From: Sphaerisporangium rufum
Lineage (GTDB): Bacteria; Actinomycetota; Actinomycetes; Streptosporangiales; Streptosporangiaceae
DNA: 64,000 nucleotides
Assembly: GCF_016863395.1 (NCBI RefSeq)
Contig: NZ_BOOU01000010.1
Span: 1-64,000 of the forward strand
Reading direction: 5' to 3'
A program made the translations under genes and the position numbers. The number at the start of each line of letters is the position of its first letter. The stretch's first letter is position 1. The notes below the pieces were generated by a model, which worked only from the letters and a program-made list of their open reading frames with translations, made no database searches and was not told where the DNA came from. Below are positions 1-64,000 of the stretch, in pieces.

Positions 1-40
1 TGGTTCCTTTCGTGGTACGGGCGGTGGCGGGCCGCCGCCG

Positions 41-70
41 TCTCGGGATGTCACGTCTCGGGATGTCACG
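41..70. repeat. 15-bp tandem duplication
   Basis: The 15-mer TCTCGGGATGTCACG occurs twice head to tail (41-55 and 56-70). It lies just beyond the terminator-like hairpin of the SGNH gene and is non-coding. No function is evident; it looks like a replication-slippage product. Confidence 0.85.
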
Positions 71-76
71 CGAACA

Positions 77-114
77 CCCCCGGCCGCCGGCTCGGAGGAG
101 CCGGCGGCCGGGGG
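77..114 (-). terminator. Strong hairpin after the SGNH-CBM2 gene
   Basis: A perfect 17-bp inverted repeat (77-93 against 98-114) with a GGAG loop starts 8 bp beyond the stop codon of the minus-strand esterase gene. There is no U tract, as is common for actinobacterial terminators, but its stability and position fit a transcription terminator or mRNA-stabilising hairpin. Confidence 0.7.
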
Positions 115-121
115 CGTCAGG

Positions 122-1231
122 TCAGGCCGCGGTGCAGGTCAGGGCGGGTGCCCGGTTGGCGCCGTTCGCGCTGCCGAGGAAGCCGAACTGCGCGCTCGCA
201 CCGGCGCCGAGCGCGCCGTTGTAGCTCACGTTGCGCGCGGTGACGTTCGCCCCGCTGGAGGTGATCTCCGCGCTCCAGGACTGGGTGACCGTCTGGCCGT
301 CGTCGAACCGCCAGGTCACCGTCCAGGACGAGATGGCCGAGCCGCCTGCGGTGACGGTCACCGTGGCCTGGAAGCCGCCCTGCCACTGGCCGGCCAGCGC
401 GTAGGTGGCCGTGCACCCCTTACCGCCCGGCGACGGGCTCGGGCTGGGGCTGGGTGACGGGCTGGGGCTCGGGGACGGGCTCGGGGAGGGGGACGGGCTG
501 GGGCTGGGCGAGGGGGATCCCTGGCTGATGCTGCCCGGGACGGCCTGCAGGGCGGTGTACCAGGCGGCGGCCATCTTGTCGTAGCCGCCGGCGGTGGGGT
601 GGATGCCGTCGATGAGGTCGCCGGTGGTGAGCTTGGCGTGCATGTCGACCAGGTGGACGTGCTTGCCGGCGTTCACCTTGTTCTGCACGATGCCGGGGAC
701 GGCCGCGTTGAAGGTGCGGACGTTGTTCTCCTGGCCGGAGTTGGACAGCGGGATCAGCGTGGCCACGAACACCTCGGCGTTCGGCGCGGTCGAGGTGATC
801 TTGTCGATCAGGTTCGACAGCCGCTGCGGCGCGGAGGAGACGTTGTAGTTCTGCAGGATGTCGTTGGTCCCGATGTGCAGCAGCACGGTACGCGGGGTGG
901 AGGACTGCAGCCAGCGCACGATGTTGGCGTCGATCTGGTCGATCCGCCACCCCGGGTGCCCCTCGTGGTCGTGGTCGCCCAGGTTCCCCGGCCCGTTGAA
1001 CTGCGAGCCGACGAAGTCGACGGTGTAGCGGCCGTTCACCAGCCGCTGCCACAACCCGATCCGGTACCCGCCCGGCACCTGGGTCCCCTCGGTGATCGAG
1101 TCACCCAGCGGCATCACCCGCACCCCGCCGTTGGACTCCGCACCCGCCGACCCGGCCCCGAGGACCGTACCCAGCGCGACCATGGCCACGGCCAGCAGCG
1201 CCGCGGTGAACCATCGTCTCCACGTAAGCAT
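122..1231 (-). CDS. Secreted SGNH/GDSL hydrolase with C-terminal CBM2
   Basis: The 369-aa protein has a signal peptide (about residues 1-31, RR near the N-terminus and AGA at the cleavage site). An SGNH hydrolase domain follows, with block I GDSITEG (nucleophile Ser45), block III GTND (121-124) and block V DGIHP (Asp208, His211). A Ser-Pro repeat linker (about 240-268) leads to a family 2 carbohydrate-binding module. Such proteins are typically acetyl-xylan esterases or related carbohydrate esterases that deacetylate hemicellulose outside the cell. The start is supported by GAGAGG 6 nt upstream of ATG. It is divergent from the GH10 xylanase, so the two probably respond to the same substrate. 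The exact ester substrate is inference. Confidence 0.93.
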   Translation of the reverse strand: MLTWRRWFTAALLAVAMVALGTVLGAGSAGAESNGGVRVMPLGDSITEGTQVPGGYRIGLWQRLVNGRYTVDFVGSQFNGPGNLGDHDHEGHPGWRIDQIDANIVRWLQSSTPRTVLLHIGTNDILQNYNVSSAPQRLSNLIDKITSTAPNAEVFVATLIPLSNSGQENNVRTFNAAVPGIVQNKVNAGKHVHLVDMHAKLTTGDLIDGIHPTAGGYDKMAAAWYTALQAVPGSISQGSPSPSPSPSPSPSPSPSPSPSPSPSPSPSPGGKGCTATYALAGQWQGGFQATVTVTAGGSAISSWTVTWRFDDGQTVTQSWSAEITSSGANVTARNVSYNGALGAGASAQFGFLGSANGANRAPALTCTAA

Positions 1232-1377
1232 GATGAACCTCTCTTCGATACCGGCGGACCGGCCCGGCCCGCGGCGGTGCCGGCGGTCGTGCCGCGTTTC
1301 CCGGTCTCCTCATCGATCGGCGCTCGACCGCCGGGCAGGCGGACCCCGGGTGTTCCGGGAACCGCCCTCGGGCCGTG

Positions 1378-1413
1378 CCGGCCGACAGATTGTGAGCGCT
1401 AACAGTCGGCCGG
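1378..1413. promoter_or_regulatory. LacI-type operator nested in a 9-bp inverted repeat
   Basis: TGTGAGCGCTAACA (1391-1404) is a near-perfect dyad centred on AGCGCT, the form bound by actinobacterial LacI-family sugar repressors such as CebR. It is flanked by 9-bp inverted arms (1378-1386 and 1405-1413). It lies between the divergent esterase and xylanase genes, about 160 bp upstream of the esterase start. Binding by a LacI-family protein is inferred. Confidence 0.55.
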
Positions 1414-1590
1414 TGCGGCGAATCCCGCCTCCGGCGGAACGGATGGGTGATGCTGGTGAGGGGGAGCAAATACCGAGACCGGAGGTGCCGTCAAGGCGGC
1501 CGGTTCCGCCCCGGAGAACCCGGCGGCCCGGCACGCCGGACCATCTGGCGTTATCGCGCCGGGCCTGGCCGGTGGGCGGTACGGCGGGTT

Positions 1591-1710
1591 GAAAATTTCA
1601 TCACCTGGCCGCCCATCGCGGCGCACTCCGTCCGCAAGTTTCGCGAGGCCGGGACACAGGATGCCGCGCCTGTCGAATCGATCTGGTCGCCGGCACTCTC
1701 GAAACTTTCA
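1591..1710 (+). promoter_or_regulatory. Cluster of GAAA(n)TTTC xylanase-type operator motifs
   Basis: Upstream of the GH10 gene there is GAAAATTTC (1591-1599), CGAAACTTTCA (1700-1710) and a one-sided variant CAAGTTTCG near 1634-1643. CGAAAcTTTCG-like inverted repeats are known repressor-binding sites in Streptomyces xylanase promoters. The remaining DNA from 1232 to 1898 is non-coding and holds no gene I can support. Confidence 0.5.
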
Positions 1711-1877
1711 GCCGCAACTTGACGTATTTCGGGCTCGTTCCCAGACTTGGTCGGCGAGGCGGTACTCCTCCTGCCCCAGGCGGTGGTGCGCGGCAGGAGG
1801 AGTGCCGCCTTTGCCCCTCGGCGGCGCGCGTCACCGGCGCCGACCGCGCGGAGAGCTCCGTGGTCCTTCGTCCGTGA

Positions 1878-3392
<1,515 letters not shown>

Positions 3393-3565
3393 TCGGACAC
3401 CGAGGCTCATCCCGACTTCCACACCTTCGCCAGTTCGGGCGGCGTCGTCCGCCCGCGCCGGGTGGCACCGGTGGCGGCCGGTGAGAGTGCCCCCGCTCGC
3501 CCGACCGGCGATGAAGTCACCTGCCGTTCGTTGCCACCTCGTCGCCCGGTTTGCGAACCTGGAGC

Positions 3566-3799
3566 ATGGACACCGTGGACGCCCCCCGCGACCATGAGCT
3601 GCTGATCGCGGCCCGCACCGTCGCCCTGGCCCTCGGCCGCACCCCCGGCGAGGTCATGGAGCTGGCCGTACGCCTGGGCGACGGCGGCCGCCGCCACTGG
3701 TCCACCGCTGAACTCCTCCTCACCGCCCTCGCCCACCTCGCCCGCCAAACCCCCACCCGCGCCGCCCCGCCTCCGGTGAACGCCGTCACCCCTCTCTGA
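3566..3799 (+). CDS. Small hypothetical protein
   Basis: A 77-aa ORF from ATG 3566 (a TTG at 3551 would add five residues). It begins MDTVDAPRDHELLIAARTVA and is Ala/Leu-rich with predicted helices; no family is recognised. The ribosome-binding site is poor because GGAG lies almost against the ATG. Codon use is GC3-rich like real genes here, but the reverse strand also stays open, so this is only a possible gene. It stands alone between the xylanase and the coiled-coil protein. Confidence 0.35.
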   Translation: MDTVDAPRDHELLIAARTVALALGRTPGEVMELAVRLGDGGRRHWSTAELLLTALAHLARQTPTRAAPPPVNAVTPL

Positions 3800-3904
3800 G
3801 TAGAGTCGGCCGTAGCCCCAGCGGACGAGCCCTCCAGTGATGACCGGCGGACCATGCTGGTACGCCGGCGAGCCGTCACTCGCCGCGTCGTCCTGGTGAA
3901 CAGG

Positions 3905-5611
3905 TCAGTTGGTCGTCCGGACGTCGAGATGCGGGCCGATGTAGCCGATGTAGACCTTGACGGTGCCACGGGCGTCGTCATGGAAGTGCATGCGCGGTGC
4001 GCTGATCCCGGCACCCCCGCCCAGCCGAATGTGCGACCACATGAAGACCCGCCCGGACGGACTCACCTCAGTGGGCACCCGGAACTCGCGCTGGCGGCGC
4101 ATCTTGGTGTTGTTCTTGACGGTATCGGACTCGTCCGGGGTGACCTTGCCCGCGGAGATGCTCCGGGCGCCAGGCGGGGTTGCGGCGCACCATCGCCGGA
4201 AATCGCCGTTGAACTCGTCCTTCACCACCGCCTCCACGTAGTCCTGCATCGCAAGCAGCGTCATCCAGGTGGTCTGCGCCCAGTTGGACGACTGCGCCTT
4301 GCTGTCCAGTTTCCACACCGTCCCCGGGTCGCCGGTGAACTCGATGCGGTCCAGCTCTTCGAGCCGGTCCAGGACGTCGGGCAGCCGGATGGGCAGTCGC
4401 ACCGGCTCGCCTTCCGGGAGGTAGGCCTCGGCCGGGCGGCCGTCGAGATGGAAGCGCCGTCGCAGCACGCGCAACGAGTCGGACAGTTCGGCGATCGCCT
4501 GGTTGGCCACCTCCAGTTCGGCCACGGTGTTCAGCAGATCGTCCGTTAACGTTGCCGCCTTCTCGTCGGAGTTCCTTCGCTCGTGGTCTCCGTATTCCAA
4601 GAGTTCGCGAAGCTCGTCGATCTCTTTGTTCAACCGCATGTTCTCGCCGAGCAGGACCGAGAAGTCCATTCCGGCCGTCACCGGAGACTTGCGCGTTACG
4701 GGGGCGGGCGATGCGGTGACGGCGGTGCGGTTCAGCCGGACGAGCGCATCCGGTAGCCGCCCGTCGGCGGTGAGCCGCCTGGGCGCCCCGGCCAGTAATC
4801 GGGCGGCGGTGTGCTGGTCTGTTTCGATCCTGGCTCCGGACAGGACGCGGTGCCGTGCCGCGTCCTCGTCGAGGGCCAGATCAAGGGCCGGTAAGTAGGT
4901 GCGGATCGCGCCACCTCGCACGGAGTACGCGGCGCCGACCGCCTTGTTGAACTGCTCGGCAGCCGGTGGGTCCAGTATGTAGAGGCTGGCCAACCCGGGA
5001 AGATGCTTGGTGGTGCACCGGACCTTCTCCCGCCAGGTCTCGAACGGAGTGGTGTCATGGGGAGAGGCGACCACGGTCGGCAGGCGGCGATCCTCGTCCG
5101 TGAGGATCTCCAGGAGGGTCTCCACATCATCCGTACGGACCAGGGCCGGTTCCGGAGTGAGCATCGCCCAGTGATCGTAGGCGTCGACCACCTGGAGCAG
5201 GCTGCGGACGATGCCCGGCACCGCCGCCCGGTGCGACCGCGGCTCTTCACCCGCATCCACGCCGTCCGCCGTAGGCACATGTTCCACGTCAAGCCAGAAC
5301 CAGGTACGGTGACCGTCCTTCCGCTTGGCGGGCGCGTGCACGGTCAGCGAGCTGAGCCAGTACCCGTTCCCATCGTGTTCGCGAAGTTGCCATTGCTGCG
5401 TTCGCGTCCCGTCGGGCTCCGTGCGGGAGCTGGGCAGCAGCATGATGCCCGGGCCGAGCCGGGCGTGGCCATCGTCGTAGGCCCTGACATCGATCGGCTT
5501 GTGGCGGCTTTTCACAACGAGCCAGCTTCTGAGCTCGCGCGCCGCGGTCGCGAAGGCGTCGGCAGGAGCCAGGTTCGTATGGAAGATGGTGCGATAACGT
5601 CCAGAGGTCAT
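3905..5611 (-). CDS. Coiled-coil protein of unknown function beside the defence locus
   Basis: The 568-aa protein is not assigned to a family. The N-terminal 300 residues are globular with several Trp/Tyr motifs. Residues about 314-387 are a heptad-rich coiled coil (ENMRLNKEIDELRELLEYGD onward). The C-terminal 180 residues hold a compact domain ending in VYIGYIGPHLDVRTTN, a GYIGxHL-type ending I associate with uncharacterised bacterial proteins. It is cytoplasmic, with no signal or membrane segment. It is transcribed divergently from the kinase-helicase-methyltransferase operon, and the 0.5-kb gap holds a 16-bp palindrome. A sensor or accessory role in that locus is a guess from position only. 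Confidence 0.75.
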   Translation of the reverse strand: MTSGRYRTIFHTNLAPADAFATAARELRSWLVVKSRHKPIDVRAYDDGHARLGPGIMLLPSSRTEPDGTRTQQWQLREHDGNGYWLSSLTVHAPAKRKDGHRTWFWLDVEHVPTADGVDAGEEPRSHRAAVPGIVRSLLQVVDAYDHWAMLTPEPALVRTDDVETLLEILTDEDRRLPTVVASPHDTTPFETWREKVRCTTKHLPGLASLYILDPPAAEQFNKAVGAAYSVRGGAIRTYLPALDLALDEDAARHRVLSGARIETDQHTAARLLAGAPRRLTADGRLPDALVRLNRTAVTASPAPVTRKSPVTAGMDFSVLLGENMRLNKEIDELRELLEYGDHERRNSDEKAATLTDDLLNTVAELEVANQAIAELSDSLRVLRRRFHLDGRPAEAYLPEGEPVRLPIRLPDVLDRLEELDRIEFTGDPGTVWKLDSKAQSSNWAQTTWMTLLAMQDYVEAVVKDEFNGDFRRWCAATPPGARSISAGKVTPDESDTVKNNTKMRRQREFRVPTEVSPSGRVFMWSHIRLGGGAGISAPRMHFHDDARGTVKVYIGYIGPHLDVRTTN

Positions 5612-6105
5612 CGTTTCTCCGGCTTCTTTCGCAGGGGACGAATCAGGCCGTGGCTACTATCGATGAGGAATCAGCTGCTCAGCGTGACATCTTAGAGACA
5701 TATCCCACGATCTGCTGGTAAGCCCCTCTGGCCGGGGCGCCAAAATCTCGGGCTCGCAGGGTAGATGTGTCTGACGCCGGCCGCGGGGCGGCGGTAAACC
5801 TCTGCCTCCTGGTGGCCGTCGTGTTGGAGTGAGGTCTTGTGATCACGGAGCCGCCGGGCGCGGGGACAAGTTCGCCGCGGAACCTGCCCTGACTTGTCGA
5901 GCCGTGCTTTTGTGAATCTTGTACACAAGATCTAGTCGGTAGACAGGTGTGCGGGGATCCACTACTGTCCGGAAGGCGATCAGTGCGGAATGTGTGGAGT
6001 GCAGGCACCTGGGGTGACCGCTACGGCGCATCCCCGGTTTCTCCAGGTACGCACCCCGGTCGCCGCGGTGTCCCGTCGGGTGTCGTAGGTGAGGGTGGAG
6101 CAGGC
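5612..6105. other. Divergent intergenic region before the defence operon
   Basis: About 490 bp separate the coiled-coil gene from the kinase gene. No convincing gene is seen. Composition is less GC-rich than the flanking genes. The main structure is the palindrome at 5916-5931. Open frames into this region upstream of the kinase lack a ribosome-binding site and do not resemble protein. Confidence 0.5.
5916..5931. promoter_or_regulatory. Palindromic operator candidate ATCTTGTACACAAGAT
   Basis: A perfect 7-bp inverted repeat (ATCTTGT and ACAAGAT) with a 2-bp spacer, in the gap between the coiled-coil gene and the kinase. It is AT-rich against the local background and well placed to control the divergent units. 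The binding protein is unknown; no DNA-binding regulator is encoded nearby. Confidence 0.5.
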
Positions 6106-7128
6106 GTGCAGCCATTGGACCGGTCCGATCCGGTGGAGATCGGTCCCGTGACGTTACGCGGGCGGCTGGGCAGCGGCGGCATGGGCCGGGTCTACTACGG
6201 CGTGACCGAGGGATACGAGCCGGTCGCCGTCAAGGTCATCCGGGAGGAGCTGGCCGGCCGCGCCGAGGTGCGCGCCCGCTTCGCCCGGGAGACCGAGGCG
6301 CTGCGCACCGTCCGCAGCGCGCACCTGGCCGCGCTGGTCGACGCCTCCGGGCCGGACGAGGAGCCGCCGTGGGTGGCCATCGAGTACGTCCGCGGCGTCA
6401 GCCTCCGGGACCTGGTCGACGCCCGTGGCCCGCTGGACCCGGCGCACGCCGCCACGCTCGGCCTGCTGCTGGCGGACGCGCTGCGCGACGTCCACCGCGC
6501 CGGGCTGTTACACCGGGATCTCAAGCCCGGCAACGTCTTACTGGGCCGGGACGGACCCCGGCTGATCGACCTCGGGCTGGTGGCCTTCGCCGAAGGCCCC
6601 ACCGACCTCACCACCTCCGAGTCCACTCTCGGCACTCCCGCCTGCATGTCCCCCGAGCAGGTGAACACTCCCAAGCGGGTCACCGCCGCCACCGATGTGT
6701 ATTCCCTCGGCGCGACGCTGCTCTTCGCGCTCACCGAGCACTACCCCTACGACGCCGCCAACGTCGCTGCGCTGTTCATGAACATCGTGAACCCGGACGT
6801 CCCGCCGGATCTGACCGGCGTCCCCGCCGAGCTTGAGCCGCTGCTCGCCGCGATGCTCCGCCACGATCCCGCCGCCCGGCCCACCGTCCCCGAGGTGTAC
6901 GCGGCACTGAAGGAGCACGCGACCGCCGGCGGGGTCGCGTTGCCGGCCGCGGTGCGGCGCCTCGCGGTGGCCACCTATGTCGAGCGCGACACCGATCCGC
7001 CGGACACCGACCGGCCGCCGCCCCGCCCTCGCCCGCGCGACCTGTCGGAGGTCGTCGCCCCCGGCTCGGTGGTCGCCCGGCTGGCCGAGCGCCTCCGCGA
7101 CCAGTACGCCGCCGCCGCCCGCTTCTGA
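6106..7128 (+). CDS. Soluble Ser/Thr protein kinase, first gene of the defence operon
   Basis: The 340-aa Hanks-type kinase starts at GTG 6106, chosen because GGAG sits 5 nt upstream and the glycine loop follows soon after. Visible motifs are the loop GRLGSGGMGRVYYG, ATP-binding Lys43 (VAVKV), the HRDLKPGN catalytic loop (Asp138, Asn143), DLG in place of DFG (Asp155) and APE-like SPEQ. The tail after residue 275 is Pro/Arg-rich with no membrane segment, so it is cytoplasmic, unlike PknB-type receptors. Its stop codon lies within the Shine-Dalgarno of the SNF2 helicase, so the two are co-translated. Phosphorylation of defence partners, as in Pgl/BREX type 2 systems that contain a kinase, is inference. 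Confidence 0.93.
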   Translation: MQPLDRSDPVEIGPVTLRGRLGSGGMGRVYYGVTEGYEPVAVKVIREELAGRAEVRARFARETEALRTVRSAHLAALVDASGPDEEPPWVAIEYVRGVSLRDLVDARGPLDPAHAATLGLLLADALRDVHRAGLLHRDLKPGNVLLGRDGPRLIDLGLVAFAEGPTDLTTSESTLGTPACMSPEQVNTPKRVTAATDVYSLGATLLFALTEHYPYDAANVAALFMNIVNPDVPPDLTGVPAELEPLLAAMLRHDPAARPTVPEVYAALKEHATAGGVALPAAVRRLAVATYVERDTDPPDTDRPPPRPRPRDLSEVVAPGSVVARLAERLRDQYAAAARF

Positions 7129-7138
7129 GAGGACCACC

Positions 7139-9904
7139 GTGCAGGAGACCGCCTATCCCCCCGGGGCCCGGATCGAGGTGCGGGACGCGGAGTGGATCGT
7201 CCGGAACTGCGAGAAGGCCGGCCAGGACGGGTACAAGATCACCGCGATCGGCGCCTCGGAGTTCGTGCAGGACGAGGAGGCGGTGTTCTTCACCGCGCTG
7301 GACCGGGTCGGCCTGCTACGCCCGGAGGAGACGGTGCTGGAGCACGACGGCACCCGCCGGTTCGCGCAGAGCCGGCTCTTTCTGGAGGCCGTGCTGCGCC
7401 GCACCCCGCTGCCGCAGACCGAACGGGGCCTCGCGCTGGCCGACCGCTTCCTGCTCGACCCGTTGCTCTACCAGCAGCGCCCCGCCGAGCTGGCCCTCAA
7501 GGGCCTGCGCCCGCGGATCCTGATCGCCGACGTGGTCGGCCTGGGCAAGACCCTGGAGATCGGGCTGGTGCTGGCCGAGCTGATCCGGCGCGGCCGCGGC
7601 GAGCGCATCCTGGTGGTCACCCCGCAGCAGGTGCTGGAGCAGTTCCAGCACGAGTTATGGACCCGCTTCGCCATCCCGCTGATCCGGCTGGACTCGGTCG
7701 GCATCGAGCGTATCCAGCGGGACATCCCGGCGGGCCGCAACCCGTTCACCTACTACAAGCGGATCATCATCTCGGTCGACACCCTGAAGAACGAAGGCAA
7801 GTACGGCCGGCACCTGGAGAAGATGGACTGGGACGCGGTCGTCATCGACGAATCGCACAACCTGATCGGCGAGCGCAGCCTGCGCAACCGGCTGGCCCGG
7901 CTGCTGGCCCGGCGCACCGACGCGCTGCTGCTGGCCAGCGCCACCCCGCACAACGGCGAGAGCCGGTCGTTCGCCGAGCTGATCAGGATGCTGGACCCGG
8001 CCGCCATCGCCGACGACGAACACTACTCGGCCAAGGACATCGAGCACCTCTACATCCGGCGTACCAAGATCAGCCCGGAGGTGCGCGACCAGATGGGCGC
8101 CCGATGGCCGGACCGCGGCCCGTCGGTCCCGGTCCGCTGCGCGGCCACCCCCGCCGAGGAGAAGATCTTCGAAGAGCTCACCCAGGTGTGGCTGGCGGCC
8201 GGCCGCCCCGCCGCGGGCCCGGCCACCGACCGCAACCGGCTCTTCCCCTACGTGCTGCTCAAGGCGTTCCTCTCCTCGCACCACGCGCTCGCGAAGGCCG
8301 TCGCCAACCGGCTGCGCAACGCCACCGACCCCGCCGAGGTGGACGCGCTGAAGACGCTGGGCGGGCTGGCCACCCGGATGACCGACGACGATTCGGCCAA
8401 GCTGGCCGCCTTGGTGCGGGTACTGCGCGAGATCGGCGTCGGCCCGCGCAACGAGACCAGGGCCGTGGTGTTCTCTGAGAGCGTCGAGACCGTCCGCTGG
8501 CTGGCCCGGGTGCTGCCCGGCCGCCTCGGCCTCACCGCCAAGGGTGCCGTCGACATGATGCTGGGCAACGGCATGTCCGACCAGCAGCAACAGGAGGTCA
8601 TCGAACGCTTCGGGCTCGCCGACGGCCCGGTCCGGCTGCTCGTCACCACCGACGTGACCTCCGAGGGCGTCAACCTGCACCGCCAGTGCCACCACCTGGT
8701 CCACTACGACGTGCCGTGGAGCCTGATCCGGATCGAGCAGCGCAACGGCCGCGTCGACCGCTACGGCCAGACCCGGCAACCGCGGTTCACCGCGCTCATC
8801 CTCACCTCCGACGTCGAGGGCGCCAAGGACGACCGGACGGTGGCCGAGAAGCTGCTCGCCAAGGAGGAGACCGCGCACCGCAGCCTCGGCACCGCCGAGG
8901 CCGTCACCGGCGAGTACCGCGCCGAACGTGAGGAACGCCGGCTGGTCCAGGACCTGCTGGCCGGCAAGACCGTGGAGCAGTCCATCGAGGAACGCCCGGT
9001 GGACGACCTGCTCGCCGACCTGCTCGGCGCGGTCGGCGCCGGCCCGGCCGACCCCGACCCGCCCCGCGCCGAGGTGCCCCGGCTGTTCGACGGCTCCGAG
9101 GCGTTCGTCAAGGAGGCGGTGCACACCCTCGGCCTGCTCAAGGACCTGGACGACGACGGGCAGCTGCTCGCCTTCGAACCGCCGCCCGACCTCGCCCACC
9201 GGCTCTCGGTGCTGCCCGCCGACTACCTGCGCACCCACGACGTGCGGCGGCGGATGAAGGTCACCTTCGACCGCGGCCTGGCCCAGCGCAAGCTCGCCGA
9301 GGCCCGCACGACCAAGACCATGTGGCCGGAGATCGCCTACCTGTCCGACCTGCACCCGATGGTGGAGTGGGTGACCGACAAGGTGCTCGCCCGGCTCGGC
9401 CGGCTCAAGGCACCGGCCGTCACCGCCCGGGTCACCGAGCCCACCTTCCTGGTGCAGGGCATCTACTCCAACGCGCTCGGCCGGCCCACCGTGGTCGAGT
9501 GGATGGCGGTGACCGCCGGCGGCGTGCTCGCCGAACCGATGACCGAGGTGCTCGCCCGAGCCGGTGTCGGCCCGGCGATGGTCAACCAGGGCAAGGCGTT
9601 CGACCTGGCGCCCTACCAGGAGCAGGTGCCCGCCATGGTCGCCACCGCCCGCGCCCACCTGGAACGGCGCCGCGCCGCCTACGAGGCCGAGGTCGTGGCA
9701 CCGCTGGACACCTACCAGGACCGGCTGGCGCGCTGGCGGCAGCTCACCCTGGAGGGCACGCACGTCTCGCGGCGCGGCCGCGCCGCCGAGCACGTCGGCG
9801 AGACCGTCGAACGGCAGGAACACCTCCTCGGCCAACTCAAGATCACCGGGGAGCCGCTGCTGCGGGTCCTCGCCGTACTCGTGCCCCAGGACGGTCCCCG
9901 ATGA
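7139..9904 (+). CDS. SNF2-family (SF2) helicase, DrmD-like
   Basis: The 921-aa ATP-dependent DNA translocase starts at GTG 7139 with GAGAGGA 6 nt upstream, overlapping the kinase stop. Motifs are Walker A VVGLGKTLEIGL (about 132-143), motif II DESHN (about 237), motif III SATPHNG (about 267), motif V TSEGVNLHRQC and motif VI QRNGRVDRYGQ (about 533). The DESH box, short N-terminal part and long C-terminal extension match the SNF2 helicases of class 1 DISARM (DrmD) and related RapA/HepA-like proteins. Its end overlaps the methyltransferase by ATGA. It is probably part of a complex that scans or remodels incoming DNA. The DrmD label is by recall of architecture, not by search. Confidence 0.9.
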   Translation: MQETAYPPGARIEVRDAEWIVRNCEKAGQDGYKITAIGASEFVQDEEAVFFTALDRVGLLRPEETVLEHDGTRRFAQSRLFLEAVLRRTPLPQTERGLALADRFLLDPLLYQQRPAELALKGLRPRILIADVVGLGKTLEIGLVLAELIRRGRGERILVVTPQQVLEQFQHELWTRFAIPLIRLDSVGIERIQRDIPAGRNPFTYYKRIIISVDTLKNEGKYGRHLEKMDWDAVVIDESHNLIGERSLRNRLARLLARRTDALLLASATPHNGESRSFAELIRMLDPAAIADDEHYSAKDIEHLYIRRTKISPEVRDQMGARWPDRGPSVPVRCAATPAEEKIFEELTQVWLAAGRPAAGPATDRNRLFPYVLLKAFLSSHHALAKAVANRLRNATDPAEVDALKTLGGLATRMTDDDSAKLAALVRVLREIGVGPRNETRAVVFSESVETVRWLARVLPGRLGLTAKGAVDMMLGNGMSDQQQQEVIERFGLADGPVRLLVTTDVTSEGVNLHRQCHHLVHYDVPWSLIRIEQRNGRVDRYGQTRQPRFTALILTSDVEGAKDDRTVAEKLLAKEETAHRSLGTAEAVTGEYRAEREERRLVQDLLAGKTVEQSIEERPVDDLLADLLGAVGAGPADPDPPRAEVPRLFDGSEAFVKEAVHTLGLLKDLDDDGQLLAFEPPPDLAHRLSVLPADYLRTHDVRRRMKVTFDRGLAQRKLAEARTTKTMWPEIAYLSDLHPMVEWVTDKVLARLGRLKAPAVTARVTEPTFLVQGIYSNALGRPTVVEWMAVTAGGVLAEPMTEVLARAGVGPAMVNQGKAFDLAPYQEQVPAMVATARAHLERRRAAYEAEVVAPLDTYQDRLARWRQLTLEGTHVSRRGRAAEHVGETVERQEHLLGQLKITGEPLLRVLAVLVPQDGPR

Positions 9905-12900
9905 GCTACGACTCGCTGGTCAACCGCGGCGACTACTTCTCGGCGCACTACCTGGCCGAGGTGCTGCCCAAGGACCTGAAGAAGAAGGACGGCCTGCTCG
10001 CCCGCTGGACCGAGCAGGAGAAGGCCGGCCGCACCACCCCGCGCCGCGGGCTGCGCGCGCTGGGCAGGCCCTACTTCGCCGGCCGCCCGTTCTTCGCCGG
10101 GCTGGACGAGCGGCTGCGCGCCGGCGACCCGATCACCGCCGACGAGCGGGACGAGCTGCACAAGGAGCTGGCCGAGCTGCACGGCGAGGTCCTGCGCGCC
10201 CTCGGCTACCGGCCCGAACCGCGCGCGCTGGCGGTGCGGCGCGCGGGGCGCGAGTACGCCGTCCAGGTCGCGCACGCCGACCGGCACCTGGTCGCGCTGG
10301 ACTGCGGCTGGGCCGCCGACGTGGACGCCGCGCTGGACGACGCCCTGGCCGGCCGGCTGCTGGTCCCGGCCCAGGTGGAGGACCGGGCGGAGATCACCTC
10401 CGGGGTCCGGCTCGCCTCCTGGCTGATGGCCGCGGACGAGCCGCCGCGCTACGTGCTGCTGCTGGCCGGCGGCGTCGTCGTGCTGGCCGACCGGGCCACC
10501 TGGGGCGAGGGCCGCTACCTGGCGGTCAGCCTGGACGTCGCGCTCGGCCGCAACGACCCGGCCGAGCTGGAGACCGTCGCCGCGCTGTTCGGCGCCGACT
10601 CGTTGCTCCCGCCGGAGGAGGGCGGCACCGAGGTGCTGGCCGGCCTGCTCGCCGGCTCCCGCAACCACGCGGTGGGCGTCTCCAAGGAGCTGCGCGACGG
10701 GCTCAAGGAGTCGGTCGAGCTGATCGCCAACGAGGTGCTCGACCGCATCCGCGCGCACGGCGCGCGCCCCGAGGACGTCATGGAGCTCGGCGCGCTGGCC
10801 AAAGAGCTGGGCCGCGAGGCGCTGCGCTACCTGTACCGCATCCTGTTCCTGCTGTACGCCGAGGCCCGCCCGGAGCTCGGCATCCTGCCCACCGACGACC
10901 AGGACTACGTCAAGGGCTACAGCCTGGCCCGGCTCGGCGACCTGGTCGTCCGCGACCTGTCCGGCGAGGAGGCCCGCAACTCCTTCCACCTGTACGAATC
11001 GCTGGACCTGCTGTTCCGCATGGTCAACCAGGGCCACCCGCGCCGCACCGGACCGGACGCCGCGGCGGACCCGCCGGGGGAGGGGCTGCGGTTCGAGCCG
11101 CTGCGCTCGGACCTGTTCGAGCCGTCGGCCATCCGGCTCATCGGCCGGGACGCCGTCTCGCTGGACGACGACGATCCGGACGCGCCGCGCATCGACACCC
11201 GGCTGCGAAACCAGACGCTCTACAAGGTGCTGCGCAAGCTGATGCTCACCAAGGGCCGGCGCAAGCAGCGCGGCGGCTTCATCTCCTACGCCCAGCTCGG
11301 CATCAACCAGCTCGGCGCGGTGTACGAGGGCCTGATGTCCTACACCGGGTTCATCGCCACCGAGGAGCTGTACGAGGTCGCCAAGGGCGGCGACCCCAAG
11401 GACGGCTCGTGGATGATCCCGGCGTCCAAGGCGGCCGACTACCCCGAGGAGGTGTTCGTCCCGGCGGTGGACGAGGACGGCGTGCGCACCGGCGAGCACG
11501 TCCGCTACCGCGCGGGCGCCTTCGTCTACCGGCTGGCCGGCCGGGACCGGGAGACCAGCGCCTCCTACTACACCCCCGAGTCGCTCACCCAGGTCACCGT
11601 ACAGCTCGCCCTGCGGCACCGGCTGGACCAGGACGGCACGGTCACCGGGGCCCGGGAGATCCTCGGCTGGAAGATCTGCGAACCGGCGCTCGGCTCCGGC
11701 GCGTTCCTCAACGAGGCGATCAACCAGGTCGCCGCCGAATACCTGCGGCGCCGCCAGCAGGAGCTGGGCGTCTCCATCGACCCGGTGCGGTACGAGGAGG
11801 AACTACAGAAGGCCAAGGCGTACATCGCGCTGCACAACTCCTACGGCGTCGACCTGAACGAGACCGCCGTCGAGCTGGCCGAGGTGTCCATCTGGCTGAA
11901 CGTCATGCACCCGGGTTTGCAGGCCCCGTGGTTCGGCCTGCACCTGCGGCGCGGCAACTCGCTCATCGGCGCCGGCCGCCGGGTGTACGACCCGGACCGG
12001 CTCACCAAGGGCGGCTGGCTGAAGGAGGCCCCGCACGACCTGCCGTTCTCGGCGGGCGACCTGCCGGCCGGCCAGGTGCACCACTTCCTGCTGCCCGCCG
12101 AGGGCTGGGGCGCGGTCGCGGGCGCCAAGGAGGCCAAGGAGCTGGCGCCGGAGCAGGCCAAGCAGCTCGCCGCCTGGCGGCGGCAGCTGCACAAGAGCGT
12201 GTCCGCCAAGAAGCGCCAGGGCCACAAGCTGAGCCAGCTGCAGCGGCTGCAGGCGCTGGCCGGCCGGGCCGAATACCTGTGGGACCTGGTGAAACAGCGG
12301 CTCACCATCTCCGAGCGCGAGATCAGCCGGCGGATCGACGTCTGGGGCGCCGACTGGCTGGACCACCCGGAGAACGCGGTCCCCAAGGAGAAGGTGTACG
12401 CCGACCTCACCGCCCCGGGCACCCCGTACTGGCGGCTGAAGAAGGTCATGGACGCCTGGTGCGCCCTCTGGTTCTGGCCCCTGGACCAGACCGCCCTCCT
12501 CGACGGCACCGCGGACATCTACCAGACACCCGCGCCCGCGTCGCCCGCTCCCCAAGCGCCGGCCGCTGCCGCCGTCCCGGCCGCCGAACCCGCCCGGACC
12601 GCACGGCTCTACGTCACCGACGCCCTCTTCCCCGTGGGCGACGAGCAGACCGCCCTGGACGCCGACCTCGGGGCACCCCTGGAATCCTCCACCCAAGAGC
12701 CCTTGGACGTCTCCGCCCAGGAACCCTCCGCCACCACACCCACCACCTCTGCAAGGCCCAGTACCTCCGCAGAGCCCACCACCTCCGCAGGGTCTACCGG
12801 CTCTGCCCGGCCGATCGGCTCCGCAGGGCCTACCGGGTTCACCCGGCCCACCGGCTCTGTCCGGCCGGCCGGCCGCAGGACTCGGCCGGCGTTCGAACCG

Positions 12901-15093
12901 CTCCGGGAGACCATCCCGCTGGCCACCCTGGACGACTGGCTCGACTTCGCCGAAGCCACCCTCGGCCGCGCCGACATCCCGCCGGACTCCCTGGTCGCCG
13001 ACTTCGCCTCGCTGGCCGCCCTGGAGGAGTACGAGGACGAACTCCAGTCCTGGATGGGCATGGACTCCGGCTTCCGCCTCACCACCCGCTTCCCCTGGCT
13101 CCAGGTGGTCGAGACCATCGCCGACCGCCAGGCCTTCTTCCACTGGGAACTCCAGTTCGCCCAAATCTTCACCCAAGGCGGCTTCGACCTCCAGGTTGGC
13201 AACCCTCCGTGGTACCGGCCACGCTGGGAAGAGGGACCGATCCTTGCTGAGTTCGAGCCGTGGTTCGAGCTGTCCGACAAGCCACCGGTGGCCGAGTGGA
13301 ATCGCCGCAAGCAAGCGGAGTTGGAGCGCAATCAGCGCAACAGGCATTACGTCCAGGTCGAGTTGGCGGCCAACACAGGCGCAGTTGCCGTGCTGGGCTC
13401 TCCGGCGATGTACGACCTGCTGGTCGGTACACAGCCCAACCTCTACCGCGCCTTCATGATCCGAACCTGGCGCAACCTCGGCACGGTGGGCATATCCGCC
13501 CTTATCCATCCGGACAGCCACTTCACCGGAGCCCAGGAGGGTAACCTGCGCGCCGCAACCTACCGTCACCTGCGCCTGCACGCTCACTTTCAGAATCAGC
13601 GATTGCTCTTCGCGGACATTGACTGGAGCAGACAGTACGGCGTGCAGGTGTACGGTCGCCCTCAGCGAATCGAGTTCACTCATGTCAGCTGGCTTTTCGA
13701 TCCAAGCGTATTGATGGAGTCGTTTGATCACGATGGGACTGGTGAGCGACCAGGAATCAAGTACAATGGATACTGGGACCTGCGTCCGCATCGGGAGCGG
13801 CTTGTCACGGTGAATGAAGGCGTGCTGGCTGACTGGCGAATGCTGACCGGTGAGCTAGACAGGCCGATCGACCAGACCAAGCTCCTCTACCCGGTGACCA
13901 CGGCGGAGCAAGGAGCAATCGCCGCCCTCTCCCGAGTGGAGCGACGTTTAGGGGACTGGGATCCACGGATCAGTCGCGGGTATGACGAGGCAAATGCCAA
14001 GAAGGACGGTATCATTACTTGGGATACCGGTCGCCCTAACGATTGGTCAGAAGTGATCCTTCGGGGGCCGCAATTTACCGCTGCGACTCCCTTTGCCAAG
14101 CAGCCGCCCAACACCGGTCGCAATGACCAGGCCATTGATCTGACAACCCTAGGTGATGAAGCCATACCTTCGACCGACTATCGTCGCTCGATAGATATTA
14201 AGTCATATCTATCGACGCAGGATTCGTGGTTATGGGACGTTCGCGAGGCGCCGAGGCGATATACTGAATTCTATCGGCTATTCTGGCGGGAGATGATACC
14301 CAACAACACGACTCAAAGTCTTTTTGCTGCGATTATGCCACCCGGGCCTGCTCATATTCATGGCGTTAGGAGCATGGCTCTGCGCAGCGGTAGAGAAATT
14401 GCGCTTGTCGCAGGTTACTGGGCATCATTACCGATAGACTATTTGCTCAGACTTACTGGCCGAGCTCACCTGGATGTGGCTGAAGCGAAAATTTTACCTG
14501 TGCCAGATCCGGATCACTCGTTATCGGAAGCGCTTCTCCTCCGAGCGATGCGATTGAACTGCCTCACTAGGGCTTACGCGAATCTCTGGCGTGAGCTCTA
14601 CAAGAGCAGCTGGGCTAGTGACGTTTGGGCAGCGGAATGGCCGGGACTTCCGCCGCTTGGCGAGACCGGTCCTTCGTGGGAGCGGGGCACGCCGCTGCGT
14701 ACAGAGCGGGCGCGTCGGGCGGCGCTGGTGGAGTTGGATGCGCTAGTCGCGTTGATGCTCGACATCGACGCCGAAGAGTTGATCGCTCTTTACCGCTCGC
14801 GCTTCCCGCAACTCCTCACCTACGAGAGTGCCATGTGGTTCGACGCGAACGGCCGGAAGATCGCGGAGAACTTCAATGCCTACGGTCACGGGCAGACCAA
14901 GCAGCACTTCGAGCAGTTGATGGCGCATCTCGATCCGGAGGTCAATGGGCCGGTGCCCGATGGGTACACGGCGCCGTTCTACAAGGCGGACCGGGAGGCC
15001 GAGTATCGGCAGGCGCACGCGGTCTTCGCCGAACGCCTGCGCCGATCCGGCTACCAGGCGCCGGGTGGGGCCGGCGGGGAGGATGGCCGGTGA
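9901..15093 (+). CDS. Giant N6-adenine DNA methyltransferase, DrmMI/PglX-like
   Basis: The 1730-aa protein starts at ATG 9901 in an ATGA overlap with the helicase. The SAM-binding motif EPALGSGAFLNEA is near residues 598-610, followed by the acidic DLNETAVELAEVSIWLN segment. Catalytic NPPW (GNPPWYRP) is near residue 1099, about 500 residues later. A Lys-rich helical segment and a Thr/Ser/Pro/Gly-rich linker (about 935-1000) lie between them. The roughly 600-residue N-terminal region is conserved in large Eco57I/PglX-like enzymes. From about 13200 to 14640, covering NPPW and the presumed target-recognition domain, base composition drops clearly, then recovers. It probably marks host DNA for the adjacent helicases. 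Modification-only versus cutting activity cannot be told from sequence. Confidence 0.9.
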   Translation: MSYDSLVNRGDYFSAHYLAEVLPKDLKKKDGLLARWTEQEKAGRTTPRRGLRALGRPYFAGRPFFAGLDERLRAGDPITADERDELHKELAELHGEVLRALGYRPEPRALAVRRAGREYAVQVAHADRHLVALDCGWAADVDAALDDALAGRLLVPAQVEDRAEITSGVRLASWLMAADEPPRYVLLLAGGVVVLADRATWGEGRYLAVSLDVALGRNDPAELETVAALFGADSLLPPEEGGTEVLAGLLAGSRNHAVGVSKELRDGLKESVELIANEVLDRIRAHGARPEDVMELGALAKELGREALRYLYRILFLLYAEARPELGILPTDDQDYVKGYSLARLGDLVVRDLSGEEARNSFHLYESLDLLFRMVNQGHPRRTGPDAAADPPGEGLRFEPLRSDLFEPSAIRLIGRDAVSLDDDDPDAPRIDTRLRNQTLYKVLRKLMLTKGRRKQRGGFISYAQLGINQLGAVYEGLMSYTGFIATEELYEVAKGGDPKDGSWMIPASKAADYPEEVFVPAVDEDGVRTGEHVRYRAGAFVYRLAGRDRETSASYYTPESLTQVTVQLALRHRLDQDGTVTGAREILGWKICEPALGSGAFLNEAINQVAAEYLRRRQQELGVSIDPVRYEEELQKAKAYIALHNSYGVDLNETAVELAEVSIWLNVMHPGLQAPWFGLHLRRGNSLIGAGRRVYDPDRLTKGGWLKEAPHDLPFSAGDLPAGQVHHFLLPAEGWGAVAGAKEAKELAPEQAKQLAAWRRQLHKSVSAKKRQGHKLSQLQRLQALAGRAEYLWDLVKQRLTISEREISRRIDVWGADWLDHPENAVPKEKVYADLTAPGTPYWRLKKVMDAWCALWFWPLDQTALLDGTADIYQTPAPASPAPQAPAAAAVPAAEPARTARLYVTDALFPVGDEQTALDADLGAPLESSTQEPLDVSAQEPSATTPTTSARPSTSAEPTTSAGSTGSARPIGSAGPTGFTRPTGSVRPAGRRTRPAFEPLRETIPLATLDDWLDFAEATLGRADIPPDSLVADFASLAALEEYEDELQSWMGMDSGFRLTTRFPWLQVVETIADRQAFFHWELQFAQIFTQGGFDLQVGNPPWYRPRWEEGPILAEFEPWFELSDKPPVAEWNRRKQAELERNQRNRHYVQVELAANTGAVAVLGSPAMYDLLVGTQPNLYRAFMIRTWRNLGTVGISALIHPDSHFTGAQEGNLRAATYRHLRLHAHFQNQRLLFADIDWSRQYGVQVYGRPQRIEFTHVSWLFDPSVLMESFDHDGTGERPGIKYNGYWDLRPHRERLVTVNEGVLADWRMLTGELDRPIDQTKLLYPVTTAEQGAIAALSRVERRLGDWDPRISRGYDEANAKKDGIITWDTGRPNDWSEVILRGPQFTAATPFAKQPPNTGRNDQAIDLTTLGDEAIPSTDYRRSIDIKSYLSTQDSWLWDVREAPRRYTEFYRLFWREMIPNNTTQSLFAAIMPPGPAHIHGVRSMALRSGREIALVAGYWASLPIDYLLRLTGRAHLDVAEAKILPVPDPDHSLSEALLLRAMRLNCLTRAYANLWRELYKSSWASDVWAAEWPGLPPLGETGPSWERGTPLRTERARRAALVELDALVALMLDIDAEELIALYRSRFPQLLTYESAMWFDANGRKIAENFNAYGHGQTKQHFEQLMAHLDPEVNGPVPDGYTAPFYKADREAEYRQAHAVFAERLRRSGYQAPGGAGGEDGR
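12730..12875 (+). repeat. Degenerate short repeats coding a Thr/Ser/Ala/Gly/Pro linker
   Basis: Within the methyltransferase, imperfect units of about 18 bp encode repeating TSA-RP, TSA-EP, GSA-RP, GSA-GP and TG-RP blocks. The stretch is low complexity and probably a flexible hinge between the SAM-binding half and the NPPW/target-recognition half. Confidence 0.7.
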
Positions 15094-15588
15094 CCATCAC
15101 CATGCACCTGCCGGCGGCCCGAGGCGTGACCGGTGGGAGGGCCCCCGGCCGGCAGATTCGGCTGGTGGTGGCTGTCCGGGGAAGCCGCTTCGGCGTCGCG
15201 GTCGAGTTCGCGAACGGGTTGACAGCAGATGTCGCCCGGCTACTATGGGTGGTGCGTGGCTCGCTCGGAGTCATGAAGTGGAGCCGGGTTAACCTCCGCA
15301 GGTGGTGGCCCGGCTTTCGCGTGTCACCGGGTCACCGCGGTTCGCAGCCCACGCTCAACACTCCCGCCAGCCCGCCCGCCATCGGGTCCTCGTCACGGGC
15401 AAGTGCCTTGGCGGTGCTGCTGACGATCACGTTGGCCGATGCCCGCGGCGGATCGGGGGGTCTCCGGTCCGGCGGGTCGATTCGGATGGCCGGCCGAGGC
15501 TCGCTCGTTGCGCAGAGTGAGTTGACAGCCACGGAGGCGAGCGGGTTAACTGTTCTCAACTGCACCACCCATCTCGGTGGGTGGCCCG
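15094..15588. other. Intergenic stretch after the methyltransferase gene
   Basis: About 495 bp without a supportable gene. A GTG at 15090 overlaps the methyltransferase stop (GTGA) and opens a frame, but its translation is low-complexity, has no family likeness and runs across the terminator, so I do not call it. The composition suggests decayed sequence. Confidence 0.4.
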
Positions 15589-15625
15589 GAGCCCCGTCCA
15601 GTGGACGGGGCTCTATGTCTTTTTC
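15589..15625 (+). terminator. Rho-independent terminator, operon end
   Basis: GAGCCCCGTCC (15589-15599), loop AGT, GGACGGGGCTC (15603-15613), then TATGTCTTTTTC. The perfect 11-bp stem plus T run is a classical terminator for the rightward kinase-helicase-methyltransferase operon. The convergent NYN gene ends inside the T run, so the hairpin may also serve that gene. Confidence 0.88.
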
Positions 15626-16256
15626 ACCATCGCTGCGGCCGTCTGATCTTGCCGTCCACCCCTTGGAGTTGGTCGGGCAACTGGCAGGCCCGCAACATGC
15701 CGGTGTTGATCTGTCGGAAGAACGTCGGCCGCGCTGCGATGAGGTCGACCGCCCGCCGCTCGTAGGGGTAGGGATTGGCCACCCCGATCGAGAGGCCGAG
15801 GGCGTGACGGACGGCCCGAATCGGCTCCGCAAGGTCGGCGTCGTTGCTGACGACCAGGGCACAATCGCCGTCCCGCCGGAAGGCATCGAGGAGCAACGCC
15901 GTCGCGAGGTTGACGTCCGAGCCCTTCTCTTCGGTCTTGTAGACCTCAACGGTTCGAGGGCCACCGGGTGGTGGGAAGGCCAGCGGCATCCGGGTGACCC
16001 GCGTCTGGAACCGGCCGAAGTGGACACTCAGGTGCGGGATGGTCAACAGCGCCCGCAAGTAGATGTCCTGGCGGCTGGGTGCATCTGGGTCGTCAGGTCG
16101 CGCCGTGACCCTCGCGGTGAAGTAGCGAATCCGGTTGACGTCGCCCACCCGGATCAGTCGCCTGGCGAGAGCGTCGAGATCAAGCCACTTGTACGGCGTT
16201 CCGCGCAGGCAGCCGTAGTAGAGGTTGAACCCGTCCACGTAGACGTTGGTAAGCAC
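15624..16256 (-). CDS. NYN-domain (PIN-like, LabA/VapC7-type) nuclease
   Basis: A 210-aa protein from GTG 16256. The NYN fold is shown by N-terminal NVYVDGFNLYYG (first acidic residue Asp8), the central KGSDVNLATALLLDAF helix and CALVVSNDADLAEPIRAVR, which carry the conserved acidic residues of metal-dependent ribonucleases. The C-terminus is basic (KIRRPQRW). NYN proteins usually cleave RNA. The gene lies antisense between the two halves of the helicase/methyltransferase locus, converging on the methyltransferase terminator, and shares its upstream DNA with the giant helicase. Participation in the locus is plausible but only positional. Confidence 0.9.
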   Translation of the reverse strand: MLTNVYVDGFNLYYGCLRGTPYKWLDLDALARRLIRVGDVNRIRYFTARVTARPDDPDAPSRQDIYLRALLTIPHLSVHFGRFQTRVTRMPLAFPPPGGPRTVEVYKTEEKGSDVNLATALLLDAFRRDGDCALVVSNDADLAEPIRAVRHALGLSIGVANPYPYERRAVDLIAARPTFFRQINTGMLRACQLPDQLQGVDGKIRRPQRW

Positions 16257-16284
16257 AGGGTAAATATAATGTCACGATCAGTGA
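16242..16284 (+). promoter_or_regulatory. Promoter with operator-like dyad before the giant helicase
   Basis: A perfect -10 hexamer TATAAT (16265-16270) is preceded 17 bp upstream by GACGTT (16242-16247) as a possible -35. Directly downstream is the dyad TCAC-GATCA-GTGA (16272-16284), well placed to block transcription initiation. Such an AT-rich promoter is rare in this window. It would drive the giant helicase about 100 bp downstream. The dyad function is inferred. Confidence 0.5.
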
Positions 16285-16369
16285 TAGCCACCACGATCGG
16301 TCGAATCCGGGTTCGGCACCTGGCCCCCGTCAGGACATGCCGGCCGCCGTTGCCCTACCGGGAGGCCGC

Positions 16370-19300
16370 GTGAGACCGACCCTGGCCGCTGAGGAGTTAC
16401 GGCGGAGTCTGACGCAGTACCTCACCACGACGTTCGCCCTCGCCGATCCGCCGGTGCGCGAGGCGCTGGAGCGGTTCCTCACCGACCCCGAGCAGGGCAT
16501 CTTCCGCGGCCCCTACCTGCGCATCCGGACCCCGTTCCGCCCGGCGGAAGAAGGCTGGCGGGACGTGCTGGGGTGGGCGCCGCCGGGGTTCACCCCGTAC
16601 CTGCACCAGGCGCGCGCCTTCCGGCGGCTCAGCACCCTCGGCAAGGCCGCCGAGCCGACGCTGATCACCACCGGCACCGGGTCCGGCAAGACCGAGTCGT
16701 TCCTGGTGCCGGTCCTGGACCACTGCCGCCGCGCGCGGGCCGCCGGCCGGGCCGGGGTGAAGGCGGTGCTGCTGTACCCGATGAACGCGCTGGCCACCGA
16801 CCAGGCGCACCGCATCAACGAGCTGCTCCAGCAGGACGAGCTGCACGACGTCACCGCCGGCCTCTACATCGGCGACACCCCCGAGGTGGCCTACCGCAAG
16901 GTGATGACGCAGCGCGCGGAGATCCGCCGCAACCCGCCGGACCTGCTGATCACCAACTACAAGATGCTGGACCTGCTGCTCCAGCGGGTCGACGACCTGC
17001 CGCTGTGGCAGGACGCCGGCCTGGCGTACGTGGTGGTGGACGAGTTCCATACCTACGACGGCGCGCAGGGCACCGACGTGGCGATGCTGCTGCGCCGGCT
17101 GGCCGCCGCCACCGGGCACTCCCGGCCGGGCCGGCCGCTCGGCGACATCTGCCCGGTCGCCACCTCCGCCACCCTGGGCGAGAACGGCACCGCCGCGCCG
17201 GGTGAGGACGACGGCGGGCTGCTGATCCGCCAGGTCGCCGCCCGGGTGTTCGGCACCGACTTCCCGGCGGCCTCGGTGGTCGGCGAAGACCGGCTCACCG
17301 CCGAGGAGTTCGTCGGCGACATCGACGTGTCCCTGCCGCTGCCCGGCCCGGACGAGCTGTACGCGTGCGGCGACCCGCTGCGCGACCCGGCCGCGATGGC
17401 CCGGGTCGCCGCCGCGGTCACCGGCCAGGACGGTCTCGGCCCGGCCGAACTGGGCGCGGTGCTGCGGCGGCACATCCTCACCCAGGCGGTGCTGGACCTG
17501 CTCGGCGACGGCCCGCGCACGCCGCAGGAGATGCTGGAGCTGCTGCCCCGGCGCGGCGCCTACAACTGGGGTGCCTACATCCGCGACAACCCGGCCCGGG
17601 CGGCGACCGCGCTGGCCCGGTTCGTCGCGCTGCTGTCGCACGCCCGCGACCCCGAGGACGAGCGGCGGCCGTTTCTGCTGGTGGAGACGCACGTGTGGGT
17701 GCGCGCGGTGTCCCGGCTGCTGCGGCTGGCCCACCACACCCCGGCGTTCGCCTGGATCGGCGAGCCGCCGGTGGTGGACGCCGACTCGGCCTTCGACGTG
17801 CTGGGCCGCACGATGCTGCCCGCGATCTACTGCCGGCACTGCGGCCGGTCCGGCTGGGCGGCGTACTCCCCGGAGCGCGACCCGGCCGAGCTGGTCACCA
17901 CCCCGGAGAAGATCTACCGCGCCGCCGTCGGCAACGAGCGCAAGCGGGTCCGCCCGCTGATCCTGGCCACGCCCGGCGAGGTCGAGGCGGCCGATCCGAA
18001 CCTGGCGGTGCTGGACGGCGAGCGGGTCCGCCCCTACGATCCGGCGGCCGACACCTACGGGGAAGGCGACGCCGTCTTCGTCCTCACCGACCTGGCCACC
18101 ACCCGGGAGGCTGATAACGCCGCCGCCCAGGACCGCTGCCCGGCGTGCGCGATGGACCAGGGCATCCGCTTCCTCGGCGCCGGGCTGGCCTCGCTCGCCT
18201 CGGTGGCCATCACCCAGCTGTTCGCCGGCGACCAGCTCCCGGCCGGGCAGCGCAAGACCCTGCTGTTCAACGACTCGGTGCAGGACGCCGCGCACCGGGC
18301 CGGGTTCGTGGCCAACCGCTCCTACACCTTCTCGCTACGCCGGCTGCTCACCTCGCGGCTGGACCCCGAGACGCCGATCCTGCTCAACGACCTGATCGCC
18401 GACCTGGCGGCGGCGGCCAGCGAGGCCGGGGTGCTGCCCGCGGTGGTGCCGCCCGACCTGCACGACCGGGGCGAGATCGACGCGATCCTGGCCGGCGAGA
18501 CCACCGGCACCGCCGAGTCGTGGCGGCTGATCGGCGAGCGGCTGGCGTTCGCCGCCGTGCTGGAGTTCGGGCTGCGCTCCCGGCAGGGCCGCACTCTGGA
18601 GATGACCCGGACCGCCGCCGCCGAGGTGCTGCTGGCCGACCCGTGGAAGATCGCCGAGCTGGCCCGGGACGCGCACACCGCCACCTCCGGCATGATCGAG
18701 CCGCAGGCCGCCGAGCGGTACCTGGTGCTGGTCCGCGGCCTGCTGGAGAGGCTCCGATATCGGGGGGCGATCAAGCACGCCTGGCTGGACCGGTGGCTCG
18801 GCAACGCCGGCACCAGCCGGTACAACGCGATCTGGGGGCGCCGCCCGGACGGCATGCCCGCCTTCCCACGCGGGCTCAGCGCCCCGGCGTTCATGATCGA
18901 CCGGCCCAAGAAGAACTCGGAGTTCGACCGGATCGACGCCGACCAGGCCTGGACCCAGGACTGGGCCACCCGCTGCCTGCGGCTGAACCGCGGCCAGGCC
19001 GGCGAGTACCTGTCCCGGCTGCTGCCCATGCTGGCCGACGAGGGCGTCATCGCCCGGCGCACCGCCGACGACGCGGCCACCGCCGTGTACGGGCTGCAGC
19101 CGGGGCACGTCCAGGTGCGGCTGCTGGCCGACGCGCACGCCGACGAGGCGGGCATCGGCTGCGACCGGTGCGCCTGGGAGCAGACCCTGCCGCCCGAGCA
19201 GGTCGCCGCGTGGTTCGGCCAGCCGTGCCCCCGCTACCGATGCGGCGGCCGGCTCACCGACCGCGGCACCCAGAACCGGCGGGCCGACTACTACCGCCGC

Positions 19301-22300
19301 CTCTACCTGGGCGAGGGGGTGTTCCGGGTGGTCACCGCCGAACACACCGGCGCGCTGAGCCGCCGCCAGCGCGAGCTGGTCGAGCAGCGCTTCCGGGCCG
19401 GCGACCGGTACACCGACCCGAACGTGCTGTCCTGCACGCCGACGCTGGAGCTGGGCATCGACATCGGCGACCTGTCGGCGGTCATCCTGGCCTCGCTGCC
19501 GCCGGGCCCGGCGAACTACGTGCAGCGGGCCGGCCGGGCCGGCCGCCGCACCGGCAACGCACTGCTGGTCACCATGGTGGGCGGCTCGCCGCGCGACCGG
19601 TACTTCCTGGACGAGCCCCGGGACATGATCGCCGGAGACATCGTGCCGCCGGGCGGCTATCTGTCGGCGGTGGAGATCCTGCGCCGCCAGTACGTCGCGC
19701 ACCTGGTCGACCTGTGCACCCGCGGCCGGTTCCCCGCCGTGCTGCCGCTGCCGCGCCGGGCGTCGGCGCTGTTCGGCGAGGCCGGCTGGCTGGCCGGCTT
19801 CGTGCCCGCCGCGCTGGCCGACGGCGCCGCGCTCGCCACCGGGTTCCTCGCCCTGTTCGGCGCCTCGGTGAGCCCGGAGGCCGCCGCCGACCTGCGCGCG
19901 TTCGCCACCGCCGGCCTGGCCGGCGCCGCCCGCCGCGCCGAGCAGGTGTGGGAGCGGCGGCTGGCCGACCTGCGGGACCGGCTGGCGGTGATCGACACCG
20001 CGGTCGAGGCGCTGGTGGAGGCCGACCCCGAGCAGGAGCGGATCAAGCGGTCGCTGGTCGCCGAGCGGCGGGCGGTGGCCCGATTACTCGGCGAGACCGG
20101 CCGGGGCAGCGCGCAGGCCGCCCTGGTCGAGCTGGGCCTGCTGCCCAACTACTCGCTGCTGGACTCGGCGACCTCCCTGGAGGCGACCATCACCTGGGAG
20201 GAGGAGGTCCCCGGCGGCAAGCGCTACCACAGCGAGGTCCGCGAATACCAGCGGCCGGCCCGGCTGGCCCTCACCGAGCTGGCGCCCGGCAACTCCTTCT
20301 ACGTCCGCGGCTACCGCCACGAGGTGACCGGGCTGGACGCCGGCACCCCGTCCCGGCCGGCCTTCGAGGACTGGCGGGTCTGCCCGGACTGCGGGCACGT
20401 GCGCACCTTCCACGCCAAGGACGACACCGCGCCGTGCCCGCGCTGCGGCGGCACCGACATCGGCGAGGTGAGCTCGCTGCACCAGGTGCTGCGCCCGGTC
20501 CGGGTCACCGCGCACGACCGCCGCGACGACGCGCAGATCCGCGACGACAACGACGACCGGCTCCGGCGCTACTACGAGACCGCGGTCGCGGTGGACGTCG
20601 ACCCGGCCGGCATCGCCGCCGGCTCCTGGCGGCACGCCACCGAGGTGTTCGGGGTGGACTTCACCCGGGACGCCGCCGTCCGCCGGTTCAACCTGGGCGC
20701 CGCCCGCCAGGACCGGCCGGCCGAGACGCGGTTCGCCGGGCTGGAGGTCCGGCCCAACCCGTTCCACACCTGCCCGTCCTGCGGCGGCACCACCGTGGAC
20801 GGCCCGCCGTCGGCCGGCGAAGGCGACGGCCTGGTCGCCACCTCCTCCTACGACCAGTCGCGCCGCCACCACCGGCCCTGGTGCCCGTTCCGGCGGGCGG
20901 CCCGCGACACCGAGCACGTCAAGCTCATCCTGGCGCACGAGCTGCGCACCGAGGCGCTGCGCATCCTGCTGCCGGTGGCGACGCTGCTGGCCGAGGAACG
21001 CACCGCGTCCTTCCAGGCCGCGCTGATGGCCGGCATCGCCGCCCGGTACGGCGGCGACCCCGACCACCTGGCCATCGTCACCGCCACCATGCCCGACCAG
21101 GAGACCCGGCGCCGCCGCCGCTTCCTGGTGCTGCACGACACGCTGCCCGGCGGCACCGGCTACCTGCACCGGCTCGCCTCCCCGGAGGGGTTCCACGAGG
21201 TGCTGGCCGAGGCGTTCCGGATCGTCGCCGGCTGCCGCTGCAAGGAGGAACGCGGCCGGCGCGCCTGCCACCGCTGCCTGCTCGCGCACGTCCCGGGGAG
21301 CATGTACGACCGGGTTAGCCGGGCCGACGCGCTGGAGATGCTCGGCGACCTGCTGGCCGACTGGCGGATCACCCCGGTGCGGACCACCGGCGACATCTCG
21401 CTATGGGACCAGATCGAGAGCGAGCTGGAGGCCCGCTTTCTCAGCGGCCTGGAGGCGTGGGCGCGCCGCCCCGACACCCCCGGCACGCTGGCCCGCGGCG
21501 AGGTCGTGAACGGCCGGCGGACCGCCGACCTACGCGTCGAGGGCCCGGACGGCCTGGTCCGGCACTGGCGGCTGACCCTGCAGAACACCATCCGCGGCAC
21601 CCGGCCGGACCTGCTGTTCGACCTGGTCGACCCCGAGCCGCAGCAGGTCGCCGTCTACCTGGACGGCTACGCCTACCACGCCTCACCGCAGGTCAACCGG
21701 CTGGCCGGTGACGCCGGCAAGCGGGCCCGGCTGCGCGCGCACCGCGGCCTGGTCTTCCAGCTCACCTGGGACGACCTGGACGAGTGGGAGGCGCGGGACT
21801 TCGCCCCCGGCGACGCCAAGGCGCCGTCCCGGGCGCCCTATCTGAACAACGCGCAGATGGTCGCCCGGGATTACTACAGCCGGACCACCGGCCGTGACCC
21901 CGGCGAGCTGAACCTCACCATGTGGGGCAACCCGGTGGAGACCCTGCTCGCCTACCTCGCCGAGCCCGATCCGCTGGTCTGGCTGCGCCGCACCGAGGCG
22001 GTGTGCGCGGGCGTCCTGCCGGTCGCCACCGCCGGCAGCCGGTGCGAGCCGGCCGGCGTCCCCGAGCGGGTCACCGCGGCGCTGCGCGGCGACCGGCTGC
22101 CGCCCGGCCCGGCCGGCTCGGTGATGGTGTGCACCGCCGCCGACCTGGCCGGGTGCCCGCTCACCCTGGTCGTCGCCGGGCGGGCGTGGAGCGCGTTCAC
22201 CGTGGTCGACGACCGGGACGAGACGATCCGCGCCGGCGAGACGGCGCACCGGCGGCGCTGGGCGGGCTGGCTGTACTGGGGCAACCTGCTGCAGCTCCTG

Positions 22301-22828
22301 GACGCCGGGGCCGGCGACGGCGGCCAGCTCGCCCGCACCGGCCTGGACGACTTCGACACCGCCCGGCTGGCCGCCGCCGGCGGTGACGGGTTCCGCACCA
22401 TGCTCAGCCTGCTGCCGCTGGACGACGACCTGACCGACCCCGGAGACGCCACCCCGGTCGTCCCCCGGCCGGTCATCGAGCCGGTCCCGCCGGTCGACCC
22501 GGCGCCGGTGGATCAGGAGGCGGGCCTGCCGGGCGACTGGGAGCAGGTCCTCGACCTGCTGGACCCGGACGAGCCGGGGCTGGCGGCGTTCGCCCGCGCG
22601 CTCGCCGAGCAGGGCGTGCCCGCGCCCGAGGTGGGCTACGAGCTGGGGGAGCAGGCCTGGCAGGCCGAGCTGGCCTGGCCGGCGGCCAAGGTGGCCATCG
22701 TGCTGGCCGGCGACGACCACGAGGCACACCGCCGAGACGCCGCCTACGGCGCGGCCGGCTGGGAGGTGCGGATCGCCCCGGACTGGACGGCCGAGTCGCT
22801 GGCCGGCCGGATCGGACCGGTGAAGTGA
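16370..22828 (+). CDS. Giant DEAD/DEAH helicase with DUF1998 (MZB) and nuclease-like C-terminus
   Basis: A 2152-aa protein; GTG 16370 is preferred because GGGAGG precedes it, although ATG 16337 is possible. Helicase motifs are TTGTGSGKTES (Walker A, about residues 98-108), DEFHTYDG (motif II, about 223) and SATLG. TLELGIDIGD and VQRAGRAGRR (motifs V-VI) lie near 1025-1060. Cysteine pairs follow (CPDCGH, CPRCGG, CPSCGG), then the DUF1998 cysteine cluster with RACHRCLLAHVPG (about 1625-1650). Residues about 1745-1810 (RPDLLFDL, YLDGYAYH, DAGKRARLR, LTWDDLDEW) and about 2088-2142 (LAGDDHEAHRRDAAYGAAGW) resemble Vsr/DUF559-type PD-(D/E)XK segments. The layout recalls DrmA+DrmB joined, or Druantia DruE. 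It is probably the motor and possible nuclease of the defence locus. Confidence 0.9.
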   Translation: MRPTLAAEELRRSLTQYLTTTFALADPPVREALERFLTDPEQGIFRGPYLRIRTPFRPAEEGWRDVLGWAPPGFTPYLHQARAFRRLSTLGKAAEPTLITTGTGSGKTESFLVPVLDHCRRARAAGRAGVKAVLLYPMNALATDQAHRINELLQQDELHDVTAGLYIGDTPEVAYRKVMTQRAEIRRNPPDLLITNYKMLDLLLQRVDDLPLWQDAGLAYVVVDEFHTYDGAQGTDVAMLLRRLAAATGHSRPGRPLGDICPVATSATLGENGTAAPGEDDGGLLIRQVAARVFGTDFPAASVVGEDRLTAEEFVGDIDVSLPLPGPDELYACGDPLRDPAAMARVAAAVTGQDGLGPAELGAVLRRHILTQAVLDLLGDGPRTPQEMLELLPRRGAYNWGAYIRDNPARAATALARFVALLSHARDPEDERRPFLLVETHVWVRAVSRLLRLAHHTPAFAWIGEPPVVDADSAFDVLGRTMLPAIYCRHCGRSGWAAYSPERDPAELVTTPEKIYRAAVGNERKRVRPLILATPGEVEAADPNLAVLDGERVRPYDPAADTYGEGDAVFVLTDLATTREADNAAAQDRCPACAMDQGIRFLGAGLASLASVAITQLFAGDQLPAGQRKTLLFNDSVQDAAHRAGFVANRSYTFSLRRLLTSRLDPETPILLNDLIADLAAAASEAGVLPAVVPPDLHDRGEIDAILAGETTGTAESWRLIGERLAFAAVLEFGLRSRQGRTLEMTRTAAAEVLLADPWKIAELARDAHTATSGMIEPQAAERYLVLVRGLLERLRYRGAIKHAWLDRWLGNAGTSRYNAIWGRRPDGMPAFPRGLSAPAFMIDRPKKNSEFDRIDADQAWTQDWATRCLRLNRGQAGEYLSRLLPMLADEGVIARRTADDAATAVYGLQPGHVQVRLLADAHADEAGIGCDRCAWEQTLPPEQVAAWFGQPCPRYRCGGRLTDRGTQNRRADYYRRLYLGEGVFRVVTAEHTGALSRRQRELVEQRFRAGDRYTDPNVLSCTPTLELGIDIGDLSAVILASLPPGPANYVQRAGRAGRRTGNALLVTMVGGSPRDRYFLDEPRDMIAGDIVPPGGYLSAVEILRRQYVAHLVDLCTRGRFPAVLPLPRRASALFGEAGWLAGFVPAALADGAALATGFLALFGASVSPEAAADLRAFATAGLAGAARRAEQVWERRLADLRDRLAVIDTAVEALVEADPEQERIKRSLVAERRAVARLLGETGRGSAQAALVELGLLPNYSLLDSATSLEATITWEEEVPGGKRYHSEVREYQRPARLALTELAPGNSFYVRGYRHEVTGLDAGTPSRPAFEDWRVCPDCGHVRTFHAKDDTAPCPRCGGTDIGEVSSLHQVLRPVRVTAHDRRDDAQIRDDNDDRLRRYYETAVAVDVDPAGIAAGSWRHATEVFGVDFTRDAAVRRFNLGAARQDRPAETRFAGLEVRPNPFHTCPSCGGTTVDGPPSAGEGDGLVATSSYDQSRRHHRPWCPFRRAARDTEHVKLILAHELRTEALRILLPVATLLAEERTASFQAALMAGIAARYGGDPDHLAIVTATMPDQETRRRRRFLVLHDTLPGGTGYLHRLASPEGFHEVLAEAFRIVAGCRCKEERGRRACHRCLLAHVPGSMYDRVSRADALEMLGDLLADWRITPVRTTGDISLWDQIESELEARFLSGLEAWARRPDTPGTLARGEVVNGRRTADLRVEGPDGLVRHWRLTLQNTIRGTRPDLLFDLVDPEPQQVAVYLDGYAYHASPQVNRLAGDAGKRARLRAHRGLVFQLTWDDLDEWEARDFAPGDAKAPSRAPYLNNAQMVARDYYSRTTGRDPGELNLTMWGNPVETLLAYLAEPDPLVWLRRTEAVCAGVLPVATAGSRCEPAGVPERVTAALRGDRLPPGPAGSVMVCTAADLAGCPLTLVVAGRAWSAFTVVDDRDETIRAGETAHRRRWAGWLYWGNLLQLLDAGAGDGGQLARTGLDDFDTARLAAAGGDGFRTMLSLLPLDDDLTDPGDATPVVPRPVIEPVPPVDPAPVDQEAGLPGDWEQVLDLLDPDEPGLAAFARALAEQGVPAPEVGYELGEQAWQAELAWPAAKVAIVLAGDDHEAHRRDAAYGAAGWEVRIAPDWTAESLAGRIGPVK

Positions 22829-22880
22829 GGACGCGGGATCACGGCGCCGCCGGGCGCGACGTACCGGCGAGGGGAGAGCG

Positions 22881-25067
22881 ATGAGCCAGGCGACGTTGCG
22901 GCTGCTGGACAAGGCCGACAAGGAGATACTCAAGCTGCCGCGCGCGGTGAAGGGCGCGATCTACGACTTCCAGCACCGCTTCCGCCAGGACCCGGAGAAC
23001 CCGGGGCTGCGGTTCAAGCAGCTCAAGGGCCACCCCCGGCTGTACTCGGCCCGGGTGAACCTCGACTATCGGGCGCTGCTGCTGCACGCGGGCGGCAACG
23101 ATTACATCCTGGTCGCGGTCCGGCCGCGCCAGGAGGTGTACGACAACCTGGACAAGTTCGCCTACCAGATCAACCCGGTGACCGGCGGCATCGAGTTCCT
23201 CGACCTGCTGACCATCGAGAAGGTCGTGCCGCCGGACCCCGGGCCGGACCCGGACCCCCGGCCCGGCCCGGCCCCCCGGCCGGAGCCCGCGCCGCTGTTC
23301 GCCGGGTACGCCGCCGGGACGCTGCTGGAACTCGGCGTCGCCGAACCGCTCCTCGGCCTGATCATGAAGATCACCACCGAGGACGAGCTGCTCGGCCTGG
23401 CCGCCTACGCGCCCCAGCTCACCGGTGAGGTGCTGCTCGCGCTGCACGACGGCAAGACCGTCGAGGAGGTGCTGGACCAGGTCACCACCCCGGTCAAGGC
23501 CGAGGACGAGATCGACGCCGACGACTACCAGAGCGCGCTCAGCCGGCCGGCCACCGCGGTGACCACCAAGGACGCCGCGCTGCAGGAGATCCTGGAGGAC
23601 GACTTCGGCCGCTGGCGGGTCTTCCTGCACCCCACCCAGCGGAAGATCGTCGAACGGTCCTACCGCGGCCCGGCTCGGGTCAGCGGCGGGCCGGGCACCG
23701 GCAAGACCATCGTCGCGCTGCACCGGGTGCGCCACCTGGTGGAGCGGCTCGGCCCCGGCGAGCGCACCGACGTGCTGCTCACCACGTTCAACAAGAACCT
23801 GGCCGCCGACCTGCGGCACCGGCTGCTCGCGCTGGCCGGGCCGGACATCCTGCGGCGGGTCGACATCGTCAACATCGACCGGCTGGCCAGCGACATCGTG
23901 ACCCCCACCGAGGCCGGCGCCGGCCGGCGGTGGATCGACGACACCAAGGCCGTCGTCCAGTGGCAGGAACTCCTCGACGAGCTCGGCCAGCGCCGCTGGG
24001 ACGCCGAGTTCCTGCACGACGAGTGGTCCCAGGTCATCCTCGGCCAGGGCGTCACCACCCGGGCCGGCTACTTCCGCGCCCGCCGGGCCGGCCGCGGCCG
24101 GCCGATCACCCGGGAGGACCGGGCGGCGATCTGGCAGCTCGCCGAGCGGTACGTCATGCGGCTGGACGACAAGGGTCTGTGGACGATCCGCCAGGTCGCC
24201 GAGCGGGCGGCCCGCATCGAGGCCGAGCGGGCCCGCGACACCGCCGCCTACCTCGCCGACCAGGTCAGCTCGGCCAAGGTGCAGCGCGAATCCGGCATCT
24301 GGCACCGCCCCCGCTACCGGCACATCGTGGTCGACGAGGCCCAGGACCTCAGCGCGGCGCACTGGCGGCTGCTGCGCGCCATGGTGCCCGAAGGCCCCGA
24401 CGACCTGTTCATCGCCGGCGACACCCACCAGCGGATCTACTCCCACCAGGTCTCGCTGGGCAGCCTCGGCATCAACATCCGCGGCCGGTCGTCCCGGTTG
24501 ACCCTGAGCTACCGCACCACCCACGAGATCCTCCGCGCCGCCGCCGGCCTGCTCGGCACCGAGGAGTGGGATGACCTGGACGACGGCCGCGACGACCTGA
24601 CCGGCTACCGCTCGGTGCTGCACGGGCCTGAGCCCGTCTACACCGGCTACCCGACCTGGGCCGCCGAGCTGGACGGCATCGCGGCCCAGGTCCGGGCCTG
24701 GGGCGGCGGCTCGATCGCGGTCTGCGTGCCGGCCCGGCGGATGGTCGGCGAGGTGGAGCGGTGGCTCGGCCAGGCCGGCATCGAGTCCTGCGCCATCGAT
24801 GGCGACGGGCCGAAGAAGCCCGACTCCCCGGTGCACGTGGGCACGATGCACCGGTTCAAAGGGCTGGAGTACCAGCGCATGATCATCGCCGGGGTCGCGG
24901 ACGGGCTGCTGCCCGCCGGCCGGGTGCTCGACCACGCCGCCGAGGACCCGCTGCGGTACCGGCGGGAGCTGCGCCAGGCCCGCTCGCTGCTGTTCGTCGC
25001 CGCCACCCGGGCCCGGGACAGCGTCGCGATCAGCTGGCACGGCCGCAAGAGCCGGTTCCTGCCGTGA
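22881..25067 (+). CDS. RelE/ParE-like domain fused to UvrD/PcrA-type helicase
   Basis: The 728-aa protein starts at ATG 22881 behind GGGGAGAG. Residues 1-110 resemble a RelE/ParE toxin fold (LRFKQLKGHPRLYSARVNLDYRALL, then VRPRQEVYD). A Pro-rich linker follows (about 122-140). The SF1A helicase has Walker A SGGPGTGKT (about 268-276), motif II VVDEAQD (about 485), IAGDTHQRIY, LSYRTTHEI, HRFKGLEYQ and motif VI VAATRARD (about 709). It lies 52 bp after the giant helicase and is probably in the same operon. The fusion recurs in actinobacteria. Whether the RelE part is an active RNase, a ribosome-binding module or only structural is unknown. Confidence 0.92.
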   Translation: MSQATLRLLDKADKEILKLPRAVKGAIYDFQHRFRQDPENPGLRFKQLKGHPRLYSARVNLDYRALLLHAGGNDYILVAVRPRQEVYDNLDKFAYQINPVTGGIEFLDLLTIEKVVPPDPGPDPDPRPGPAPRPEPAPLFAGYAAGTLLELGVAEPLLGLIMKITTEDELLGLAAYAPQLTGEVLLALHDGKTVEEVLDQVTTPVKAEDEIDADDYQSALSRPATAVTTKDAALQEILEDDFGRWRVFLHPTQRKIVERSYRGPARVSGGPGTGKTIVALHRVRHLVERLGPGERTDVLLTTFNKNLAADLRHRLLALAGPDILRRVDIVNIDRLASDIVTPTEAGAGRRWIDDTKAVVQWQELLDELGQRRWDAEFLHDEWSQVILGQGVTTRAGYFRARRAGRGRPITREDRAAIWQLAERYVMRLDDKGLWTIRQVAERAARIEAERARDTAAYLADQVSSAKVQRESGIWHRPRYRHIVVDEAQDLSAAHWRLLRAMVPEGPDDLFIAGDTHQRIYSHQVSLGSLGINIRGRSSRLTLSYRTTHEILRAAAGLLGTEEWDDLDDGRDDLTGYRSVLHGPEPVYTGYPTWAAELDGIAAQVRAWGGGSIAVCVPARRMVGEVERWLGQAGIESCAIDGDGPKKPDSPVHVGTMHRFKGLEYQRMIIAGVADGLLPAGRVLDHAAEDPLRYRRELRQARSLLFVAATRARDSVAISWHGRKSRFLP

Positions 25068-25209
25068 GGATCGCCCCGGCAGCGCCCTGGCCGCCTACCA
25101 GGAGCTGCGCACCTGGGGACGCGATCTACCGCCGCTCCCCGGCCGGGTGGACCCCGAGCGGGCCACCGCCCCCGTCCACCTCTACTCCACCCTCCTCGCC
25201 CACCTTCCT
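25066..25209 (+). pseudogene. Orphan coding fragment after the UvrD helicase
   Basis: Directly behind the helicase stop, frame +1 reads SALAAYQELRTWGRDLPPLP followed by a 24-residue tail ending at TGA 25207-25209. Composition is protein-like (GC3-rich, amphipathic helix, charged residues), but no start codon or ribosome-binding site is present. It may be the 3' end of a lost gene, or the helicase once read through into it. The parent family is not recognised. Confidence 0.35.
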
Positions 25210-25263
25210 TGACCTCAGCCACCGCCGCCAAGGCGGCCCACACCACTTCCGGGAGACGACACG

Positions 25264-25668
25264 ATGACCAAGTACGGCCGGGACGACCTGACCTGGGACC
25301 AGCTGACCGAGGCCGGCCTGGAAGTGCTGCTCGAATGCGCGCGGCGTGGCGACCTGATCGCCTACGGCGACCTGAACAGCGAGCTGGAGCGGCGGACCGG
25401 CATTCCCGGCTTCGACTTCAACCGGCCGGACGAACGCGCCGCGCTGGGCCACCTGCTGTGGCTGATCGTGGAACGGAACCGCCCGGAGACCGGCATGATG
25501 ATCTCCGCGCTCGTCATCTACAAGGGAGCGTCCGACCCGGGCCCCGGCTTCTTCGGCCTCGCCGCCGACCTCGGCCTGCTGCCGCGCCGCCCATCAGCCG
25601 ACGAGAAGGACGAGTTCTGGACCAAGCAGGTGACCGGCCTGCACGCCCACTACGCGAACGGCGGCTGA
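25264..25668 (+). CDS. Hypothetical protein, possible last gene of the defence operon
   Basis: A 134-aa acidic, soluble protein starting at ATG 25264, with GGGAGA 6-7 nt upstream. It is rich in Leu/Glu/Asp helices in the first half (WDQLTEAGLEVLLECARRGD) and Gly/Pro loops in the middle (GASDPGPGFFGLAADLG). No catalytic motif or family is recognised. It follows the UvrD gene by about 200 bp in the same direction. Codon use matches the island genes. A regulatory or adaptor role is possible but unsupported. Confidence 0.7.
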   Translation: MTKYGRDDLTWDQLTEAGLEVLLECARRGDLIAYGDLNSELERRTGIPGFDFNRPDERAALGHLLWLIVERNRPETGMMISALVIYKGASDPGPGFFGLAADLGLLPRRPSADEKDEFWTKQVTGLHAHYANGG

Positions 25669-25865
25669 TCCGCCCACCAGTTCCAGGGTTAACCGCGAGG
25701 CCGTAACCGGGTCGGGTGTGACGCCGCAGACCGCGCGGATATGTCCAAGTAGGTGATGTTGGCCGTGCCGGAGTAGCCGAGATTTGCACGTGGATTTGAG
25801 GTAAATGCGCCATTGGTGAAGTTGGTTCGGTGTCGTGTCGTCACCGGGTTGGATATCGTGTCGAC

Positions 25866-26759
25866 ATGAAGGATGCCTTCCCTGTGCTGGATGTCACGGA
25901 CTGGCCCGTGGTCCTGTTCGAGGTAGGCGGGTCGGAAGAGAAGGTATGGATCACCGACCCGGCAGGCCAGAAGCGCGCCCTTTTCAAGCCTAATGTGCGG
26001 CATGACAATATTGAACAGGCAGACCATTGGCCGGAGAAACTGGCGTCCGAGTTGGCTGGATTGTCGGGAATCCCGGCTGCTGCAATCGATCTGGTGGTCA
26101 GAAACGGCCGGCGCGGATGCGTATCGTACGACATCAAGCCCGAGGGCGGATGGGAGCTTCAGCCAGGGTGGCTGTTGCTCGCCGACCTCCTAGGGGACCA
26201 CGACCCGACGGACAAACGTCATCACGGGCACACATTATCGAATATCGAGACGGTACTTTCCAGCTATAATCATCCGCCCGGCTTTGACGTGCCTGAGAAT
26301 TTCACGGCTTTTGATGTCTTCGTCGGGTATTTGATACTCGATGCGCTTATCGCGAACCGTGACAGGCATCCGGCAAATTGGTCGGTTCTCCGCGGGCCGA
26401 CCGGAGGAGATCAATGTCTCTCTCCTTCCTACGATCATGCGACGAGTCTCGGCTTCAGTCTCACCGATGAGGAGCGGAGCCGGAAGATGCGCGACGCGCG
26501 GGAGTGGGAAGCGTTCCTCAGGAAGGGGACGGCGCACCGGTTCGAGGGTTGCCGCCAGGTCACCCTGGTCGACTTCGCGCTGCGCGCCCTGCGGATGATC
26601 GACGGTGCGGTGCGGTCATACTGGCTTGACCGGGTGGCGAGCTGGAGTGAAGATCACCTCACTGCGCTGGCCGCATCAGTCCCGGAAATGTCGGTCGCCG
26701 CGCGTAGGTTCGCGGTCAGGCTGGTGCTCGCGAACAGGAGGAGGTTGTTGGATGCCTAG
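25866..26759 (+). CDS. HipA-like kinase
   Basis: A 297-aa protein from ATG 25866. It resembles the HipA kinase superfamily: ATP-binding Lys41 in ALFKPN, acidic pair WPEKLASELAG (about 56-65), catalytic loop NRDRHPANW with Asp166 and Asn171, and metal-binding Asp190 in SYDHATSLG, the DFG equivalent. It lacks a recognisable HipA N-terminal domain. The sequence is visibly lower in GC than neighbouring genes, suggesting recent acquisition. The next gene starts before this one stops. HipA-type kinases phosphorylate translation factors and act as toxins; target and toxicity here are inferred. Confidence 0.8.
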   Translation: MKDAFPVLDVTDWPVVLFEVGGSEEKVWITDPAGQKRALFKPNVRHDNIEQADHWPEKLASELAGLSGIPAAAIDLVVRNGRRGCVSYDIKPEGGWELQPGWLLLADLLGDHDPTDKRHHGHTLSNIETVLSSYNHPPGFDVPENFTAFDVFVGYLILDALIANRDRHPANWSVLRGPTGGDQCLSPSYDHATSLGFSLTDEERSRKMRDAREWEAFLRKGTAHRFEGCRQVTLVDFALRALRMIDGAVRSYWLDRVASWSEDHLTALAASVPEMSVAARRFAVRLVLANRRRLLDA

Positions 26760-27516
26760 TACACCTCGGCGGGCCGGTTCCGCGCGTGCCGCCGACACGG
26801 TGGCGGCACCCCGACTGCTGGTCGCCTGGCAAGATCCACAGACGCACCTGATCCTCCCCGTCGGGATTTTGGAGCAGTCGCCGCACGGCTTCTCGTTCTC
26901 CTACTTGCGGCGGGCGCGGGACATCGCCGGCTTCCGCCCGCTCTTCGGATTCGACCGTTTGGAAGACCGCTACGAGTCACCTGGACTCTTCCCGCTCTTC
27001 AGGCAGCGTCTTATGGACTCTCGCCGGACCGATTACCTCCGCTATCTGACCGCGCTGGGTCTGTCGGAAAATGCGTCGCCGCTGGCTGTTCTGGGGCGTT
27101 CCGAGGGGCGCCGTGCCGGGGACTCCATCTTTCTGATGGCCGAGCCGGAAGTGGACGATAAGGGGCGAACGCACGCTGACTTTTTCGTGCACGGAATACG
27201 GTACAAGGCGGATGCCGAATCGCAGATCGCGACCCTCCGGGTAGGGGAACCGCTCAGGTTGCGGGACGATCCTGATAATCCTGTCAACAGCCGAGCGCTT
27301 CTGGTGACACACCGAGGAGACGAGCTGGGCTGGGTTCCTAATCTCCTGCTCAATTACGTTCACATAGTACGTGATACCGATGACGTAGCGATATTCGTCG
27401 CACAGGTAAATGGTAATGATGTGCCGCCGAACCTACGCCTTAGGGTGGAGCTCACCGGAACTGTGCCAGTCGGTTACCGGCCGTTCCACGGCGAAGAGTG
27501 GGCCACGATCGCCTGA
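26752..27516 (+). CDS. HIRAN-like domain protein, partner of the HipA-like kinase
   Basis: A 254-aa protein from ATG 26752, behind AGGAGGAGG and overlapping the kinase end by 8 bp, so translation is coupled. The N-terminal half (ILPVGILEQSPHGFSFSYLR, about 35-55, then FRPLFGFDRLEDRYES) resembles the HipA N-subdomain 1 pattern, so this may be a split HipA. The C-terminal half (about 155-225; IRYKAD, DPDNPVNSRALLV, LGWVPNLL) fits a HIRAN domain, which binds DNA ends in Rad5-like helicases and also occurs in bacterial mobile loci. Low GC matches the kinase. The pair is probably a toxin-antitoxin or defence module. Confidence 0.75.
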   Translation: MPSTPRRAGSARAADTVAAPRLLVAWQDPQTHLILPVGILEQSPHGFSFSYLRRARDIAGFRPLFGFDRLEDRYESPGLFPLFRQRLMDSRRTDYLRYLTALGLSENASPLAVLGRSEGRRAGDSIFLMAEPEVDDKGRTHADFFVHGIRYKADAESQIATLRVGEPLRLRDDPDNPVNSRALLVTHRGDELGWVPNLLLNYVHIVRDTDDVAIFVAQVNGNDVPPNLRLRVELTGTVPVGYRPFHGEEWATIA

Positions 27517-27769
27517 AGCCGAGATTCGGGCTGCCCGTCTAGTGACCCAAGTGACCGCGTCGCCCTGACGGCTGTCGCATATGGGTGTTTCGTGAAGTTC
27601 TTCCCCGTAGTTCCATTTTCAGGGAATTGTATTGATCTCATAGAGCGTCCCTCGGTGGCAGCGCTGTTCCGGTACCTTTTGGCCTGCTGTCGTTTCTGTC
27701 CAAGACGGCTGCTGTGGTGGCGGTCTAGCGTGGACCTGGCAGTTCGCCCGAGCATGAGGAGATAGCACG
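27517..27769. other. AT-richer intergenic gap
   Basis: About 250 bp between the HIRAN-like gene and the reductase. The middle (27590-27700) is unusually AT-rich for this genome and may hold the reductase promoter. No gene or clear dyad is seen. It marks the right edge of the low-GC kinase pair. Confidence 0.4.
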
Positions 27770-28348
27770 ATGCGTAAGTTGGTCTACACCTGCTTCATGT
27801 CGCTGGACGGTGTGGTGGACTCGCCCGGTGGCGGGCCGGGGGAGGAGCACCGCAGCGCCGGGTGGCTGGTCCAGGACATCGAGTTCCTCCCGGAGGCCAT
27901 GGCGCTGAAGGGGGAGGAACTCGCCGAGACGACGGCGCTGATGTTCGGCCGGAACAGCTACGAGTCGTTCGCGGCGGTCTGGCCCGACTCCGAGGACCAC
28001 GAGGCCTACAAGGAACTGCCCAAGTACGTGGTGTCGACCACGCTGCCTGAGGACGCCCTGGTCGACAAGTGGGGGCCGCAGACGATCCTGCGCTCGACCG
28101 AGGACGTCGCCGCACTCAGGGAGACCGACGGGGGTGCGATCTTCATCCACGGCAGCGCGGAGCTGGCCCGCCGGCTGTCGGAGGCGGGGCTGATCGACCA
28201 GTACAACCTGCTCGTCGCTCCCGTGCTGCTCGGTGCCGGGGCCGGCCTGTTCGACCGGGCCGACCGGGACAAGTACCAGCTCACGCTGCGCGAGTCGGAG
28301 AGCTACTCGAACGGCATCCTCAAGCTGATCTACGACGTCAAGCACTGA
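27770..28348 (+). CDS. Dihydrofolate reductase-family protein (RibD C-terminal-like)
   Basis: A 192-aa protein with the DHFR/RibD-C fold: MRKLVYTCFMSLDGVVDSPG start, MFGRNSYESFAAVW, KYVVSTTL, IFIHGSAELARRLSEAGLID and LLVAPVLLGAGAGLF, all in standard order. These stand-alone proteins are predicted NAD(P)H-dependent reductases, often of unknown substrate, and are not true folate enzymes. It has a GAGGAGATAGC ribosome-binding region before ATG 27770. It converges with an AraC regulator, overlapping its 3' end by 11 bp. Confidence 0.93.
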   Translation: MRKLVYTCFMSLDGVVDSPGGGPGEEHRSAGWLVQDIEFLPEAMALKGEELAETTALMFGRNSYESFAAVWPDSEDHEAYKELPKYVVSTTLPEDALVDKWGPQTILRSTEDVAALRETDGGAIFIHGSAELARRLSEAGLIDQYNLLVAPVLLGAGAGLFDRADRDKYQLTLRESESYSNGILKLIYDVKH

Positions 28349-29039
28349 TCAGGTCGAGGGCGATCGCACCGCCGGCACCTTCGCGCAGCTGCCCGGCGGT
28401 GCGTCCCACGTAGGAACGCAGTGCCCGGGCGAGGTGCGGTTCGTCGAAGTAGCCGAGCTTGGCGACGACGGCCGTCGCCGGGTCGCCGGCGGCCAGCAAC
28501 TCCGCCGCCGTGCGGGCCCGCTCGATCTGCCGGACCCGGCCGTGCGTCAGGCCGGTCGCCGCGCGGAACCGGCGTTCCACGGTACGTCCCGAGACGGTCG
28601 GGCGCCGGCCTCGGAGCACCTCGGTGACGAGCGGGTCACGGACCACGGTCCCGGCGCGGACGAGAGCGTCGACCAGGGCCTCGGCGTCATCGGCGCCGGG
28701 CATCTCCCACCGCGCACCGTCCAGCCGGAACGTCCGTCGCGCGGTGTCGGGCAGCCCGAAACCGCCGTCTACCAGCGCCGGTGTCGGCACGGCCCGCAAC
28801 GAGGTGCCCACGGCGAAGTCGATGCCGGTGAAGGTCGCGCCCGCCGGCACCGGTGCTGTGCCGGCCCGGGTCTCCGGGCCGGTGACGCCCGCGTACGTCC
28901 GGCCGCCCCGCTCCCAGAACACCAGGCCCCAGCACGCCCCGGCGACGGACGTCATCGCGGTGACTTGCTCGCTCGAACACGTCCACACGGTGTCCACCCA
29001 CGGCGAGTCCGACCGGCGCGTCTCCAACCGCAGTCTCAC
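28338..29039 (-). CDS. AraC-family regulator with DUF6597-type N-terminal domain
   Basis: About 233 aa from GTG 29039; the frame stays open further upstream, so the start is uncertain. The N-terminal half (WGLVFWERGGRTYAGVTGPE, then AGATFTGIDFAVGTSL) matches the DUF6597 sensor fold. The C-terminal half holds the AraC helix-turn-helix pair (TVSGRTVERRFRAATGLTHG, RVRQIERARTAAELL, VVAKLGYFDEPHLARALRSY). It is a cytoplasmic transcription factor. It converges on the DHFR-like gene, a pairing seen elsewhere in actinobacteria, but its target and inducer cannot be read from this sequence. Confidence 0.85.
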   Translation of the reverse strand: MRLRLETRRSDSPWVDTVWTCSSEQVTAMTSVAGACWGLVFWERGGRTYAGVTGPETRAGTAPVPAGATFTGIDFAVGTSLRAVPTPALVDGGFGLPDTARRTFRLDGARWEMPGADDAEALVDALVRAGTVVRDPLVTEVLRGRRPTVSGRTVERRFRAATGLTHGRVRQIERARTAAELLAAGDPATAVVAKLGYFDEPHLARALRSYVGRTAGQLREGAGGAIALDLISA

Positions 29040-29362
29040 CCGCGCAGAATACGTCGCTCCGCGTTCCGGTAACTCGCCGGGGTCATCCGGTTTCCGCTCG
29101 GCGAGGTGTGCGAGCTGGACCGGTTCGGGTTCGTCCACGACCGCATGAGCTGTGCCGACGTCAACCGAGCTGACCCATTGAGCGCAGTCACACCACAGCC
29201 GTGCACGATGACTATTCCCGGTTCGCAGCCACGAACCACTGATCCGGCGCCGTGCCGTCGCGCTGGGACGTGGCGCCGTTAAGCATGACAGTTGCGGGGA
29301 ACCTCTTACCCACCTTCCCATCTGGCCGGCAGCGGGTTCCGGATGTCGCCCAGTCGATCTTG
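29040..29362. other. Gap with no supportable gene
   Basis: About 320 bp between the AraC gene and the XRE regulator gene. Frames here are open only because of composition. Possible upstream extensions of the AraC gene lie here, but have no ribosome-binding site. Confidence 0.35.
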
Positions 29363-30727
29363 TCAGGTCGGTAGCGGGGCGCTGATGGCCAGTTGATATG
29401 CGCCAAGGGCGGGTAGGGCTGGCCGCTTGTCGATGGGGATGGCGTCGAGCACCATGCGGGCCGTGTGCAGCACCATATGCGTGCGGAACGCCGGGGCCTG
29501 TCCGTGGACGATCCCGGTGGCCAGTAGTAGTGCCTCGTTGTGGCCGCCGTCCCGGCTGAGCCGGATCGCCTCGTGCAGGCGGACGCTGGCGTCGTTCTGG
29601 ATGCCGGATGAGGCGGCCAATGTTCGCTCGCGTGCCATGCGCGCCCCTTCGCCGGTGTCGACCATGGACAGCACCCACGAGCGGGTGAACCACACTGAAG
29701 CGTCGGTCCAGCCGAACTCCTGACAGTTGACGCTGCGACCGGCCAGTTCATCCAGGCGATCGAGGCGGTCCATCGCGTCCTGGCTCCTGCCCATGACCGC
29801 CAGGGCCTGTGCCTCCGCGCAGACCGCACCGATGTGGCCGGGAGTGACTCGCTCTCCGGCGAGCTGCTGAGCCTGGCGCGCAAGTATCAGTACCGCGTCG
29901 GTGGACCGGGAGCCGTACAGGCCGAACACCGCCTCGCTGCCGCGGACCCACACCTGTATGTCGCGGTCGCCGGAGGCGTCCGCCGCGTGTCGTGCGGTCT
30001 GCCACCAGCGCCGGGAGCCGCCGTGCTCGCCTAGTCTGCACAGTACGTTGGCCAGCAGCGCGGACATCCAGGCGGTGGTCCGTTGAAGATCGGCGACTCG
30101 CTCGGCGGGCGCGTCGGTGAGCGCGCGGCGGATGGCCGCGATGTCGATGAGGAGATCGGCGCGTGCTTCGGCAGGTGGCCGGTGGTTGACCGCATAGACG
30201 TGATCGGCACACACGGCCTGCCAGTCGTCGGCCTGGGCGCCGGTTGTGGCAAGGTTTCGCTCGATCAACTGGCGGACCGCCTCGCCCGCGTCCATCAGCG
30301 GGCTGTGCGCGAACAGGCCGAGTGCGGCCATCTGGAATAGTTCCCGGCGTTCCATGTCCTCTCCCTGCGGGAGATAGCGAGTTCCGTTCTCACGGTAACT
30401 CCGCAAAGCGGAATTTGTCGCTTCGACCAGCTCGTCTATAGGCCGATGTCCAAGTCGCTGTACCAGTGGCCATAGGATTTTCAGCTGGCCGGCCGCGTGC
30501 AGGGCGTCGTCGAGGGACTGGACGCGGGTGCCGGACTCCGGGAGGCACTCGCCGCGCTCGATGGAGCCCAGCATGGAGGCGGAATAGCCGGTGCGGGCGC
30601 CGAGCCGGTCGACGGTGAGCCGGTGGCCGACGCGTAGCTCGTAGCTGTCCCGGAGATCGCGGACCAGTGCGCCGAAATAGTGAGCCATAGACCGATATCG
30701 GTCATGGTTCTTCCGTGGTGCGGGCAT
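29363..30727 (-). CDS. XRE-family regulator with TPR-like C-terminal region
   Basis: A 454-aa protein. The N-terminal helix-turn-helix (about residues 15-70) contains LTVDRLGARTGYSASMLGSI followed by ERGECLPES, typical of the XRE family. The rest is all-helical with repeated Ala/Arg/Leu helices resembling TPR repeats (EARADLLIDIAAIRRALTDA and later). This architecture is very common in streptomycete-type genomes, where the regulator usually lies next to small effector-like proteins such as the divergent pair here. It is cytoplasmic; ligand and targets are unknown. Codon use is ordinary. Confidence 0.88.
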   Translation of the reverse strand: MPAPRKNHDRYRSMAHYFGALVRDLRDSYELRVGHRLTVDRLGARTGYSASMLGSIERGECLPESGTRVQSLDDALHAAGQLKILWPLVQRLGHRPIDELVEATNSALRSYRENGTRYLPQGEDMERRELFQMAALGLFAHSPLMDAGEAVRQLIERNLATTGAQADDWQAVCADHVYAVNHRPPAEARADLLIDIAAIRRALTDAPAERVADLQRTTAWMSALLANVLCRLGEHGGSRRWWQTARHAADASGDRDIQVWVRGSEAVFGLYGSRSTDAVLILARQAQQLAGERVTPGHIGAVCAEAQALAVMGRSQDAMDRLDRLDELAGRSVNCQEFGWTDASVWFTRSWVLSMVDTGEGARMARERTLAASSGIQNDASVRLHEAIRLSRDGGHNEALLLATGIVHGQAPAFRTHMVLHTARMVLDAIPIDKRPALPALGAYQLAISAPLPT

Positions 30728-30820
30728 GCCTTTTCCACCTCCTGATGTGGTCCGGAATCAGCGGCAGATCGCCGGAGGGGATCGGCTCTTGCTCCGGGGG
30801 CGACTGCGGAACAACCTCTT

Positions 30821-30848
30821 GGTAACTGTAAATGACGAGCCGGTTACC
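30821..30848. promoter_or_regulatory. Inverted repeat in divergent promoter region
   Basis: GGTAAC (30821-30826) and GTTACC (30843-30848) form an inverted repeat 16 bp apart between the XRE gene and the divergent small genes. It is a candidate autoregulatory site; no experimental parallel is recalled. Confidence 0.35.
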
Positions 30849-30892
30849 ATACGCCAGTTCCGGAAATCGGCCTGAACTCGATCAGGAGTGCG

Positions 30893-31321
30893 ATGCGCAC
30901 CTCGGCATATGCCTTCGCGAACCCGACGAAACGGGCGTCCGGCGGCCGGCACCGCCTCGGTCGCACCCCCGCCGGATCCGACCCCACCGGCTCCGGTCAC
31001 GGCGGGGCCCCGGACCGGTCGCGGGAGCGGCGCGAGTTGGACGGGCCGCAGCGGGTCCGTGCGTCCCGGCTCGGCCTGCTGGAGCCCGGCTGGCTGGTGC
31101 TCTACGCCCCCTACCACCGCCGCTTCTACGCGCTCGCCCGCACCTCGGACGTCGCCGATCCGGTGGTCAGCGCCGCCACCGTCGACGGCCTGCGCGCCCG
31201 GATGCGTCAGGCCGAGACCTCCGCGCCCTGCCGAGGCCGCCCGGCGGGGCCGCCCCTGGCCGGGTGGGTGGCCGGCAAGGTCATGGACAGGCCGGTCGCG
31301 GACGGGAGGTGGCGGGGGTGA
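30893..31321 (+). CDS. Small protein divergent from XRE regulator
   Basis: A 142-aa ORF behind AGGAG. The N-terminal 55 residues are low-complexity Gly/Arg/Pro. The part after about residue 58 (RASRLGLLEPGWLVLYAPYH, RRFYALARTSDVADPVVSAA) looks like a small folded domain. No family name can be given. It overlaps the following gene by GTGA, so the two are coupled. With the divergent XRE regulator this is the common actinobacterial layout of an XRE protein plus small partners. Confidence 0.55.
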   Translation: MRTSAYAFANPTKRASGGRHRLGRTPAGSDPTGSGHGGAPDRSRERRELDGPQRVRASRLGLLEPGWLVLYAPYHRRFYALARTSDVADPVVSAATVDGLRARMRQAETSAPCRGRPAGPPLAGWVAGKVMDRPVADGRWRG

Positions 31322-31719
31322 GCGGACTGGTGATCTGGGGCGTGCCGGAGGAGCAGGCCGAGGCGCATCGCACCGCGCTGCGCGACCTGCGCAAGGAACT
31401 GGAGCACCGCGGCCTGCGCACCCGGCTGGTCGAGCGCCTGCAACTGCCGATGAGCGGCGGCTACTGCAAGCCGGCCCGGCTGCCGCCCGAGCTGGACGTC
31501 TACGCGGCCGGCCGGCTGCTCGCCACGGTCACCGTGGTGGACGTCCCCGGCGGTGGCGGTGCGTGGTATCTGCTCAAGGAACCGGGCGGTCTGCCGTCCG
31601 AGGCGCACAGCGTGAGCGACCCGGCCGCGGCCGCCGGCGCGGTCACCGTCCGTCGAACCGCCCCCGGCCGGGAGAGCCCGGTGACTCCCCGGTCCATCAC
31701 CGGGCGCGAACCGACGTGA
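31318..31719 (+). CDS. Small hypothetical protein, coupled to the previous gene
   Basis: A 133-aa protein from GTG 31318, overlapping the previous stop by GTGA. It starts VSGLVIWGVPEEQAEAHRTA and contains RDLRKELEHRGLRTRLVERL and a compact middle (ELDVYAAGRLLATVTVVDVP). It is soluble and amphipathic with no recognised motif. Co-translation with the upstream gene suggests a two-protein unit controlled by the divergent XRE regulator. Confidence 0.6.
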   Translation: MSGLVIWGVPEEQAEAHRTALRDLRKELEHRGLRTRLVERLQLPMSGGYCKPARLPPELDVYAAGRLLATVTVVDVPGGGGAWYLLKEPGGLPSEAHSVSDPAAAAGAVTVRRTAPGRESPVTPRSITGREPT

Positions 31720-31737
31720 CCGTGCTCGGCGAGTACC

Positions 31738-31771
31738 GGGGTGATTCGACGACGTACCGCCGGATCACCCC
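31738..31771. terminator. Hairpin between convergent genes
   Basis: GGGGTGAT (31738-31745) pairs with ATCACCCC (31764-31771) across an 18-nt loop. It lies between the small-protein operon and the convergent kinase gene and may act as a bidirectional terminator. No T tract is present. Confidence 0.45.
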
Positions 31772-31796
31772 AGCGAGCGGTATCGGCGGAGAGCGG

Positions 31797-33434
31797 TCAG
31801 GGGAGGCGGCTGATGGTGAAGTCGTCGTAGTAGACGCGGCTGCCCGAGTCGTCGCGCGCTTCCATGTAGAACCCGAACTTGGGCCGTCCGGCGGCGGCCT
31901 TGGCGTCGTGGTCCACCACCTCGGCGACGCGGGTGTCGCCGAGCCACAGCGCCAGCCGCACCTCGCCGGTCCCGCGTGCGCATTCGGCGCGCAGCCGGAT
32001 GTCCTTCTTGTTGAAGCCGGCGAGGCGGACGTCGGGGGTCAGGTCGGACCACTCCGAGCCGGCCACCCGGACGATCTTCGCGAACCCGGCCGGGCTGACC
32101 TCCAGGAGGTAGGCGAAGTCGTCCTTGCGGTCACCGGTCTTGGAGTATTCGCAGAAGACGCCGTGCCAGCCCTCCTTGCTCTGGCCGAGGTCCATCTTGA
32201 CCGAGACCAGCGCCTGGTCGGGGAGGATCGCGTTCGCCGGGGCGGTCGCCCACTGGACGTCGTTGGACGAGTCCTCCGCCATGGTGTACCGGCCGTCGCC
32301 GGTGTAGCCGCGCGCGGTCGTCGGCGAAGGGGAGCCGCTGTTGTTCCAGCCCGACCCGGCGTCGCCGAAGTCGTCCTCGTAGAGGGTCTCGGTCGACTCG
32401 GGCGGGCTGGGGGGCAGCGCCCGCACCCCGGCGATGGCGGCGGCCACCAGTCCCGCGGCCGCCAGCCCGGCCCCAAGACCGATCGCCAGGTCGCGCAGCC
32501 GCCGGCGCGGCGGCGCGGCCGCGGCCGGCGCCGGGGGCAGCGCCACGGTCTCGCCTTGCACCATGCCGAGCCGCAGGGTCCGGGCGACCTCGGCCACCTT
32601 GGCGTCCTGGCCGGACAGCTCGGCGACCAGCTGCTCGGCGGTGGGCCGGCTCGCGGGGTCCCGGGACAGCGCGGCGCGCACCAGCTCGCGCAGCCGGGGC
32701 TCCACGCCGGCCAGGTCCGGCTCCTCCTGCATGACCCGGTGGAAGGCGCTCATCATGTTGTCGGCGGTGTACGGCGACCGGCCCGGCGTGGTGGTCGAGG
32801 TGGCGGCGCCCACCACGCACCCCCAGGCGAAGATGTCGGCGGCCGGCGAGACCTGGCCGGAGAACAGTTCCGGCGCCATGTAGCCCGGGGTGCCCATCAT
32901 CTGGCCGGTCCGGGTGGTCTGCTCGGTGTCCAGCGCGCGCGAGATACCGAAGTCGATCACCCGCGGGCCGAGCGGCGAGAGCAGCACGTTGGCCGGCTTG
33001 AGGTCGCGGTGCACGATGCCGGCCTGGTGGATCGCGGCCAGCGCGACCGCGATGCCCACCGCGAGCGACTCGCCGGCGGCTCCGGTCAGCGGCCCGTGCG
33101 TCTCGACGTACCGGCCCAGGTCGAGGCCGGGGACGTACTCGGTCACCAGCCACAGCGGGGCGCTGTCCAGCTGCGCGTCGAGCACCGGGGCGGTGCACCA
33201 CCGGCTGACCTTGCGGGCCGCCGCGACCTCCCGCTGGAACCGGCGCAGGAACTCGGGGTCGTGCGCGAGGTGCGGCTTGATCACCTTGATCGCGACCAGG
33301 CCGGTCGGGCCCTCCGCCAGGTAGACGCTGCCCATGCCGCCGGCGCCGAGACGGCCGACGACGCGGTACTGGCCCAGTTCCCGCGGATCCTGATCGCTGA
33401 TGGGGATGACCGTCGGGGCCGCTTGGGACGTCAC
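31797..33434 (-). CDS. Membrane-anchored Ser/Thr protein kinase
   Basis: A 545-aa protein. The kinase domain (about 20-280) has loop GRLGAGGMGSVYLAE, Lys50 (VAIKV), HRDLKPAN with Asp144, DFG with Asp161 and GTPGYMAPE. One transmembrane helix (about 316-337, after PPRRRLRDLAIG) is followed by an extracellular 200-residue domain (YEDDFGDAGSGWNNSG near its start, YYDDFTISRL at its end). That domain resembles concanavalin-like/DUF1080-type jelly rolls, which bind carbohydrates or cell-wall material. This is a PknB-style receptor layout with a lectin-like sensor. The GTG start sits 6 nt downstream of a TAGGAT -10 element, suggesting a leaderless mRNA. Confidence 0.93.
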   Translation of the reverse strand: MTSQAAPTVIPISDQDPRELGQYRVVGRLGAGGMGSVYLAEGPTGLVAIKVIKPHLAHDPEFLRRFQREVAAARKVSRWCTAPVLDAQLDSAPLWLVTEYVPGLDLGRYVETHGPLTGAAGESLAVGIAVALAAIHQAGIVHRDLKPANVLLSPLGPRVIDFGISRALDTEQTTRTGQMMGTPGYMAPELFSGQVSPAADIFAWGCVVGAATSTTTPGRSPYTADNMMSAFHRVMQEEPDLAGVEPRLRELVRAALSRDPASRPTAEQLVAELSGQDAKVAEVARTLRLGMVQGETVALPPAPAAAAPPRRRLRDLAIGLGAGLAAAGLVAAAIAGVRALPPSPPESTETLYEDDFGDAGSGWNNSGSPSPTTARGYTGDGRYTMAEDSSNDVQWATAPANAILPDQALVSVKMDLGQSKEGWHGVFCEYSKTGDRKDDFAYLLEVSPAGFAKIVRVAGSEWSDLTPDVRLAGFNKKDIRLRAECARGTGEVRLALWLGDTRVAEVVDHDAKAAAGRPKFGFYMEARDDSGSRVYYDDFTISRLP

Positions 33435-33440
33435 GAGCCG

Positions 33441-33446
33441 ATCCTA
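33441..33446 (-). promoter_or_regulatory. -10 element TAGGAT of a leaderless mRNA
   Basis: On the minus strand TAGGAT ends 6 nt before the GTG start of the membrane kinase, so the transcript should begin at or next to the start codon. A TTGACG-like element lies 20 bp upstream, a longer spacing than usual. Confidence 0.45.
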
Positions 33447-33769
33447 GATCGCATCCACCGATAAATCGTCAAAAGTCCCGTCCTGTGCGCTCACCGTGAC
33501 CTCCGGAGAACCCGGCCCGCGGAGCCCGACGTTGTCCGGCGAGGGCGGGGGAGTCCGCCTGGCGGCTCCACTCGGACCGGGCCGGTCATGCACGCGTCGC
33601 TCGAACGTGCGCCCGGACGAGCGGGTGAGGTGGCCGGCGCCGGTTGGGTCGTCGCCCGCTGCGAGGTTGGCGAGTGCGCGAGCGGGCCGGCGGCTGGCCG
33701 GCTGTGCTGGAGCTACCGGCCTCCCCGGCCCTCAGTACCCGCCAGGAGGGAAGCGCCGCCGCCCCGGCG
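33447..33769. other. Gap before the SMI1/KNR4 remnant
   Basis: About 320 bp. The kinase promoter occupies the left end. The rest is very GC-rich with open frames on both strands and no supportable gene. It may include decayed 5' sequence of the SMI1/KNR4-like remnant. Confidence 0.35.
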
Positions 33770-34010
33770 GGCGATCCCGCGCGGGCGGTGGCCCGGTTCC
33801 ACGCGTACCTGGCGCGGCGCGCCGCGATCCTGGGGGCCCCGAGCGGCTACCGCCGCCGGCGTCCGCCGAGGCGCTGGACGACGCCGAGCGCCGCACCGGC
33901 CGGCCGCTGCCCGCCGACCTGCGGGCGCTGTACCTGATCGCCGACGGTGACGGCATCGGCGGCGAGCACCGCCACCTGTTCGGGGGTGACGGGCTGGCTC
34001 GCCCAGAACC
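33770..34010 (+). pseudogene. Frameshifted SMI1/KNR4-like fragment
   Basis: Two frames together read like an actinobacterial SMI1/KNR4 family protein: ARFHAYLARRAAILGAPSGY in one frame up to about 33855, then LPPPASAEALDDAERRTGRP and LPADLRALYLIADGDG in another. The switch requires an indel near 33840-33860. After HLFGG the likeness ends, at the toxin-antitoxin operon on the other strand. SMI1/KNR4 proteins are often immunity proteins or parts of contact-dependent systems. The fragment is probably non-functional. Confidence 0.45.
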
Positions 34011-34143
34011 AGCGGTTCTCCCCGGCGGTGGCCATTATCTCGCGGTAGCGGGCGGACAGGTCGTGGTCACCGCTCGCGCCCAGCCCGACCCACGGAAACC
34101 GTTGGCGGACGGCCTCATAGTCGATGGGCTCCACGTCACTCAT
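33847..34143 (-). CDS. Hypothetical protein coupled to the antitoxin gene
   Basis: A 98-aa ORF starting in an ATGA overlap with the antitoxin stop, with GGAGA 9 nt upstream, so ribosomes should reach it. Its first 65 residues (MSDVEPIDYEAVRQRFPWVG, YREIMATAGENRWFWASQPV) look protein-like. The C-terminal third is Arg/Gly-rich and overlaps the SMI1/KNR4 remnant on the other strand, so its true end may be accidental. No family is recognised. It could be a third partner of the TA unit or a truncated gene. Confidence 0.42.
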   Translation of the reverse strand: MSDVEPIDYEAVRQRFPWVGLGASGDHDLSARYREIMATAGENRWFWASQPVTPEQVAVLAADAVTVGDQVQRPQVGGQRPAGAALGVVQRLGGRRRR

Positions 34144-34478
34144 GCCGCATGGTCTCCGTGATCATGGATGTACTGGGCGAAGGCCTCTCGCGCCAATTGG
34201 GACACGGTTTTGCCCTGACGCTCAGCCAGGGCCCTGGCGGCGGCCTTCTCTTCGGCGGTGAGGCGGAAGGTGACCTGCGGCGACCATTCGCCGGGCGCGC
34301 TGAGCGAGGGGCGGCCCACCGATCGCCGGACATGGTCCACGGCGGCGTCCACGTATGCTTGGTCAATGCGGTTGCCTCGCCGGTCATAAACCGCCTCGGT
34401 TTCAAGATCGACATCAGAGGCATCGTCCAGGGTGAGATCCACATCGTCCGGTGGCCAGTCACCGCGGTATTCGGTCAT
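34140..34478 (-). CDS. Putative antitoxin
   Basis: A 112-aa protein from ATG 34478 in an ATGA overlap with the upstream toxin gene. The N-terminal half is acidic (DWPPDDVDLTLDDASDVDLE). The C-terminal half VTFRLTAEEKAAARALAERQ followed by GKTVSQLAREAFAQYI fits a ribbon-helix-helix DNA-binding fold. This layout, toxin first and RHH antitoxin second, is as in BrnT/BrnA-type operons. It probably neutralises the toxin and autoregulates the operon. The length is slightly longer than usual RHH antitoxins because of the acidic arm. Confidence 0.75.
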   Translation of the reverse strand: MTEYRGDWPPDDVDLTLDDASDVDLETEAVYDRRGNRIDQAYVDAAVDHVRRSVGRPSLSAPGEWSPQVTFRLTAEEKAAARALAERQGKTVSQLAREAFAQYIHDHGDHAA

Positions 34479-34726
34479 GGCTTGATCCTCCTGAGTGCGG
34501 TCGGCATGACGTGAATGACCAGCAGATACTTCTCCGTCAGTACCGCGATGACCTCCAGTTCCAAGCCGCGGTCGTCCGGGCCCAGCCAGTGCCACTGTTC
34601 ATCCATGTGCGGTCCGGGCGGCGACACTACTTTGGGCGGGCCGGCGCGCATGACATGCATGGCTCGTCCCTTGCCGATGCGGTGCTTCCGAGCTGACTGC
34701 GTGAACCTGATTCTACGCATCGCCAA
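34475..34726 (-). CDS. Putative toxin of a type II TA pair (BrnT/RelE-like)
   Basis: An 83-aa basic protein. Conserved features of the actinobacterial family are RFTQSARKHRIGKGRAMHVM at the N-terminus, a central WHWLGPDDRGLELEVIAVLT and the C-terminal LLVIHVMPTALRRIK. It resembles BrnT/RelE-superfamily RNase toxins in size, charge and beta-rich core. It precedes the RHH antitoxin and overlaps it by ATGA. The RNase activity is inferred from the family. Confidence 0.75.
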   Translation of the reverse strand: MAMRRIRFTQSARKHRIGKGRAMHVMRAGPPKVVSPPGPHMDEQWHWLGPDDRGLELEVIAVLTEKYLLVIHVMPTALRRIKP

Positions 34727-34932
34727 ATTGTGTCATGCACAATTACCGATGACACTACTTTCTGTGAGAGAAGCTTTGCTTAGTGTGGCGACGGTCTCGA
34801 TGGGCCGATCTGTCCAGAGGAGGGAAGGCTCCGGCCGCAGTGCCTCCGATGTGCGATTCGACCTCCGGACGATGACTGCCGATCGTGAAGCAATTCTCAG
34901 GCGGGTGAGGGCGCGGAGTGAGCCTCGCGGGG

Positions 34933-35496
34933 TCAGTCTTCGTCGGCGGGGAGGGCGAAGAAGCGGAGGTACATGGGGCGGGAGCCGGGCGGGGCGTCCT
35001 CGGGGCGGTGGCTGTACTTCTTCAGCAGCGCCATGTAGGCCTCGAAGAACTCGTCGAACTCCGCCTGGGTCAGCCAGCCGAGCCCGCGTGAGCCCTTCGC
35101 CCACTGGGGATCGCGCCGGTAGGCCTCGGGGAAGCGGTCGAACAGCACCCGGTCCTCGTCCATGCCGATCCGGTGGAACTCGGCGAGCACCGCGCGGTCT
35201 TCCGGGGCGACCTGGTCGGGGGTGGGCAGCCGCATGTCGCGGGGGACCTCGGCGCGGCGCCACCAGCGTTCCCGGCCGCCGGACCGCTCCGGGATCTCCT
35301 CGATGAAGCCGTACTTCTCCAGCTGCCGCAGGTGGTAGCTGGTGGTGCCGGTCTTGGCGTCGAGCAGCTCGCCGATCGTGGTCGAGGTGGCCGGCCCGTG
35401 CACGTTGAGGTGGCGCAGGATGAGCCGGCGCATCGGGTGGGCGAGCGCCCGGAGCCTGGCCGGGTCGTCGAGCAGGAACGGCTCCTCATCCTTCAT
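34933..35496 (-). CDS. ArsR-like winged-helix transcriptional regulator
   Basis: A 187-aa protein from ATG 35496, where the homologous domain begins; longer readings run through the operator. The winged helix spans about residues 10-85 (LRALAHPMRRLILRHLNVHG, TTSYHLRQLEKYGFIEEIPE, RERWWRR wing). The C-terminal helical region (DEFFEAYMALLKKYS) is probably for dimerisation. No metal-binding cysteines are seen, so it is not a metal sensor. It is divergent from an alpha/beta hydrolase gene, and the 78-bp gap carries two TCTGCAGA sites, so it probably represses both. Confidence 0.9.
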   Translation of the reverse strand: MKDEEPFLLDDPARLRALAHPMRRLILRHLNVHGPATSTTIGELLDAKTGTTSYHLRQLEKYGFIEEIPERSGGRERWWRRAEVPRDMRLPTPDQVAPEDRAVLAEFHRIGMDEDRVLFDRFPEAYRRDPQWAKGSRGLGWLTQAEFDEFFEAYMALLKKYSHRPEDAPPGSRPMYLRFFALPADED

Positions 35497-35514
35497 GATG
35501 AACACCCTACTCCT

Positions 35515-35572
35515 GCCGAAGGATATCTGCAGATGTTCCTTTGCCGAGAAGTCTCTGCAGACTATCTTCGGC
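35515..35572. promoter_or_regulatory. Double-palindrome operator in divergent promoter
   Basis: TCTGCAGA occurs at 35526-35533 and 35554-35561, 28 bp centre to centre, embedded in a larger imperfect inverted repeat with outer arms GCCGAAG and CTTCGGC. The right site lies in the 16-bp spacer between TTGCCG (35541-35546) and TATCTT (35563-35568), the presumed -35 and -10 of the hydrolase gene. Binding of the ArsR-like protein here would block both promoters. Confidence 0.75.
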
Positions 35573-35574
35573 AC

Positions 35575-36993
35575 ATGACCCGACTTCTTGCCCTACTCGC
35601 CGCGCTGTACCTGGTCACCGTCCCGGTGGCCGCCGAGGCGTCCGCGCCTCCGCCTGCCGTCCCGCCGGACCTCACCGCGACCGAGGTGAGCTTCCGCGGC
35701 GCCGGCGACCTCACCCTGCACGGCACCGTCCTGTCGCCGGCCGGTGCCAAGACCGCCCGGCCCGGCATCGTGCTGGTGCACGGCGCCGGCACCGGTACCC
35801 CGCGCACCAAGCTGATGGGGGAGGCCGTCGAGTTCGCCCGGCGCGGGCTGTCGGTGCTGGTCTACGACAAGCAGGTCGCGGGCTACTCGCTGTTCCACCG
35901 CTCCTACTCGCGGCTCGCCGACGACGCGCTCGGCGCGGTGGCCACCCTGCGCCGCCAGCCCGGCGTCGACCCGGCCAAGGTCGGCGTCTGGGGGCTCAGC
36001 GAGGGCGGCTGGGTGGCGCCGATCGCGGCCGCCCGCTCAGCGGACGTCGCCTTCGTCGTGCTGGTGGGCGCCAACGGCCTGCCGCCGCTGCGCCAGCAGA
36101 CCTGGGCGGTGGCCGCCGGGCTGCGCAAGGCCGGGGTGTCCGGCTCGCTGGTCGACCGGGCCGAGCACAACCTGTACCGGGTGATCGCCGACGGCGGGAT
36201 GTTCCCCGAGCCCTACTACGACCCCGCGCCGACCATCGGTGCCATCCGCCGGCCGGTGCTCGGCATATGGGGCACCCACGACCTGCTCACCCCGCCGGCG
36301 GAGAGCCCGCCGATCTTCGCCGAAGCCTTGGAGAAGGGCGGGAACAAGCACTACACCTTCCGCTTCTTCCCCGGCGCCGACCACGCCGCCCACCAGACCC
36401 CGGACGGCGGCGTCACCCGGCTGCCGGAACTGGCCCCCGGCTACGCCGACCTGGTCGGCTCGTGGGTCCGCGACGTCACCGCCGGCCGCCCGCCCGTGGC
36501 CGGGACCTCCGGGCCCGCCCCGGTGCAGGCCACGCGCACCCGACCGACCACGCCGCCCGCGTGGTGGGAGTCGGCGCCGATGCAACTGGCCGCCCTGGTG
36601 CTGATGCTGGCCGCGTTCGCCGGCTACCCGCTGGTCGCGCTGGTCCGGCGGCTGCGCGGCCGATCCCGGACGCCGATCAGCCGGGCCGGGCGGTTGCTCA
36701 GCGCCGGCGGGCTCACCGTGGTGCTCGGCGGGTTCTGCTACCTGGGATACCTGATGATGACCGGCGGCAAGCTCGCCACCACCGGGCCGGTGCTCGCCGG
36801 GCGTCCGGTCATCTGGCTGGCGCTGCAGGCGCTCGCGGTGGCCGCGGTGGTCGCCGCCGTCCGGGTCGCGGTGGCCTGGCGGCGCGCCCGGAACGCCGCG
36901 CCGCGCGGCGAGCGGGTACGGCTCGGCCTGCTGCTCGCCGGCGGCGCGGTGCTCGTCCCGTGGGCCCTGTACTGGGGCCTGCTGCTGCCTTGA
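35575..36993 (+). CDS. Alpha/beta hydrolase with C-terminal membrane helices
   Basis: A 472-aa protein from ATG 35575. A signal-like hydrophobic N-terminus (about 1-20) precedes an alpha/beta hydrolase domain with nucleophile Ser142 in GLSEGG, an acidic residue in WGTHDLLTPP and His in FPGADHAAH. Three or four hydrophobic helices follow (from about 341, near MQLAALVLMLAAFAGYPLVA, to the C-terminus), so the enzyme domain is probably extracellular and membrane-tethered. The start is 6 nt after TATCTT and lacks a ribosome-binding site, indicating a leaderless mRNA. It is controlled by the divergent winged-helix regulator. Substrate unknown; an esterase or dienelactone-hydrolase-like activity is likely. 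Confidence 0.88.
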   Translation: MTRLLALLAALYLVTVPVAAEASAPPPAVPPDLTATEVSFRGAGDLTLHGTVLSPAGAKTARPGIVLVHGAGTGTPRTKLMGEAVEFARRGLSVLVYDKQVAGYSLFHRSYSRLADDALGAVATLRRQPGVDPAKVGVWGLSEGGWVAPIAAARSADVAFVVLVGANGLPPLRQQTWAVAAGLRKAGVSGSLVDRAEHNLYRVIADGGMFPEPYYDPAPTIGAIRRPVLGIWGTHDLLTPPAESPPIFAEALEKGGNKHYTFRFFPGADHAAHQTPDGGVTRLPELAPGYADLVGSWVRDVTAGRPPVAGTSGPAPVQATRTRPTTPPAWWESAPMQLAALVLMLAAFAGYPLVALVRRLRGRSRTPISRAGRLLSAGGLTVVLGGFCYLGYLMMTGGKLATTGPVLAGRPVIWLALQALAVAAVVAAVRVAVAWRRARNAAPRGERVRLGLLLAGGAVLVPWALYWGLLLP

Positions 36994-37108
36994 GCGTGAG
37001 CCCTCGGCGTTGATCCGGCTTCGGTCCGGCGGTCCGGTGGCATGGTCTGCTCCGCTGAGCGGGAGCCCTGGCCCCGAGTACCGGCCGGCGGACCGCCTGT
37101 GGATCGCC

Positions 37109-37152
37109 GGGCGGGAGACGGCCGGGAGACGGCCGGGAGACGGCCGGGAGAC
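37109..37152. repeat. Four tandem copies of an 11-bp unit
   Basis: GGCCGGGAGAC repeats three times exactly (37120-37152), preceded by one copy with a single change (37109-37119). It lies in the 270-bp gap between the hydrolase and the Fn3 gene, which holds no gene. Probably slippage; copy number may vary between strains. Confidence 0.85.
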
Positions 37153-37263
37153 GGGTGGTGCCGGCGCGCGGGGGCGCGCCGAGCGTGCGCCGCCTGCCGG
37201 GCGCGCCCGCGGCGGGACGCGCCCGGATGGCGCGATGTCAGCGCGTCAGGCCGGAACCGCCGG

Positions 37264-38109
37264 TCACGGCGCCGGCGGCGGGGTCGGCGACGACGGCGTC
37301 GGCGTTATGGTCGGCGGGATGGTCGGGCGCGGCGGGACGTAGGTGTAGGGGTTGGACGGGGTGGTCAGGGTGCCGTCTGGGTTGTGCGCCACCACCTGCC
37401 AGGTATAGGTGTTAACGGCGTCGACCCCCGCCAGCGTGCGCGTGAGTCCGTGCTCGTAGCTGTACACCCAGCCGGTCGGCGTCCGGCGGAACAGGGAGTG
37501 AGAGATCGGCGAGGTGATCTGCCCGTTCCAGGTGATCAGGATGGTCTGGTAGTCGGCCATGCCGGCGTAGCGCAGGTCGGTGTCGGGTTCCGGCGTCACC
37601 GTGCCCGGGGTGGGGCTCGGCGCCGGTCCCCGCCGGGTGGCCGTCCCCTTGGCGAGCAGCGAGGCCAGGCCGCGGTTGCCGGCCGCGTCCACCGCGACCA
37701 CGTTGAACAGGTAGTCCGTGCCGGGCGTCAGCCCGGTGACCAGAGCGTTGACCTGGACGTGCGAGACGGAGACGACGGTGGCGCGCACCGGGTTCCACGT
37801 TCTGGAGGCGGCGTCGGGTGAGTACTTCCAGCCGAACACCTCGTATCGGACGACCCTCACATTGTCGGTCGAGGGTGTCCAGCGCAGGCCGACGGCGCCG
37901 TTGCGCGGGACGCTGTAGGCGGTGAGCCCCATGGGCTCGCTGGGCGCGGTGGTGTCGGCGGCGACCGCGCCGGCCTGCGCCTTTGTGGCGACGGTGGTGC
38001 CGGAGGCGGGCGCCTGGGCGGCGCCGAGGACGGCGGCGGTGGTCGTGGCCGCGACGGCGCCGATCAGCAGGCCGCGCAGCGCGGCTCCGCGGTGACGAGC
38101 AGATGGCAT
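37264..38109 (-). CDS. Secreted fibronectin type III protein, paralogue of next gene
   Basis: A 281-aa protein. The N-terminal signal region MPSARHRGAALRGLLIGAVA through about residue 40 is nearly the same as in the gene at 38477. Fn3-like domains follow: one at about 55-145 (GLTAYSVPRNGAVGLRWTPS, VNALVTGLTPGTDYLFNVVA) and a second at about 160-255 (YTWQVVAHNPDGTLTTPSNP). It ends in a Pro/Thr tail without a CBM, whereas its paralogue continues into a CBM2. It looks like a copy that lost, or never gained, the binding module. It is probably an extracellular adhesion or polysaccharide-associated protein. Confidence 0.85.
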   Translation of the reverse strand: MPSARHRGAALRGLLIGAVAATTTAAVLGAAQAPASGTTVATKAQAGAVAADTTAPSEPMGLTAYSVPRNGAVGLRWTPSTDNVRVVRYEVFGWKYSPDAASRTWNPVRATVVSVSHVQVNALVTGLTPGTDYLFNVVAVDAAGNRGLASLLAKGTATRRGPAPSPTPGTVTPEPDTDLRYAGMADYQTILITWNGQITSPISHSLFRRTPTGWVYSYEHGLTRTLAGVDAVNTYTWQVVAHNPDGTLTTPSNPYTYVPPRPTIPPTITPTPSSPTPPPAP

Positions 38110-38413
38110 GACATGCCTTTCTCATCGGGTGGCCAGGTGCTGGGCGCCCTGGCCTTGACTGCCGGACTCAGCGGTCCCGGTGGACGCGTACCAGGTCCTT
38201 GAGCGGTACCGGCCGGGCCGGCTCCCGGCGGGAACGGTTCACCGGCCGGAAGGCCGGCGTACCGTGAGGTCGACGGATGGGTGGGGCGCCGGCGGCGTGG
38301 TCCACCCCACGCGCGGGCGGCGCCGGTGGCGCGGCTCCCCGCGGCGGCGGGCCACGGTGCCGGCCCGGACCGGGCGGGCCGTCACCAGGGTGACGACGGC
38401 CCTCCCGGTGCGC

Positions 38414-38520
38414 ACGGCGTCGGCTCGTCGTGCACCGACCGCCGTTCAGGGTGAGGGCGGTGGGCCGGGTACGGCGTCAGCTCGCCGTGCAGGGACCGCC
38501 GTTCAGGGTGAAGGCGGTGG
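38414..38520. repeat. 57-bp tandem duplication of the CBM2 gene end
   Basis: Segments 38414-38463 and 38471-38520 are near identical with a 57-bp period. The right copy holds the stop codon and last 14 codons of the Fn3-CBM2 gene. The left copy, beyond the stop, still reads TALTLNGGRCTT in the same frame. The period is 19 codons, so the duplicate is in frame but no longer translated. Confidence 0.85.
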
Positions 38521-39688
38521 GTTGCGGGTTGCTCCCGGCGGAGGTGCCGTTGAAGCCGATCAGCAAGGACTGCCCGGGGTCGATCCGGGCGTTCCAGCCG
38601 AGCCCGGTCGCCGAGACCGCCGTGCCGGACTGGGCCCAGGTCGCCGACCAGCCCGACACCAGGCGCTGGGTGGTGAGCGGGAAGGCGAACCCCAGCCGCC
38701 AGCCGATGATCGGCGTGCTCCCGGTGTTCCTGATGGTGATCCAGACGGTGAACCCGGGGTCCCAGCCGGTCGCCCGGTAGGCGACGTCGCAGGCGGGCGT
38801 GACCGTCGGGGTCGGGGTCGGGGTCGGGCTGCCCGGCGGCTTCGTCGGGTAGGCGTACTGGTAGGTGGCGGCGTTGGACGGGCCGCTCAGCGTGCCGGTC
38901 GCGTCGTGTGCCACCACCTGGAAGGTGTAGGCGTAACCGCCTTCGGTCCGGGCCTGCGTGCGCGGCAGCGTGCTCTCCACCTCGTGGCGCCATTCGGTGG
39001 CCGAGCGGCGGAAGGCCGAGTAGGTGATCGCGGGCCCGGCGTTGTTGCCGCTCCACGACAGCCACACCGGGTCCGGCGTCGGGCCGTAGGAGATGGCCAG
39101 GTTGGACGGCGCGACCGGGGTGGCGGGGACCGGGCTCGGCCGCGGCGTCGGCGGCTCCGACATGGCCTCGGCCTGCGCCAGCAGCGTGGGCACGCTCCGG
39201 TTCCCGGCGGCGTCCACCGCCACCACGTAGAACAGGTAGTCCTGGTACGGCGTCAGGCCGGTCGCGTAGACCTGGACCTCGTTCTCCGGAGACGGGGTGA
39301 CCGGGAAGGTCTGCACCCGGCTGAACGGGACGTCCCCGCTGCCGCTGAACGACCAGGCGTACACCTCGTAGCCGGTGACGCCCACGTCGTCGGTGGACGG
39401 CTTCCAGCGCAGGCCGACCGCGCCGTTGGAGTAGACGGTGAAGGGGGCGAAGTCGCCCGGCGTGCTGGGCGGGGTGGTGTCGGCGTCGGCCATGCCCGCC
39501 CGTGCCCGGACGAGCGCCGCCGGCTCGGCGGCGGGCGCGCCGGCGTGCCTGGCGGCGGCGGGTACGGCGGCGGGGGTGGAGCCGGCGGCGGCCGGGCCGG
39601 CGCCGAGCACGGCGGCGGTGGCGGCCGCCACGACCGAGCCGATCAGCAGGCCGCGCACGGCGGCCCCTCGATGGCGGGCGAAGGGCAT
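38477..39688 (-). CDS. Secreted Fn3-domain protein with C-terminal CBM2
   Basis: A 403-aa protein. The signal peptide (about 1-37) is followed by two Fn3 domains (about 75-165 with GDFAPFTVYSNGAVGLRWKP, and about 185-280 with NLAISYGPTPDPVWLSWSGN), a Pro-Thr linker and a CBM2 (about 300-403, starting at ACDVAYRATGWDPGFTVWIT and ending near LNGGPCTAS). No catalytic domain is present, so it may be an auxiliary cellulose- or chitin-binding protein. It is a tandem paralogue of the gene at 37264. A conserved 70-bp regulatory module lies about 300 bp upstream. Confidence 0.9.
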   Translation of the reverse strand: MPFARHRGAAVRGLLIGSVVAAATAAVLGAGPAAAGSTPAAVPAAARHAGAPAAEPAALVRARAGMADADTTPPSTPGDFAPFTVYSNGAVGLRWKPSTDDVGVTGYEVYAWSFSGSGDVPFSRVQTFPVTPSPENEVQVYATGLTPYQDYLFYVVAVDAAGNRSVPTLLAQAEAMSEPPTPRPSPVPATPVAPSNLAISYGPTPDPVWLSWSGNNAGPAITYSAFRRSATEWRHEVESTLPRTQARTEGGYAYTFQVVAHDATGTLSGPSNAATYQYAYPTKPPGSPTPTPTPTVTPACDVAYRATGWDPGFTVWITIRNTGSTPIIGWRLGFAFPLTTQRLVSGWSATWAQSGTAVSATGLGWNARIDPGQSLLIGFNGTSAGSNPQPTAFTLNGGPCTAS

Positions 39689-39955
39689 GGCTAGCCTCTC
39701 TTGTCGGGCGGCCAGGATGCTGGGCGGGGCCTGGCCGCGAGGTGCCGGTCAAGAGGGGTGGAGCCGTCGGACGCGTACGCGACGCCGGTGCGGCCGGCCG
39801 CCGGGACGCGATCCGCCCCGCGGGCCCGGCCGGAGCCTGGCCACCGTTCGCCGCGCCGACTCCCCCGTAGCGGGCCATCCCCCGGGAAGGCCCTGCCGAG
39901 ATCGTCTGGCGCCGGATTGATCGGGTCAATGGTCGCCCGAGCGGAAACGCGTCGA

Positions 39956-40026
39956 GGGAGGTCAGCAGCGGTACGTCGTTGATTGGTGCCTGAAATTTTC
40001 AGATATGAAACGAACCGTTTCGGTGC
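39956..40026. promoter_or_regulatory. Conserved regulatory module, copy A
   Basis: Holds in order GGAGGTCAGC, the dyad CTGAAA-T-TTTCAG (39990-40002) and the dyad GAAACG-AAC-CGTTTC (40007-40021). The same blocks with nearly the same spacing occur at 45129-45196, upstream of another secreted-protein gene. It lies upstream of the Fn3-CBM2 gene, and its right end meets the stop of a minus-strand small gene. The gap 39689-39955 contains no gene. Confidence 0.6.
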
Positions 40027-40362
40027 CTACCCTTCCGTCGACGGCACGTCGCTCCACCGGAACCATGCGTCCGGCCCGCTGATGTGGAGGAGAAAGCCGG
40101 CCACCGGCCGGCCGTCCGGAGCCACCAGCTCCATCTCGTCGGCGATGCGCGCGTACGCCGCCTCCCAGGCGTCGTGATCGATCTCTTCTCCCGATTCGAT
40201 GACCTCGAGGAGGGCCAGTTCTTCGGCGAACAGCGGTTCCACCGCCGCGTATCCGGCACGGGCCGCGAAGCGTCCGGACAGCCACGGGAAATCCCCCGAG
40301 TCCACCCGGATCTCGCCTATTACCTCTCCGCCACGGCGCAAGCGCCAGATCTGTTCCTCCAT
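40027..40362 (-). CDS. Small acidic hypothetical protein
   Basis: A 111-aa protein beginning MEEQIWRLRRGGEVIGEIRV and ending in LHISGPDAWFRWSDVPSTEG. Trp, Phe and acidic residues dominate, and predicted structure is alpha/beta with helices EPLFAEELALLEVIESGEEI. Similar single-domain proteins are common in streptomycete-like genomes, but no function is known to me. It is soluble and alone on its strand between the regulatory module and the PatG-like gene. Confidence 0.7.
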   Translation of the reverse strand: MEEQIWRLRRGGEVIGEIRVDSGDFPWLSGRFAARAGYAAVEPLFAEELALLEVIESGEEIDHDAWEAAYARIADEMELVAPDGRPVAGFLLHISGPDAWFRWSDVPSTEG

Positions 40363-40408
40363 GCGCCGGACGTTACCGCCCCTTCGGGCCGGGGGCGGTA
40401 CCGGTCAG

Positions 40409-41263
40409 TCAGCGGTCGTAGTACGGCGTGAGCGTGCCGGCCAGGAAGGGGAACACCTCGGTGACGTCCACCTTCACCGCGAACCGCTCCGGAACGCCGG
40501 TGGCGCGGTCGGCGAAGGTGAACACCACGTTCACCAGCGTCCGCACCCCGGACAGCCGGGAGGGGAGCACCTCCACGCCGGTCAGCGCCGAGCCGCGCGC
40601 GAACTGCTCGGTCGCCCGCGCGTAGACGAGCGGATAGCGGACGGTCAGGTAGTTCAGCGCCCGGTGCTCGTCGGCGGCGCCCGCGTTGTCGGCGAGCCGG
40701 GAGAGCCGGGCGAGAACCTCCCGGGCGGCGGCACGGAAGGCGTCCTCCGGCAGGTCGTCCGGGCACGGGATCGCCGCCAGGAACGACTCGGTGTCGAACG
40801 AGTAGATCTGGTCGAAGGCCACCATCGGCACGACCAGCCCGTTGCACCGGTCCGCGGGCGCCGGCGGCCCCAGCGCCCCGATGACCACGTCGACGTCCTG
40901 CGCCGCCGGCGCGGGCCGGACCGCGTCGATCAGCAGGTCCAGGTCGGTGGCGTCCCGGGGCACCAGCAGGTAGGTGTCCATCCCCTCGACGGTGAGGACC
41001 CAGCACAGCTTGCGGACCAGGTACCGGTTGGCCGGGTCGGCGAGCACCTCGCGGGTCGCCTGCCGGTCGGTCAGCCCGAGCGTGTCCGCCCGCCCGACGG
41101 CCTGCGCGAACTCCTTCTCGACGCCCAGGCTGGGGAATCGGGGTTCGATCCGGCCGATCGCGTACACGAATCGCGGCCGCGCGGCCGGGGGCGCCGGATC
41201 GAGCATGCCGGTCGCCGCCGGTTCGACGGGCGTCCCGGCCGGTTCCTCCGAAGCGGTGAGCAT
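40409..41263 (-). CDS. PatG-like C-terminal domain protein (cyanobactin-type processing locus)
   Basis: A 284-aa protein, last of a coupled minus-strand cassette, with AGGA 8 nt before ATG. Features are PRFVYAIGRIEPRFPSLGVE (about 30-49), KLCWVLTVEGMDTYLLVPRD and DQIYSFDTESFLAAIP, which I associate with the region after the protease in PatG-type cyanobactin maturation proteins. It has no signal or protease motif itself. In PatG that region follows a subtilisin domain, while here a separate subtilisin gene lies two genes upstream, so PatG appears split. Role in peptide maturation is inferred. Confidence 0.6.
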   Translation of the reverse strand: MLTASEEPAGTPVEPAATGMLDPAPPAARPRFVYAIGRIEPRFPSLGVEKEFAQAVGRADTLGLTDRQATREVLADPANRYLVRKLCWVLTVEGMDTYLLVPRDATDLDLLIDAVRPAPAAQDVDVVIGALGPPAPADRCNGLVVPMVAFDQIYSFDTESFLAAIPCPDDLPEDAFRAAAREVLARLSRLADNAGAADEHRALNYLTVRYPLVYARATEQFARGSALTGVEVLPSRLSGVRTLVNVVFTFADRATGVPERFAVKVDVTEVFPFLAGTLTPYYDR

Positions 41264-41458
41264 GGGTGTGTCCTTTCAGCGGTGGCAGGTCCCGGTCGGG
41301 CCGGGGTTGAGCAGGAGAGGGGGATCGGCGGAGTGCGGCGCCGGAGCCGCCGAGCGCCGGGACCGGCCCGGCGGACCGGCTCGGTGGATCGGCCTGGTGG
41401 ATCGGCCCGGCGCCGGATGGCTCGGAGCCGGTATCGGGGAGCCCGCCCGGCCGTGCGG

Positions 41459-41734
41459 TCAGCGGGGGGTGAAGCGCACCAGCCGGTCCAGCCGGGCGGC
41501 GCGCTCCCCGCAGCCGCCGCAGGGCCGGATGCCGGCCGAGGTGGTGGCCCGTTTGATGACCTCGCCCAGGCCGATCTCCTCTTCGACCAGGAACCCGGGC
41601 AGCCGCACCGCGAAACGGGCCGGCCGGGCGGCCGCACGCGCCTGAGCCTCGTCCGGCTCGGGTAAGGCCGGTTCGCCGGCGGCCGCCGGTGCCGGCCGTC
41701 GCCGGTTGGACGGGGCGGGGTCGTCCGCGGTCAT
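41459..41734 (-). CDS. Small CGGC-motif protein of the PatG-like cassette
   Basis: A 91-aa protein starting in an ATGA overlap with the subtilisin gene. After a Pro/Ala-rich N-terminus comes a compact conserved-looking block: LPGFLVEEEIGLGEVIKRAT (about 47-66), GIRPCGGCGERAARLDRLVRF. The CxxC pair suggests metal binding or a thiol-redox site. Similar small CGGC proteins occur beside peptide-processing or secretion genes in other bacteria by recall. It may be an adaptor or recognition element of the cassette. Confidence 0.65.
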   Translation of the reverse strand: MTADDPAPSNRRRPAPAAAGEPALPEPDEAQARAAARPARFAVRLPGFLVEEEIGLGEVIKRATTSAGIRPCGGCGERAARLDRLVRFTPR

Positions 41735-42579
41735 GCGCACCCCTTCCTGGACGATCGGGACAGAGCCCGGTACAGGCCGGCCGCGTCCAGCAGCGGCGGC
41801 ACGATGCCGCGCCGCGCCGCGGGGACGCCGGCCAGGGCGTGCCTGACCACACCGCCCGGCAGCTCCGCGGCGGCCGACCAGGCGAGCGCGATCGCCCCGG
41901 TGACCAGCGCGGCGGCCAGGCTGGTGCCGCCCAGCGGGGCGAGCCCGCCGCCCGGGGCCAGGCTGGGCACCGGTTCGCCGGGGGGGCGGACGCCCCGGCG
42001 GCCGATGGAGAACCCGAGGTTCGCGCCCGCGAGCGGCTGCCCGTGCCGGTCGCAGGACGTCACCGGGACCACCCACGGATGCGAGACCAGCGGCGAGCCG
42101 GTCACCTGGCCGGCGTTGCCCGCGGCGGCCACCACGATCACCCCCCGGCCGGCCGCCAGGTCCAGCGCGTCGCGCAGCTCGCGGTCGGCGAGCGTGGTGG
42201 TGACGAAGGCGGCGCTGAGATTGACCAGCCGCACCCCGGCGGCGACGCACTCGGCGATCGCGGCGGCCACCTCGCCCGGCCGGGCGGTGCGCCCGTCCGG
42301 CCCGCCGAGGACGCGCCGGACGACCAGGCGGGCGGCCGGGCAGACGCCGGGCGCGCCGCTGTCCCGCCGGGCGGCCAGGACCCCGGCCACCTTCGTTCCG
42401 TGTCCTTGGTCCGGTCCGGCGGCCCGCGACGGCAGGTGGGTCACCGCGCCGGGCGTGAACCCCGGATGGCCGCCGTCGACCGCGCCGTCCAGCAGCCCGA
42501 TCGTGATCGCCGTGCTGCCTTCGGTGACCGCCATCACCGCGTCCAGGCCGATGAGCCGGGCCCACGCGCCGTCGGTCAC
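41731..42579 (-). CDS. Cytoplasmic subtilisin-like (S8) protease, PatA/PatG type
   Basis: A 282-aa protease from GTG 42579, overlapping the previous gene by GTGA. Catalytic Asp is in GLLDGAVDGGHPG, His in GHGTKVAGVLAA, the oxyanion Asn in VAAAGNAG and Ser in GGTSLAAALVTG, in standard order. It lacks a signal peptide and a propeptide, as do the cyanobactin proteases PatA/PatG that act on ribosomal precursor peptides in the cytoplasm. It is flanked by a Cys-rich protein and a CGGC protein, then a PatG-like domain protein. Substrate is probably one of the small proteins encoded just upstream. Confidence 0.9.
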   Translation of the reverse strand: MTDGAWARLIGLDAVMAVTEGSTAITIGLLDGAVDGGHPGFTPGAVTHLPSRAAGPDQGHGTKVAGVLAARRDSGAPGVCPAARLVVRRVLGGPDGRTARPGEVAAAIAECVAAGVRLVNLSAAFVTTTLADRELRDALDLAAGRGVIVVAAAGNAGQVTGSPLVSHPWVVPVTSCDRHGQPLAGANLGFSIGRRGVRPPGEPVPSLAPGGGLAPLGGTSLAAALVTGAIALAWSAAAELPGGVVRHALAGVPAARRGIVPPLLDAAGLYRALSRSSRKGCA

Positions 42580-42944
42580 GCGTAACCGGCCAGGCGCCGG
42601 GTGGACAGGTAGACCGGCTGGCAGTCGGGAGCGCCGTAGGAGGGGTGGCACGCCTCACCCGAGACGGTGATGCCACCGGGGGAGTGCGTCCCGATGCTTT
42701 CGCAGCTGCCGATCGCGCACGTGCCGTAGCTCGGCAGCCCGTAGAGGAAGCGCACGCACTGCACCACCAGCTGGTTGCCCTCGCAGGTGGGGCTGTCGTA
42801 GTAGCAGTGGTCCCAGCCCTCGCATGGGTTGTACGGCTCGGCCGCTACCACCGCCGTGGCGGCCGGCCCCGGGTGGCGGCGGCCGCGATAACGGTGGACG
42901 GCCGCGCCTAACGAACGCTCAGCGGTGAAACCCGGAAAGCTCAT
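42576..42944 (-). CDS. Cys-rich small protein, candidate precursor or substrate
   Basis: A 122-aa protein from ATG 42944, behind GGAGG/AGGG. The N-terminal half is basic and Ala-rich. The C-terminal half holds eight Cys (NPC, DHC, PTC, VQC, GTC, GSC, EAC, PDC) with Gly, Ser and Tyr between them. No signal peptide is clear. It is the first well-sized gene of the cassette and overlaps the protease gene by GTGA. It could be a precursor cleaved by the S8 protease, or a disulfide-rich secreted product. No known family. Confidence 0.65.
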   Translation of the reverse strand: MSFPGFTAERSLGAAVHRYRGRRHPGPAATAVVAAEPYNPCEGWDHCYYDSPTCEGNQLVVQCVRFLYGLPSYGTCAIGSCESIGTHSPGGITVSGEACHPSYGAPDCQPVYLSTRRLAGYA

Positions 42945-43020
42945 GGGTGCCCTGACCTCCGCGTGGTGATGGTTCTGCCTCTCCATCGCGCGAACCGCCG
43001 GTGGTGTTACGAAAAGTCAT
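42919..43020 (-). CDS. 33-aa peptide ORF upstream of the protease cassette
   Basis: Starts at ATG 43020 with AAGGGTGG 6-8 nt upstream, one of the better ribosome-binding sites here. It reads MTFRNTTGGSRDGEAEPSPR then GGQGTHELSGFHR and overlaps the Cys-rich gene start by 26 bp. It could be a leader or precursor peptide of a RiPP, or a coupling ORF. Length and polar composition suit a precursor, but evidence is weak. Confidence 0.35.
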   Translation of the reverse strand: MTFRNTTGGSRDGEAEPSPRGGQGTHELSGFHR

Positions 43021-43123
43021 CGCATCGCCACCCTTCGAGATCATCCGGCCGACGGGACGCCCGGCGGGCCCGGTGACGGTCACCGGACGCCCGCCGTGCC
43101 CCATCGCCGGACCGGCGGCACGA

Positions 43124-44185
43124 TCAGGAGATGTCGCGCCAGGTGGTGAGGACCTCCTCGACCCGGTCCCGAATGCGATCACGGGCGTCGGAGCGGGGGA
43201 CGCCGGCCATCAGCAGGTCGTCGTAGCCGGTGTCCAGGTGGCGCACGCTCGCCACCACGGCCAGGGTGACGGCGTGCTCGTCCAGGGCCCGGGCGGCGGC
43301 GGTGCGGCCCACCCGGCCGCTGCCACGCCGCGCGGCGTGCTGCGCGATGGCCTCGGCCCGGCCGGCCGGGCAGCCGGGGAACAGCCGGCGGATCTCCGCC
43401 GCCATCCGGGTCTGGAACTCGGCGTCCTCATCGGCCCGGCGCTCCCGGTCGCGTTCCCGGCGGCGGGCCCGCACCTCCTCGTCGGCCAGGCAGCGCTCCT
43501 CGGCCGCGGCCAGCGCCGCCTCCTCGACCAGCACGCCGAGCCGCTCGTACCGCTTGCGCCGCCGGTTGAAGCGGACGACGATCGCCGACAGGCCGCTGGC
43601 CTGCTTGGCGCGGCGGCTCAGCGCGGCGTTCCCGGCGGGCAGCAGCACCAGATGGTCGAGGTCCGCGCAGGTCAGGCAGTGCGGGGCGTCGTCCTCCATG
43701 ATGAGGTAGGGGCCGGTGTCGCCGCATCCGGCGCAGGTCCACTCGGCCGTCGGGGCGACCACCACCAGGTCGGGGGCCTTGCTCTGCCGCTCCTCGATCC
43801 GTCGCCGGCGCGTGTCGCTCAGGTCGGGGGAGAGCCAGTGGACGCGGAACTCGCGCTCGGTCTCCTCGTCGCCGCCGGCGGTGAAGCGCAGCGGGCGGCG
43901 GTCACGGGTGCCGGCCTGGTAGGTCGCCTCGCCGGGCACCAGGTCACGGGCCCGCGCCCAGTCGGTCAGGTGAGCCAGCGCCTCGCTCATCCGGGCGGCA
44001 TCCACCGGCGCGAGCTCCTCCAGGCTGCCGGCGCGGCCCTGCCGCCATAGGTCGACGTGCCGGGCGTGCACCCAGCCCAGGCCGGTCAGGACGTCGATCG
44101 CGGTCACGTACTTGTCGCCGGCCAGCGCGAGCTCCGCCGCCCGCGCCACCCGCCCGCCCAGTTTCCCGCCCACCCGTCCCACCAT
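43124..44185 (-). CDS. DUF2293 domain-containing protein
   Basis: A 353-aa cytoplasmic protein. The middle has a zinc-ribbon-like site (CAGCGDTG at about 154, CLTCADLDHL at about 174). A Lys/Arg/Glu-rich helical stretch follows (RRRERDRERRADEDAEFQTR, about 245-265). The C-terminal DUF2293 domain contains IRRLFPGCPAGRAEAIAQHA and VRHLDTGYDDLLMAGVPRSD. The family is common in actinobacteria and of unknown function; the ribbon and basic helix suggest nucleic-acid contact. It does not appear to belong to the neighbouring cassette. Confidence 0.88.
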   Translation of the reverse strand: MVGRVGGKLGGRVARAAELALAGDKYVTAIDVLTGLGWVHARHVDLWRQGRAGSLEELAPVDAARMSEALAHLTDWARARDLVPGEATYQAGTRDRRPLRFTAGGDEETEREFRVHWLSPDLSDTRRRRIEERQSKAPDLVVVAPTAEWTCAGCGDTGPYLIMEDDAPHCLTCADLDHLVLLPAGNAALSRRAKQASGLSAIVVRFNRRRKRYERLGVLVEEAALAAAEERCLADEEVRARRRERDRERRADEDAEFQTRMAAEIRRLFPGCPAGRAEAIAQHAARRGSGRVGRTAAARALDEHAVTLAVVASVRHLDTGYDDLLMAGVPRSDARDRIRDRVEEVLTTWRDIS

Positions 44186-44291
44186 GCCGCATCGCGACCG
44201 GTGCCTGTGCCGATTCCGGCGTTCAGATCCGGGACGCCACGCCGCCGGCCGCGCGACCTCACGTCCGCCGGGTCATCGGACCGGTTGAGAT

Positions 44292-44335
44292 CATCATGGC
44301 CCGCGCCCGCGACGCCGTGACCGCGGGCCATGATG
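44292..44335 (-). terminator. Terminator-like hairpin
   Basis: A perfect 14-bp stem, CATCATGGCCCGCG (44292-44305) with CGCGGGCCATGATG (44322-44335), and a 16-nt loop, starts 12 bp after the stop of the secreted Cys-repeat gene. No T run. Position and symmetry fit a terminator for that gene. Confidence 0.65.
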
Positions 44336-44347
44336 CCGGCCGTGCGC

Positions 44348-44962
44348 TCAGTAGGCGGAGACCGGGAGCGCGAAGTCGAATCCCGCGGCGGTGTGGCCCC
44401 AGACGAAGTCGTAGGGGCACAACCCGTACTCGTTCCGGTAGGCATAGCCGTTGTAGAACAGCACCGAGCACTTGAAGCAGTACCGCCACTGATGCTGGGT
44501 CCCGGCCGGCTCACCCACGTCGTGCGTGAGCAGGAACTGCCGCGGACCGCCGCTGCTCGGGCGGATGTAGGCGTGCGCGCCGCCCGCGGGGCATCTCGGT
44601 GCGTCGGTGAGCGCCCAGTAGAGTCCCGCGCACCGGTAGCAGTGCCGCCAGTTGGACTGGACCTTCGAGCCCTCGCCGATGCCGGGGTCGCTCACGTTGT
44701 ACGTCAGCTGGAATATCCAGCCCATGGCCTGGTGCGCGCCGCGGGTGCGCGGGCAGTAACTGCGCTCGACGGTGTAGTCGACCAGGAACAGCCCGAAGCA
44801 GTTCACGCAGAACCGCCAGCCGTTCAGCGAGTAGCGGTTCTCCGCGGCCGCCGGGGCGGGCGACAGCGCGGCTTCGGCCGTCGCCGCCGACAGGCCGAGC
44901 ACGGCCGCGCCGGCCAGCAGGGATCGGCGGGGTAATCGCCGGGTGTCAGGTTCGTGTCGCAT
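44348..44962 (-). CDS. Tat-type secreted protein with three Cys-Trp repeats
   Basis: A 204-aa protein. The N-terminus RRLPRRSLLAGAAVLGLSAA looks like a twin-arginine or Sec signal with AAA cleavage near 40. The mature part has three repeats of the form W-R-x-C-x-x-C followed by a distal CP: GWRFCVNCFGLF, NWRHCYRCAGLYW and QWRYCFKCSVLFYNG. Each looks like a small zinc-ribbon or disulfide unit. Similar secreted proteins occur in actinobacteria, function unknown. A copy of the conserved regulatory module found before the Fn3-CBM2 gene lies about 170-235 bp upstream. Confidence 0.82.
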   Translation of the reverse strand: MRHEPDTRRLPRRSLLAGAAVLGLSAATAEAALSPAPAAAENRYSLNGWRFCVNCFGLFLVDYTVERSYCPRTRGAHQAMGWIFQLTYNVSDPGIGEGSKVQSNWRHCYRCAGLYWALTDAPRCPAGGAHAYIRPSSGGPRQFLLTHDVGEPAGTQHQWRYCFKCSVLFYNGYAYRNEYGLCPYDFVWGHTAAGFDFALPVSAY

Positions 44963-45128
44963 GTCTCTCCTCGTAACGCGGAATCGTGGTGCGCGTCGGC
45001 CGTGGTGCCGTCTCGGACCTGCGGCACGCGGAAGACACGCGGGGAACGGGCGGTGGGACGATCGCCCACGCCCAGGATGGCCGCGATGGTGGCGGGGTCA
45101 ACCGCCGGATGACCGGAAGCGTGTCGTG

Positions 45129-45196
45129 GGGAGGTCAGCGGCGTGAATCGGCGCCATGTATCTGAAAGGTTCAGATACATGGCGTACCGTTTTCGG
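45129..45196. promoter_or_regulatory. Conserved regulatory module, copy B, with a 33-bp palindrome
   Basis: A perfect inverted repeat of 15-bp arms (45152-45166 and 45170-45184) around AGG; the core is ATGTATCTGAA-AGG-TTCAGATACAT. It is preceded by GGAGGTCAGC and followed by CCGTTTTCGG, as in copy A at 39956-40026. It lies upstream of the minus-strand secreted Cys-repeat gene. The rest of the gap 44963-45477 shows no gene. Confidence 0.65.
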
Positions 45197-45453
45197 GCCC
45201 CGCCCCTGCTTTCGCCGTTTCACCAGGGGCGGACCGGGCCGCGCCGGGCCGGCCCGGGTGGCGCGCGGGCGGTCGGAGGTGACCGCGCCGGTCGGGGAGG
45301 ATCTCCGCCACCAGGGGGCGGATGCGGACGCGGGTGCCGGCCCGGGGATGCCGGTCATCGGCGAGTCGTCGTAACGGTGTCCAGGGGCACGCTCGCCATC
45401 GGGCCGAGGGGTGCGCCGGTTCCTGGGATCGGTCGCCGGCGTTTGCGCTCATG

Positions 45454-45471
45454 GTACCCCCGGGGGTATAC
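45454..45471. promoter_or_regulatory. CstR/CsoR-type operator 1
   Basis: GTACCCCCGGGGGTATAC, a C5G5 palindrome flanked by TA, directly upstream of the regulator gene, 7 bp before its ATG. This is the form of operator bound by CsoR/CstR proteins. It implies autoregulation. Confidence 0.85.
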
Positions 45472-45477
45472 AGGGGC

Positions 45478-45747
45478 ATGCGAATGAACGAGGCCCTGGT
45501 CGGCGACGCGGCGACCCGTCTGCGGCGGGCACATGGCCAGCTCGCCGGAGTGATCGCGATGATGGAGGCGGGCGAAGACTGCGCCAAGGTGCTGACCCAG
45601 CTCGCGGCGGTCTCCAAGGCGATCGACCGCGCCGGGTTCAAGCTGGTGGCGAGCGGCCTGAAGTACTGCCAGGCCGCGCAGGAGCGCGGCGAGGAGGCGC
45701 CGATGAGCGTGGCCGAGCTGGAGAAGCTCTTCCTCGCGCTGGCGTGA
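45478..45747 (+). CDS. cstR: CstR-like persulfide-sensing repressor (CsoR family)
   Basis: An 89-aa all-helical CsoR-family protein. Cys35 (EDC) and Cys64 (LKYC) match the two conserved Cys 29 residues apart. The Cu-ligand His of CsoR, expected 25 residues after the first Cys, is Gly60, so it cannot be a copper sensor and fits CstR, which senses sulfide/persulfide through the Cys pair. The ATG at 45478 is used because the operator ends just upstream; an in-frame ATG two codons later is possible. It is followed by the persulfide dioxygenase, rhodanese and exporter genes, confirming the sulfur role. Confidence 0.88.
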   Translation: MRMNEALVGDAATRLRRAHGQLAGVIAMMEAGEDCAKVLTQLAAVSKAIDRAGFKLVASGLKYCQAAQERGEEAPMSVAELEKLFLALA

Positions 45748-45847
45748 TCGGGTCCTCGCGCGACCTTCCGGGCCGCAGGCGGTAGATCCCCGCAGGTAAG
45801 GGGCTCGATCGAGTGGCCCGTGGCAGATGAGTCAGCCATGTCCCGCC

Positions 45848-45926
45848 TATACCCCGGGGGGTATAAGCGCTATCTCGCCTGCGGTGGATGAGACGACTGT
45901 GTCCGATTGATACCCCCGGGGGTATC
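45848..45926. promoter_or_regulatory. CstR-type operators 2 and 3
   Basis: TATACCCCGGGGGGTATA (45848-45865, one base off symmetry) and the perfect GATACCCCCGGGGGTATC (45909-45926) lie between the repressor gene and the persulfide dioxygenase gene, centres about 61 bp apart. The second ends 14 bp before the ATG. They indicate direct control of the dioxygenase operon by the CstR-like protein. Confidence 0.88.
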
Positions 45927-45939
45927 AAGAGAGGTGATC

Positions 45940-47274
45940 ATGATGGAGATTCTGGGGTTTCGCACGCCCGGTCTCGGTGACCAGAGCTACCTGCTGGTCC
46001 ACCAGGGGCGTGGTGTGCTGGTCGATCCGCAGCGCGACATCGACCGGTTCCTGCGGGCTGCGGCCGAGCGGGATGTGGAGCTGCGGTTCGTGCTGGAGAC
46101 CCACCTGCACAACGACTATGTGTCCGGCGCCGAGCAGGCGGCCCGGCGCACCGGGGCCGAGCTGGTCATGCCGGCCGCCGCCGCGCCCGCCTACCGGCAC
46201 ACGCCCGCCTTCCACCTGGAGGACATCGACGGCGGCGACGGCCTGACGCTGCGGCCGCTGCACACGCCCGGTCACACCCCCGAGCACACCAGCTACCTGG
46301 TGCTGGTGGAGGACGAGCCGGTCGCGGTGTTCTCCGGCGGCAGCCTGCTGGTGGCCTCGGCGGGGCGTCCGGATCTGCTCGGCCCGGAGCGGGCACCGGC
46401 GCTGGCCCGGCTGCACTACGGCTCGCTGCGCCGGCTGGCCGCCCTGCCGCCGCAGGTCGGGCTGTACCCGACGCACGGCGAAGGATCGTTCTGCACGGTG
46501 AGCCAGGCGGATCGGCATACCTCGACCATCGGCCGGGAACTGCGGTCCAACCCGCTGCTGGCGATCGAGGACGCCGACCGGCTGGCCGGCGAGCTGCTGG
46601 CCGACCCGATGCCGATCCCGGCCTTCTACCGGCACATGGGACCGGCGAACACGTTCGGTGTGCCGCCGATGCCCGCCGTCACCCCGCCGGAGCTGAGCTT
46701 GGACGCGGTGCCGCCGGAGGCGCACGTGGTCGACGTCCGGCCGCGCACGGTGCAGGCGGCGGGGTTCCTGCCCGGTTCGGTCGGCATCGAGGACGGCGAC
46801 GACTTCGGTAGCTGGGCGGGGTGGCTGGTGCCCTACCAGGCGCCGATCGTGCTGGTCGCCGGTCCGGACCAGGAGGTGGCCGAGCCGGTCACCCAGCTCG
46901 CCCGGATCGGCGTCGACAGCGTGCGCGGCGTGGTCCGCGACCTCGGCCCGGCGGCCACCGCCACCTTCGAACTGCTGGACCTGGACGCCTTCGCCGCCCG
47001 GGCCGCCCGCCCCGGCGCCCAGGTGCTGGACGTCCGGATGCCGAGCGAGCTCAAGGACGCCCGGCTGCCCGGCGCCGCCGAACGCTTCCTGCCCGACCTG
47101 CTCACCGAAGGCGTCCCCGCCGAACTCGACCCCGGCCGCCCGGTACTGGTCGCCTGCGGCTCCGGCCGTCGCGCCGCCATCGCCGCCACCATCCTGGCCG
47201 ACCACGGATACACCCCCGCCGTCCTGGACGGCGCCGGCATCCCGGACCTGGTCAGCACCCGGTCCGGACGCTGA
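45940..47274 (+). CDS. cstB: Persulfide dioxygenase-rhodanese fusion (CstB-like)
   Basis: A 444-aa protein from ATG 45940 after AGAGAGG. The N-terminal metallo-beta-lactamase fold dioxygenase (1-245) has THLHNDYVSG (His55, His57, Asp59), the GHTPEH iron site (His112) and SAGRPDLLG (Asp145). A pseudorhodanese domain without catalytic Cys (about 255-340, VVDVRPRTVQAAGF) and an active C-terminal rhodanese (VLVACGSGRRAA, Cys near 406) follow, as in staphylococcal CstB. It oxidises low-molecular-weight persulfides to thiosulfate and sulfite. It is the first gene of the CstR-controlled operon. A second copy lies at 51093. Confidence 0.93.
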   Translation: MMEILGFRTPGLGDQSYLLVHQGRGVLVDPQRDIDRFLRAAAERDVELRFVLETHLHNDYVSGAEQAARRTGAELVMPAAAAPAYRHTPAFHLEDIDGGDGLTLRPLHTPGHTPEHTSYLVLVEDEPVAVFSGGSLLVASAGRPDLLGPERAPALARLHYGSLRRLAALPPQVGLYPTHGEGSFCTVSQADRHTSTIGRELRSNPLLAIEDADRLAGELLADPMPIPAFYRHMGPANTFGVPPMPAVTPPELSLDAVPPEAHVVDVRPRTVQAAGFLPGSVGIEDGDDFGSWAGWLVPYQAPIVLVAGPDQEVAEPVTQLARIGVDSVRGVVRDLGPAATATFELLDLDAFAARAARPGAQVLDVRMPSELKDARLPGAAERFLPDLLTEGVPAELDPGRPVLVACGSGRRAAIAATILADHGYTPAVLDGAGIPDLVSTRSGR

Positions 47275-47316
47275 CCGGCCCTGTCCAGACCTCGACAACC
47301 GACCCGGAGAAGAGCC

Positions 47317-47910
47317 ATGCAGCCCGATTCCTTCACCATCGACCCCGCCACCGCACGTGCCCTGATCGCCCAGAACCTGGATGTGCGAGTCGTCGACGTC
47401 CGTACTCCCGCGGAATTCGAGACCGCGCACATCGGCGGAGCGATCAACCTGCCGGTCGACCAGCTCGACGCGCACGCGAGTCGCATCGTCGCCGGCATCG
47501 GCGGCCCGCTGCTGCTGGTCTGCCAGACGGGCAACCGGGCGACCCGGGCGCACCGAAGGCTGTCGGAGGCGGGGCTGTCGGAGGCGGGGCCACCCGGCGC
47601 GGTCGTGCTCGAGGGCGGCATGAACGCCTGGACGGCAACCGGCGCTCCGGTGCTGCGCGGCAGGCGGAAGTGGGACATGGAACGCCAGGTCCGGCTGGTC
47701 GCCGGCGGCGTCGTGCTGGCGTCGATCGTCACCGGCCGGTGGCTGCCGGCCGCCCGTTCCGCCGGCGCCTTCGTCGGTGCGGGCCTGGTCGGCGCCGCGC
47801 TGACCGACACCTGTGCCATGGGCTCGCTGCTCGCCCGGCTGCCCTACAACCGCGGCGCCGGCGCCGACGTCGACACCGCCCTGGCCGCCCTCGGCGGCGG
47901 GGCGGCCTGA
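47317..47910 (+). CDS. Rhodanese with C-terminal membrane pair (DUF2892)
   Basis: A 197-aa protein. The rhodanese domain (1-115) has RVVDVRTPAEFETAHIGGAI and the active loop VCQTGNRATRA with Cys69. The C-terminal 75 residues hold two hydrophobic segments (QVRLVAGGVVLASIVTGRWL, AGAFVGAGLVGAALTDTCAM) of the DUF2892 type, so sulfurtransfer happens at the membrane. Residues LSEAG are duplicated by a 15-bp tandem repeat (47560-47574 and 47575-47589). It lies between cstB and the exporter, and probably passes sulfane sulfur or thiosulfate to them. Confidence 0.92.
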   Translation: MQPDSFTIDPATARALIAQNLDVRVVDVRTPAEFETAHIGGAINLPVDQLDAHASRIVAGIGGPLLLVCQTGNRATRAHRRLSEAGLSEAGPPGAVVLEGGMNAWTATGAPVLRGRRKWDMERQVRLVAGGVVLASIVTGRWLPAARSAGAFVGAGLVGAALTDTCAMGSLLARLPYNRGAGADVDTALAALGGGAA

Positions 47911-47926
47911 CCGCCCGGGAGGAGCC

Positions 47927-48793
47927 ATGACCGTCCTGACCCTGGCCGGCGCCGTCCTGGTCGGCCTCACCCTGGGCCTGTTCGGCGGCGGCGGCTCGAT
48001 CCTGACCGTACCGTTGCTCGTCTACCTGGCCGGCGTCCCCGCCCGGGCCGCCATCGCGATGTCCCTGTTCGTCGTCGGCGTGACCAGCGTGGCGAGCGCC
48101 GCCGGCCACGCCCGCGCGGGCCGGATCCGGTGGAAGGTCGGCCTGCTCTTCGGTCTGGCCGGGATGGCCGGCGCCTATGGCGGCGGCCTGCTCGGGCCGC
48201 ATCTTCCGCCGGCCCTGCTGCTGGCCGGGTTCGCGCTGATGATGCTGGCCACCGGCATCGCGATGATCCGCTCAGCGCACGCCCCCGGCCCGTCGGCGCC
48301 GCACGCGGACGCGCCGGTCTGGCACATCGTCGCGGAAGGAGTCGGCGTCGGACTGGTCACCGGGCTGGTCGGAGCCGGCGGCGGCTTCCTGGTCGTGCCC
48401 GCGCTGGTGCTGCTCGGCGGCCTGTCGATGGGCACCGCGGTCGCGACCTCCCTGGTGGTCATCGCGATGAAGTCGTTCGCCGGGCTGGCCGGCTACCTGG
48501 CGGCCGTCCAGCTGGACTGGTCGGTCGCGCTGCCCGTCGCCGCCGCCGCGGTCGCCGGCGGTCTGGTCGGCGGCCGGCTCGCCGTTCGTGTCCGCCCGGA
48601 GCGGCTGCGCGGGGCCTTCGGCTGGTTCGTGCTGGTGATGGGCGGGTTCGTGCTGGTCCAGCAGGTGCCGCCCGGATTGCTCGGCCCGAGGTCGGTCGCC
48701 GCCGCCCTCGCACTGGCGGTCGCGGCGGCGGTCACCTGCCTGCTCGCCCGGCGGTGCCCGCTCCGATTCATGGCGGATCGGCGGACCGGCTGA
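47927..48793 (+). CDS. TauE/SafE-family sulfite/organosulfonate exporter
   Basis: A 288-aa integral membrane protein from ATG 47927, behind GGGAGGAG. It has eight hydrophobic segments with the repeated family signatures LGLFGGGGSILTVPLLVYLA at the N-terminus and GLVGAGGGFLVVPALVLLGG in the second half. It probably exports sulfite produced by the dioxygenase, closing the detoxification route. It lies in the CstR-controlled operon, 16 bp after the rhodanese gene. Confidence 0.92.
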   Translation: MTVLTLAGAVLVGLTLGLFGGGGSILTVPLLVYLAGVPARAAIAMSLFVVGVTSVASAAGHARAGRIRWKVGLLFGLAGMAGAYGGGLLGPHLPPALLLAGFALMMLATGIAMIRSAHAPGPSAPHADAPVWHIVAEGVGVGLVTGLVGAGGGFLVVPALVLLGGLSMGTAVATSLVVIAMKSFAGLAGYLAAVQLDWSVALPVAAAAVAGGLVGGRLAVRVRPERLRGAFGWFVLVMGGFVLVQQVPPGLLGPRSVAAALALAVAAAVTCLLARRCPLRFMADRRTG

Positions 48794-48866
48794 GCGGGCC
48801 CTTCGCGTCCGTCGGCGTGTCGAATCTCTCGGCTGCGGAGGTCGGGCGGGTCCCTCTTGATGGACT

Positions 48867-48881
48867 TATCGTAATTCGATA
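48867..48881. promoter_or_regulatory. TATCG-TAATT-CGATA dyad
   Basis: A perfect 5-bp inverted repeat with an AT spacer, 34 bp before the DUF2975 gene start. The window otherwise rarely has such AT-rich sequence. It is a candidate operator for the small XRE protein encoded second in the operon. Confidence 0.5.
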
Positions 48882-48914
48882 GATTCCCATCGTGTTTCAA
48901 TCGAAGGAGGGGCG

Positions 48915-49412
48915 ATGGGAAGGCTGATGGTGCTGGCGCTGCGCGTCGTGCTGGTGGCCCTGCTGGCCGGTTCGGTGTTCGTCCAGGCGGTGATGGTGCC
49001 GCTGCTGGCGTCCGACCTGGCGGAGCTGGACCCGCGGTACATGTACCTGCGCGTCCCGATCCTGGTGATCATCGTCCTCGGCATGGTGACGGTCGAGGTC
49101 GTGCTGGTCTGCGTCTGGCGGCTGGTGACGATGGTCCGCCGCGGCACGGTGTTCTCGCCGGACGCCTTCCGGTACGTGCACATCGTGATCGGCGCCGTCG
49201 TGGCCGCCGCGCTGCTGTTCTTCGCCTTCGGGGCGCTGCTGGCGCCGGGCGACCCCGTCCCGCCGGGCATGGTGCTGCTGATCGGCGGGGCCGGCCTGGC
49301 CGCGCTCGGGGTGGCGCTCGTCGTGCTGGTGCTGCGGATGCTGCTCGCCCAGGCCGTCGACCGCGACGTCGAGGCGGCGCGGATGCGGGCCGAGCTGGAG
49401 GAGGTCATCTGA
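48915..49412 (+). CDS. DUF2975 membrane protein
   Basis: A 165-aa protein, behind GGAGGGG, with four transmembrane helices (MVLALRVVLVALLAGSVFVQ, ILVIIVLGMVTVEVVLVCVW, HIVIGAVVAAALLFFAFGAL, LLIGGAGLAALGVALVVLVL). The hydrophilic C-terminus is VEAARMRAELEEVI. DUF2975 proteins are paired with a small XRE regulator in many Gram-positive bacteria, as here (TGATG overlap). The function is unknown; membrane stress sensing or regulator sequestration is possible. Confidence 0.9.
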   Translation: MGRLMVLALRVVLVALLAGSVFVQAVMVPLLASDLAELDPRYMYLRVPILVIIVLGMVTVEVVLVCVWRLVTMVRRGTVFSPDAFRYVHIVIGAVVAAALLFFAFGALLAPGDPVPPGMVLLIGGAGLAALGVALVVLVLRMLLAQAVDRDVEAARMRAELEEVI

Positions 49413-49633
49413 TGCCGATCGCCGTCGACATCGACGTGATGCTGGCCAAGCGGAAGATGTCGGTCGGCGAGCTCGCCGACCGGGTCGGCATCACCCCCGC
49501 CAACTTGGCGGTGCTGAAGAACGGCCGCGCCAAGGCGGTGCGCTTCACCACCCTGGCCGCGCTCTGCGAGGCGCTGGACTGCCAGCCGGGCGACCTGCTG
49601 CGCTGGGAAACCGACGGTCACGCCGGCCGGTGA
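49412..49633 (+). CDS. Small XRE-family (YozG-like) regulator
   Basis: A 73-aa single HTH domain: IDVMLAKRKMSVGELADRVG, ITPANLAVLKNGRAKAVRFT, TLAALCEALDCQPGDLLRW, typical of the YozG/HTH_26 group. It starts in the TGATG overlap with DUF2975, so the two are made together. It probably regulates the operon through the AT-rich dyad upstream. Confidence 0.93.
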   Translation: MPIAVDIDVMLAKRKMSVGELADRVGITPANLAVLKNGRAKAVRFTTLAALCEALDCQPGDLLRWETDGHAGR

Positions 49634-49783
49634 CCGGCCCTCCGCGGCGTGATCGTTTCCGGACGGTACCGGCCCACCCGGCAGGTGGTGATCGAGAGAC
49701 CGGACGCCGCCGGCGAGGTGCCGCCGGCGGCGCTCCGGGTGACCGCCGCGGCGCGATGCCGAGGCGGCCGGGTGCGATGCGGA

Positions 49784-50338
49784 CTAGCGGACGCAGGTGG
49801 CGGAGACGGTGACGTCGTAGATGTACCAGCTGCCGTCGGGGGCGGTGTACACCTGGGCCATGTTGGTGACCTGGTAGCCGGTGCAGTCGCCGCCGGCCAC
49901 CAGGATGTCGGCCCGCGCCCGGGCGGCGCCGTTGTCCCGGGCCAGCGAGTAGGTACGGCCCTCGCCGCGCGCCGTCGCGCCGCGCGGCACGGTGTAGGGA
50001 GACGGCGGCGCCGGCGCGCACGACCCGGTCGCGGTGCCGCTGTACACGTAGCCGCCGCCGCTGGGCACCGTGTACGACAGGGTCGCCGACGAGGTCACGC
50101 CGGTGCAGACCTCACCCAGCGCGGCGGCCTGGCGGGTCAGCTCGGCACGCGCGCTGCTCTGCGCGGCGGCCGAGGCGGTGTCCGGGGTAGACCCCCATCC
50201 GGAACCGGTCGCGGTGCGCCAGGTGTCGGCGTGCGCGGCCACCGGGCCGAGCCCGAGCCCGGCCGCGATCGTGATCAGCAGGACCGCTAATCGGCGGGTG
50301 AACGGGCGAAACCGGGATGTCGTCTCGTGCCTTCTCAT
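49784..50338 (-). CDS. Secreted hypothetical protein
   Basis: A 184-aa protein from ATG 50338. Signal peptide RRLAVLLITIAAGLGLGPVA with cleavage after AHA (about 36). The mature part begins DTWRTATGSGWGSTPDTASA and has a helix (AAQSSARAELTRQAAALGEV) typical of LPP20/DUF4156-like small secreted domains, then Gly/Ser/Tyr-rich beta segments with paired Cys (EVCTGV, GSCAPA, GDCTGY, SATCVR). It is a probable disulfide-bonded extracellular protein of unknown role. Start is chosen at the positive residues before the signal core. Confidence 0.78.
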   Translation of the reverse strand: MRRHETTSRFRPFTRRLAVLLITIAAGLGLGPVAAHADTWRTATGSGWGSTPDTASAAAQSSARAELTRQAAALGEVCTGVTSSATLSYTVPSGGGYVYSGTATGSCAPAPPSPYTVPRGATARGEGRTYSLARDNGAARARADILVAGGDCTGYQVTNMAQVYTAPDGSWYIYDVTVSATCVR

Positions 50339-50600
50339 GTGCTGCTCTTCCTCCTCGCTTCGGGGCGGCTCCCCAAATGTGCGAGGAAAGTGCTGGATGA
50401 GCCAGCATTCGCCGCGCGGGACCCCTGGCCGCGCAGTTGGCCGCGGCCGGCGGATGAAAGTTTCGCCGCCCGGCGCCGGGCGCGGGCGGCACCCCGGGGC
50501 CGGAGCGCATATCCTGATGCGCCTGATCACCGGTGTCGCGGGCGCCGGGCCGAAGGCGAGGTCCCGATGTCGCGGGCGCCGGACGGGAGGTGAGGTCGCG

Positions 50601-51062
50601 ATGAGCTTCGAGATCGGGGTCTGGTACGCCGACCCGCCGATCACCGCCGAGGAGGCGTTACGGCGGTATCTGGCCTGGTGCGACGCCGTCCCGGAGGCCA
50701 CCGAACCGTCCGCGCCGGTCACCGCCTTCTACGCGGACCTGACCCGCGAGCTGCCCGACCTCACCGCGGAGAACTACGCGGCCTCCCCGTGGGCCACCCC
50801 GCTGACCGTGGGCGACGACTTCGTGCTGATGGACGCGGTGTTCCCGCGCGCCGCCGAGGCCTGCCGCGTGGTGCTGCGGCTGGCCGGGGAGCACCGCATG
50901 GTGTGCTTCGACCCGCAGACCGACCACGACACCCTGGAGATGACCGACAGCGTCCGCTTCGGCCCCGGCGACGCCTCGCTGGTGCTGCGCCCGACCCTGG
51001 AGGACGTCCTGCGCGGCCTCGCCCACCCCGACCCGCCGCCCCCGTCCGACGGCTCTCGTTAG
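50601..51062 (+). CDS. Hypothetical protein (immunity-protein-like acidic)
   Basis: A 153-aa acidic protein from ATG 50601, behind GGGAGGTGAGG. It reads MSFEIGVWYADPPITAEEAL, then EATEPSAPVTAFYADLTREL and FVLMDAVFPRAAEACRVVLR. It is soluble, alpha/beta and recurring in actinobacteria. The spacing of Trp and acidic residues resembles small immunity proteins, but no family is assigned. It precedes the second cstB by 30 bp and may be co-transcribed with it. Confidence 0.7.
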   Translation: MSFEIGVWYADPPITAEEALRRYLAWCDAVPEATEPSAPVTAFYADLTRELPDLTAENYAASPWATPLTVGDDFVLMDAVFPRAAEACRVVLRLAGEHRMVCFDPQTDHDTLEMTDSVRFGPGDASLVLRPTLEDVLRGLAHPDPPPPSDGSR

Positions 51063-51092
51063 ACGACCGGGGGACCGGGCAGGGGAGTGACC

Positions 51093-52445
51093 GTGGTGGA
51101 GATCGTGTCCTTCCGTACGCCCGGCCCCGGCGACCAGAGCTACCTGCTCGTCCACCAGGGGCGGGGAGTGCTCGTGGACCCGCAGCGCGACATCGACCGG
51201 TTCCTGCGGGCCGCGGCCGAGCGGGACGTGGAGCTGCGGTTCGTGCTGGAGACCCACCTGCACAACGACTACCTGTCCGGCGCCGAGCAGGCGGCCCGCC
51301 GTACCGGGGCCGAGCTGGTCATGCCGGCCGCCGCCGCCCCCGCCTACCGGCACACCCCCGCCTTCCACCTGGAGGACATCGACGGCGGGAACGGCCTGAT
51401 CCTGCGGCCGCTGCACACGCCCGGGCACACCCCCGAGCACACCAGCTACCTGGTGCTGGTGGAGGACGAGCCGGTCGCGGTGTTCTCCGGTGGCAGCCTG
51501 CTGGTGGCCTCGGCCGGCCGCACCGACCTGCTCGGCCCGGAGCGGGCACCGGCGCTGGCCCGGCTGCAATACGGCTCGCTGCGCCGGCTGGCCGCCCTGC
51601 CGCCACAGGTCGGGCTGTACCCGACGCACGGCGCCGGGTCGTTCTGCGCGGCCGGCGAGGTGGACCGGCACACCTCCACCATCGGCGACGAGCTCCGGTC
51701 CAACCCGCTGCTCGCAGTCCAGGACGCCGGCCAGGCTGCCGCGGAACTGCTGGCCGACCCGATGCCGATCCCGGCCTTCTACCAGCACATGCAACCGGCC
51801 AACACGATCGGCGTGCCGCCGATGCCCCCTACCACCCCGCCCGAACTGACCCTGGACGCCGCCCCGGCGGACGCCCGCGTGGTCGACAGCCGGCCGCGCA
51901 AGGCCCAGGCGGACGGCTTCCTGCCCGGCTCGACCGGCATCGAGGACGGCGACGACTTCGGCAGCTGGGCCGGCTGGCTGCTGCCGTATCAGGCGCCGAT
52001 CGTGCTGGTGGCCGAACCCGGTCAGGACGTCACCGAGCCGGTCGTCCAGCTCGCCCGGATCGGGGTCGACACCGTGCTCGGCGTGGTCCGCGACCTCGGC
52101 CCGGCCGCCACCGCCGGCTACGAGCTCCTGGACCTGGACGCCTTCACCGCCCGGGCCGCCCGGCCCGGCGCCCAGGTGCTGGACGTCCGGATGCCGAGCG
52201 AGCTCAAGGACGCCCGGCTGCCCGGCGCCGTCGAACGCTTCCTGCCCGACCTGGTCACCGAGGGTGTCCCCGCCGAACTCGACCCCGGCCGCCCGGTACT
52301 GGTCGCCTGCGGCTCCGGCCGCCGGGCCGCCATCGCCGCCACCATCCTGGCCGACCACGGATACACCCCCGCCGTCCTGGACGGCGCCGGCATCCCCGAC
52401 CTGGTCGCCGCACTACGCTCCTCGGCCGGGCCCGGTCGCGGCTGA
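51093..52445 (+). CDS. cstB: Second persulfide dioxygenase-rhodanese (CstB-like)
   Basis: A 450-aa paralogue of the protein at 45940. Start GTG 51093 aligns with the other copy and sits 5 nt after GGGGAG. The same metal site (THLHNDYLSG, GHTPEH), pseudorhodanese and C-terminal rhodanese (VACGSGRRAA) are present. DNA identity is very high at both ends, including an exact run of more than 60 bp near 52170-52230, while the middle diverges, which suggests recent duplication or gene conversion. Unlike copy 1 there is no C5G5 operator upstream, so it probably escapes CstR control. Confidence 0.93.
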   Translation: MVEIVSFRTPGPGDQSYLLVHQGRGVLVDPQRDIDRFLRAAAERDVELRFVLETHLHNDYLSGAEQAARRTGAELVMPAAAAPAYRHTPAFHLEDIDGGNGLILRPLHTPGHTPEHTSYLVLVEDEPVAVFSGGSLLVASAGRTDLLGPERAPALARLQYGSLRRLAALPPQVGLYPTHGAGSFCAAGEVDRHTSTIGDELRSNPLLAVQDAGQAAAELLADPMPIPAFYQHMQPANTIGVPPMPPTTPPELTLDAAPADARVVDSRPRKAQADGFLPGSTGIEDGDDFGSWAGWLLPYQAPIVLVAEPGQDVTEPVVQLARIGVDTVLGVVRDLGPAATAGYELLDLDAFTARAARPGAQVLDVRMPSELKDARLPGAVERFLPDLVTEGVPAELDPGRPVLVACGSGRRAAIAATILADHGYTPAVLDGAGIPDLVAALRSSAGPGRG

Positions 52446-52452
52446 GAGTCAC

Positions 52453-52533
52453 GTGGATCAGTCCGGCCACCGGCTCGCCGAGACCGCCGTCCGGCCCGGC
52501 AGGCCCGCGTCCGACGATGATCCGCGACCGGTT
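52453..52533 (-). pseudogene. Fragment of the STAND gene
   Basis: About 80 bp that match 56259-56339 inside the trypsin-STAND gene. The minus-strand reading NRSRIIVGRGPAGPDGGLGE parallels TRSRIIIGRGLSEPDGGFGE there. It lies 8 bp after cstB copy 2, is not attached to any gene and has no start. It is a decayed remnant of a second STAND gene. Confidence 0.75.
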
Positions 52534-52556
52534 CTCGGGCCCTGGACAACGGTGCG

Positions 52557-53096
52557 CTATTCGCGCGGCCAGCGGATGCTCGCCGCGCGGGCGCCGGCCC
52601 GCGGGCCAGGTTGCGCGGTCGGCCGCACCCGGCCGATCGCGGTCATCGTCATGACCTGCCAGTGGTCGGGGACGTGGAGCAGCGTCGCGAGCGCGTCGAT
52701 GTCGAAGGCGCGGAACTGGCGGCAGGCCAGACCCATCGAATGCGCCTGGATGGTCATGTGCGCGACCGACTGCCCCAGGTCGTAGGCCGAGAACTCGCTG
52801 AACTCCCAGTCGGTGCCCGCTACGCGGAGGTGGCAGATGTTCACGACCAGCAGACCCGCCTGGCGGGCCCAGGGCCGCGAGCTCCCGGCGAGGCAGTCGA
52901 TGATCTCCTGCCAGCCGGGCGCGTGCCGGAGCACCGGGTGGAAGGCCCATGGCTGAGAATTGCCCGCGGACGGTGCCCACCGCGCGGCGTCGAGCAGGGC
53001 CTCCACCTGCGAACCGTCGATCACGTGCTCGGCGTCGAACTCGCGCGGGCTCCACCGCCGGCGCAGCAGGGGCAGGAGGAGGTCCGCCGAGTTCAC
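52557..53096 (-). CDS. Nitroreductase-family protein
   Basis: A 179-aa protein from GTG 53096, chosen because the family begins there. FMN-binding nitroreductase pattern: RRRWSPREFDAEHV, LLDAARWAPSAGNSQPWAFH (about 33-52), DLGQSVAHMTIQAHSMGLAC and a C-terminal IGRVRP. The family reduces nitro compounds, quinones or flavins with NAD(P)H. The ribosome-binding site is weak. It is flanked on both sides by gene fragments (STAND and cstB), so its neighbourhood has been rearranged. Confidence 0.85.
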   Translation of the reverse strand: MNSADLLLPLLRRRWSPREFDAEHVIDGSQVEALLDAARWAPSAGNSQPWAFHPVLRHAPGWQEIIDCLAGSSRPWARQAGLLVVNICHLRVAGTDWEFSEFSAYDLGQSVAHMTIQAHSMGLACRQFRAFDIDALATLLHVPDHWQVMTMTAIGRVRPTAQPGPRAGARAASIRWPRE

Positions 53097-53454
53097 GTCG
53101 TCGGAAACCCTCGTCGCGGTGTGCCTATTCCTTGGCCGGCGGCCGCCCGATCCGCGCGAGCCGATCTCTCCGGGGCCGTACGGGGAGGTCGGCGGCGGGC
53201 GGTCCGGCGCGGATCCGGGCGACCCGCGCCGGCGACGAGATGCTCGCCAAGCCCGACCGGGCTCCCAGCTGCACGGCAGCCCACCGGAACTGCAGGGATT
53301 CCGCACCCGGAAGGGAACGGCTCCACGTCTCCTGGCACCCCTGGTCCGTTCCTGGACGGTTTAATCTGATGACCTAGGGTCATCATTCGCTTGCGCCGCG
53401 TGCGGTCATCGTCTCCGGCATATCGTTAACATGACGGCAGGTCGTGGCAAAGCC

Positions 53455-53572
53455 GCCGGTCACCCAGCTCGCCCGGATCGGCGTCGACGCCGTACGCTGC
53501 GTGGTCCGCGACCTCGCCCCGGCGGCCACCGCCGGCTACGAACTCCTGGAGTTGGACGCCTTCACCGCCGGC
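53455..53572 (+). pseudogene. Fragment of cstB
   Basis: About 120 bp matching both cstB copies (46892-47010 and 52028-52149). It reads PVTQLARIGVDAVRCVVRDL then APAATAGYELLELDAFTA, part of the pseudorhodanese domain. Individual bases agree partly with one copy and partly with the other. No start or downstream domain exists. It is a remnant of a third cstB. Confidence 0.8.
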
Positions 53573-53608
53573 TCCAACGGTTCGGCGGAGCCGCCTCCGC
53601 CGGCCGGA

Positions 53609-56600
53609 CTACTCGTCACACGGCCGGGTGTAGGGGTGGTTCGAGCGCATCAGGGTGTCCCACCGCTCCGGGGTGATGGTCCATTGGACAACGGAGCACA
53701 AGTGCCGGTACACCTCGTCCGGCCGCAACGCCATCAGCAGTACCTCCGGCCGGCTGGAGAACTCGTTCCGCAGGAGCGCCAGGGTGCGGCCGTCCGGACC
53801 GAACTCGGCGACGATCGCGTCCAGGGCGAGGGGGCCGAGGTCGAGCGGCTGATCGCGCTCGCTGAGGTCCCAGAGCTGGACCTTTCTCGGCCGGGAGGCA
53901 TCGGAGGTCAGCGCCAGCATTCGCCCGGCATCCCCGGCGGTGACGGACGTCGCGCCGGGGGCGGGCAGCGCCCGGAACGGACGCGGCTCGTCGCGACCGC
54001 CCACGTCCCACAAGGTGACGCTCTGATCATTCTCTCGCAGGACGGCCAGGGTGCTGTCGTCGAGCGAGTCCGCGTCGCCACCGTTCATGGCCGCCGCGTT
54101 GTCCGGTGTCACCGGACGTCGCGGGTCGTCGAGGCTCCAAACGAGTGCTCCCCGATCCTTGCTCCACAGGAAGAGCCGGCGCTTCTCCTCGACCAACTCG
54201 GCGATGCGCAGGTGGGCTCCGCCGTCCCGGCCGGCCAGATCGCCGAGCCGTTTCGGCCGGCCGAGGTCACGGATGTCCCACAGATGCATTCCGTCGTCGT
54301 CCTGGGTGAGCAGCACGGAGTCACTGACGAGCGCGGAAAGGTACGGCGTGGAGTGGGCGGCCGGGGTGCGGAAGGGGATCTCGGCGCGCCTGACGGGGTG
54401 GCCGGCATCGGTGATATCGAAGATCGACACGGTTCTCCGGTCCAGGTCGGTGAACAGGAGTGTGCGTTCGTCCGGTGTGACGTTGATGTCGGCGATTCCG
54501 ATGCCCCATCCTCCGGTGCTGACACTCGACTTCATCCGGGGGCGGCGCGGGTCGGTGACGTCCCAGAGTGCGAGCCTCGATCGGTCGTCGGTACGGGTGA
54601 GCAGCGTCCGGCCTCGGCGCAGGAACCGGCCCTGCGTCCAGGGTCGCGGCAGAGCGCCGGCGAGCACGGGCCGATGGACATCGCGCAGATCCCATATCTG
54701 AACCAGGCCCGAGCCCTGCGCGTGGGATCGGCTCACGGCGATGAGCCCGCCGTCGGGACTGAAAGCCGAAGTGTCGACACCGACGAGCGTCCCTGGTCGA
54801 CCGGGGATCGAAGCTCCCACCGTGTTCCAGAACCGGACCGTCCCCGACTCATCACCACCGGCGATGAACCGTCCGTCCGGACTGAGTCCGACCGAGGAGA
54901 CGGGAAAGCCATTGGGAAGGTCGGACGTTCTTTCCAGCGTGAGATCACCGGAGTAACGCTCGGCCGTCCAGCGCTGGACGGCACCGGTCCGGTCCGCGGC
55001 GACGAAACTCCCGCCGTCCGCAGCGAACGCGATCGCCATGATGTCACCTTTGTTGGTGATAGCCGGGCTGTCGACCGTGGTCGGATGGCGAGGATCACCG
55101 ACATTCCAGACGGCCAGCGCGCCCTGGGCGCCACCGGCGGCCAGCAGGTCCCCGCGCGGGCTGAACGCCACACCCTGCGCGGAGTGGACGTCGAGCGACA
55201 CCATGGGCTTGCGTGGATCCTTCAGGTCCCACAGCCATACCTGGCCCTTACCGCCATCGTCGGCCGCCGTCCGGCCGGTCGCCGCGAGCGTGGTCCCGTC
55301 CGGGCTGAACGCGAGTCCGGTGCTCACGGTCGCGGACTCGACGTGGACGAGCCTCGGCGCCGGACGGGCCGGATCCCGCACGTCCCAGACGCGCAGGGTG
55401 CCCGCCTCGCCGGCGGTGGCCACCTTCGTGCCGTCCGGAGCGAACGCGATGGTGGGGAATCCGGGACTGCCGACCTTGGCCTTCAGCACCGGACGACCCG
55501 GGTCGGTCACGTCCCAGAGCCAGAAGGCGCCGACGGTCTGCGCGGCCAGCAACCGTCCGTCAGGGCTGAACGCCACGGCCGAAGGGCTGTCGACCCGCAC
55601 CATGGTCCGGCGGGTGGGGTGCCTGGGGTCGCTGACGTTCCACAGCCGGATCGCGGCGTCGTTGCCGGAGGTGGCGAGGGTCCCGCCGCCGGGTGCGAAG
55701 ACCACGCTGCGCACCACCAGGCCGGGCGCCTCCTTACCGGCCAGGCGCAGCACGGTGGGGTAGGGGGTGCCGAGTGAGGCGAGGAGGCTGATACGGGCCT
55801 GCGGCGTCGGTGCGATCCGGTAGGCGGCGAGACTCAGTTGCAGGGCCGTGGCGGGATCTCCGGGCCGGGTCGTGTCGGCCACCGCGGCCGCTTCCCGAGA
55901 CGCGATGAGGGCCTGGCGTTCGGCCGCCACCCGCTGCTGCCAGATGGTGATGCCCGTGGCGGCGAGCAGCAGCGCGAGGAAGCCGGCGAAGGCGGCGCGG
56001 ATCCGCTTGCGGCGCCGTGCCGCGGCGCGCTGCCGTTGCCGGCTCGCGGCGAGGAAGGCGGAGATCGGGCTGGGCAGGCTGCGCTGCTCGGCGAATCGCA
56101 GGCCGTCGGCCAGATCGGTTCCGCGGAGGAGGTCGCCGGGGTTCCCGCTCTCCAGCCAGTGCGTGCGTCTCTCCTCCGCACGGCGCAGCCAGTCCTGGAA
56201 CCGGTGGTCCTGCGCGATCCATTCCCTTAATCGCGCCCAGTCCCGGATGAGGGCTTCGTGGACCAGTTCGGCCACCGGCTCGCCGAAGCCGCCGTCCGGC
56301 TCGGAGAGCCCGCGTCCGATGATGATCCGCGACCGGGTCAGGTGTTCGAGCACGCGGCCGGCGGCCTGGTGATCGGCTGAGCCGTCCTGCCGGGGGTCGG
56401 TGGCCAGCTCGCGCAGCGCCGCCACCGGCACCTGCTGGCGGGCGGCCGGCACCTGGCGGGTCTCGTCCATGGGACGCACCAGCGCGGTGAGGACGCGCCT
56501 GGCCGTGACCCGGTCGCCCGCGTCGAGCCGGTCGAACACGCTGTCGCACCAGGTGGTCAGGCTGCCGGTGACCTTGCCCAGCCGCTGGTAGGCGTCATGG

Positions 56601-58039
56601 GTGAGATATCCGTCCCGGCGGCGCTCCCAGAGCCGGCTCAGGGTCAGCTCGAGCGCCGGGAGGAGCGTGACCGGCGCCTGCCGGGTCGTGGAGCCCATCG
56701 GGTCGGCCGCGAGGATGTCGGTGATGATCCGATCGGCGAGCCCTTCCTCGAACCGGGCGCCCGCGGTCTCCGCCGGGCGGGTGACGATGGCATGCAGGTC
56801 GTCGACGCTCAGCGTGGCGGGTATGTTCACCAGGCCGGGGATCGCCGCGTCCAGCAGCTCGGGGAACAGCGCCGCCAGCCGCGGGTAGAAGTCGTCGCGC
56901 ATGATCAGGATCACGCCGAGCGGGGCGCCGGTGCCGATCGCCTCCAGCAGCCGCGCCTGGATCGCCTGATCGGCAGCGGTGGGCCGCTCGCCGTCCGGTT
57001 CCTGGGTGAGCAGTTCCTCGAACTGGTCGATGACCAGGAGGAGGCGGCGGCGGGTGGGCTCGGCCGCGAGCCGGCGCTCGGCCGCCGCCACGATGCCGTC
57101 CGCGGCGACGCCGGGAAGGCCGGCCCGCTCCAGTTCGGCCGGCAGATCACGCCCCGGCCGGGCGACGACGGGCAGCCACCGGTCACTGTCCGGCAGCGCC
57201 CCGCCGGCCAGCGCCGACAGGACCCCCGCTTGGACCAGGGACGACTTGCCCGCCCCTGAAGGGCCGAGCAGCAGCAGCACCGGCTGGGCACGCAGGGCGT
57301 CCACCACCCGCTCGACGGCACTGTCGCGGCCGTGGAACCAGCGGGCATGCTCGGCGGTGAACGGTTCGAGCAGGCGGTAGGGGGACACCTCCTGGATGCT
57401 GAGCTCCGGCCATGCCGCCCGAAGCGTCTCGGTCGGAGTGGCGTAGGCGATCCCCAGACCTTTGAGGTGGGCGTCTGGGGCGGCGATGGCGGTGACCATT
57501 CCGATCACCCGCCCGGTCACCTCGTCCAGCAGCGGGCCGCCGCTGAATCCGGTCGTCAGATCGTTCGCGCCGGTCAGCTGCAGTACCGGTCCGTTCCCTG
57601 CCGAACCGGGCAGCAGGTCGCCGGCGATCCCGTACCCGAAATGCCCGCCCGGCGGGGCCTGCGCGGGGAAACCGAAGGCGCTGACCCGGTGTCCCCGCGA
57701 ACCGGCCGCGGCGTCCAGGGCGAGCGGCCGGGCGCCCGCGGGAGGTGCGGCCAGCTGCACGACGGCGATGTCCTCCGCCTCGGCGGGGCGCCACGGTCCG
57801 GCGAGCACCTCGCCCTCGACGGTGGGCGCGCCGTCCAGGTGCGGGAACGCCAGGCGTAATCGATCGCCGGGTCCGCGGCCCGCGGCCCGCACCACGTGCG
57901 CGCAGGTGACCGCCCGATCGCCGCTGATCAGGAACGCGGCGCCGGCCACCCTGCCGTCATCGTCGAGCACTTGGGCGACCGCGGCGGGGATCGGCCGGCC
58001 GGGGCCCTCGTCCGGAGCCGGGGGAGCGGAGGGCGGCAT
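53609..58039 (-). CDS. Trypsin-like protease - STAND NTPase - WD40 repeat protein
   Basis: A 1476-aa protein. The N-terminal trypsin-like domain has His48 (VTCAHVV), Asp90 (EDIAVVQL) and Ser166 (TGFSGGPL), an intact triad, but no signal peptide. The nSTAND NTPase has P-loop GPSGAGKSS (259-267) and Walker B LLLVIDQFEEL (Asp338). One hydrophobic helix at about 687-704 (AAFAGFLALLLAATGITIW) precedes a coiled segment and about fourteen WD40 blades (about 760-1440; VAFSPDGRLLAA-type repeats). The layout is that of a signal-sensing switch whose WD40 part detects a trigger, the STAND part oligomerises and the protease acts. Such proteins occur in bacterial conflict systems. The Trypco1 partner is the next gene upstream. 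Confidence 0.92.
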   Translation of the reverse strand: MPPSAPPAPDEGPGRPIPAAVAQVLDDDGRVAGAAFLISGDRAVTCAHVVRAAGRGPGDRLRLAFPHLDGAPTVEGEVLAGPWRPAEAEDIAVVQLAAPPAGARPLALDAAAGSRGHRVSAFGFPAQAPPGGHFGYGIAGDLLPGSAGNGPVLQLTGANDLTTGFSGGPLLDEVTGRVIGMVTAIAAPDAHLKGLGIAYATPTETLRAAWPELSIQEVSPYRLLEPFTAEHARWFHGRDSAVERVVDALRAQPVLLLLGPSGAGKSSLVQAGVLSALAGGALPDSDRWLPVVARPGRDLPAELERAGLPGVAADGIVAAAERRLAAEPTRRRLLLVIDQFEELLTQEPDGERPTAADQAIQARLLEAIGTGAPLGVILIMRDDFYPRLAALFPELLDAAIPGLVNIPATLSVDDLHAIVTRPAETAGARFEEGLADRIITDILAADPMGSTTRQAPVTLLPALELTLSRLWERRRDGYLTHDAYQRLGKVTGSLTTWCDSVFDRLDAGDRVTARRVLTALVRPMDETRQVPAARQQVPVAALRELATDPRQDGSADHQAAGRVLEHLTRSRIIIGRGLSEPDGGFGEPVAELVHEALIRDWARLREWIAQDHRFQDWLRRAEERRTHWLESGNPGDLLRGTDLADGLRFAEQRSLPSPISAFLAASRQRQRAAARRRKRIRAAFAGFLALLLAATGITIWQQRVAAERQALIASREAAAVADTTRPGDPATALQLSLAAYRIAPTPQARISLLASLGTPYPTVLRLAGKEAPGLVVRSVVFAPGGGTLATSGNDAAIRLWNVSDPRHPTRRTMVRVDSPSAVAFSPDGRLLAAQTVGAFWLWDVTDPGRPVLKAKVGSPGFPTIAFAPDGTKVATAGEAGTLRVWDVRDPARPAPRLVHVESATVSTGLAFSPDGTTLAATGRTAADDGGKGQVWLWDLKDPRKPMVSLDVHSAQGVAFSPRGDLLAAGGAQGALAVWNVGDPRHPTTVDSPAITNKGDIMAIAFAADGGSFVAADRTGAVQRWTAERYSGDLTLERTSDLPNGFPVSSVGLSPDGRFIAGGDESGTVRFWNTVGASIPGRPGTLVGVDTSAFSPDGGLIAVSRSHAQGSGLVQIWDLRDVHRPVLAGALPRPWTQGRFLRRGRTLLTRTDDRSRLALWDVTDPRRPRMKSSVSTGGWGIGIADINVTPDERTLLFTDLDRRTVSIFDITDAGHPVRRAEIPFRTPAAHSTPYLSALVSDSVLLTQDDDGMHLWDIRDLGRPKRLGDLAGRDGGAHLRIAELVEEKRRLFLWSKDRGALVWSLDDPRRPVTPDNAAAMNGGDADSLDDSTLAVLRENDQSVTLWDVGGRDEPRPFRALPAPGATSVTAGDAGRMLALTSDASRPRKVQLWDLSERDQPLDLGPLALDAIVAEFGPDGRTLALLRNEFSSRPEVLLMALRPDEVYRHLCSVVQWTITPERWDTLMRSNHPYTRPCDE

Positions 58040-58055
58040 CAGAACCTCGCCGTCG

Positions 58056-58388
58056 TCAGGGCGCGTCCGAAGTGCCCGCGTCGCTGGTCCAGGTAAGGGT
58101 GATCGTCAGATGGCAGCTCGCCTCACTCTTGGTGATGACGACACCGGCCTCGGTGGCCAGATCGACACCGAACTCCACCACCACCTGGTGCGGTCCCGCC
58201 TGCCGGAGTTGCTCCATCACCGCTCGGGCGGTCTCCCGGACCGGCCCGAGGGTGGACCGCAGGCTCGACGGCAGGTCGCGGATCACCTCGTTGATCCGGC
58301 CCGCCTGCACCGGACCGTCGATCGTCGGAGCCGCTTCGAACAGTATCGAGCCGCCGTCGTCCAGCGGGATTCGAGCAAGACTTCGCAC
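58056..58388 (-). CDS. Trypco1 (CU044_2847-type) partner of the trypsin-STAND protein
   Basis: A 110-aa protein from GTG 58388. It reads LDDGGSILFEAAPTIDGPVQ, then VIRDLPSSLRSTLGPVRETA and VVVEFGVDLATEAGVVITKS, the pattern of the trypsin-co-occurring domain 1 found beside cytoplasmic trypsin-NTPase proteins in actinobacteria. It is 16 bp upstream of the large gene, in the same operon. A role as ligand, substrate or regulator of the protease is inferred from co-occurrence. Confidence 0.88.
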   Translation of the reverse strand: MRSLARIPLDDGGSILFEAAPTIDGPVQAGRINEVIRDLPSSLRSTLGPVRETARAVMEQLRQAGPHQVVVEFGVDLATEAGVVITKSEASCHLTITLTWTSDAGTSDAP

Positions 58389-58654
58389 CGGTCACGCCCC
58401 CGTGATCATGGGTGGATGTTCGAGATCTTAATTACCGTCCGTCTAATGCGACACTCTCGCCGCATTTCGATTCGGTCGCGGAGCGCGGTGAATTCGACGG
58501 TTGAAAATAAAGGACGGCCGATCCGTTCGGAATGATGTGACCTGAAGTCAAGGCGGACACGGCGGTCCGACGGCCCGGCTGGTGGCCGGGGGCGGAGCCG
58601 GCTCGCCGTCTTCGCCGGGGGCAGGTGCCCGGCGAGGCCGGGCCAGTGTTCGGG

Positions 58655-60190
58655 TCACCGGGGGGTGCAGGTCAGGCCGGACGGGGTGTTGGCCGCGGCG
58701 CTGCCGGTCGCGATGAAGCCGAAGGTGGTGGTGGCACCGGCGCGCAGCGCGCCGTTGTAGGAGGCGTTCTTGACCACCGCGCGGGACCCGCTGGAGGCGC
58801 CGCCGTCGCCGTTCCACACCTGGCCGATCCGTGCGCCGCCCGGGAACGTCCAGGTCACCGTCCAGCCCTTGGTCGGCGCCGTCCCGGTGTTGCGCACCGT
58901 GACCTCGCCCTGGAACCGCCCGGGCCAGGCGCCGGTCTGCCGGTAGGTGGCCGAACACGCGGACGGGGCGGGGTGGACGGCGATCCGGTCGGCGTTGATC
59001 ACGTAGGGGTCGGCGAGCAGGCCCGGGACGTTCTGGTTGCCGGCCAGCGACAGGTGCACGATGTCGGTCGCCGACGCGTAGTAGTCGTGCCAGGAGACCC
59101 AGTAGGCGACGGCCGGGTAGTCCTGGCGCAGCCGGCTCGCGTACCGCCGGTTGTCGAGATCGCCGACCGGCTCGGGCGACCCGGTCAGGCCGGGCCCGTA
59201 CTCGGCCATCCCGATGACCTCCGGCAGCAGCAGGTGGTCGGCGTGGTTCGGGATGAGCAGGCCGTCGTCGTAGGAGGTGCCGGCGACGACGTCCACGTAG
59301 GCGTCCCCCGGGTAGGCCCACGCGGCCGACCGGATGTTCTGCGCGACCTGCTGGGCGGGATCGGGCGGGTACGCCGACGGCGAGTACACCCACAGCAGAT
59401 TGTCCAGCCGCCGCTCCTGGGTGAAGTACTGGTACATCTGCCGCCACAGCTGGACGTAGACCGAGGCGTCGGTCTTCTGCAGGGTCGTCCCCCACCAGAA
59501 CCAGAAGCCGTTCATCTCCTGCAACGGCCGCCACAGCACCACGACGCCGGCGTCGCGCAGCCGGGTCAGCGCGTCGGCGATCCGGGCGAGCTTGCGCTGC
59601 CACACCTTCCCGGCCGCCGTCGACGGGTCCAGGATGTCGCTCAGCACGACGCCGTCCAGCTGGCCGTTGTCGGTCCGGGTGTTCGTCCACACCCCGGGGT
59701 TGCCGGCGATGTCGGACTCGTCGTTCAGCCAGGGGCTCTGCGGCGAGAAGTTGATGGTGACCAGGCCACCCCGCCGGGCATGCCCGATGAGCACGTCGTC
59801 GGCGACCGCCAGCTGCTCGGGGGTGAACAGCCGATCGTGCTCGTAGTCCAGCCCGGCGATGCCGAGATATCGGCCGGTCTGCTCCGCCGGGCCGCCGATC
59901 AGCCGCTGGTAGCCGAGCAGCCCCGAGGTGTCGGCGGCCTCCGAGCCGTGCCCGATGTTCTGCCCGGAGATCACCCCGTCCACCGGTGCCGTGCCGCAGG
60001 TCAGCGAGTACAGGTACCGGTGCACGGCCACCGCCTCGGCGCTCGCCCTCGGGTTCGCCGTCACCGGCGGCCTGGCGCACACCGCGGCCGCCGTCGTGGC
60101 CGCCCCACCGGCCTGGGCCGTCGTCAGGGCCAGTACCAGGCACAGCGCGGTCACCGCGCCGCCGGCCGCCGCCCACCGTCCGATCCTCAT
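58655..60190 (-). CDS. Secreted GH26 beta-mannanase with CBM2
   Basis: A 511-aa secreted enzyme that hydrolyses beta-1,4-mannan. After a signal region (about 1-32) the GH26 barrel has acid/base Glu225 in RPLQEMNGFWFWW and nucleophile Glu330 in GMAEYG, the canonical GH26 pair. The C-terminal CBM2 (about 410-511) starts at CSATYRQTGAWPGRFQGEVT and ends CTPR. Together with the GH10 xylanase and SGNH esterase it indicates hemicellulose use. Its promoter is strong and overlaps a 12-bp palindrome, so it is probably regulated. Confidence 0.94.
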   Translation of the reverse strand: MRIGRWAAAGGAVTALCLVLALTTAQAGGAATTAAAVCARPPVTANPRASAEAVAVHRYLYSLTCGTAPVDGVISGQNIGHGSEAADTSGLLGYQRLIGGPAEQTGRYLGIAGLDYEHDRLFTPEQLAVADDVLIGHARRGGLVTINFSPQSPWLNDESDIAGNPGVWTNTRTDNGQLDGVVLSDILDPSTAAGKVWQRKLARIADALTRLRDAGVVVLWRPLQEMNGFWFWWGTTLQKTDASVYVQLWRQMYQYFTQERRLDNLLWVYSPSAYPPDPAQQVAQNIRSAAWAYPGDAYVDVVAGTSYDDGLLIPNHADHLLLPEVIGMAEYGPGLTGSPEPVGDLDNRRYASRLRQDYPAVAYWVSWHDYYASATDIVHLSLAGNQNVPGLLADPYVINADRIAVHPAPSACSATYRQTGAWPGRFQGEVTVRNTGTAPTKGWTVTWTFPGGARIGQVWNGDGGASSGSRAVVKNASYNGALRAGATTTFGFIATGSAAANTPSGLTCTPR

Positions 60191-60278
60191 GGCTCGCGCC
60201 TCGCTCTCCGCCCGCGGTGTGCGGCCCGGCGGCCCGGACGGGCACCGGCCCGGCCCGGCTCTCCGGCGCCCGTCGATC

Positions 60279-60316
60279 GCGTCGCGACGCTAACCATCCG
60301 TCTCCGGCGGTGTCAA
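60279..60316 (-). promoter_or_regulatory. GH26 promoter with overlapping palindrome
   Basis: On the minus strand TTGACA (60316-60311) and TAGCGT (60292-60287) are 18 bp apart, about 95 bp upstream of the GH26 start. The palindrome GCGTCGCGACGC (60279-60290) overlaps the -10, as a repressor site would. The rest of the gap 60191-60551 shows no gene. Confidence 0.55.
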
Positions 60317-60551
60317 CGAACCATGATCCGGACATCACCGTGATCCGGCGGCCGGCCTCGGTGGTCGGCCGGATCGCCGCACGTCGCCACGTCCCGCACC
60401 GCCGTGATCAGGGCGTTCGAGCGCCGGCCCGATCCGGCGCGGGGCCGTCTAGGTGCGGGAGCCTGGTCGGGCCCCGTGCAAGTTTCACCGGCCGGGGACG
60501 GGCCGGCAGGAGAGACCGATCATGCGCCCGGTCCGTCTCGCCGCTGCGTGT

Positions 60552-60887
60552 TCAGGACGCTGTCACGCCGGCCGGATAAGGACTTCTCATCGCGCCGGAG
60601 TACACCTCAGGCCCTCCTTCGACGTGCTGAGGGAGCGCCGCCATGAAGGCGCGCAACTCGGACGTCGCGTGGTGCCGGTCGAGGTCCTCCGGTGAACGCC
60701 AGATCTCGTAGAGGAAGAACCGGCCGTCGTCCTGCTCGTGGAGGTGGTACTGGAGGTTGCCCTCACGTCCTCGCGAGGGTTCGACGAGGTCCATCAGGAG
60801 CTTTCTGAGCTCGTCGGCGTGTCCGGGCTTGGGGGTCAGGAATCCGTAGAGCGAGACCGGCGCGGGGGCCGTCGTTGTCGTTGTCAT
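60552..60887 (-). CDS. Antibiotic biosynthesis monooxygenase (ABM)-family protein
   Basis: A 111-aa dimeric alpha-beta-barrel protein: YGFLTPKPGHADELRKLLMD, GNLQYHLHEQDDGRFFLYEI, WRSPEDLDRHHATSELRAFM match the ABM pattern of small monooxygenases acting on quinones or related substrates. ATG 60887 follows a TACCCT -10 element by 7 nt and lacks a ribosome-binding site, so the mRNA is probably leaderless. It is divergent from a MerR regulator and probably its target. Confidence 0.92.
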   Translation of the reverse strand: MTTTTTAPAPVSLYGFLTPKPGHADELRKLLMDLVEPSRGREGNLQYHLHEQDDGRFFLYEIWRSPEDLDRHHATSELRAFMAALPQHVEGGPEVYSGAMRSPYPAGVTAS

Positions 60888-60894
60888 GTGCGTC

Positions 60895-60923
60895 AGGGTA
60901 AAATCTGACATTGATGGCAGATT
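60895..60923. promoter_or_regulatory. MerR-type operator in divergent promoter
   Basis: AATCTG (60902-60907) and CAGATT (60918-60923) form a perfect dyad lying between TTGAAT and TACCCT of the minus-strand monooxygenase promoter, with the long spacer typical of MerR-activated promoters. TACCCT occupies 60900-60895. Confidence 0.7.
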
Positions 60924-60951
60924 CAAGTCGTCGCGCTGTGAGGTCCATCAC

Positions 60952-61311
60952 ATGAAGATCGGCGAGCTGTCCCGGCATACCGGGGTGACCGTGCGGCTCC
61001 TGCGCTATTACGAGGAGCAAGGCCTGCTCACCTCGCACCGCAGCGAAGGCGGCCACCGCCATTACGGCGCCGAGGCGCCGGCCACCGTCGAGCGCATCCG
61101 CACGCTGCTCGCCGCCGGCCTGCCCACCAAGGTCATTCGCGAGCTGATGCCCTGCTTCGTCGGCGACGGCACCCGGCTCCACGCGTGCGTTCTGGATCAT
61201 CTCAGAGCGCAGTACGCCGAGTTGGACACCCGCATAGCCGATCTCACCCGGGCCCGCACGGCGCTGGGCGACATTCTCGAAGCGACGACCCGCGACCTCG
61301 CCCCCGCCTGA
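60952..61311 (+). CDS. MerR-family transcriptional regulator
   Basis: A 119-aa protein from ATG 60952. The winged HTH is MKIGELSRHTGVTVRLLRYY and EEQGLLTSHRSEGGHRHYG. A coiled dimerisation helix follows (DHLRAQYAELDTRIADLTRA). Two Cys (LMPCFV, HACVL) are not in a metal-site arrangement. It is divergent from the ABM monooxygenase with a matching dyad in the promoter, so it probably activates that gene in response to a small molecule or redox change. Confidence 0.93.
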   Translation: MKIGELSRHTGVTVRLLRYYEEQGLLTSHRSEGGHRHYGAEAPATVERIRTLLAAGLPTKVIRELMPCFVGDGTRLHACVLDHLRAQYAELDTRIADLTRARTALGDILEATTRDLAPA

Positions 61312-61382
61312 CCTGGCCGTCGCGCGCGTCGCTCCCGGCGAGCATGCGGGTACCGCCTGGTGACCGACCGGACGCCATCCGG

Positions 61383-62051
61383 TTACGGTGAAGCCTTCCG
61401 CCTGGCATAGGCGCGCGCCAGGCCGATGAGCAGTGCGACACCCCAGAGGCCGACCAGCCAGCCGGCGCCATCCGTTACGGCGATCAGCCCCAGCGTCAGC
61501 ATGATGGCGATGGCGGCGATGATGTAGTACCGCTCGCGTCTTCCATGCGCATGCTCGATCTCCCGTTTCGCCCGCAGGTACCGGGAATCGGCGGGGCTCG
61601 TATCAGGCGGAAGATTTCCGGCGCGCAGGATCCGCTGATGGTGACGCCCCGGCATCGTCCCGTACTTGGTCCGGTCGCTCTGGCGCCGTCGCTCGTCCCA
61701 CCTTTCCCGCGGGGACAGGCTCTGCAACCACTCGTTCCTGTCGCGCGTGTAGTACCGGTAACCGAACTCCTTCAGGTCGCTCTCTTCCCGCCGGCGCCGG
61801 CTCTCGTCGCGCTGCCGTGCGGCGGCGAGTTCCTGCTGGAACCGGGCCTCGCTCTGCCGTTCGCTCCGGGTGCGCTCCCGGTCGCGCCGCAGGCCTTCGG
61901 CGATGTCGTCGGGCGAGATGGATCCGCCGATGTTGATCTGGTCGGCGTTGTATTGCGGGCCGTTGACCCGCTGACCCTGCTGGTCGAAGGTCGACCCCCG
62001 CCGCCGGTCGCCTCCGGAGCCCTTGCCGCCGCGGCCGTGCCGATCAGTCAC
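61383..62051 (-). CDS. Membrane-anchored protein with FxQxGQxVxGxQY motif
   Basis: A 222-aa protein from GTG 62051, which overlaps the preceding gene by 8 bp. N-terminal FDQQGQRVNGPQYNADQINI is followed by a long charged Arg/Glu helix (about 50-150; RERTRSERQSEARFQQELAA) and two C-terminal transmembrane segments (YIIAAIAIMLTLGLIAVTDG, GWLVGLWGVALLIGLARAYA). It shares the N-terminal motif with its partner at 62044. No known function. It may be the membrane effector of a small sensor pair. Confidence 0.72.
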   Translation of the reverse strand: MTDRHGRGGKGSGGDRRRGSTFDQQGQRVNGPQYNADQINIGGSISPDDIAEGLRRDRERTRSERQSEARFQQELAAARQRDESRRRREESDLKEFGYRYYTRDRNEWLQSLSPRERWDERRRQSDRTKYGTMPGRHHQRILRAGNLPPDTSPADSRYLRAKREIEHAHGRRERYYIIAAIAIMLTLGLIAVTDGAGWLVGLWGVALLIGLARAYARRKASP

Positions 62052-62376
62052 CGAGGAACACCTGCACCGCACCGGCGAGGTGGTTCACGATCTCCGCGAC
62101 CGTGCCGCCCATGGCTAAGAGCGCGGCCAGGCGTCCCCGCGCGGCGCCGGTGTCCCCGGCCTCCAGCTCTCCGCGTGCCGTGACCAGCTCGGCGGTCACC
62201 TGCTCGCGGGTGGCGGCGGAGACCTGCAGATCCCGCACCGCGGTCAGTGCCCGGTCGAACTCCCGCGCCACGGTCCGCGCATCGATGGGGCTGCGCTCGC
62301 CGTGCGTGACGTTGACCGTGTCACCCATGTACTGGTTGCCGTACACCTTCTGATTGTTCTGGTTGAACGTCGCCAT
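62044..62376 (-). CDS. Small protein with FxQxxQxVxGxQY motif
   Basis: A 110-aa protein. It begins MATFNQNNQKVYGNQYMGDT and continues as helices (ARTVAREFDRALTAVRDLQV, TREQVTAELVTARGELEAGD). The Asn/Gln/Gly-rich N-terminal motif recurs in actinobacterial proteins next to NTPase or effector genes. It is co-translated with the membrane protein downstream. A role as a sensor or adaptor is inferred from the shared motif. Confidence 0.75.
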   Translation of the reverse strand: MATFNQNNQKVYGNQYMGDTVNVTHGERSPIDARTVAREFDRALTAVRDLQVSAATREQVTAELVTARGELEAGDTGAARGRLAALLAMGGTVAEIVNHLAGAVQVFLGD

Positions 62377-62698
62377 AACAGCATGATGCCGTGAAATCGA
62401 GCCTTCGTGCTGATTCGAGTTGATGCCGGCTGCCGTTCGCGCGCCATGTACGAGCCGGCACTCCGGTGGGACCGCGGGCTCCAGTGGGCCCCTGAGAGCG
62501 AGTCATGCCGGACTGAAGGGCCAAGTCTCGTGATCGCCTTCCCGCCGGTCGAGGCGAAAGAGCGGCGCATAAGTGGCCGGCGATTATCGGTTTGTCGGTA
62601 ATGGTAGTGATGGACGCTGACTTAATATGCTGGTCTCCCTCAGGCGGATATGGTGTGATACGAGGATTTTAAGCTGGCCGGTCGTATGCGAGGAAACC

Positions 62699-62938
62699 AT
62701 GAGAGCTGTCAGGCGCCTTGGAATCACTCCGGCGGACCGTGGCGACACCACTTCGGTGAGCGGCTCACCGGATATCCTTGAGCTGGACGACGGGAGCTTC
62801 GCCGTCATCGGCACCGATATAACCGCGCAGATCGGCACACGTCCGTTGAGCGATGCGAGATGCGCGGCCGATGAACGGATCGTACGGATCTCCCGGGCTA
62901 CGCTAATATCGGCGAAGAATGACATTCCGGATAGCTAA
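62699..62938 (+). CDS. Small protein upstream of DUF6879
   Basis: A 79-aa protein from ATG 62699, behind GAGGAAACC. It reads MRAVRRLGITPADRGDTTSV and LELDDGSFAVIGTDITAQIG. It is soluble, with a beta-rich core. The next gene starts in a TAATG overlap, so they form a unit. Small proteins of this type precede DUF6879 genes in many actinobacteria. The function is unknown. Confidence 0.8.
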   Translation: MRAVRRLGITPADRGDTTSVSGSPDILELDDGSFAVIGTDITAQIGTRPLSDARCAADERIVRISRATLISAKNDIPDS

Positions 62939-63519
62939 TGACTCCACCTCAATGGGCGATACGCACCGGCCGGCCGCTGACTCTCGACGAGTTCGGCCAG
63001 GAGTTCGCGGCGGCCTGGTCGCGGATCGGGCGGCGCTTCCTCAAGGTCGAGTGCTGGCAGACCTACCAGGAGCTCGACGGCACCAGGTCCCAGGAGGCGT
63101 ATCGGCGGGGGGACGTCGAGCGCGCTCTGGAGCTGCTGGAGCAAGAGGCGGAAGCCGACCGGCCGCTGTACGAAGATGTGCGAATCCGGGGGTTGGAGTA
63201 CTGCCGGATACGCCTGGTGCAGGAGCCGCTCACCCCCTATCTGGATTACGAACTCCTGGCCTACCGCATCCGGGCGAAGCTCGGCGAGATCATCGAGATC
63301 GTACGTTGTGCCATGACCTCCTCCCTGCCCAACGACGAATTCTTCGATTTTCTGCTCTTCGACCGGCGGACCGCGCTGATCCACGATTATGGAGACACCG
63401 GGCGGCAGGCGGGGGGTTGGTTGATCGACGATCCCGCGGTGCTTCAGGCTCTGGAAGACAGGGCGGTCGAACTGCGGCGGACGGCGGTGCCGCTGGCGGA
63501 GTTCATGGCGGTGACCTGA
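62938..63519 (+). CDS. DUF6879 family protein
   Basis: A 193-aa protein starting in a TAATG overlap. The sequence (FGQEFAAAWSRIGRRFLKVE, CWQTYQEL, YLDYELLAYRIRAKLGEIIE, FFDFLLFDRRTALIHDYGD) matches the DUF6879 family common in streptomycete genomes, usually in operons with small regulators or XRE proteins. Soluble. Function unknown; links to development or defence loci have been suggested only by context. Confidence 0.9.
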   Translation: MTPPQWAIRTGRPLTLDEFGQEFAAAWSRIGRRFLKVECWQTYQELDGTRSQEAYRRGDVERALELLEQEAEADRPLYEDVRIRGLEYCRIRLVQEPLTPYLDYELLAYRIRAKLGEIIEIVRCAMTSSLPNDEFFDFLLFDRRTALIHDYGDTGRQAGGWLIDDPAVLQALEDRAVELRRTAVPLAEFMAVT

Positions 63520-63593
63520 CGCCACGAGGGCGTCCTCATGGACGGTGTCATTCATTCGCGCCGTGACGTTCGACGGTCAGGTGACCACAGGAG

Positions 63594-64000
63594 ATGTTCT
63601 TCCGGATCCGCCGCCGCTGGCTGCATGTGCTGCTCGTCAACCTCGCCCTGCTGACCGGCGTCGCCATGGTGGCGCTCGGTGTCGTCGTACCGGTGGTCCT
63701 GCTGTCGGAGGCGGATGACACGCGGCTGCATCGCTGGTCGGAGATCGGCCAGGCGGTCGCTCCGGTAGGCGTCTTCTACTCGGGCGTCGCGTTCGTCGCA
63801 ATCGCGCTGACGCTCTTCCTGCAGGGCCGCGAACTGCGCAACCAGCGGGAGGAACTGGCCATCGCCCGCGAAGAGCAGATGCGCAGCAGCGAGATCGCGC
63901 TACGGGAGTTGCACACCGATCTCATCAGGATGGCGATCGAAGATCCGGAACTGCGTCAGGTGTGGCCGGAGATAGCGGCCGGCGTCACCGTCACCAAGCG
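63594..64000 (+). CDS. DUF6082-type membrane protein, truncated by window end
   Basis: Partial: at least 135 residues from ATG 63594. Two transmembrane helices (LHVLLVNLALLTGVAMVALG, AVAPVGVFYSGVAFVAIALT) precede a charged helix (FLQGRELRNQREELAIAREE) and a start of a soluble domain (IRMAIEDPELRQVWPEIAAG). This is the DUF6082 layout. GGAG lies unusually close to the ATG. The 3' part is outside the window. It follows DUF6879 by about 75 bp. Confidence 0.85.
   Translation, partial: MFFRIRRRWLHVLLVNLALLTGVAMVALGVVVPVVLLSEADDTRLHRWSEIGQAVAPVGVFYSGVAFVAIALTLFLQGRELRNQREELAIAREEQMRSSEIALRELHTDLIRMAIEDPELRQVWPEIAAGVTVTK

What the first reader, a model, noticed from the sequence alone, without database searches (positions are those of the whole stretch)
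6106..25668. Composite DISARM-related defence locus with unusual gene content
Seen: coupled genes for a soluble kinase, a DESH-box SNF2 helicase and an NPPW methyltransferase, then an antisense NYN nuclease, a 2152-aa DUF1998 helicase and a RelE-UvrD fusion. Known: class 1 DISARM has DrmD (SNF2), DrmMI (methylase), DrmA (helicase), DrmB (DUF1998) and DrmC (PLD). Here DrmA/DrmB look fused, no PLD protein is present, and kinase, NYN and RelE-UvrD are added. Inference: a distinct multi-helicase anti-phage system, combining DISARM-like and BREX/Pgl-like ideas.
Basis: partly seen in the sequence, partly recalled or inferred. Interest (0 to 1): 0.85.

Follow-up and report, generated by a model that had tools for sequence, protein, structure and literature searches.

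The report
Kinase-bearing ARMADA anti-phage operon
This is a bacterial anti-phage operon of the recently described ARMADA type II family, in a large actinobacterial branch where every testable copy we looked at also has a protein kinase in front, which the published text does not mention and which may act as its switch.

Summary
The genes are real. The core is not a new composite but ARMADA type II (Bell et al. 2025 preprint, PMC12458937): ArmA (SNF2), ArmB (NPPW methylase), ArmC (single-chain YprA/DUF1998 helicase), ArmD (RelE-UvrD), in the published order. All eight residues mutated in the E. coli system are conserved. New relative to the preprint text: (1) the Ser/Thr kinase is a constant fifth gene of one actinobacterial clade: directly upstream of ArmA in 74 of 74 testable clade loci, in none of 23 testable loci outside, and in 27 further named loci. 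Its catalytic residues are kept, it co-diverges with the core genes, and ArmB gained a long disordered linker in the same clade. (2) The NYN gene is not a component but cargo (3 of 34 gap stretches) in the ArmB-ArmC junction, which opens repeatedly (1.0-19.7 kb), while the kinase-ArmA junction never exceeds 416 nt (72 measured). Most likely the kinase gates ARMADA, as PglW is proposed to gate PglX: inferred, not shown.

The parts
6106..7128 (+). Hanks-type Ser/Thr kinase, 340 aa, proposed fifth component of this ARMADA clade
   Evidence: Pkinase 1.8e-35; upstream of ArmA in 74 of 101 loci, a single clade; catalytic residues conserved
7069..7116 (+). kinase C-terminal helix (residues 322-337) after a disordered proline-rich stretch; conserved motif around Y334, candidate docking element
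   Evidence: Y334 in 73 of 74 rows, the other being truncated; A327, L330, R331, Y334 invariant in the 36 rows of A5, but R331 is Ala in at least eight other rows; helix in the model, block pLDDT 78 and 67
7139..9904 (+). ArmA: SNF2/RapA-like (BrxHII/DrmD-like) helicase, GTG start
   Evidence: K137 and D237 correspond to E. coli K136 and D236
9901..15093 (+). ArmB: PglX/DrmMI-like adenine methylase, 1730 aa, NPPW at residues 1101-1104
   Evidence: N1101 and G598 correspond to E. coli N971 and G605
12481..12936 (+). ArmB clade-specific low-complexity linker (residues 861-1012) with LLDG[ST]...Y (residues 866-874, nt 12496-12522); candidate kinase target
   Evidence: 43-152 aa in 63 of 64 clade rows against 12-24 aa in 20 of 20 others; S/T870 in 58 of 64, Y874 in 63 of 64
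15588..15614 (+). terminator-like hairpin after ArmB, suggests ArmC-ArmD may be transcribed separately here
   Evidence: 12-pair stem followed by a T run (0.6 such sites expected in shuffles, so weak evidence)
15624..16256 (-). NYN nuclease (PADLOC HEC-09-like): cargo in the ArmB-ArmC junction, not a core part
   Evidence: Pfam NYN 6e-10, HEC-09 4e-39; in 3 of 34 gap stretches examined: window, L014, L147
16370..22828 (+). ArmC: YprA-family helicase with DUF1998/MZB and C-terminal PD-(D/E)xK (Vsr-like) nuclease region (GTG start; an in-frame ATG lies at 16337)
   Evidence: DEAD 90-282, Helicase_C 998-1071, MZB 1559-1648; K118 and D235 correspond to E. coli K110 and D234
21428..21736 (+). ArmC candidate nuclease motif region (E...RPD...LDG...H...D...R)
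   Evidence: E55, D115, G134, H138, D149, R153 invariant in the 21 rows of A4; the single-sequence fold failed
22881..25067 (+). ArmD: N-terminal RelE-like domain fused to a GajB/UvrD-like helicase
   Evidence: UvrD 4.9e-23, GajB 4.9e-28, RelE/YoeB profile hits; K275 and D485 correspond to E. coli K266 and D454

Best explanation
The locus is an ARMADA type II anti-phage operon (ArmA-ArmB-ArmC-ArmD) of an actinobacterial clade that recruited a soluble Ser/Thr kinase once and kept it as a fifth component; the NYN gene between ArmB and ArmC is an inserted passenger. Shown here: gene identity, order, conserved active sites, one-clade kinase association, co-divergence, clade-specific ArmB linker, conserved kinase tail. 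Inferred working: ArmA and ArmB survey and methylate DNA; ArmC loads on infection-associated DNA (as DruE does on 3' ssDNA), unwinds it and cuts with its C-terminal nuclease; ArmD adds a second motor and a RelE-type RNase domain. The kinase keeps the machine off or switches it on by phosphorylating itself and a partner, most likely ArmB, through a tethered C-terminal helix: the role proposed for PglW over PglX in Pgl. The confidence below is for the first sentence; kinase gating I put at about 0.6.
For: Identity: and PMC12458937. Kinase: in 55 of 55 loci of the first survey; in 74 of 101 in the enlarged set, where 23 testable loci outside the clade have none on the same strand within 2.2 kb. 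The kinase loci fall on one side of a branch in trees of ArmA (99; with the untestable L076), ArmB N-terminal part (99) and ArmD (95). A further scan of named genomes: 36 of 38 have it, the other 2 are truncated there; 9 of the 36 repeat earlier loci. Catalytic K43, E62, HRD.K..N, D155, G157, E184, D197, R258 stand in 73-74 of 74 rows; the gaps checked are truncated rows. 42 ARMADA kinases form one group against 28 other kinases of the window's genome (84/87, in 88% of bootstrap trees). Distance correlation of the kinase with ArmA/B/C/D is 0.88/0.85/0.94/0.91, against 0.93-0.98 among core genes. Kinase-ArmA spacing is at most 416 nt in 72 measured, while ArmB-ArmC opened in 18 of 47 (minus the broken L022). 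ArmB linker. Precedent: PglW kinase activity is essential for Pgl (PMC4365076, abstract and passages).
Against: I found no experiment on a kinase-bearing ARMADA. E. coli ARMADA works without a kinase, so the kinase is not needed for the chemistry. Kinases are common in these genomes (40 matches in the window's own), and one kinase-less locus (L100) has a weak kinase-like match about 1.9 kb upstream on the other strand. Kinase gain and ArmB linker growth each happened about once, so their co-occurrence is one phylogenetic event; the earliest-branching kinase locus L062 has a 14-aa linker. T also stands at the column of S/T870 in 7 of 20 rows outside, where the alignment is gappy. The tail motif is not invariant clade-wide. 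Co-divergence is also expected from mere co-inheritance. The trees carry long-branch warnings and the kinase tree support is moderate. The Vsr nuclease was judged from motifs only.
Confidence: 0.83

Rival explanations
1. The kinase is a separate small regulator or defence gene (for instance PD-T4-6-like or AfsK-like) that travels with ARMADA without working with it.
For: The best PADLOC profiles are PD-T4-6 kinases (7.3e-56) and NCBIfam's best is AfsK, far below cut-off (221 against 1300 bits). The core functions without a kinase in E. coli. No interaction was shown.
Against: Never separated from ArmA by more than 416 nt in 72 measured loci while another junction of the same operon opened repeatedly. 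Retained across three family codes and on a Streptomyces plasmid. Conserved tail and clade-specific ArmB linker.
Confidence: 0.25
2. The kinase is itself an effector: on infection it phosphorylates host or phage proteins to stop growth, a back-up like the one suggested for the PglW kinase modules.
For: Defence kinases with host targets exist (recalled). A 2026 BREX survey proposes suicidal roles for PglW kinase modules (PMC12839542 passages).
Against: E. coli ARMADA acts without killing the cell (PMC12458937). The conserved tail and tight operon position suggest an internal partner.
Confidence: 0.15
3. A divergent class 1 DISARM with fused DrmA/DrmB and lost DrmC.
For: ArmA hits DrmD (4.5e-81) and ArmB hits DrmMI (9.5e-55).
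Against: ArmC's best PADLOC models are DruE (1.8e-87), DrmA only 1.2e-15, and no DrmB model is among the 25 of 30 shown. No PLD domain in Pfam. RelE-UvrD is the ARMADA II signature.
Confidence: 0.03
4. The NYN nuclease is a working component of the system.
For: It is seen next to ArmC, antisense, also in L014 (84%) and L147 (63%).
Against: In only 3 of 34 gap stretches examined, the others holding different genes or none recognised; antisense to the operon, behind a terminator-like hairpin. Six loci whose ArmC lies on another contig could not be examined.
Confidence: 0.05

Closest known systems
ARMADA type II (E. coli NCTC 12900/ATCC 8739; PMC12458937)
   Same: Same four genes, order and strand; all eight residues mutated in the study are conserved; 34-38% identity over aligned residues to a plasmid-borne E. 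coli copy whose residue numbers match the study.
   Different: Kinase in front, long ArmB linker, cargo between ArmB and ArmC. None of these was seen in the preprint text: 'kinase', 'NYN', 'accessory' and 'hotspot' have 0 hits. Its figures and supplements were not seen.
DISARM class 1
   Same: SNF2 helicase (DrmD-like) and adenine methylase (DrmMI-like).
   Different: No separate DrmA and DrmB, no PLD DrmC; ArmC is nearer DruE.
Pgl / BREX type 2
   Same: A Ser/Thr kinase next to a PglX-like methylase in actinobacteria; PglW kinase activity is required for Pgl (PMC4365076).
   Different: PglW is a 1400-1600-residue multidomain protein (PMC12839542 passage); this is a 340-aa kinase. No PglZ or PglY match was listed for the ten proteins scanned.
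Druantia type III (DruE-DruH)
   Same: ArmC resembles DruE; the solved chain 9tu7_Y, which I take to be DruE (the PDB name says only DEAD/DEAH box helicase), is the best PDB match (5.4e-44).
   Different: No DruH match listed; ArmA, ArmB and ArmD have no counterpart in the two-gene Druantia III; ArmC has a Vsr-like rather than a PLD nuclease end (motif only).

Membership tests
ARMADA type II | Order BrxHII-like helicase, PglX-like methylase, YprA helicase, RelE-GajB/UvrD | tested here: met
ARMADA type II | Catalytic residues mutated in E. coli (ArmA K136, D236; ArmB N971, G605; ArmC K110, D234; ArmD K266, D454) | tested here: met
   8 of 8 conserved
ARMADA type II | Single-chain YprA helicase with OB-CON-DUF1998 and C-terminal Vsr-type nuclease | tested here: inconclusive
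   Single chain and MZB met. Conserved PD-(D/E)xK-like motif, but the fold prediction failed (pLDDT 36) and the profile found no Vsr in the PDB
ARMADA type II | ArmD N-terminal RelE-like domain | tested here: met
   33-row profile hits a toxin-like protein, RelE3 and YoeB, E 5.6e-5 to 2.8e-4; Pfam alone did not show it
ARMADA type II | Position in the ARMADA II clade of a YprA-family tree | not tested
   No family-wide YprA tree was built; ArmA, ArmB and ArmD trees hold the E. coli plasmid copy L067 as a kinase-less relative
ARMADA type II | Blocks phages | not testable with these tools
   needs an experiment
DISARM class 1 | Separate DrmA and DrmB plus PLD nuclease DrmC | tested here: not met
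   One 2152-aa chain, best profile DruE; no PLD domain in Pfam in the ten proteins scanned
DISARM class 1 | DrmD-like SNF2 helicase and DrmMI-like methylase | tested here: met
   DrmD 4.5e-81; DrmMI 9.5e-55, although the methylase's best model is a type IIG enzyme, 1.5e-290
Pgl / BREX type 2 | PglZ and a multidomain PglW | tested here: not met
   No PglZ match listed for the ten proteins (PADLOC lists capped at 25 families a protein); BREX_PglW model 34 bits against a cut-off of 990 for the kinase
Druantia type III | DruE with DruH | tested here: not met
   DruE-like protein present, no DruH match listed for the ten proteins scanned (lists capped at 25)

The most novel reading that the evidence does not exclude
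A phospho-switched ARMADA: a kinase acquired once in actinobacteria docks by its C-terminal helix and phosphorylates a clade-specific Ser/Thr-containing linker element in the methylase ArmB (LLDG[ST]...Y), turning the four-protein DNA- and RNA-attacking machine on or off. It evolved independently of Pgl but converged on kinase control of a PglX-type methylase. The same operon's ArmB-ArmC junction serves as a bay for other defence genes.
Probability: 0.33. Interest if true: 0.7.

Novelty: new variant of a known kind. Interest (0 to 1): 0.5.

Why it matters
The preprint leaves ARMADA's trigger open. A kinase that one large branch was never seen to lose offers a direct handle: a single kinase-dead mutant would show whether the system is held off or switched on by phosphorylation. 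If confirmed, it would be a second, separate case of kinase control over a PglX-type methylase, and would suggest that defence against DNA invaders in actinobacteria repeatedly recruits from the large Ser/Thr kinase stock of these bacteria. The ArmB-ArmC junction also marks a place to look for new defence genes.

Tried and rejected
Rejected: DISARM membership (no DrmA/DrmB pair, no PLD); NYN as component (3 of 34 gap stretches); the 134-aa ORF as component (no family match; no hit above 60 bits in 55 loci, though most fetched stretches end before its place); a different conserved upstream gene replacing the kinase in kinase-less loci (in 21 such loci examined, 5 share a DrmB-like protein and otherwise only pairs were alike).

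Led nowhere: single-sequence fold of the ArmC C-terminus (pLDDT 36); PDB search for an ArmB structure (none at E 0.001 for the window protein or the E. coli plasmid relative); ARMADA in phage records by ArmD (no match at 1e-20); direct repeats at the NYN insertion (only two pairs of 20-23 nt, 78-80% alike); no tRNA in the window; Foldseek with the kinase model gave only protein kinases among the 50 listed. Searches for a printed kinase-ARMADA link: and in-paper finds 10, 75, 100, 117 and 124 (the last, a review, holds both words in unrelated passages); none seen. One search used whole-word matching on a word stem, so it was too strict. Supplements and figures were not available, and most subscription papers and bioRxiv itself are outside the library.

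Rows dropped or limits: ArmA matches weaker than E=1e-80 were not listed, so distant ARMADA loci are thinly sampled. Seven of 49 plasmid records with ArmD were fetched. L070 (Thermus, BREX-like hybrid) and L071 (divergent) were left out of kinase-absence counts, as were L076 and L105, whose contigs hold only 391 and 26 nt upstream of ArmA. Among the 23 counted, L095 shows no ArmB or ArmC in its stretch and L090 and L094 end before ArmC. L022 was taken out of the opened-junction count because its ArmB frame is broken. Rows with ArmB under 1,500 aa were left out of the linker count (84 kept), and the 64 clade rows include L076. 28 of 39 kinase paralogs of the own genome and 42 of 72 long ARMADA kinases went into the kinase tree. 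L189, with a short kinase frame, was left out of A5. Of 194 cargo ORFs of at least 120 aa, 99 were scanned together (tables capped at 25 families) and 10 singly, 4 of them in both; the ORFs come from my own length-and-GC3 picker, not a gene caller, and no background set was scanned, so enrichment in defence genes is not shown.

Full report
What is there. Ten window proteins were translated and scanned. From left to right: a Hanks-type Ser/Thr kinase (6106-7128), an SNF2/RapA-like helicase starting 10 nt later (7139-9904), a methylase that overlaps it by 4 nt (9901-15093, GNPPW), an antisense NYN protein (15624-16256), a 2152-2163-aa DEAD/Helicase_C/MZB(DUF1998) protein and a 728-aa UvrD protein. 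A profile of 33 N-termini of the last family matches RelE and YoeB toxins in the PDB (5.6e-5 to 2.8e-4).

What it is. A 2025 preprint (PMC12458937; abstract, sections 4 and 12 and passages read) describes ARMADA. [quoted passage not shown] In E. coli it protected against 13 of 80 phages, needed all four genes, and acted without killing the cell, though lysis was still seen at the highest phage doses. An E. coli plasmid copy (L067) has the residue numbers used in that paper, and all eight mutated residues are conserved in the window proteins. Membership rests on gene set, order and active sites. The C-terminal Vsr-type nuclease is supported only by a conserved E...D...DG...H...D...R pattern, because the fold attempt failed and no Vsr was found in the PDB by profile. 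No family-wide YprA tree was built.

DrmA and DrmB are not fused here: per the preprint a single chain is usual in the YprA family and DISARM is the branch where it is consistently split. ArmC's best PADLOC models are DruE (1.8e-87), not DrmA (1.2e-15). The RelE-UvrD protein is a standard ArmD. The kinase and the NYN gene are the two real departures from the published layout, and they behave very differently.

The kinase. ArmA was sought in 345 genomes of the order (53 with a match at E 1e-80, the window's own included), 394 of the class (42) and 396 of the phylum (8); these sets overlap. The 55 and 38 loci fetched from them, seven plasmid loci and the window make 101. A kinase lies directly upstream of ArmA on the same strand in 74 of 101. 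Of the other 27, two have under 400 nt of upstream contig (L076, L105) and two are not canonical ARMADA (L070, L071), leaving 23 testable loci without it; one of these (L100) has a weak kinase-like match about 1.9 kb upstream on the other strand. On the ArmA tree the 74 form one supported clade (99) together only with the untestable L076. ArmB (99) and ArmD (95) trees give the same split; all three trees carry long-branch warnings. A scan of named genomes added 38 loci, from Sphaerisporangium, Microbispora, Planotetraspora, Nonomuraea, Streptosporangium and others, most of them Streptomyces: 36 have the kinase, two are truncated at that side, and nine of the 36 repeat earlier loci. The window's genus code is shared with G219, whose locus is identical to the Sphaerisporangium perillae one, so the organism is probably a Sphaerisporangium. 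The clade mixes three family codes and includes a Streptomyces plasmid, so the association is not simply one chromosome position inherited by descent.

The kinase looks active and specialised. K43, E62, HRD.K..N, D155, G157, E184, D197 and R258 stand in 73-74 of 74 rows, the gaps checked being the truncated L055 and L061. After the kinase domain comes a proline-rich stretch of variable length and then a short conserved tail. Its Y334 is kept in 73 of 74 rows (the other is truncated); A327, L330, R331 and Y334 are invariant in the 36 rows of A5, but in the 74-row set L330 differs in three untruncated rows and R331 is Ala in at least eight. The model shows the tail as a helix at 322-337 (mean pLDDT 75.5). 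42 ARMADA kinases group apart from 28 other kinases of the window's genome (84/87). Pairwise distances of the kinase correlate with those of ArmA, ArmB, ArmC and ArmD at 0.88, 0.85, 0.94 and 0.91, against 0.93-0.98 among the core genes. Co-inheritance would also give this, so it shows shared history, not function.

A matching change in ArmB. Between the conserved WFWP and the segment before NPPW, ArmB has 12-24 residues in 20 of 20 rows outside the clade but 43-152 in 63 of 64 inside it. The inserted stretch is low in complexity but begins with an element LLDG[ST]...Y: S or T at position 870 in 58 of 64, Y874 in 63 of 64 against 1 of 20 outside. T also stands at column 870 in 7 of 20 outside rows, where the alignment is gappy; the full pattern from WFWP to LLDG[ST] is met in 50 of 64 inside and 0 of 20 outside. 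The exception in length, L062, is the earliest-branching kinase locus (14 residues). Since gain of the kinase and growth of the linker each happened about once, this is a suggestive coincidence, not a statistical association.

The NYN gene and the open junction. Outside the clade ArmB and ArmC overlap or nearly so (17 of 19 measured within 300 nt; L066 394 nt, L069 844 nt with one gene between). Inside it, 18 of 47 junctions measured in the fetched stretches hold 1.0-7.3 kb (L022 removed as a broken ArmB). In 19 genomes re-searched, ArmC was found in all. In six it lies on another contig; ten loci on one contig have 9.3-19.7 kb between ArmB and ArmC, all same strand and downstream (my arithmetic). 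In two sister genomes (G278, G227) the opening is between ArmA and ArmB instead. By contrast, the kinase-ArmA spacing is at most 416 nt in 72 of 72, and ArmC-ArmD at most 120 nt in 37 of 37. The contents vary: PIN, NYN, Schlafen-AlbA, ParA-like and DprA-like proteins, with 3 of 10 unrecognised, and in 99 pooled proteins XRE/DUF5753 regulators (13), AAA ATPases matching AbiEii/AriA/Old/PtuA/HEC-01A models that overlap each other (about 7), GmrSD (5), NsnA/NsnB (4 and 6; Menshen by recall) and type ISP enzymes (2), from tables capped at 25 families. No background was scanned. NYN occurs in 3 of 34 gap stretches: the window, L014 (84%) and L147 (63%). It is cargo. A terminator-like hairpin after ArmB hints that ArmC-ArmD may have their own promoter here.

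How it most likely works. The core should act as in E. coli: ArmA and ArmB examine and methylate DNA, ArmC engages and cuts infection-associated DNA, and ArmD adds a motor and an RNase-like domain (inferred from the families). DruE, a studied relative of ArmC, loads on 3' single-stranded DNA and is proposed to cut after assembling (PMC13192584, abstract and passages). For the kinase, the nearest precedent is PglW, whose kinase activity is needed for Pgl resistance and is proposed to activate PglX by phosphorylation (PMC4365076, abstract and passages). I think the kinase gates this ARMADA (about 0.6), with ArmB as the likeliest target (about 0.33). A stand-alone passenger or a separate effector remain possible.

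Novelty. The core is known. A kinase-bearing clade, its ArmB linker and the ArmB-ArmC cargo site were not seen in the preprint text, and the searches listed under Tried and rejected found no mention elsewhere; supplements and figures were out of reach. I rate it a new variant of a known kind.

Noticed in passing
L066:1224-22100, and upstream of ArmA in L091, L092, L093, L097: In five kinase-less actinobacterial loci a DrmB-like protein precedes ArmA; in Tsukamurella (L066) DrmA and DrmB run straight into ArmA-ArmD, a DISARM-ARMADA tandem that may share one SNF2-methylase pair.
   Followed up: partly
L070:3978-21995: Thermus plasmid with BrxL, a BrxHII-like helicase, an NYN gene, a methylase, a DEAD helicase and an ArmD-like UvrD protein nearly in a row: a BREX-ARMADA-like hybrid, again with an NYN gene.
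   Followed up: no
window 25830-26759 and 26752-27516 (+): HipA-like protein (PADLOC PDC-M03A, 1.4e-105) overlapping a HIRAN-domain protein (PDC-M03B, 1e-77; start read from the translation): a candidate two-gene defence system just downstream.
   Followed up: no
window 3905-5611 (-): 568-aa protein matching PADLOC HEC-07 (8.8e-23) and, at its C-terminus, NsnC (4.6e-14); no Pfam match. Upstream of the kinase on the other strand.
   Followed up: no
L025:11370-11564 (+ in its ArmA orientation): A 33-aa copy of the ArmC N-terminus (73% to the window) sits in the ArmB-ArmC gap upstream of the intact ArmC, perhaps a scar of cargo insertion at the ArmC start.
   Followed up: partly
L142-L146 (G278, G227): In two sister genomes cargo of roughly 37 and 21 kb lies between ArmA and ArmB, including kinase-like genes on the opposite strand; ArmB-ArmC is tight in G227 and, by distance, in G278.
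   Followed up: partly
window 53609-58039 (-): 1476-aa trypsin-like/nSTAND1/WD40 protein, a conflict-type NTPase architecture.
   Followed up: no
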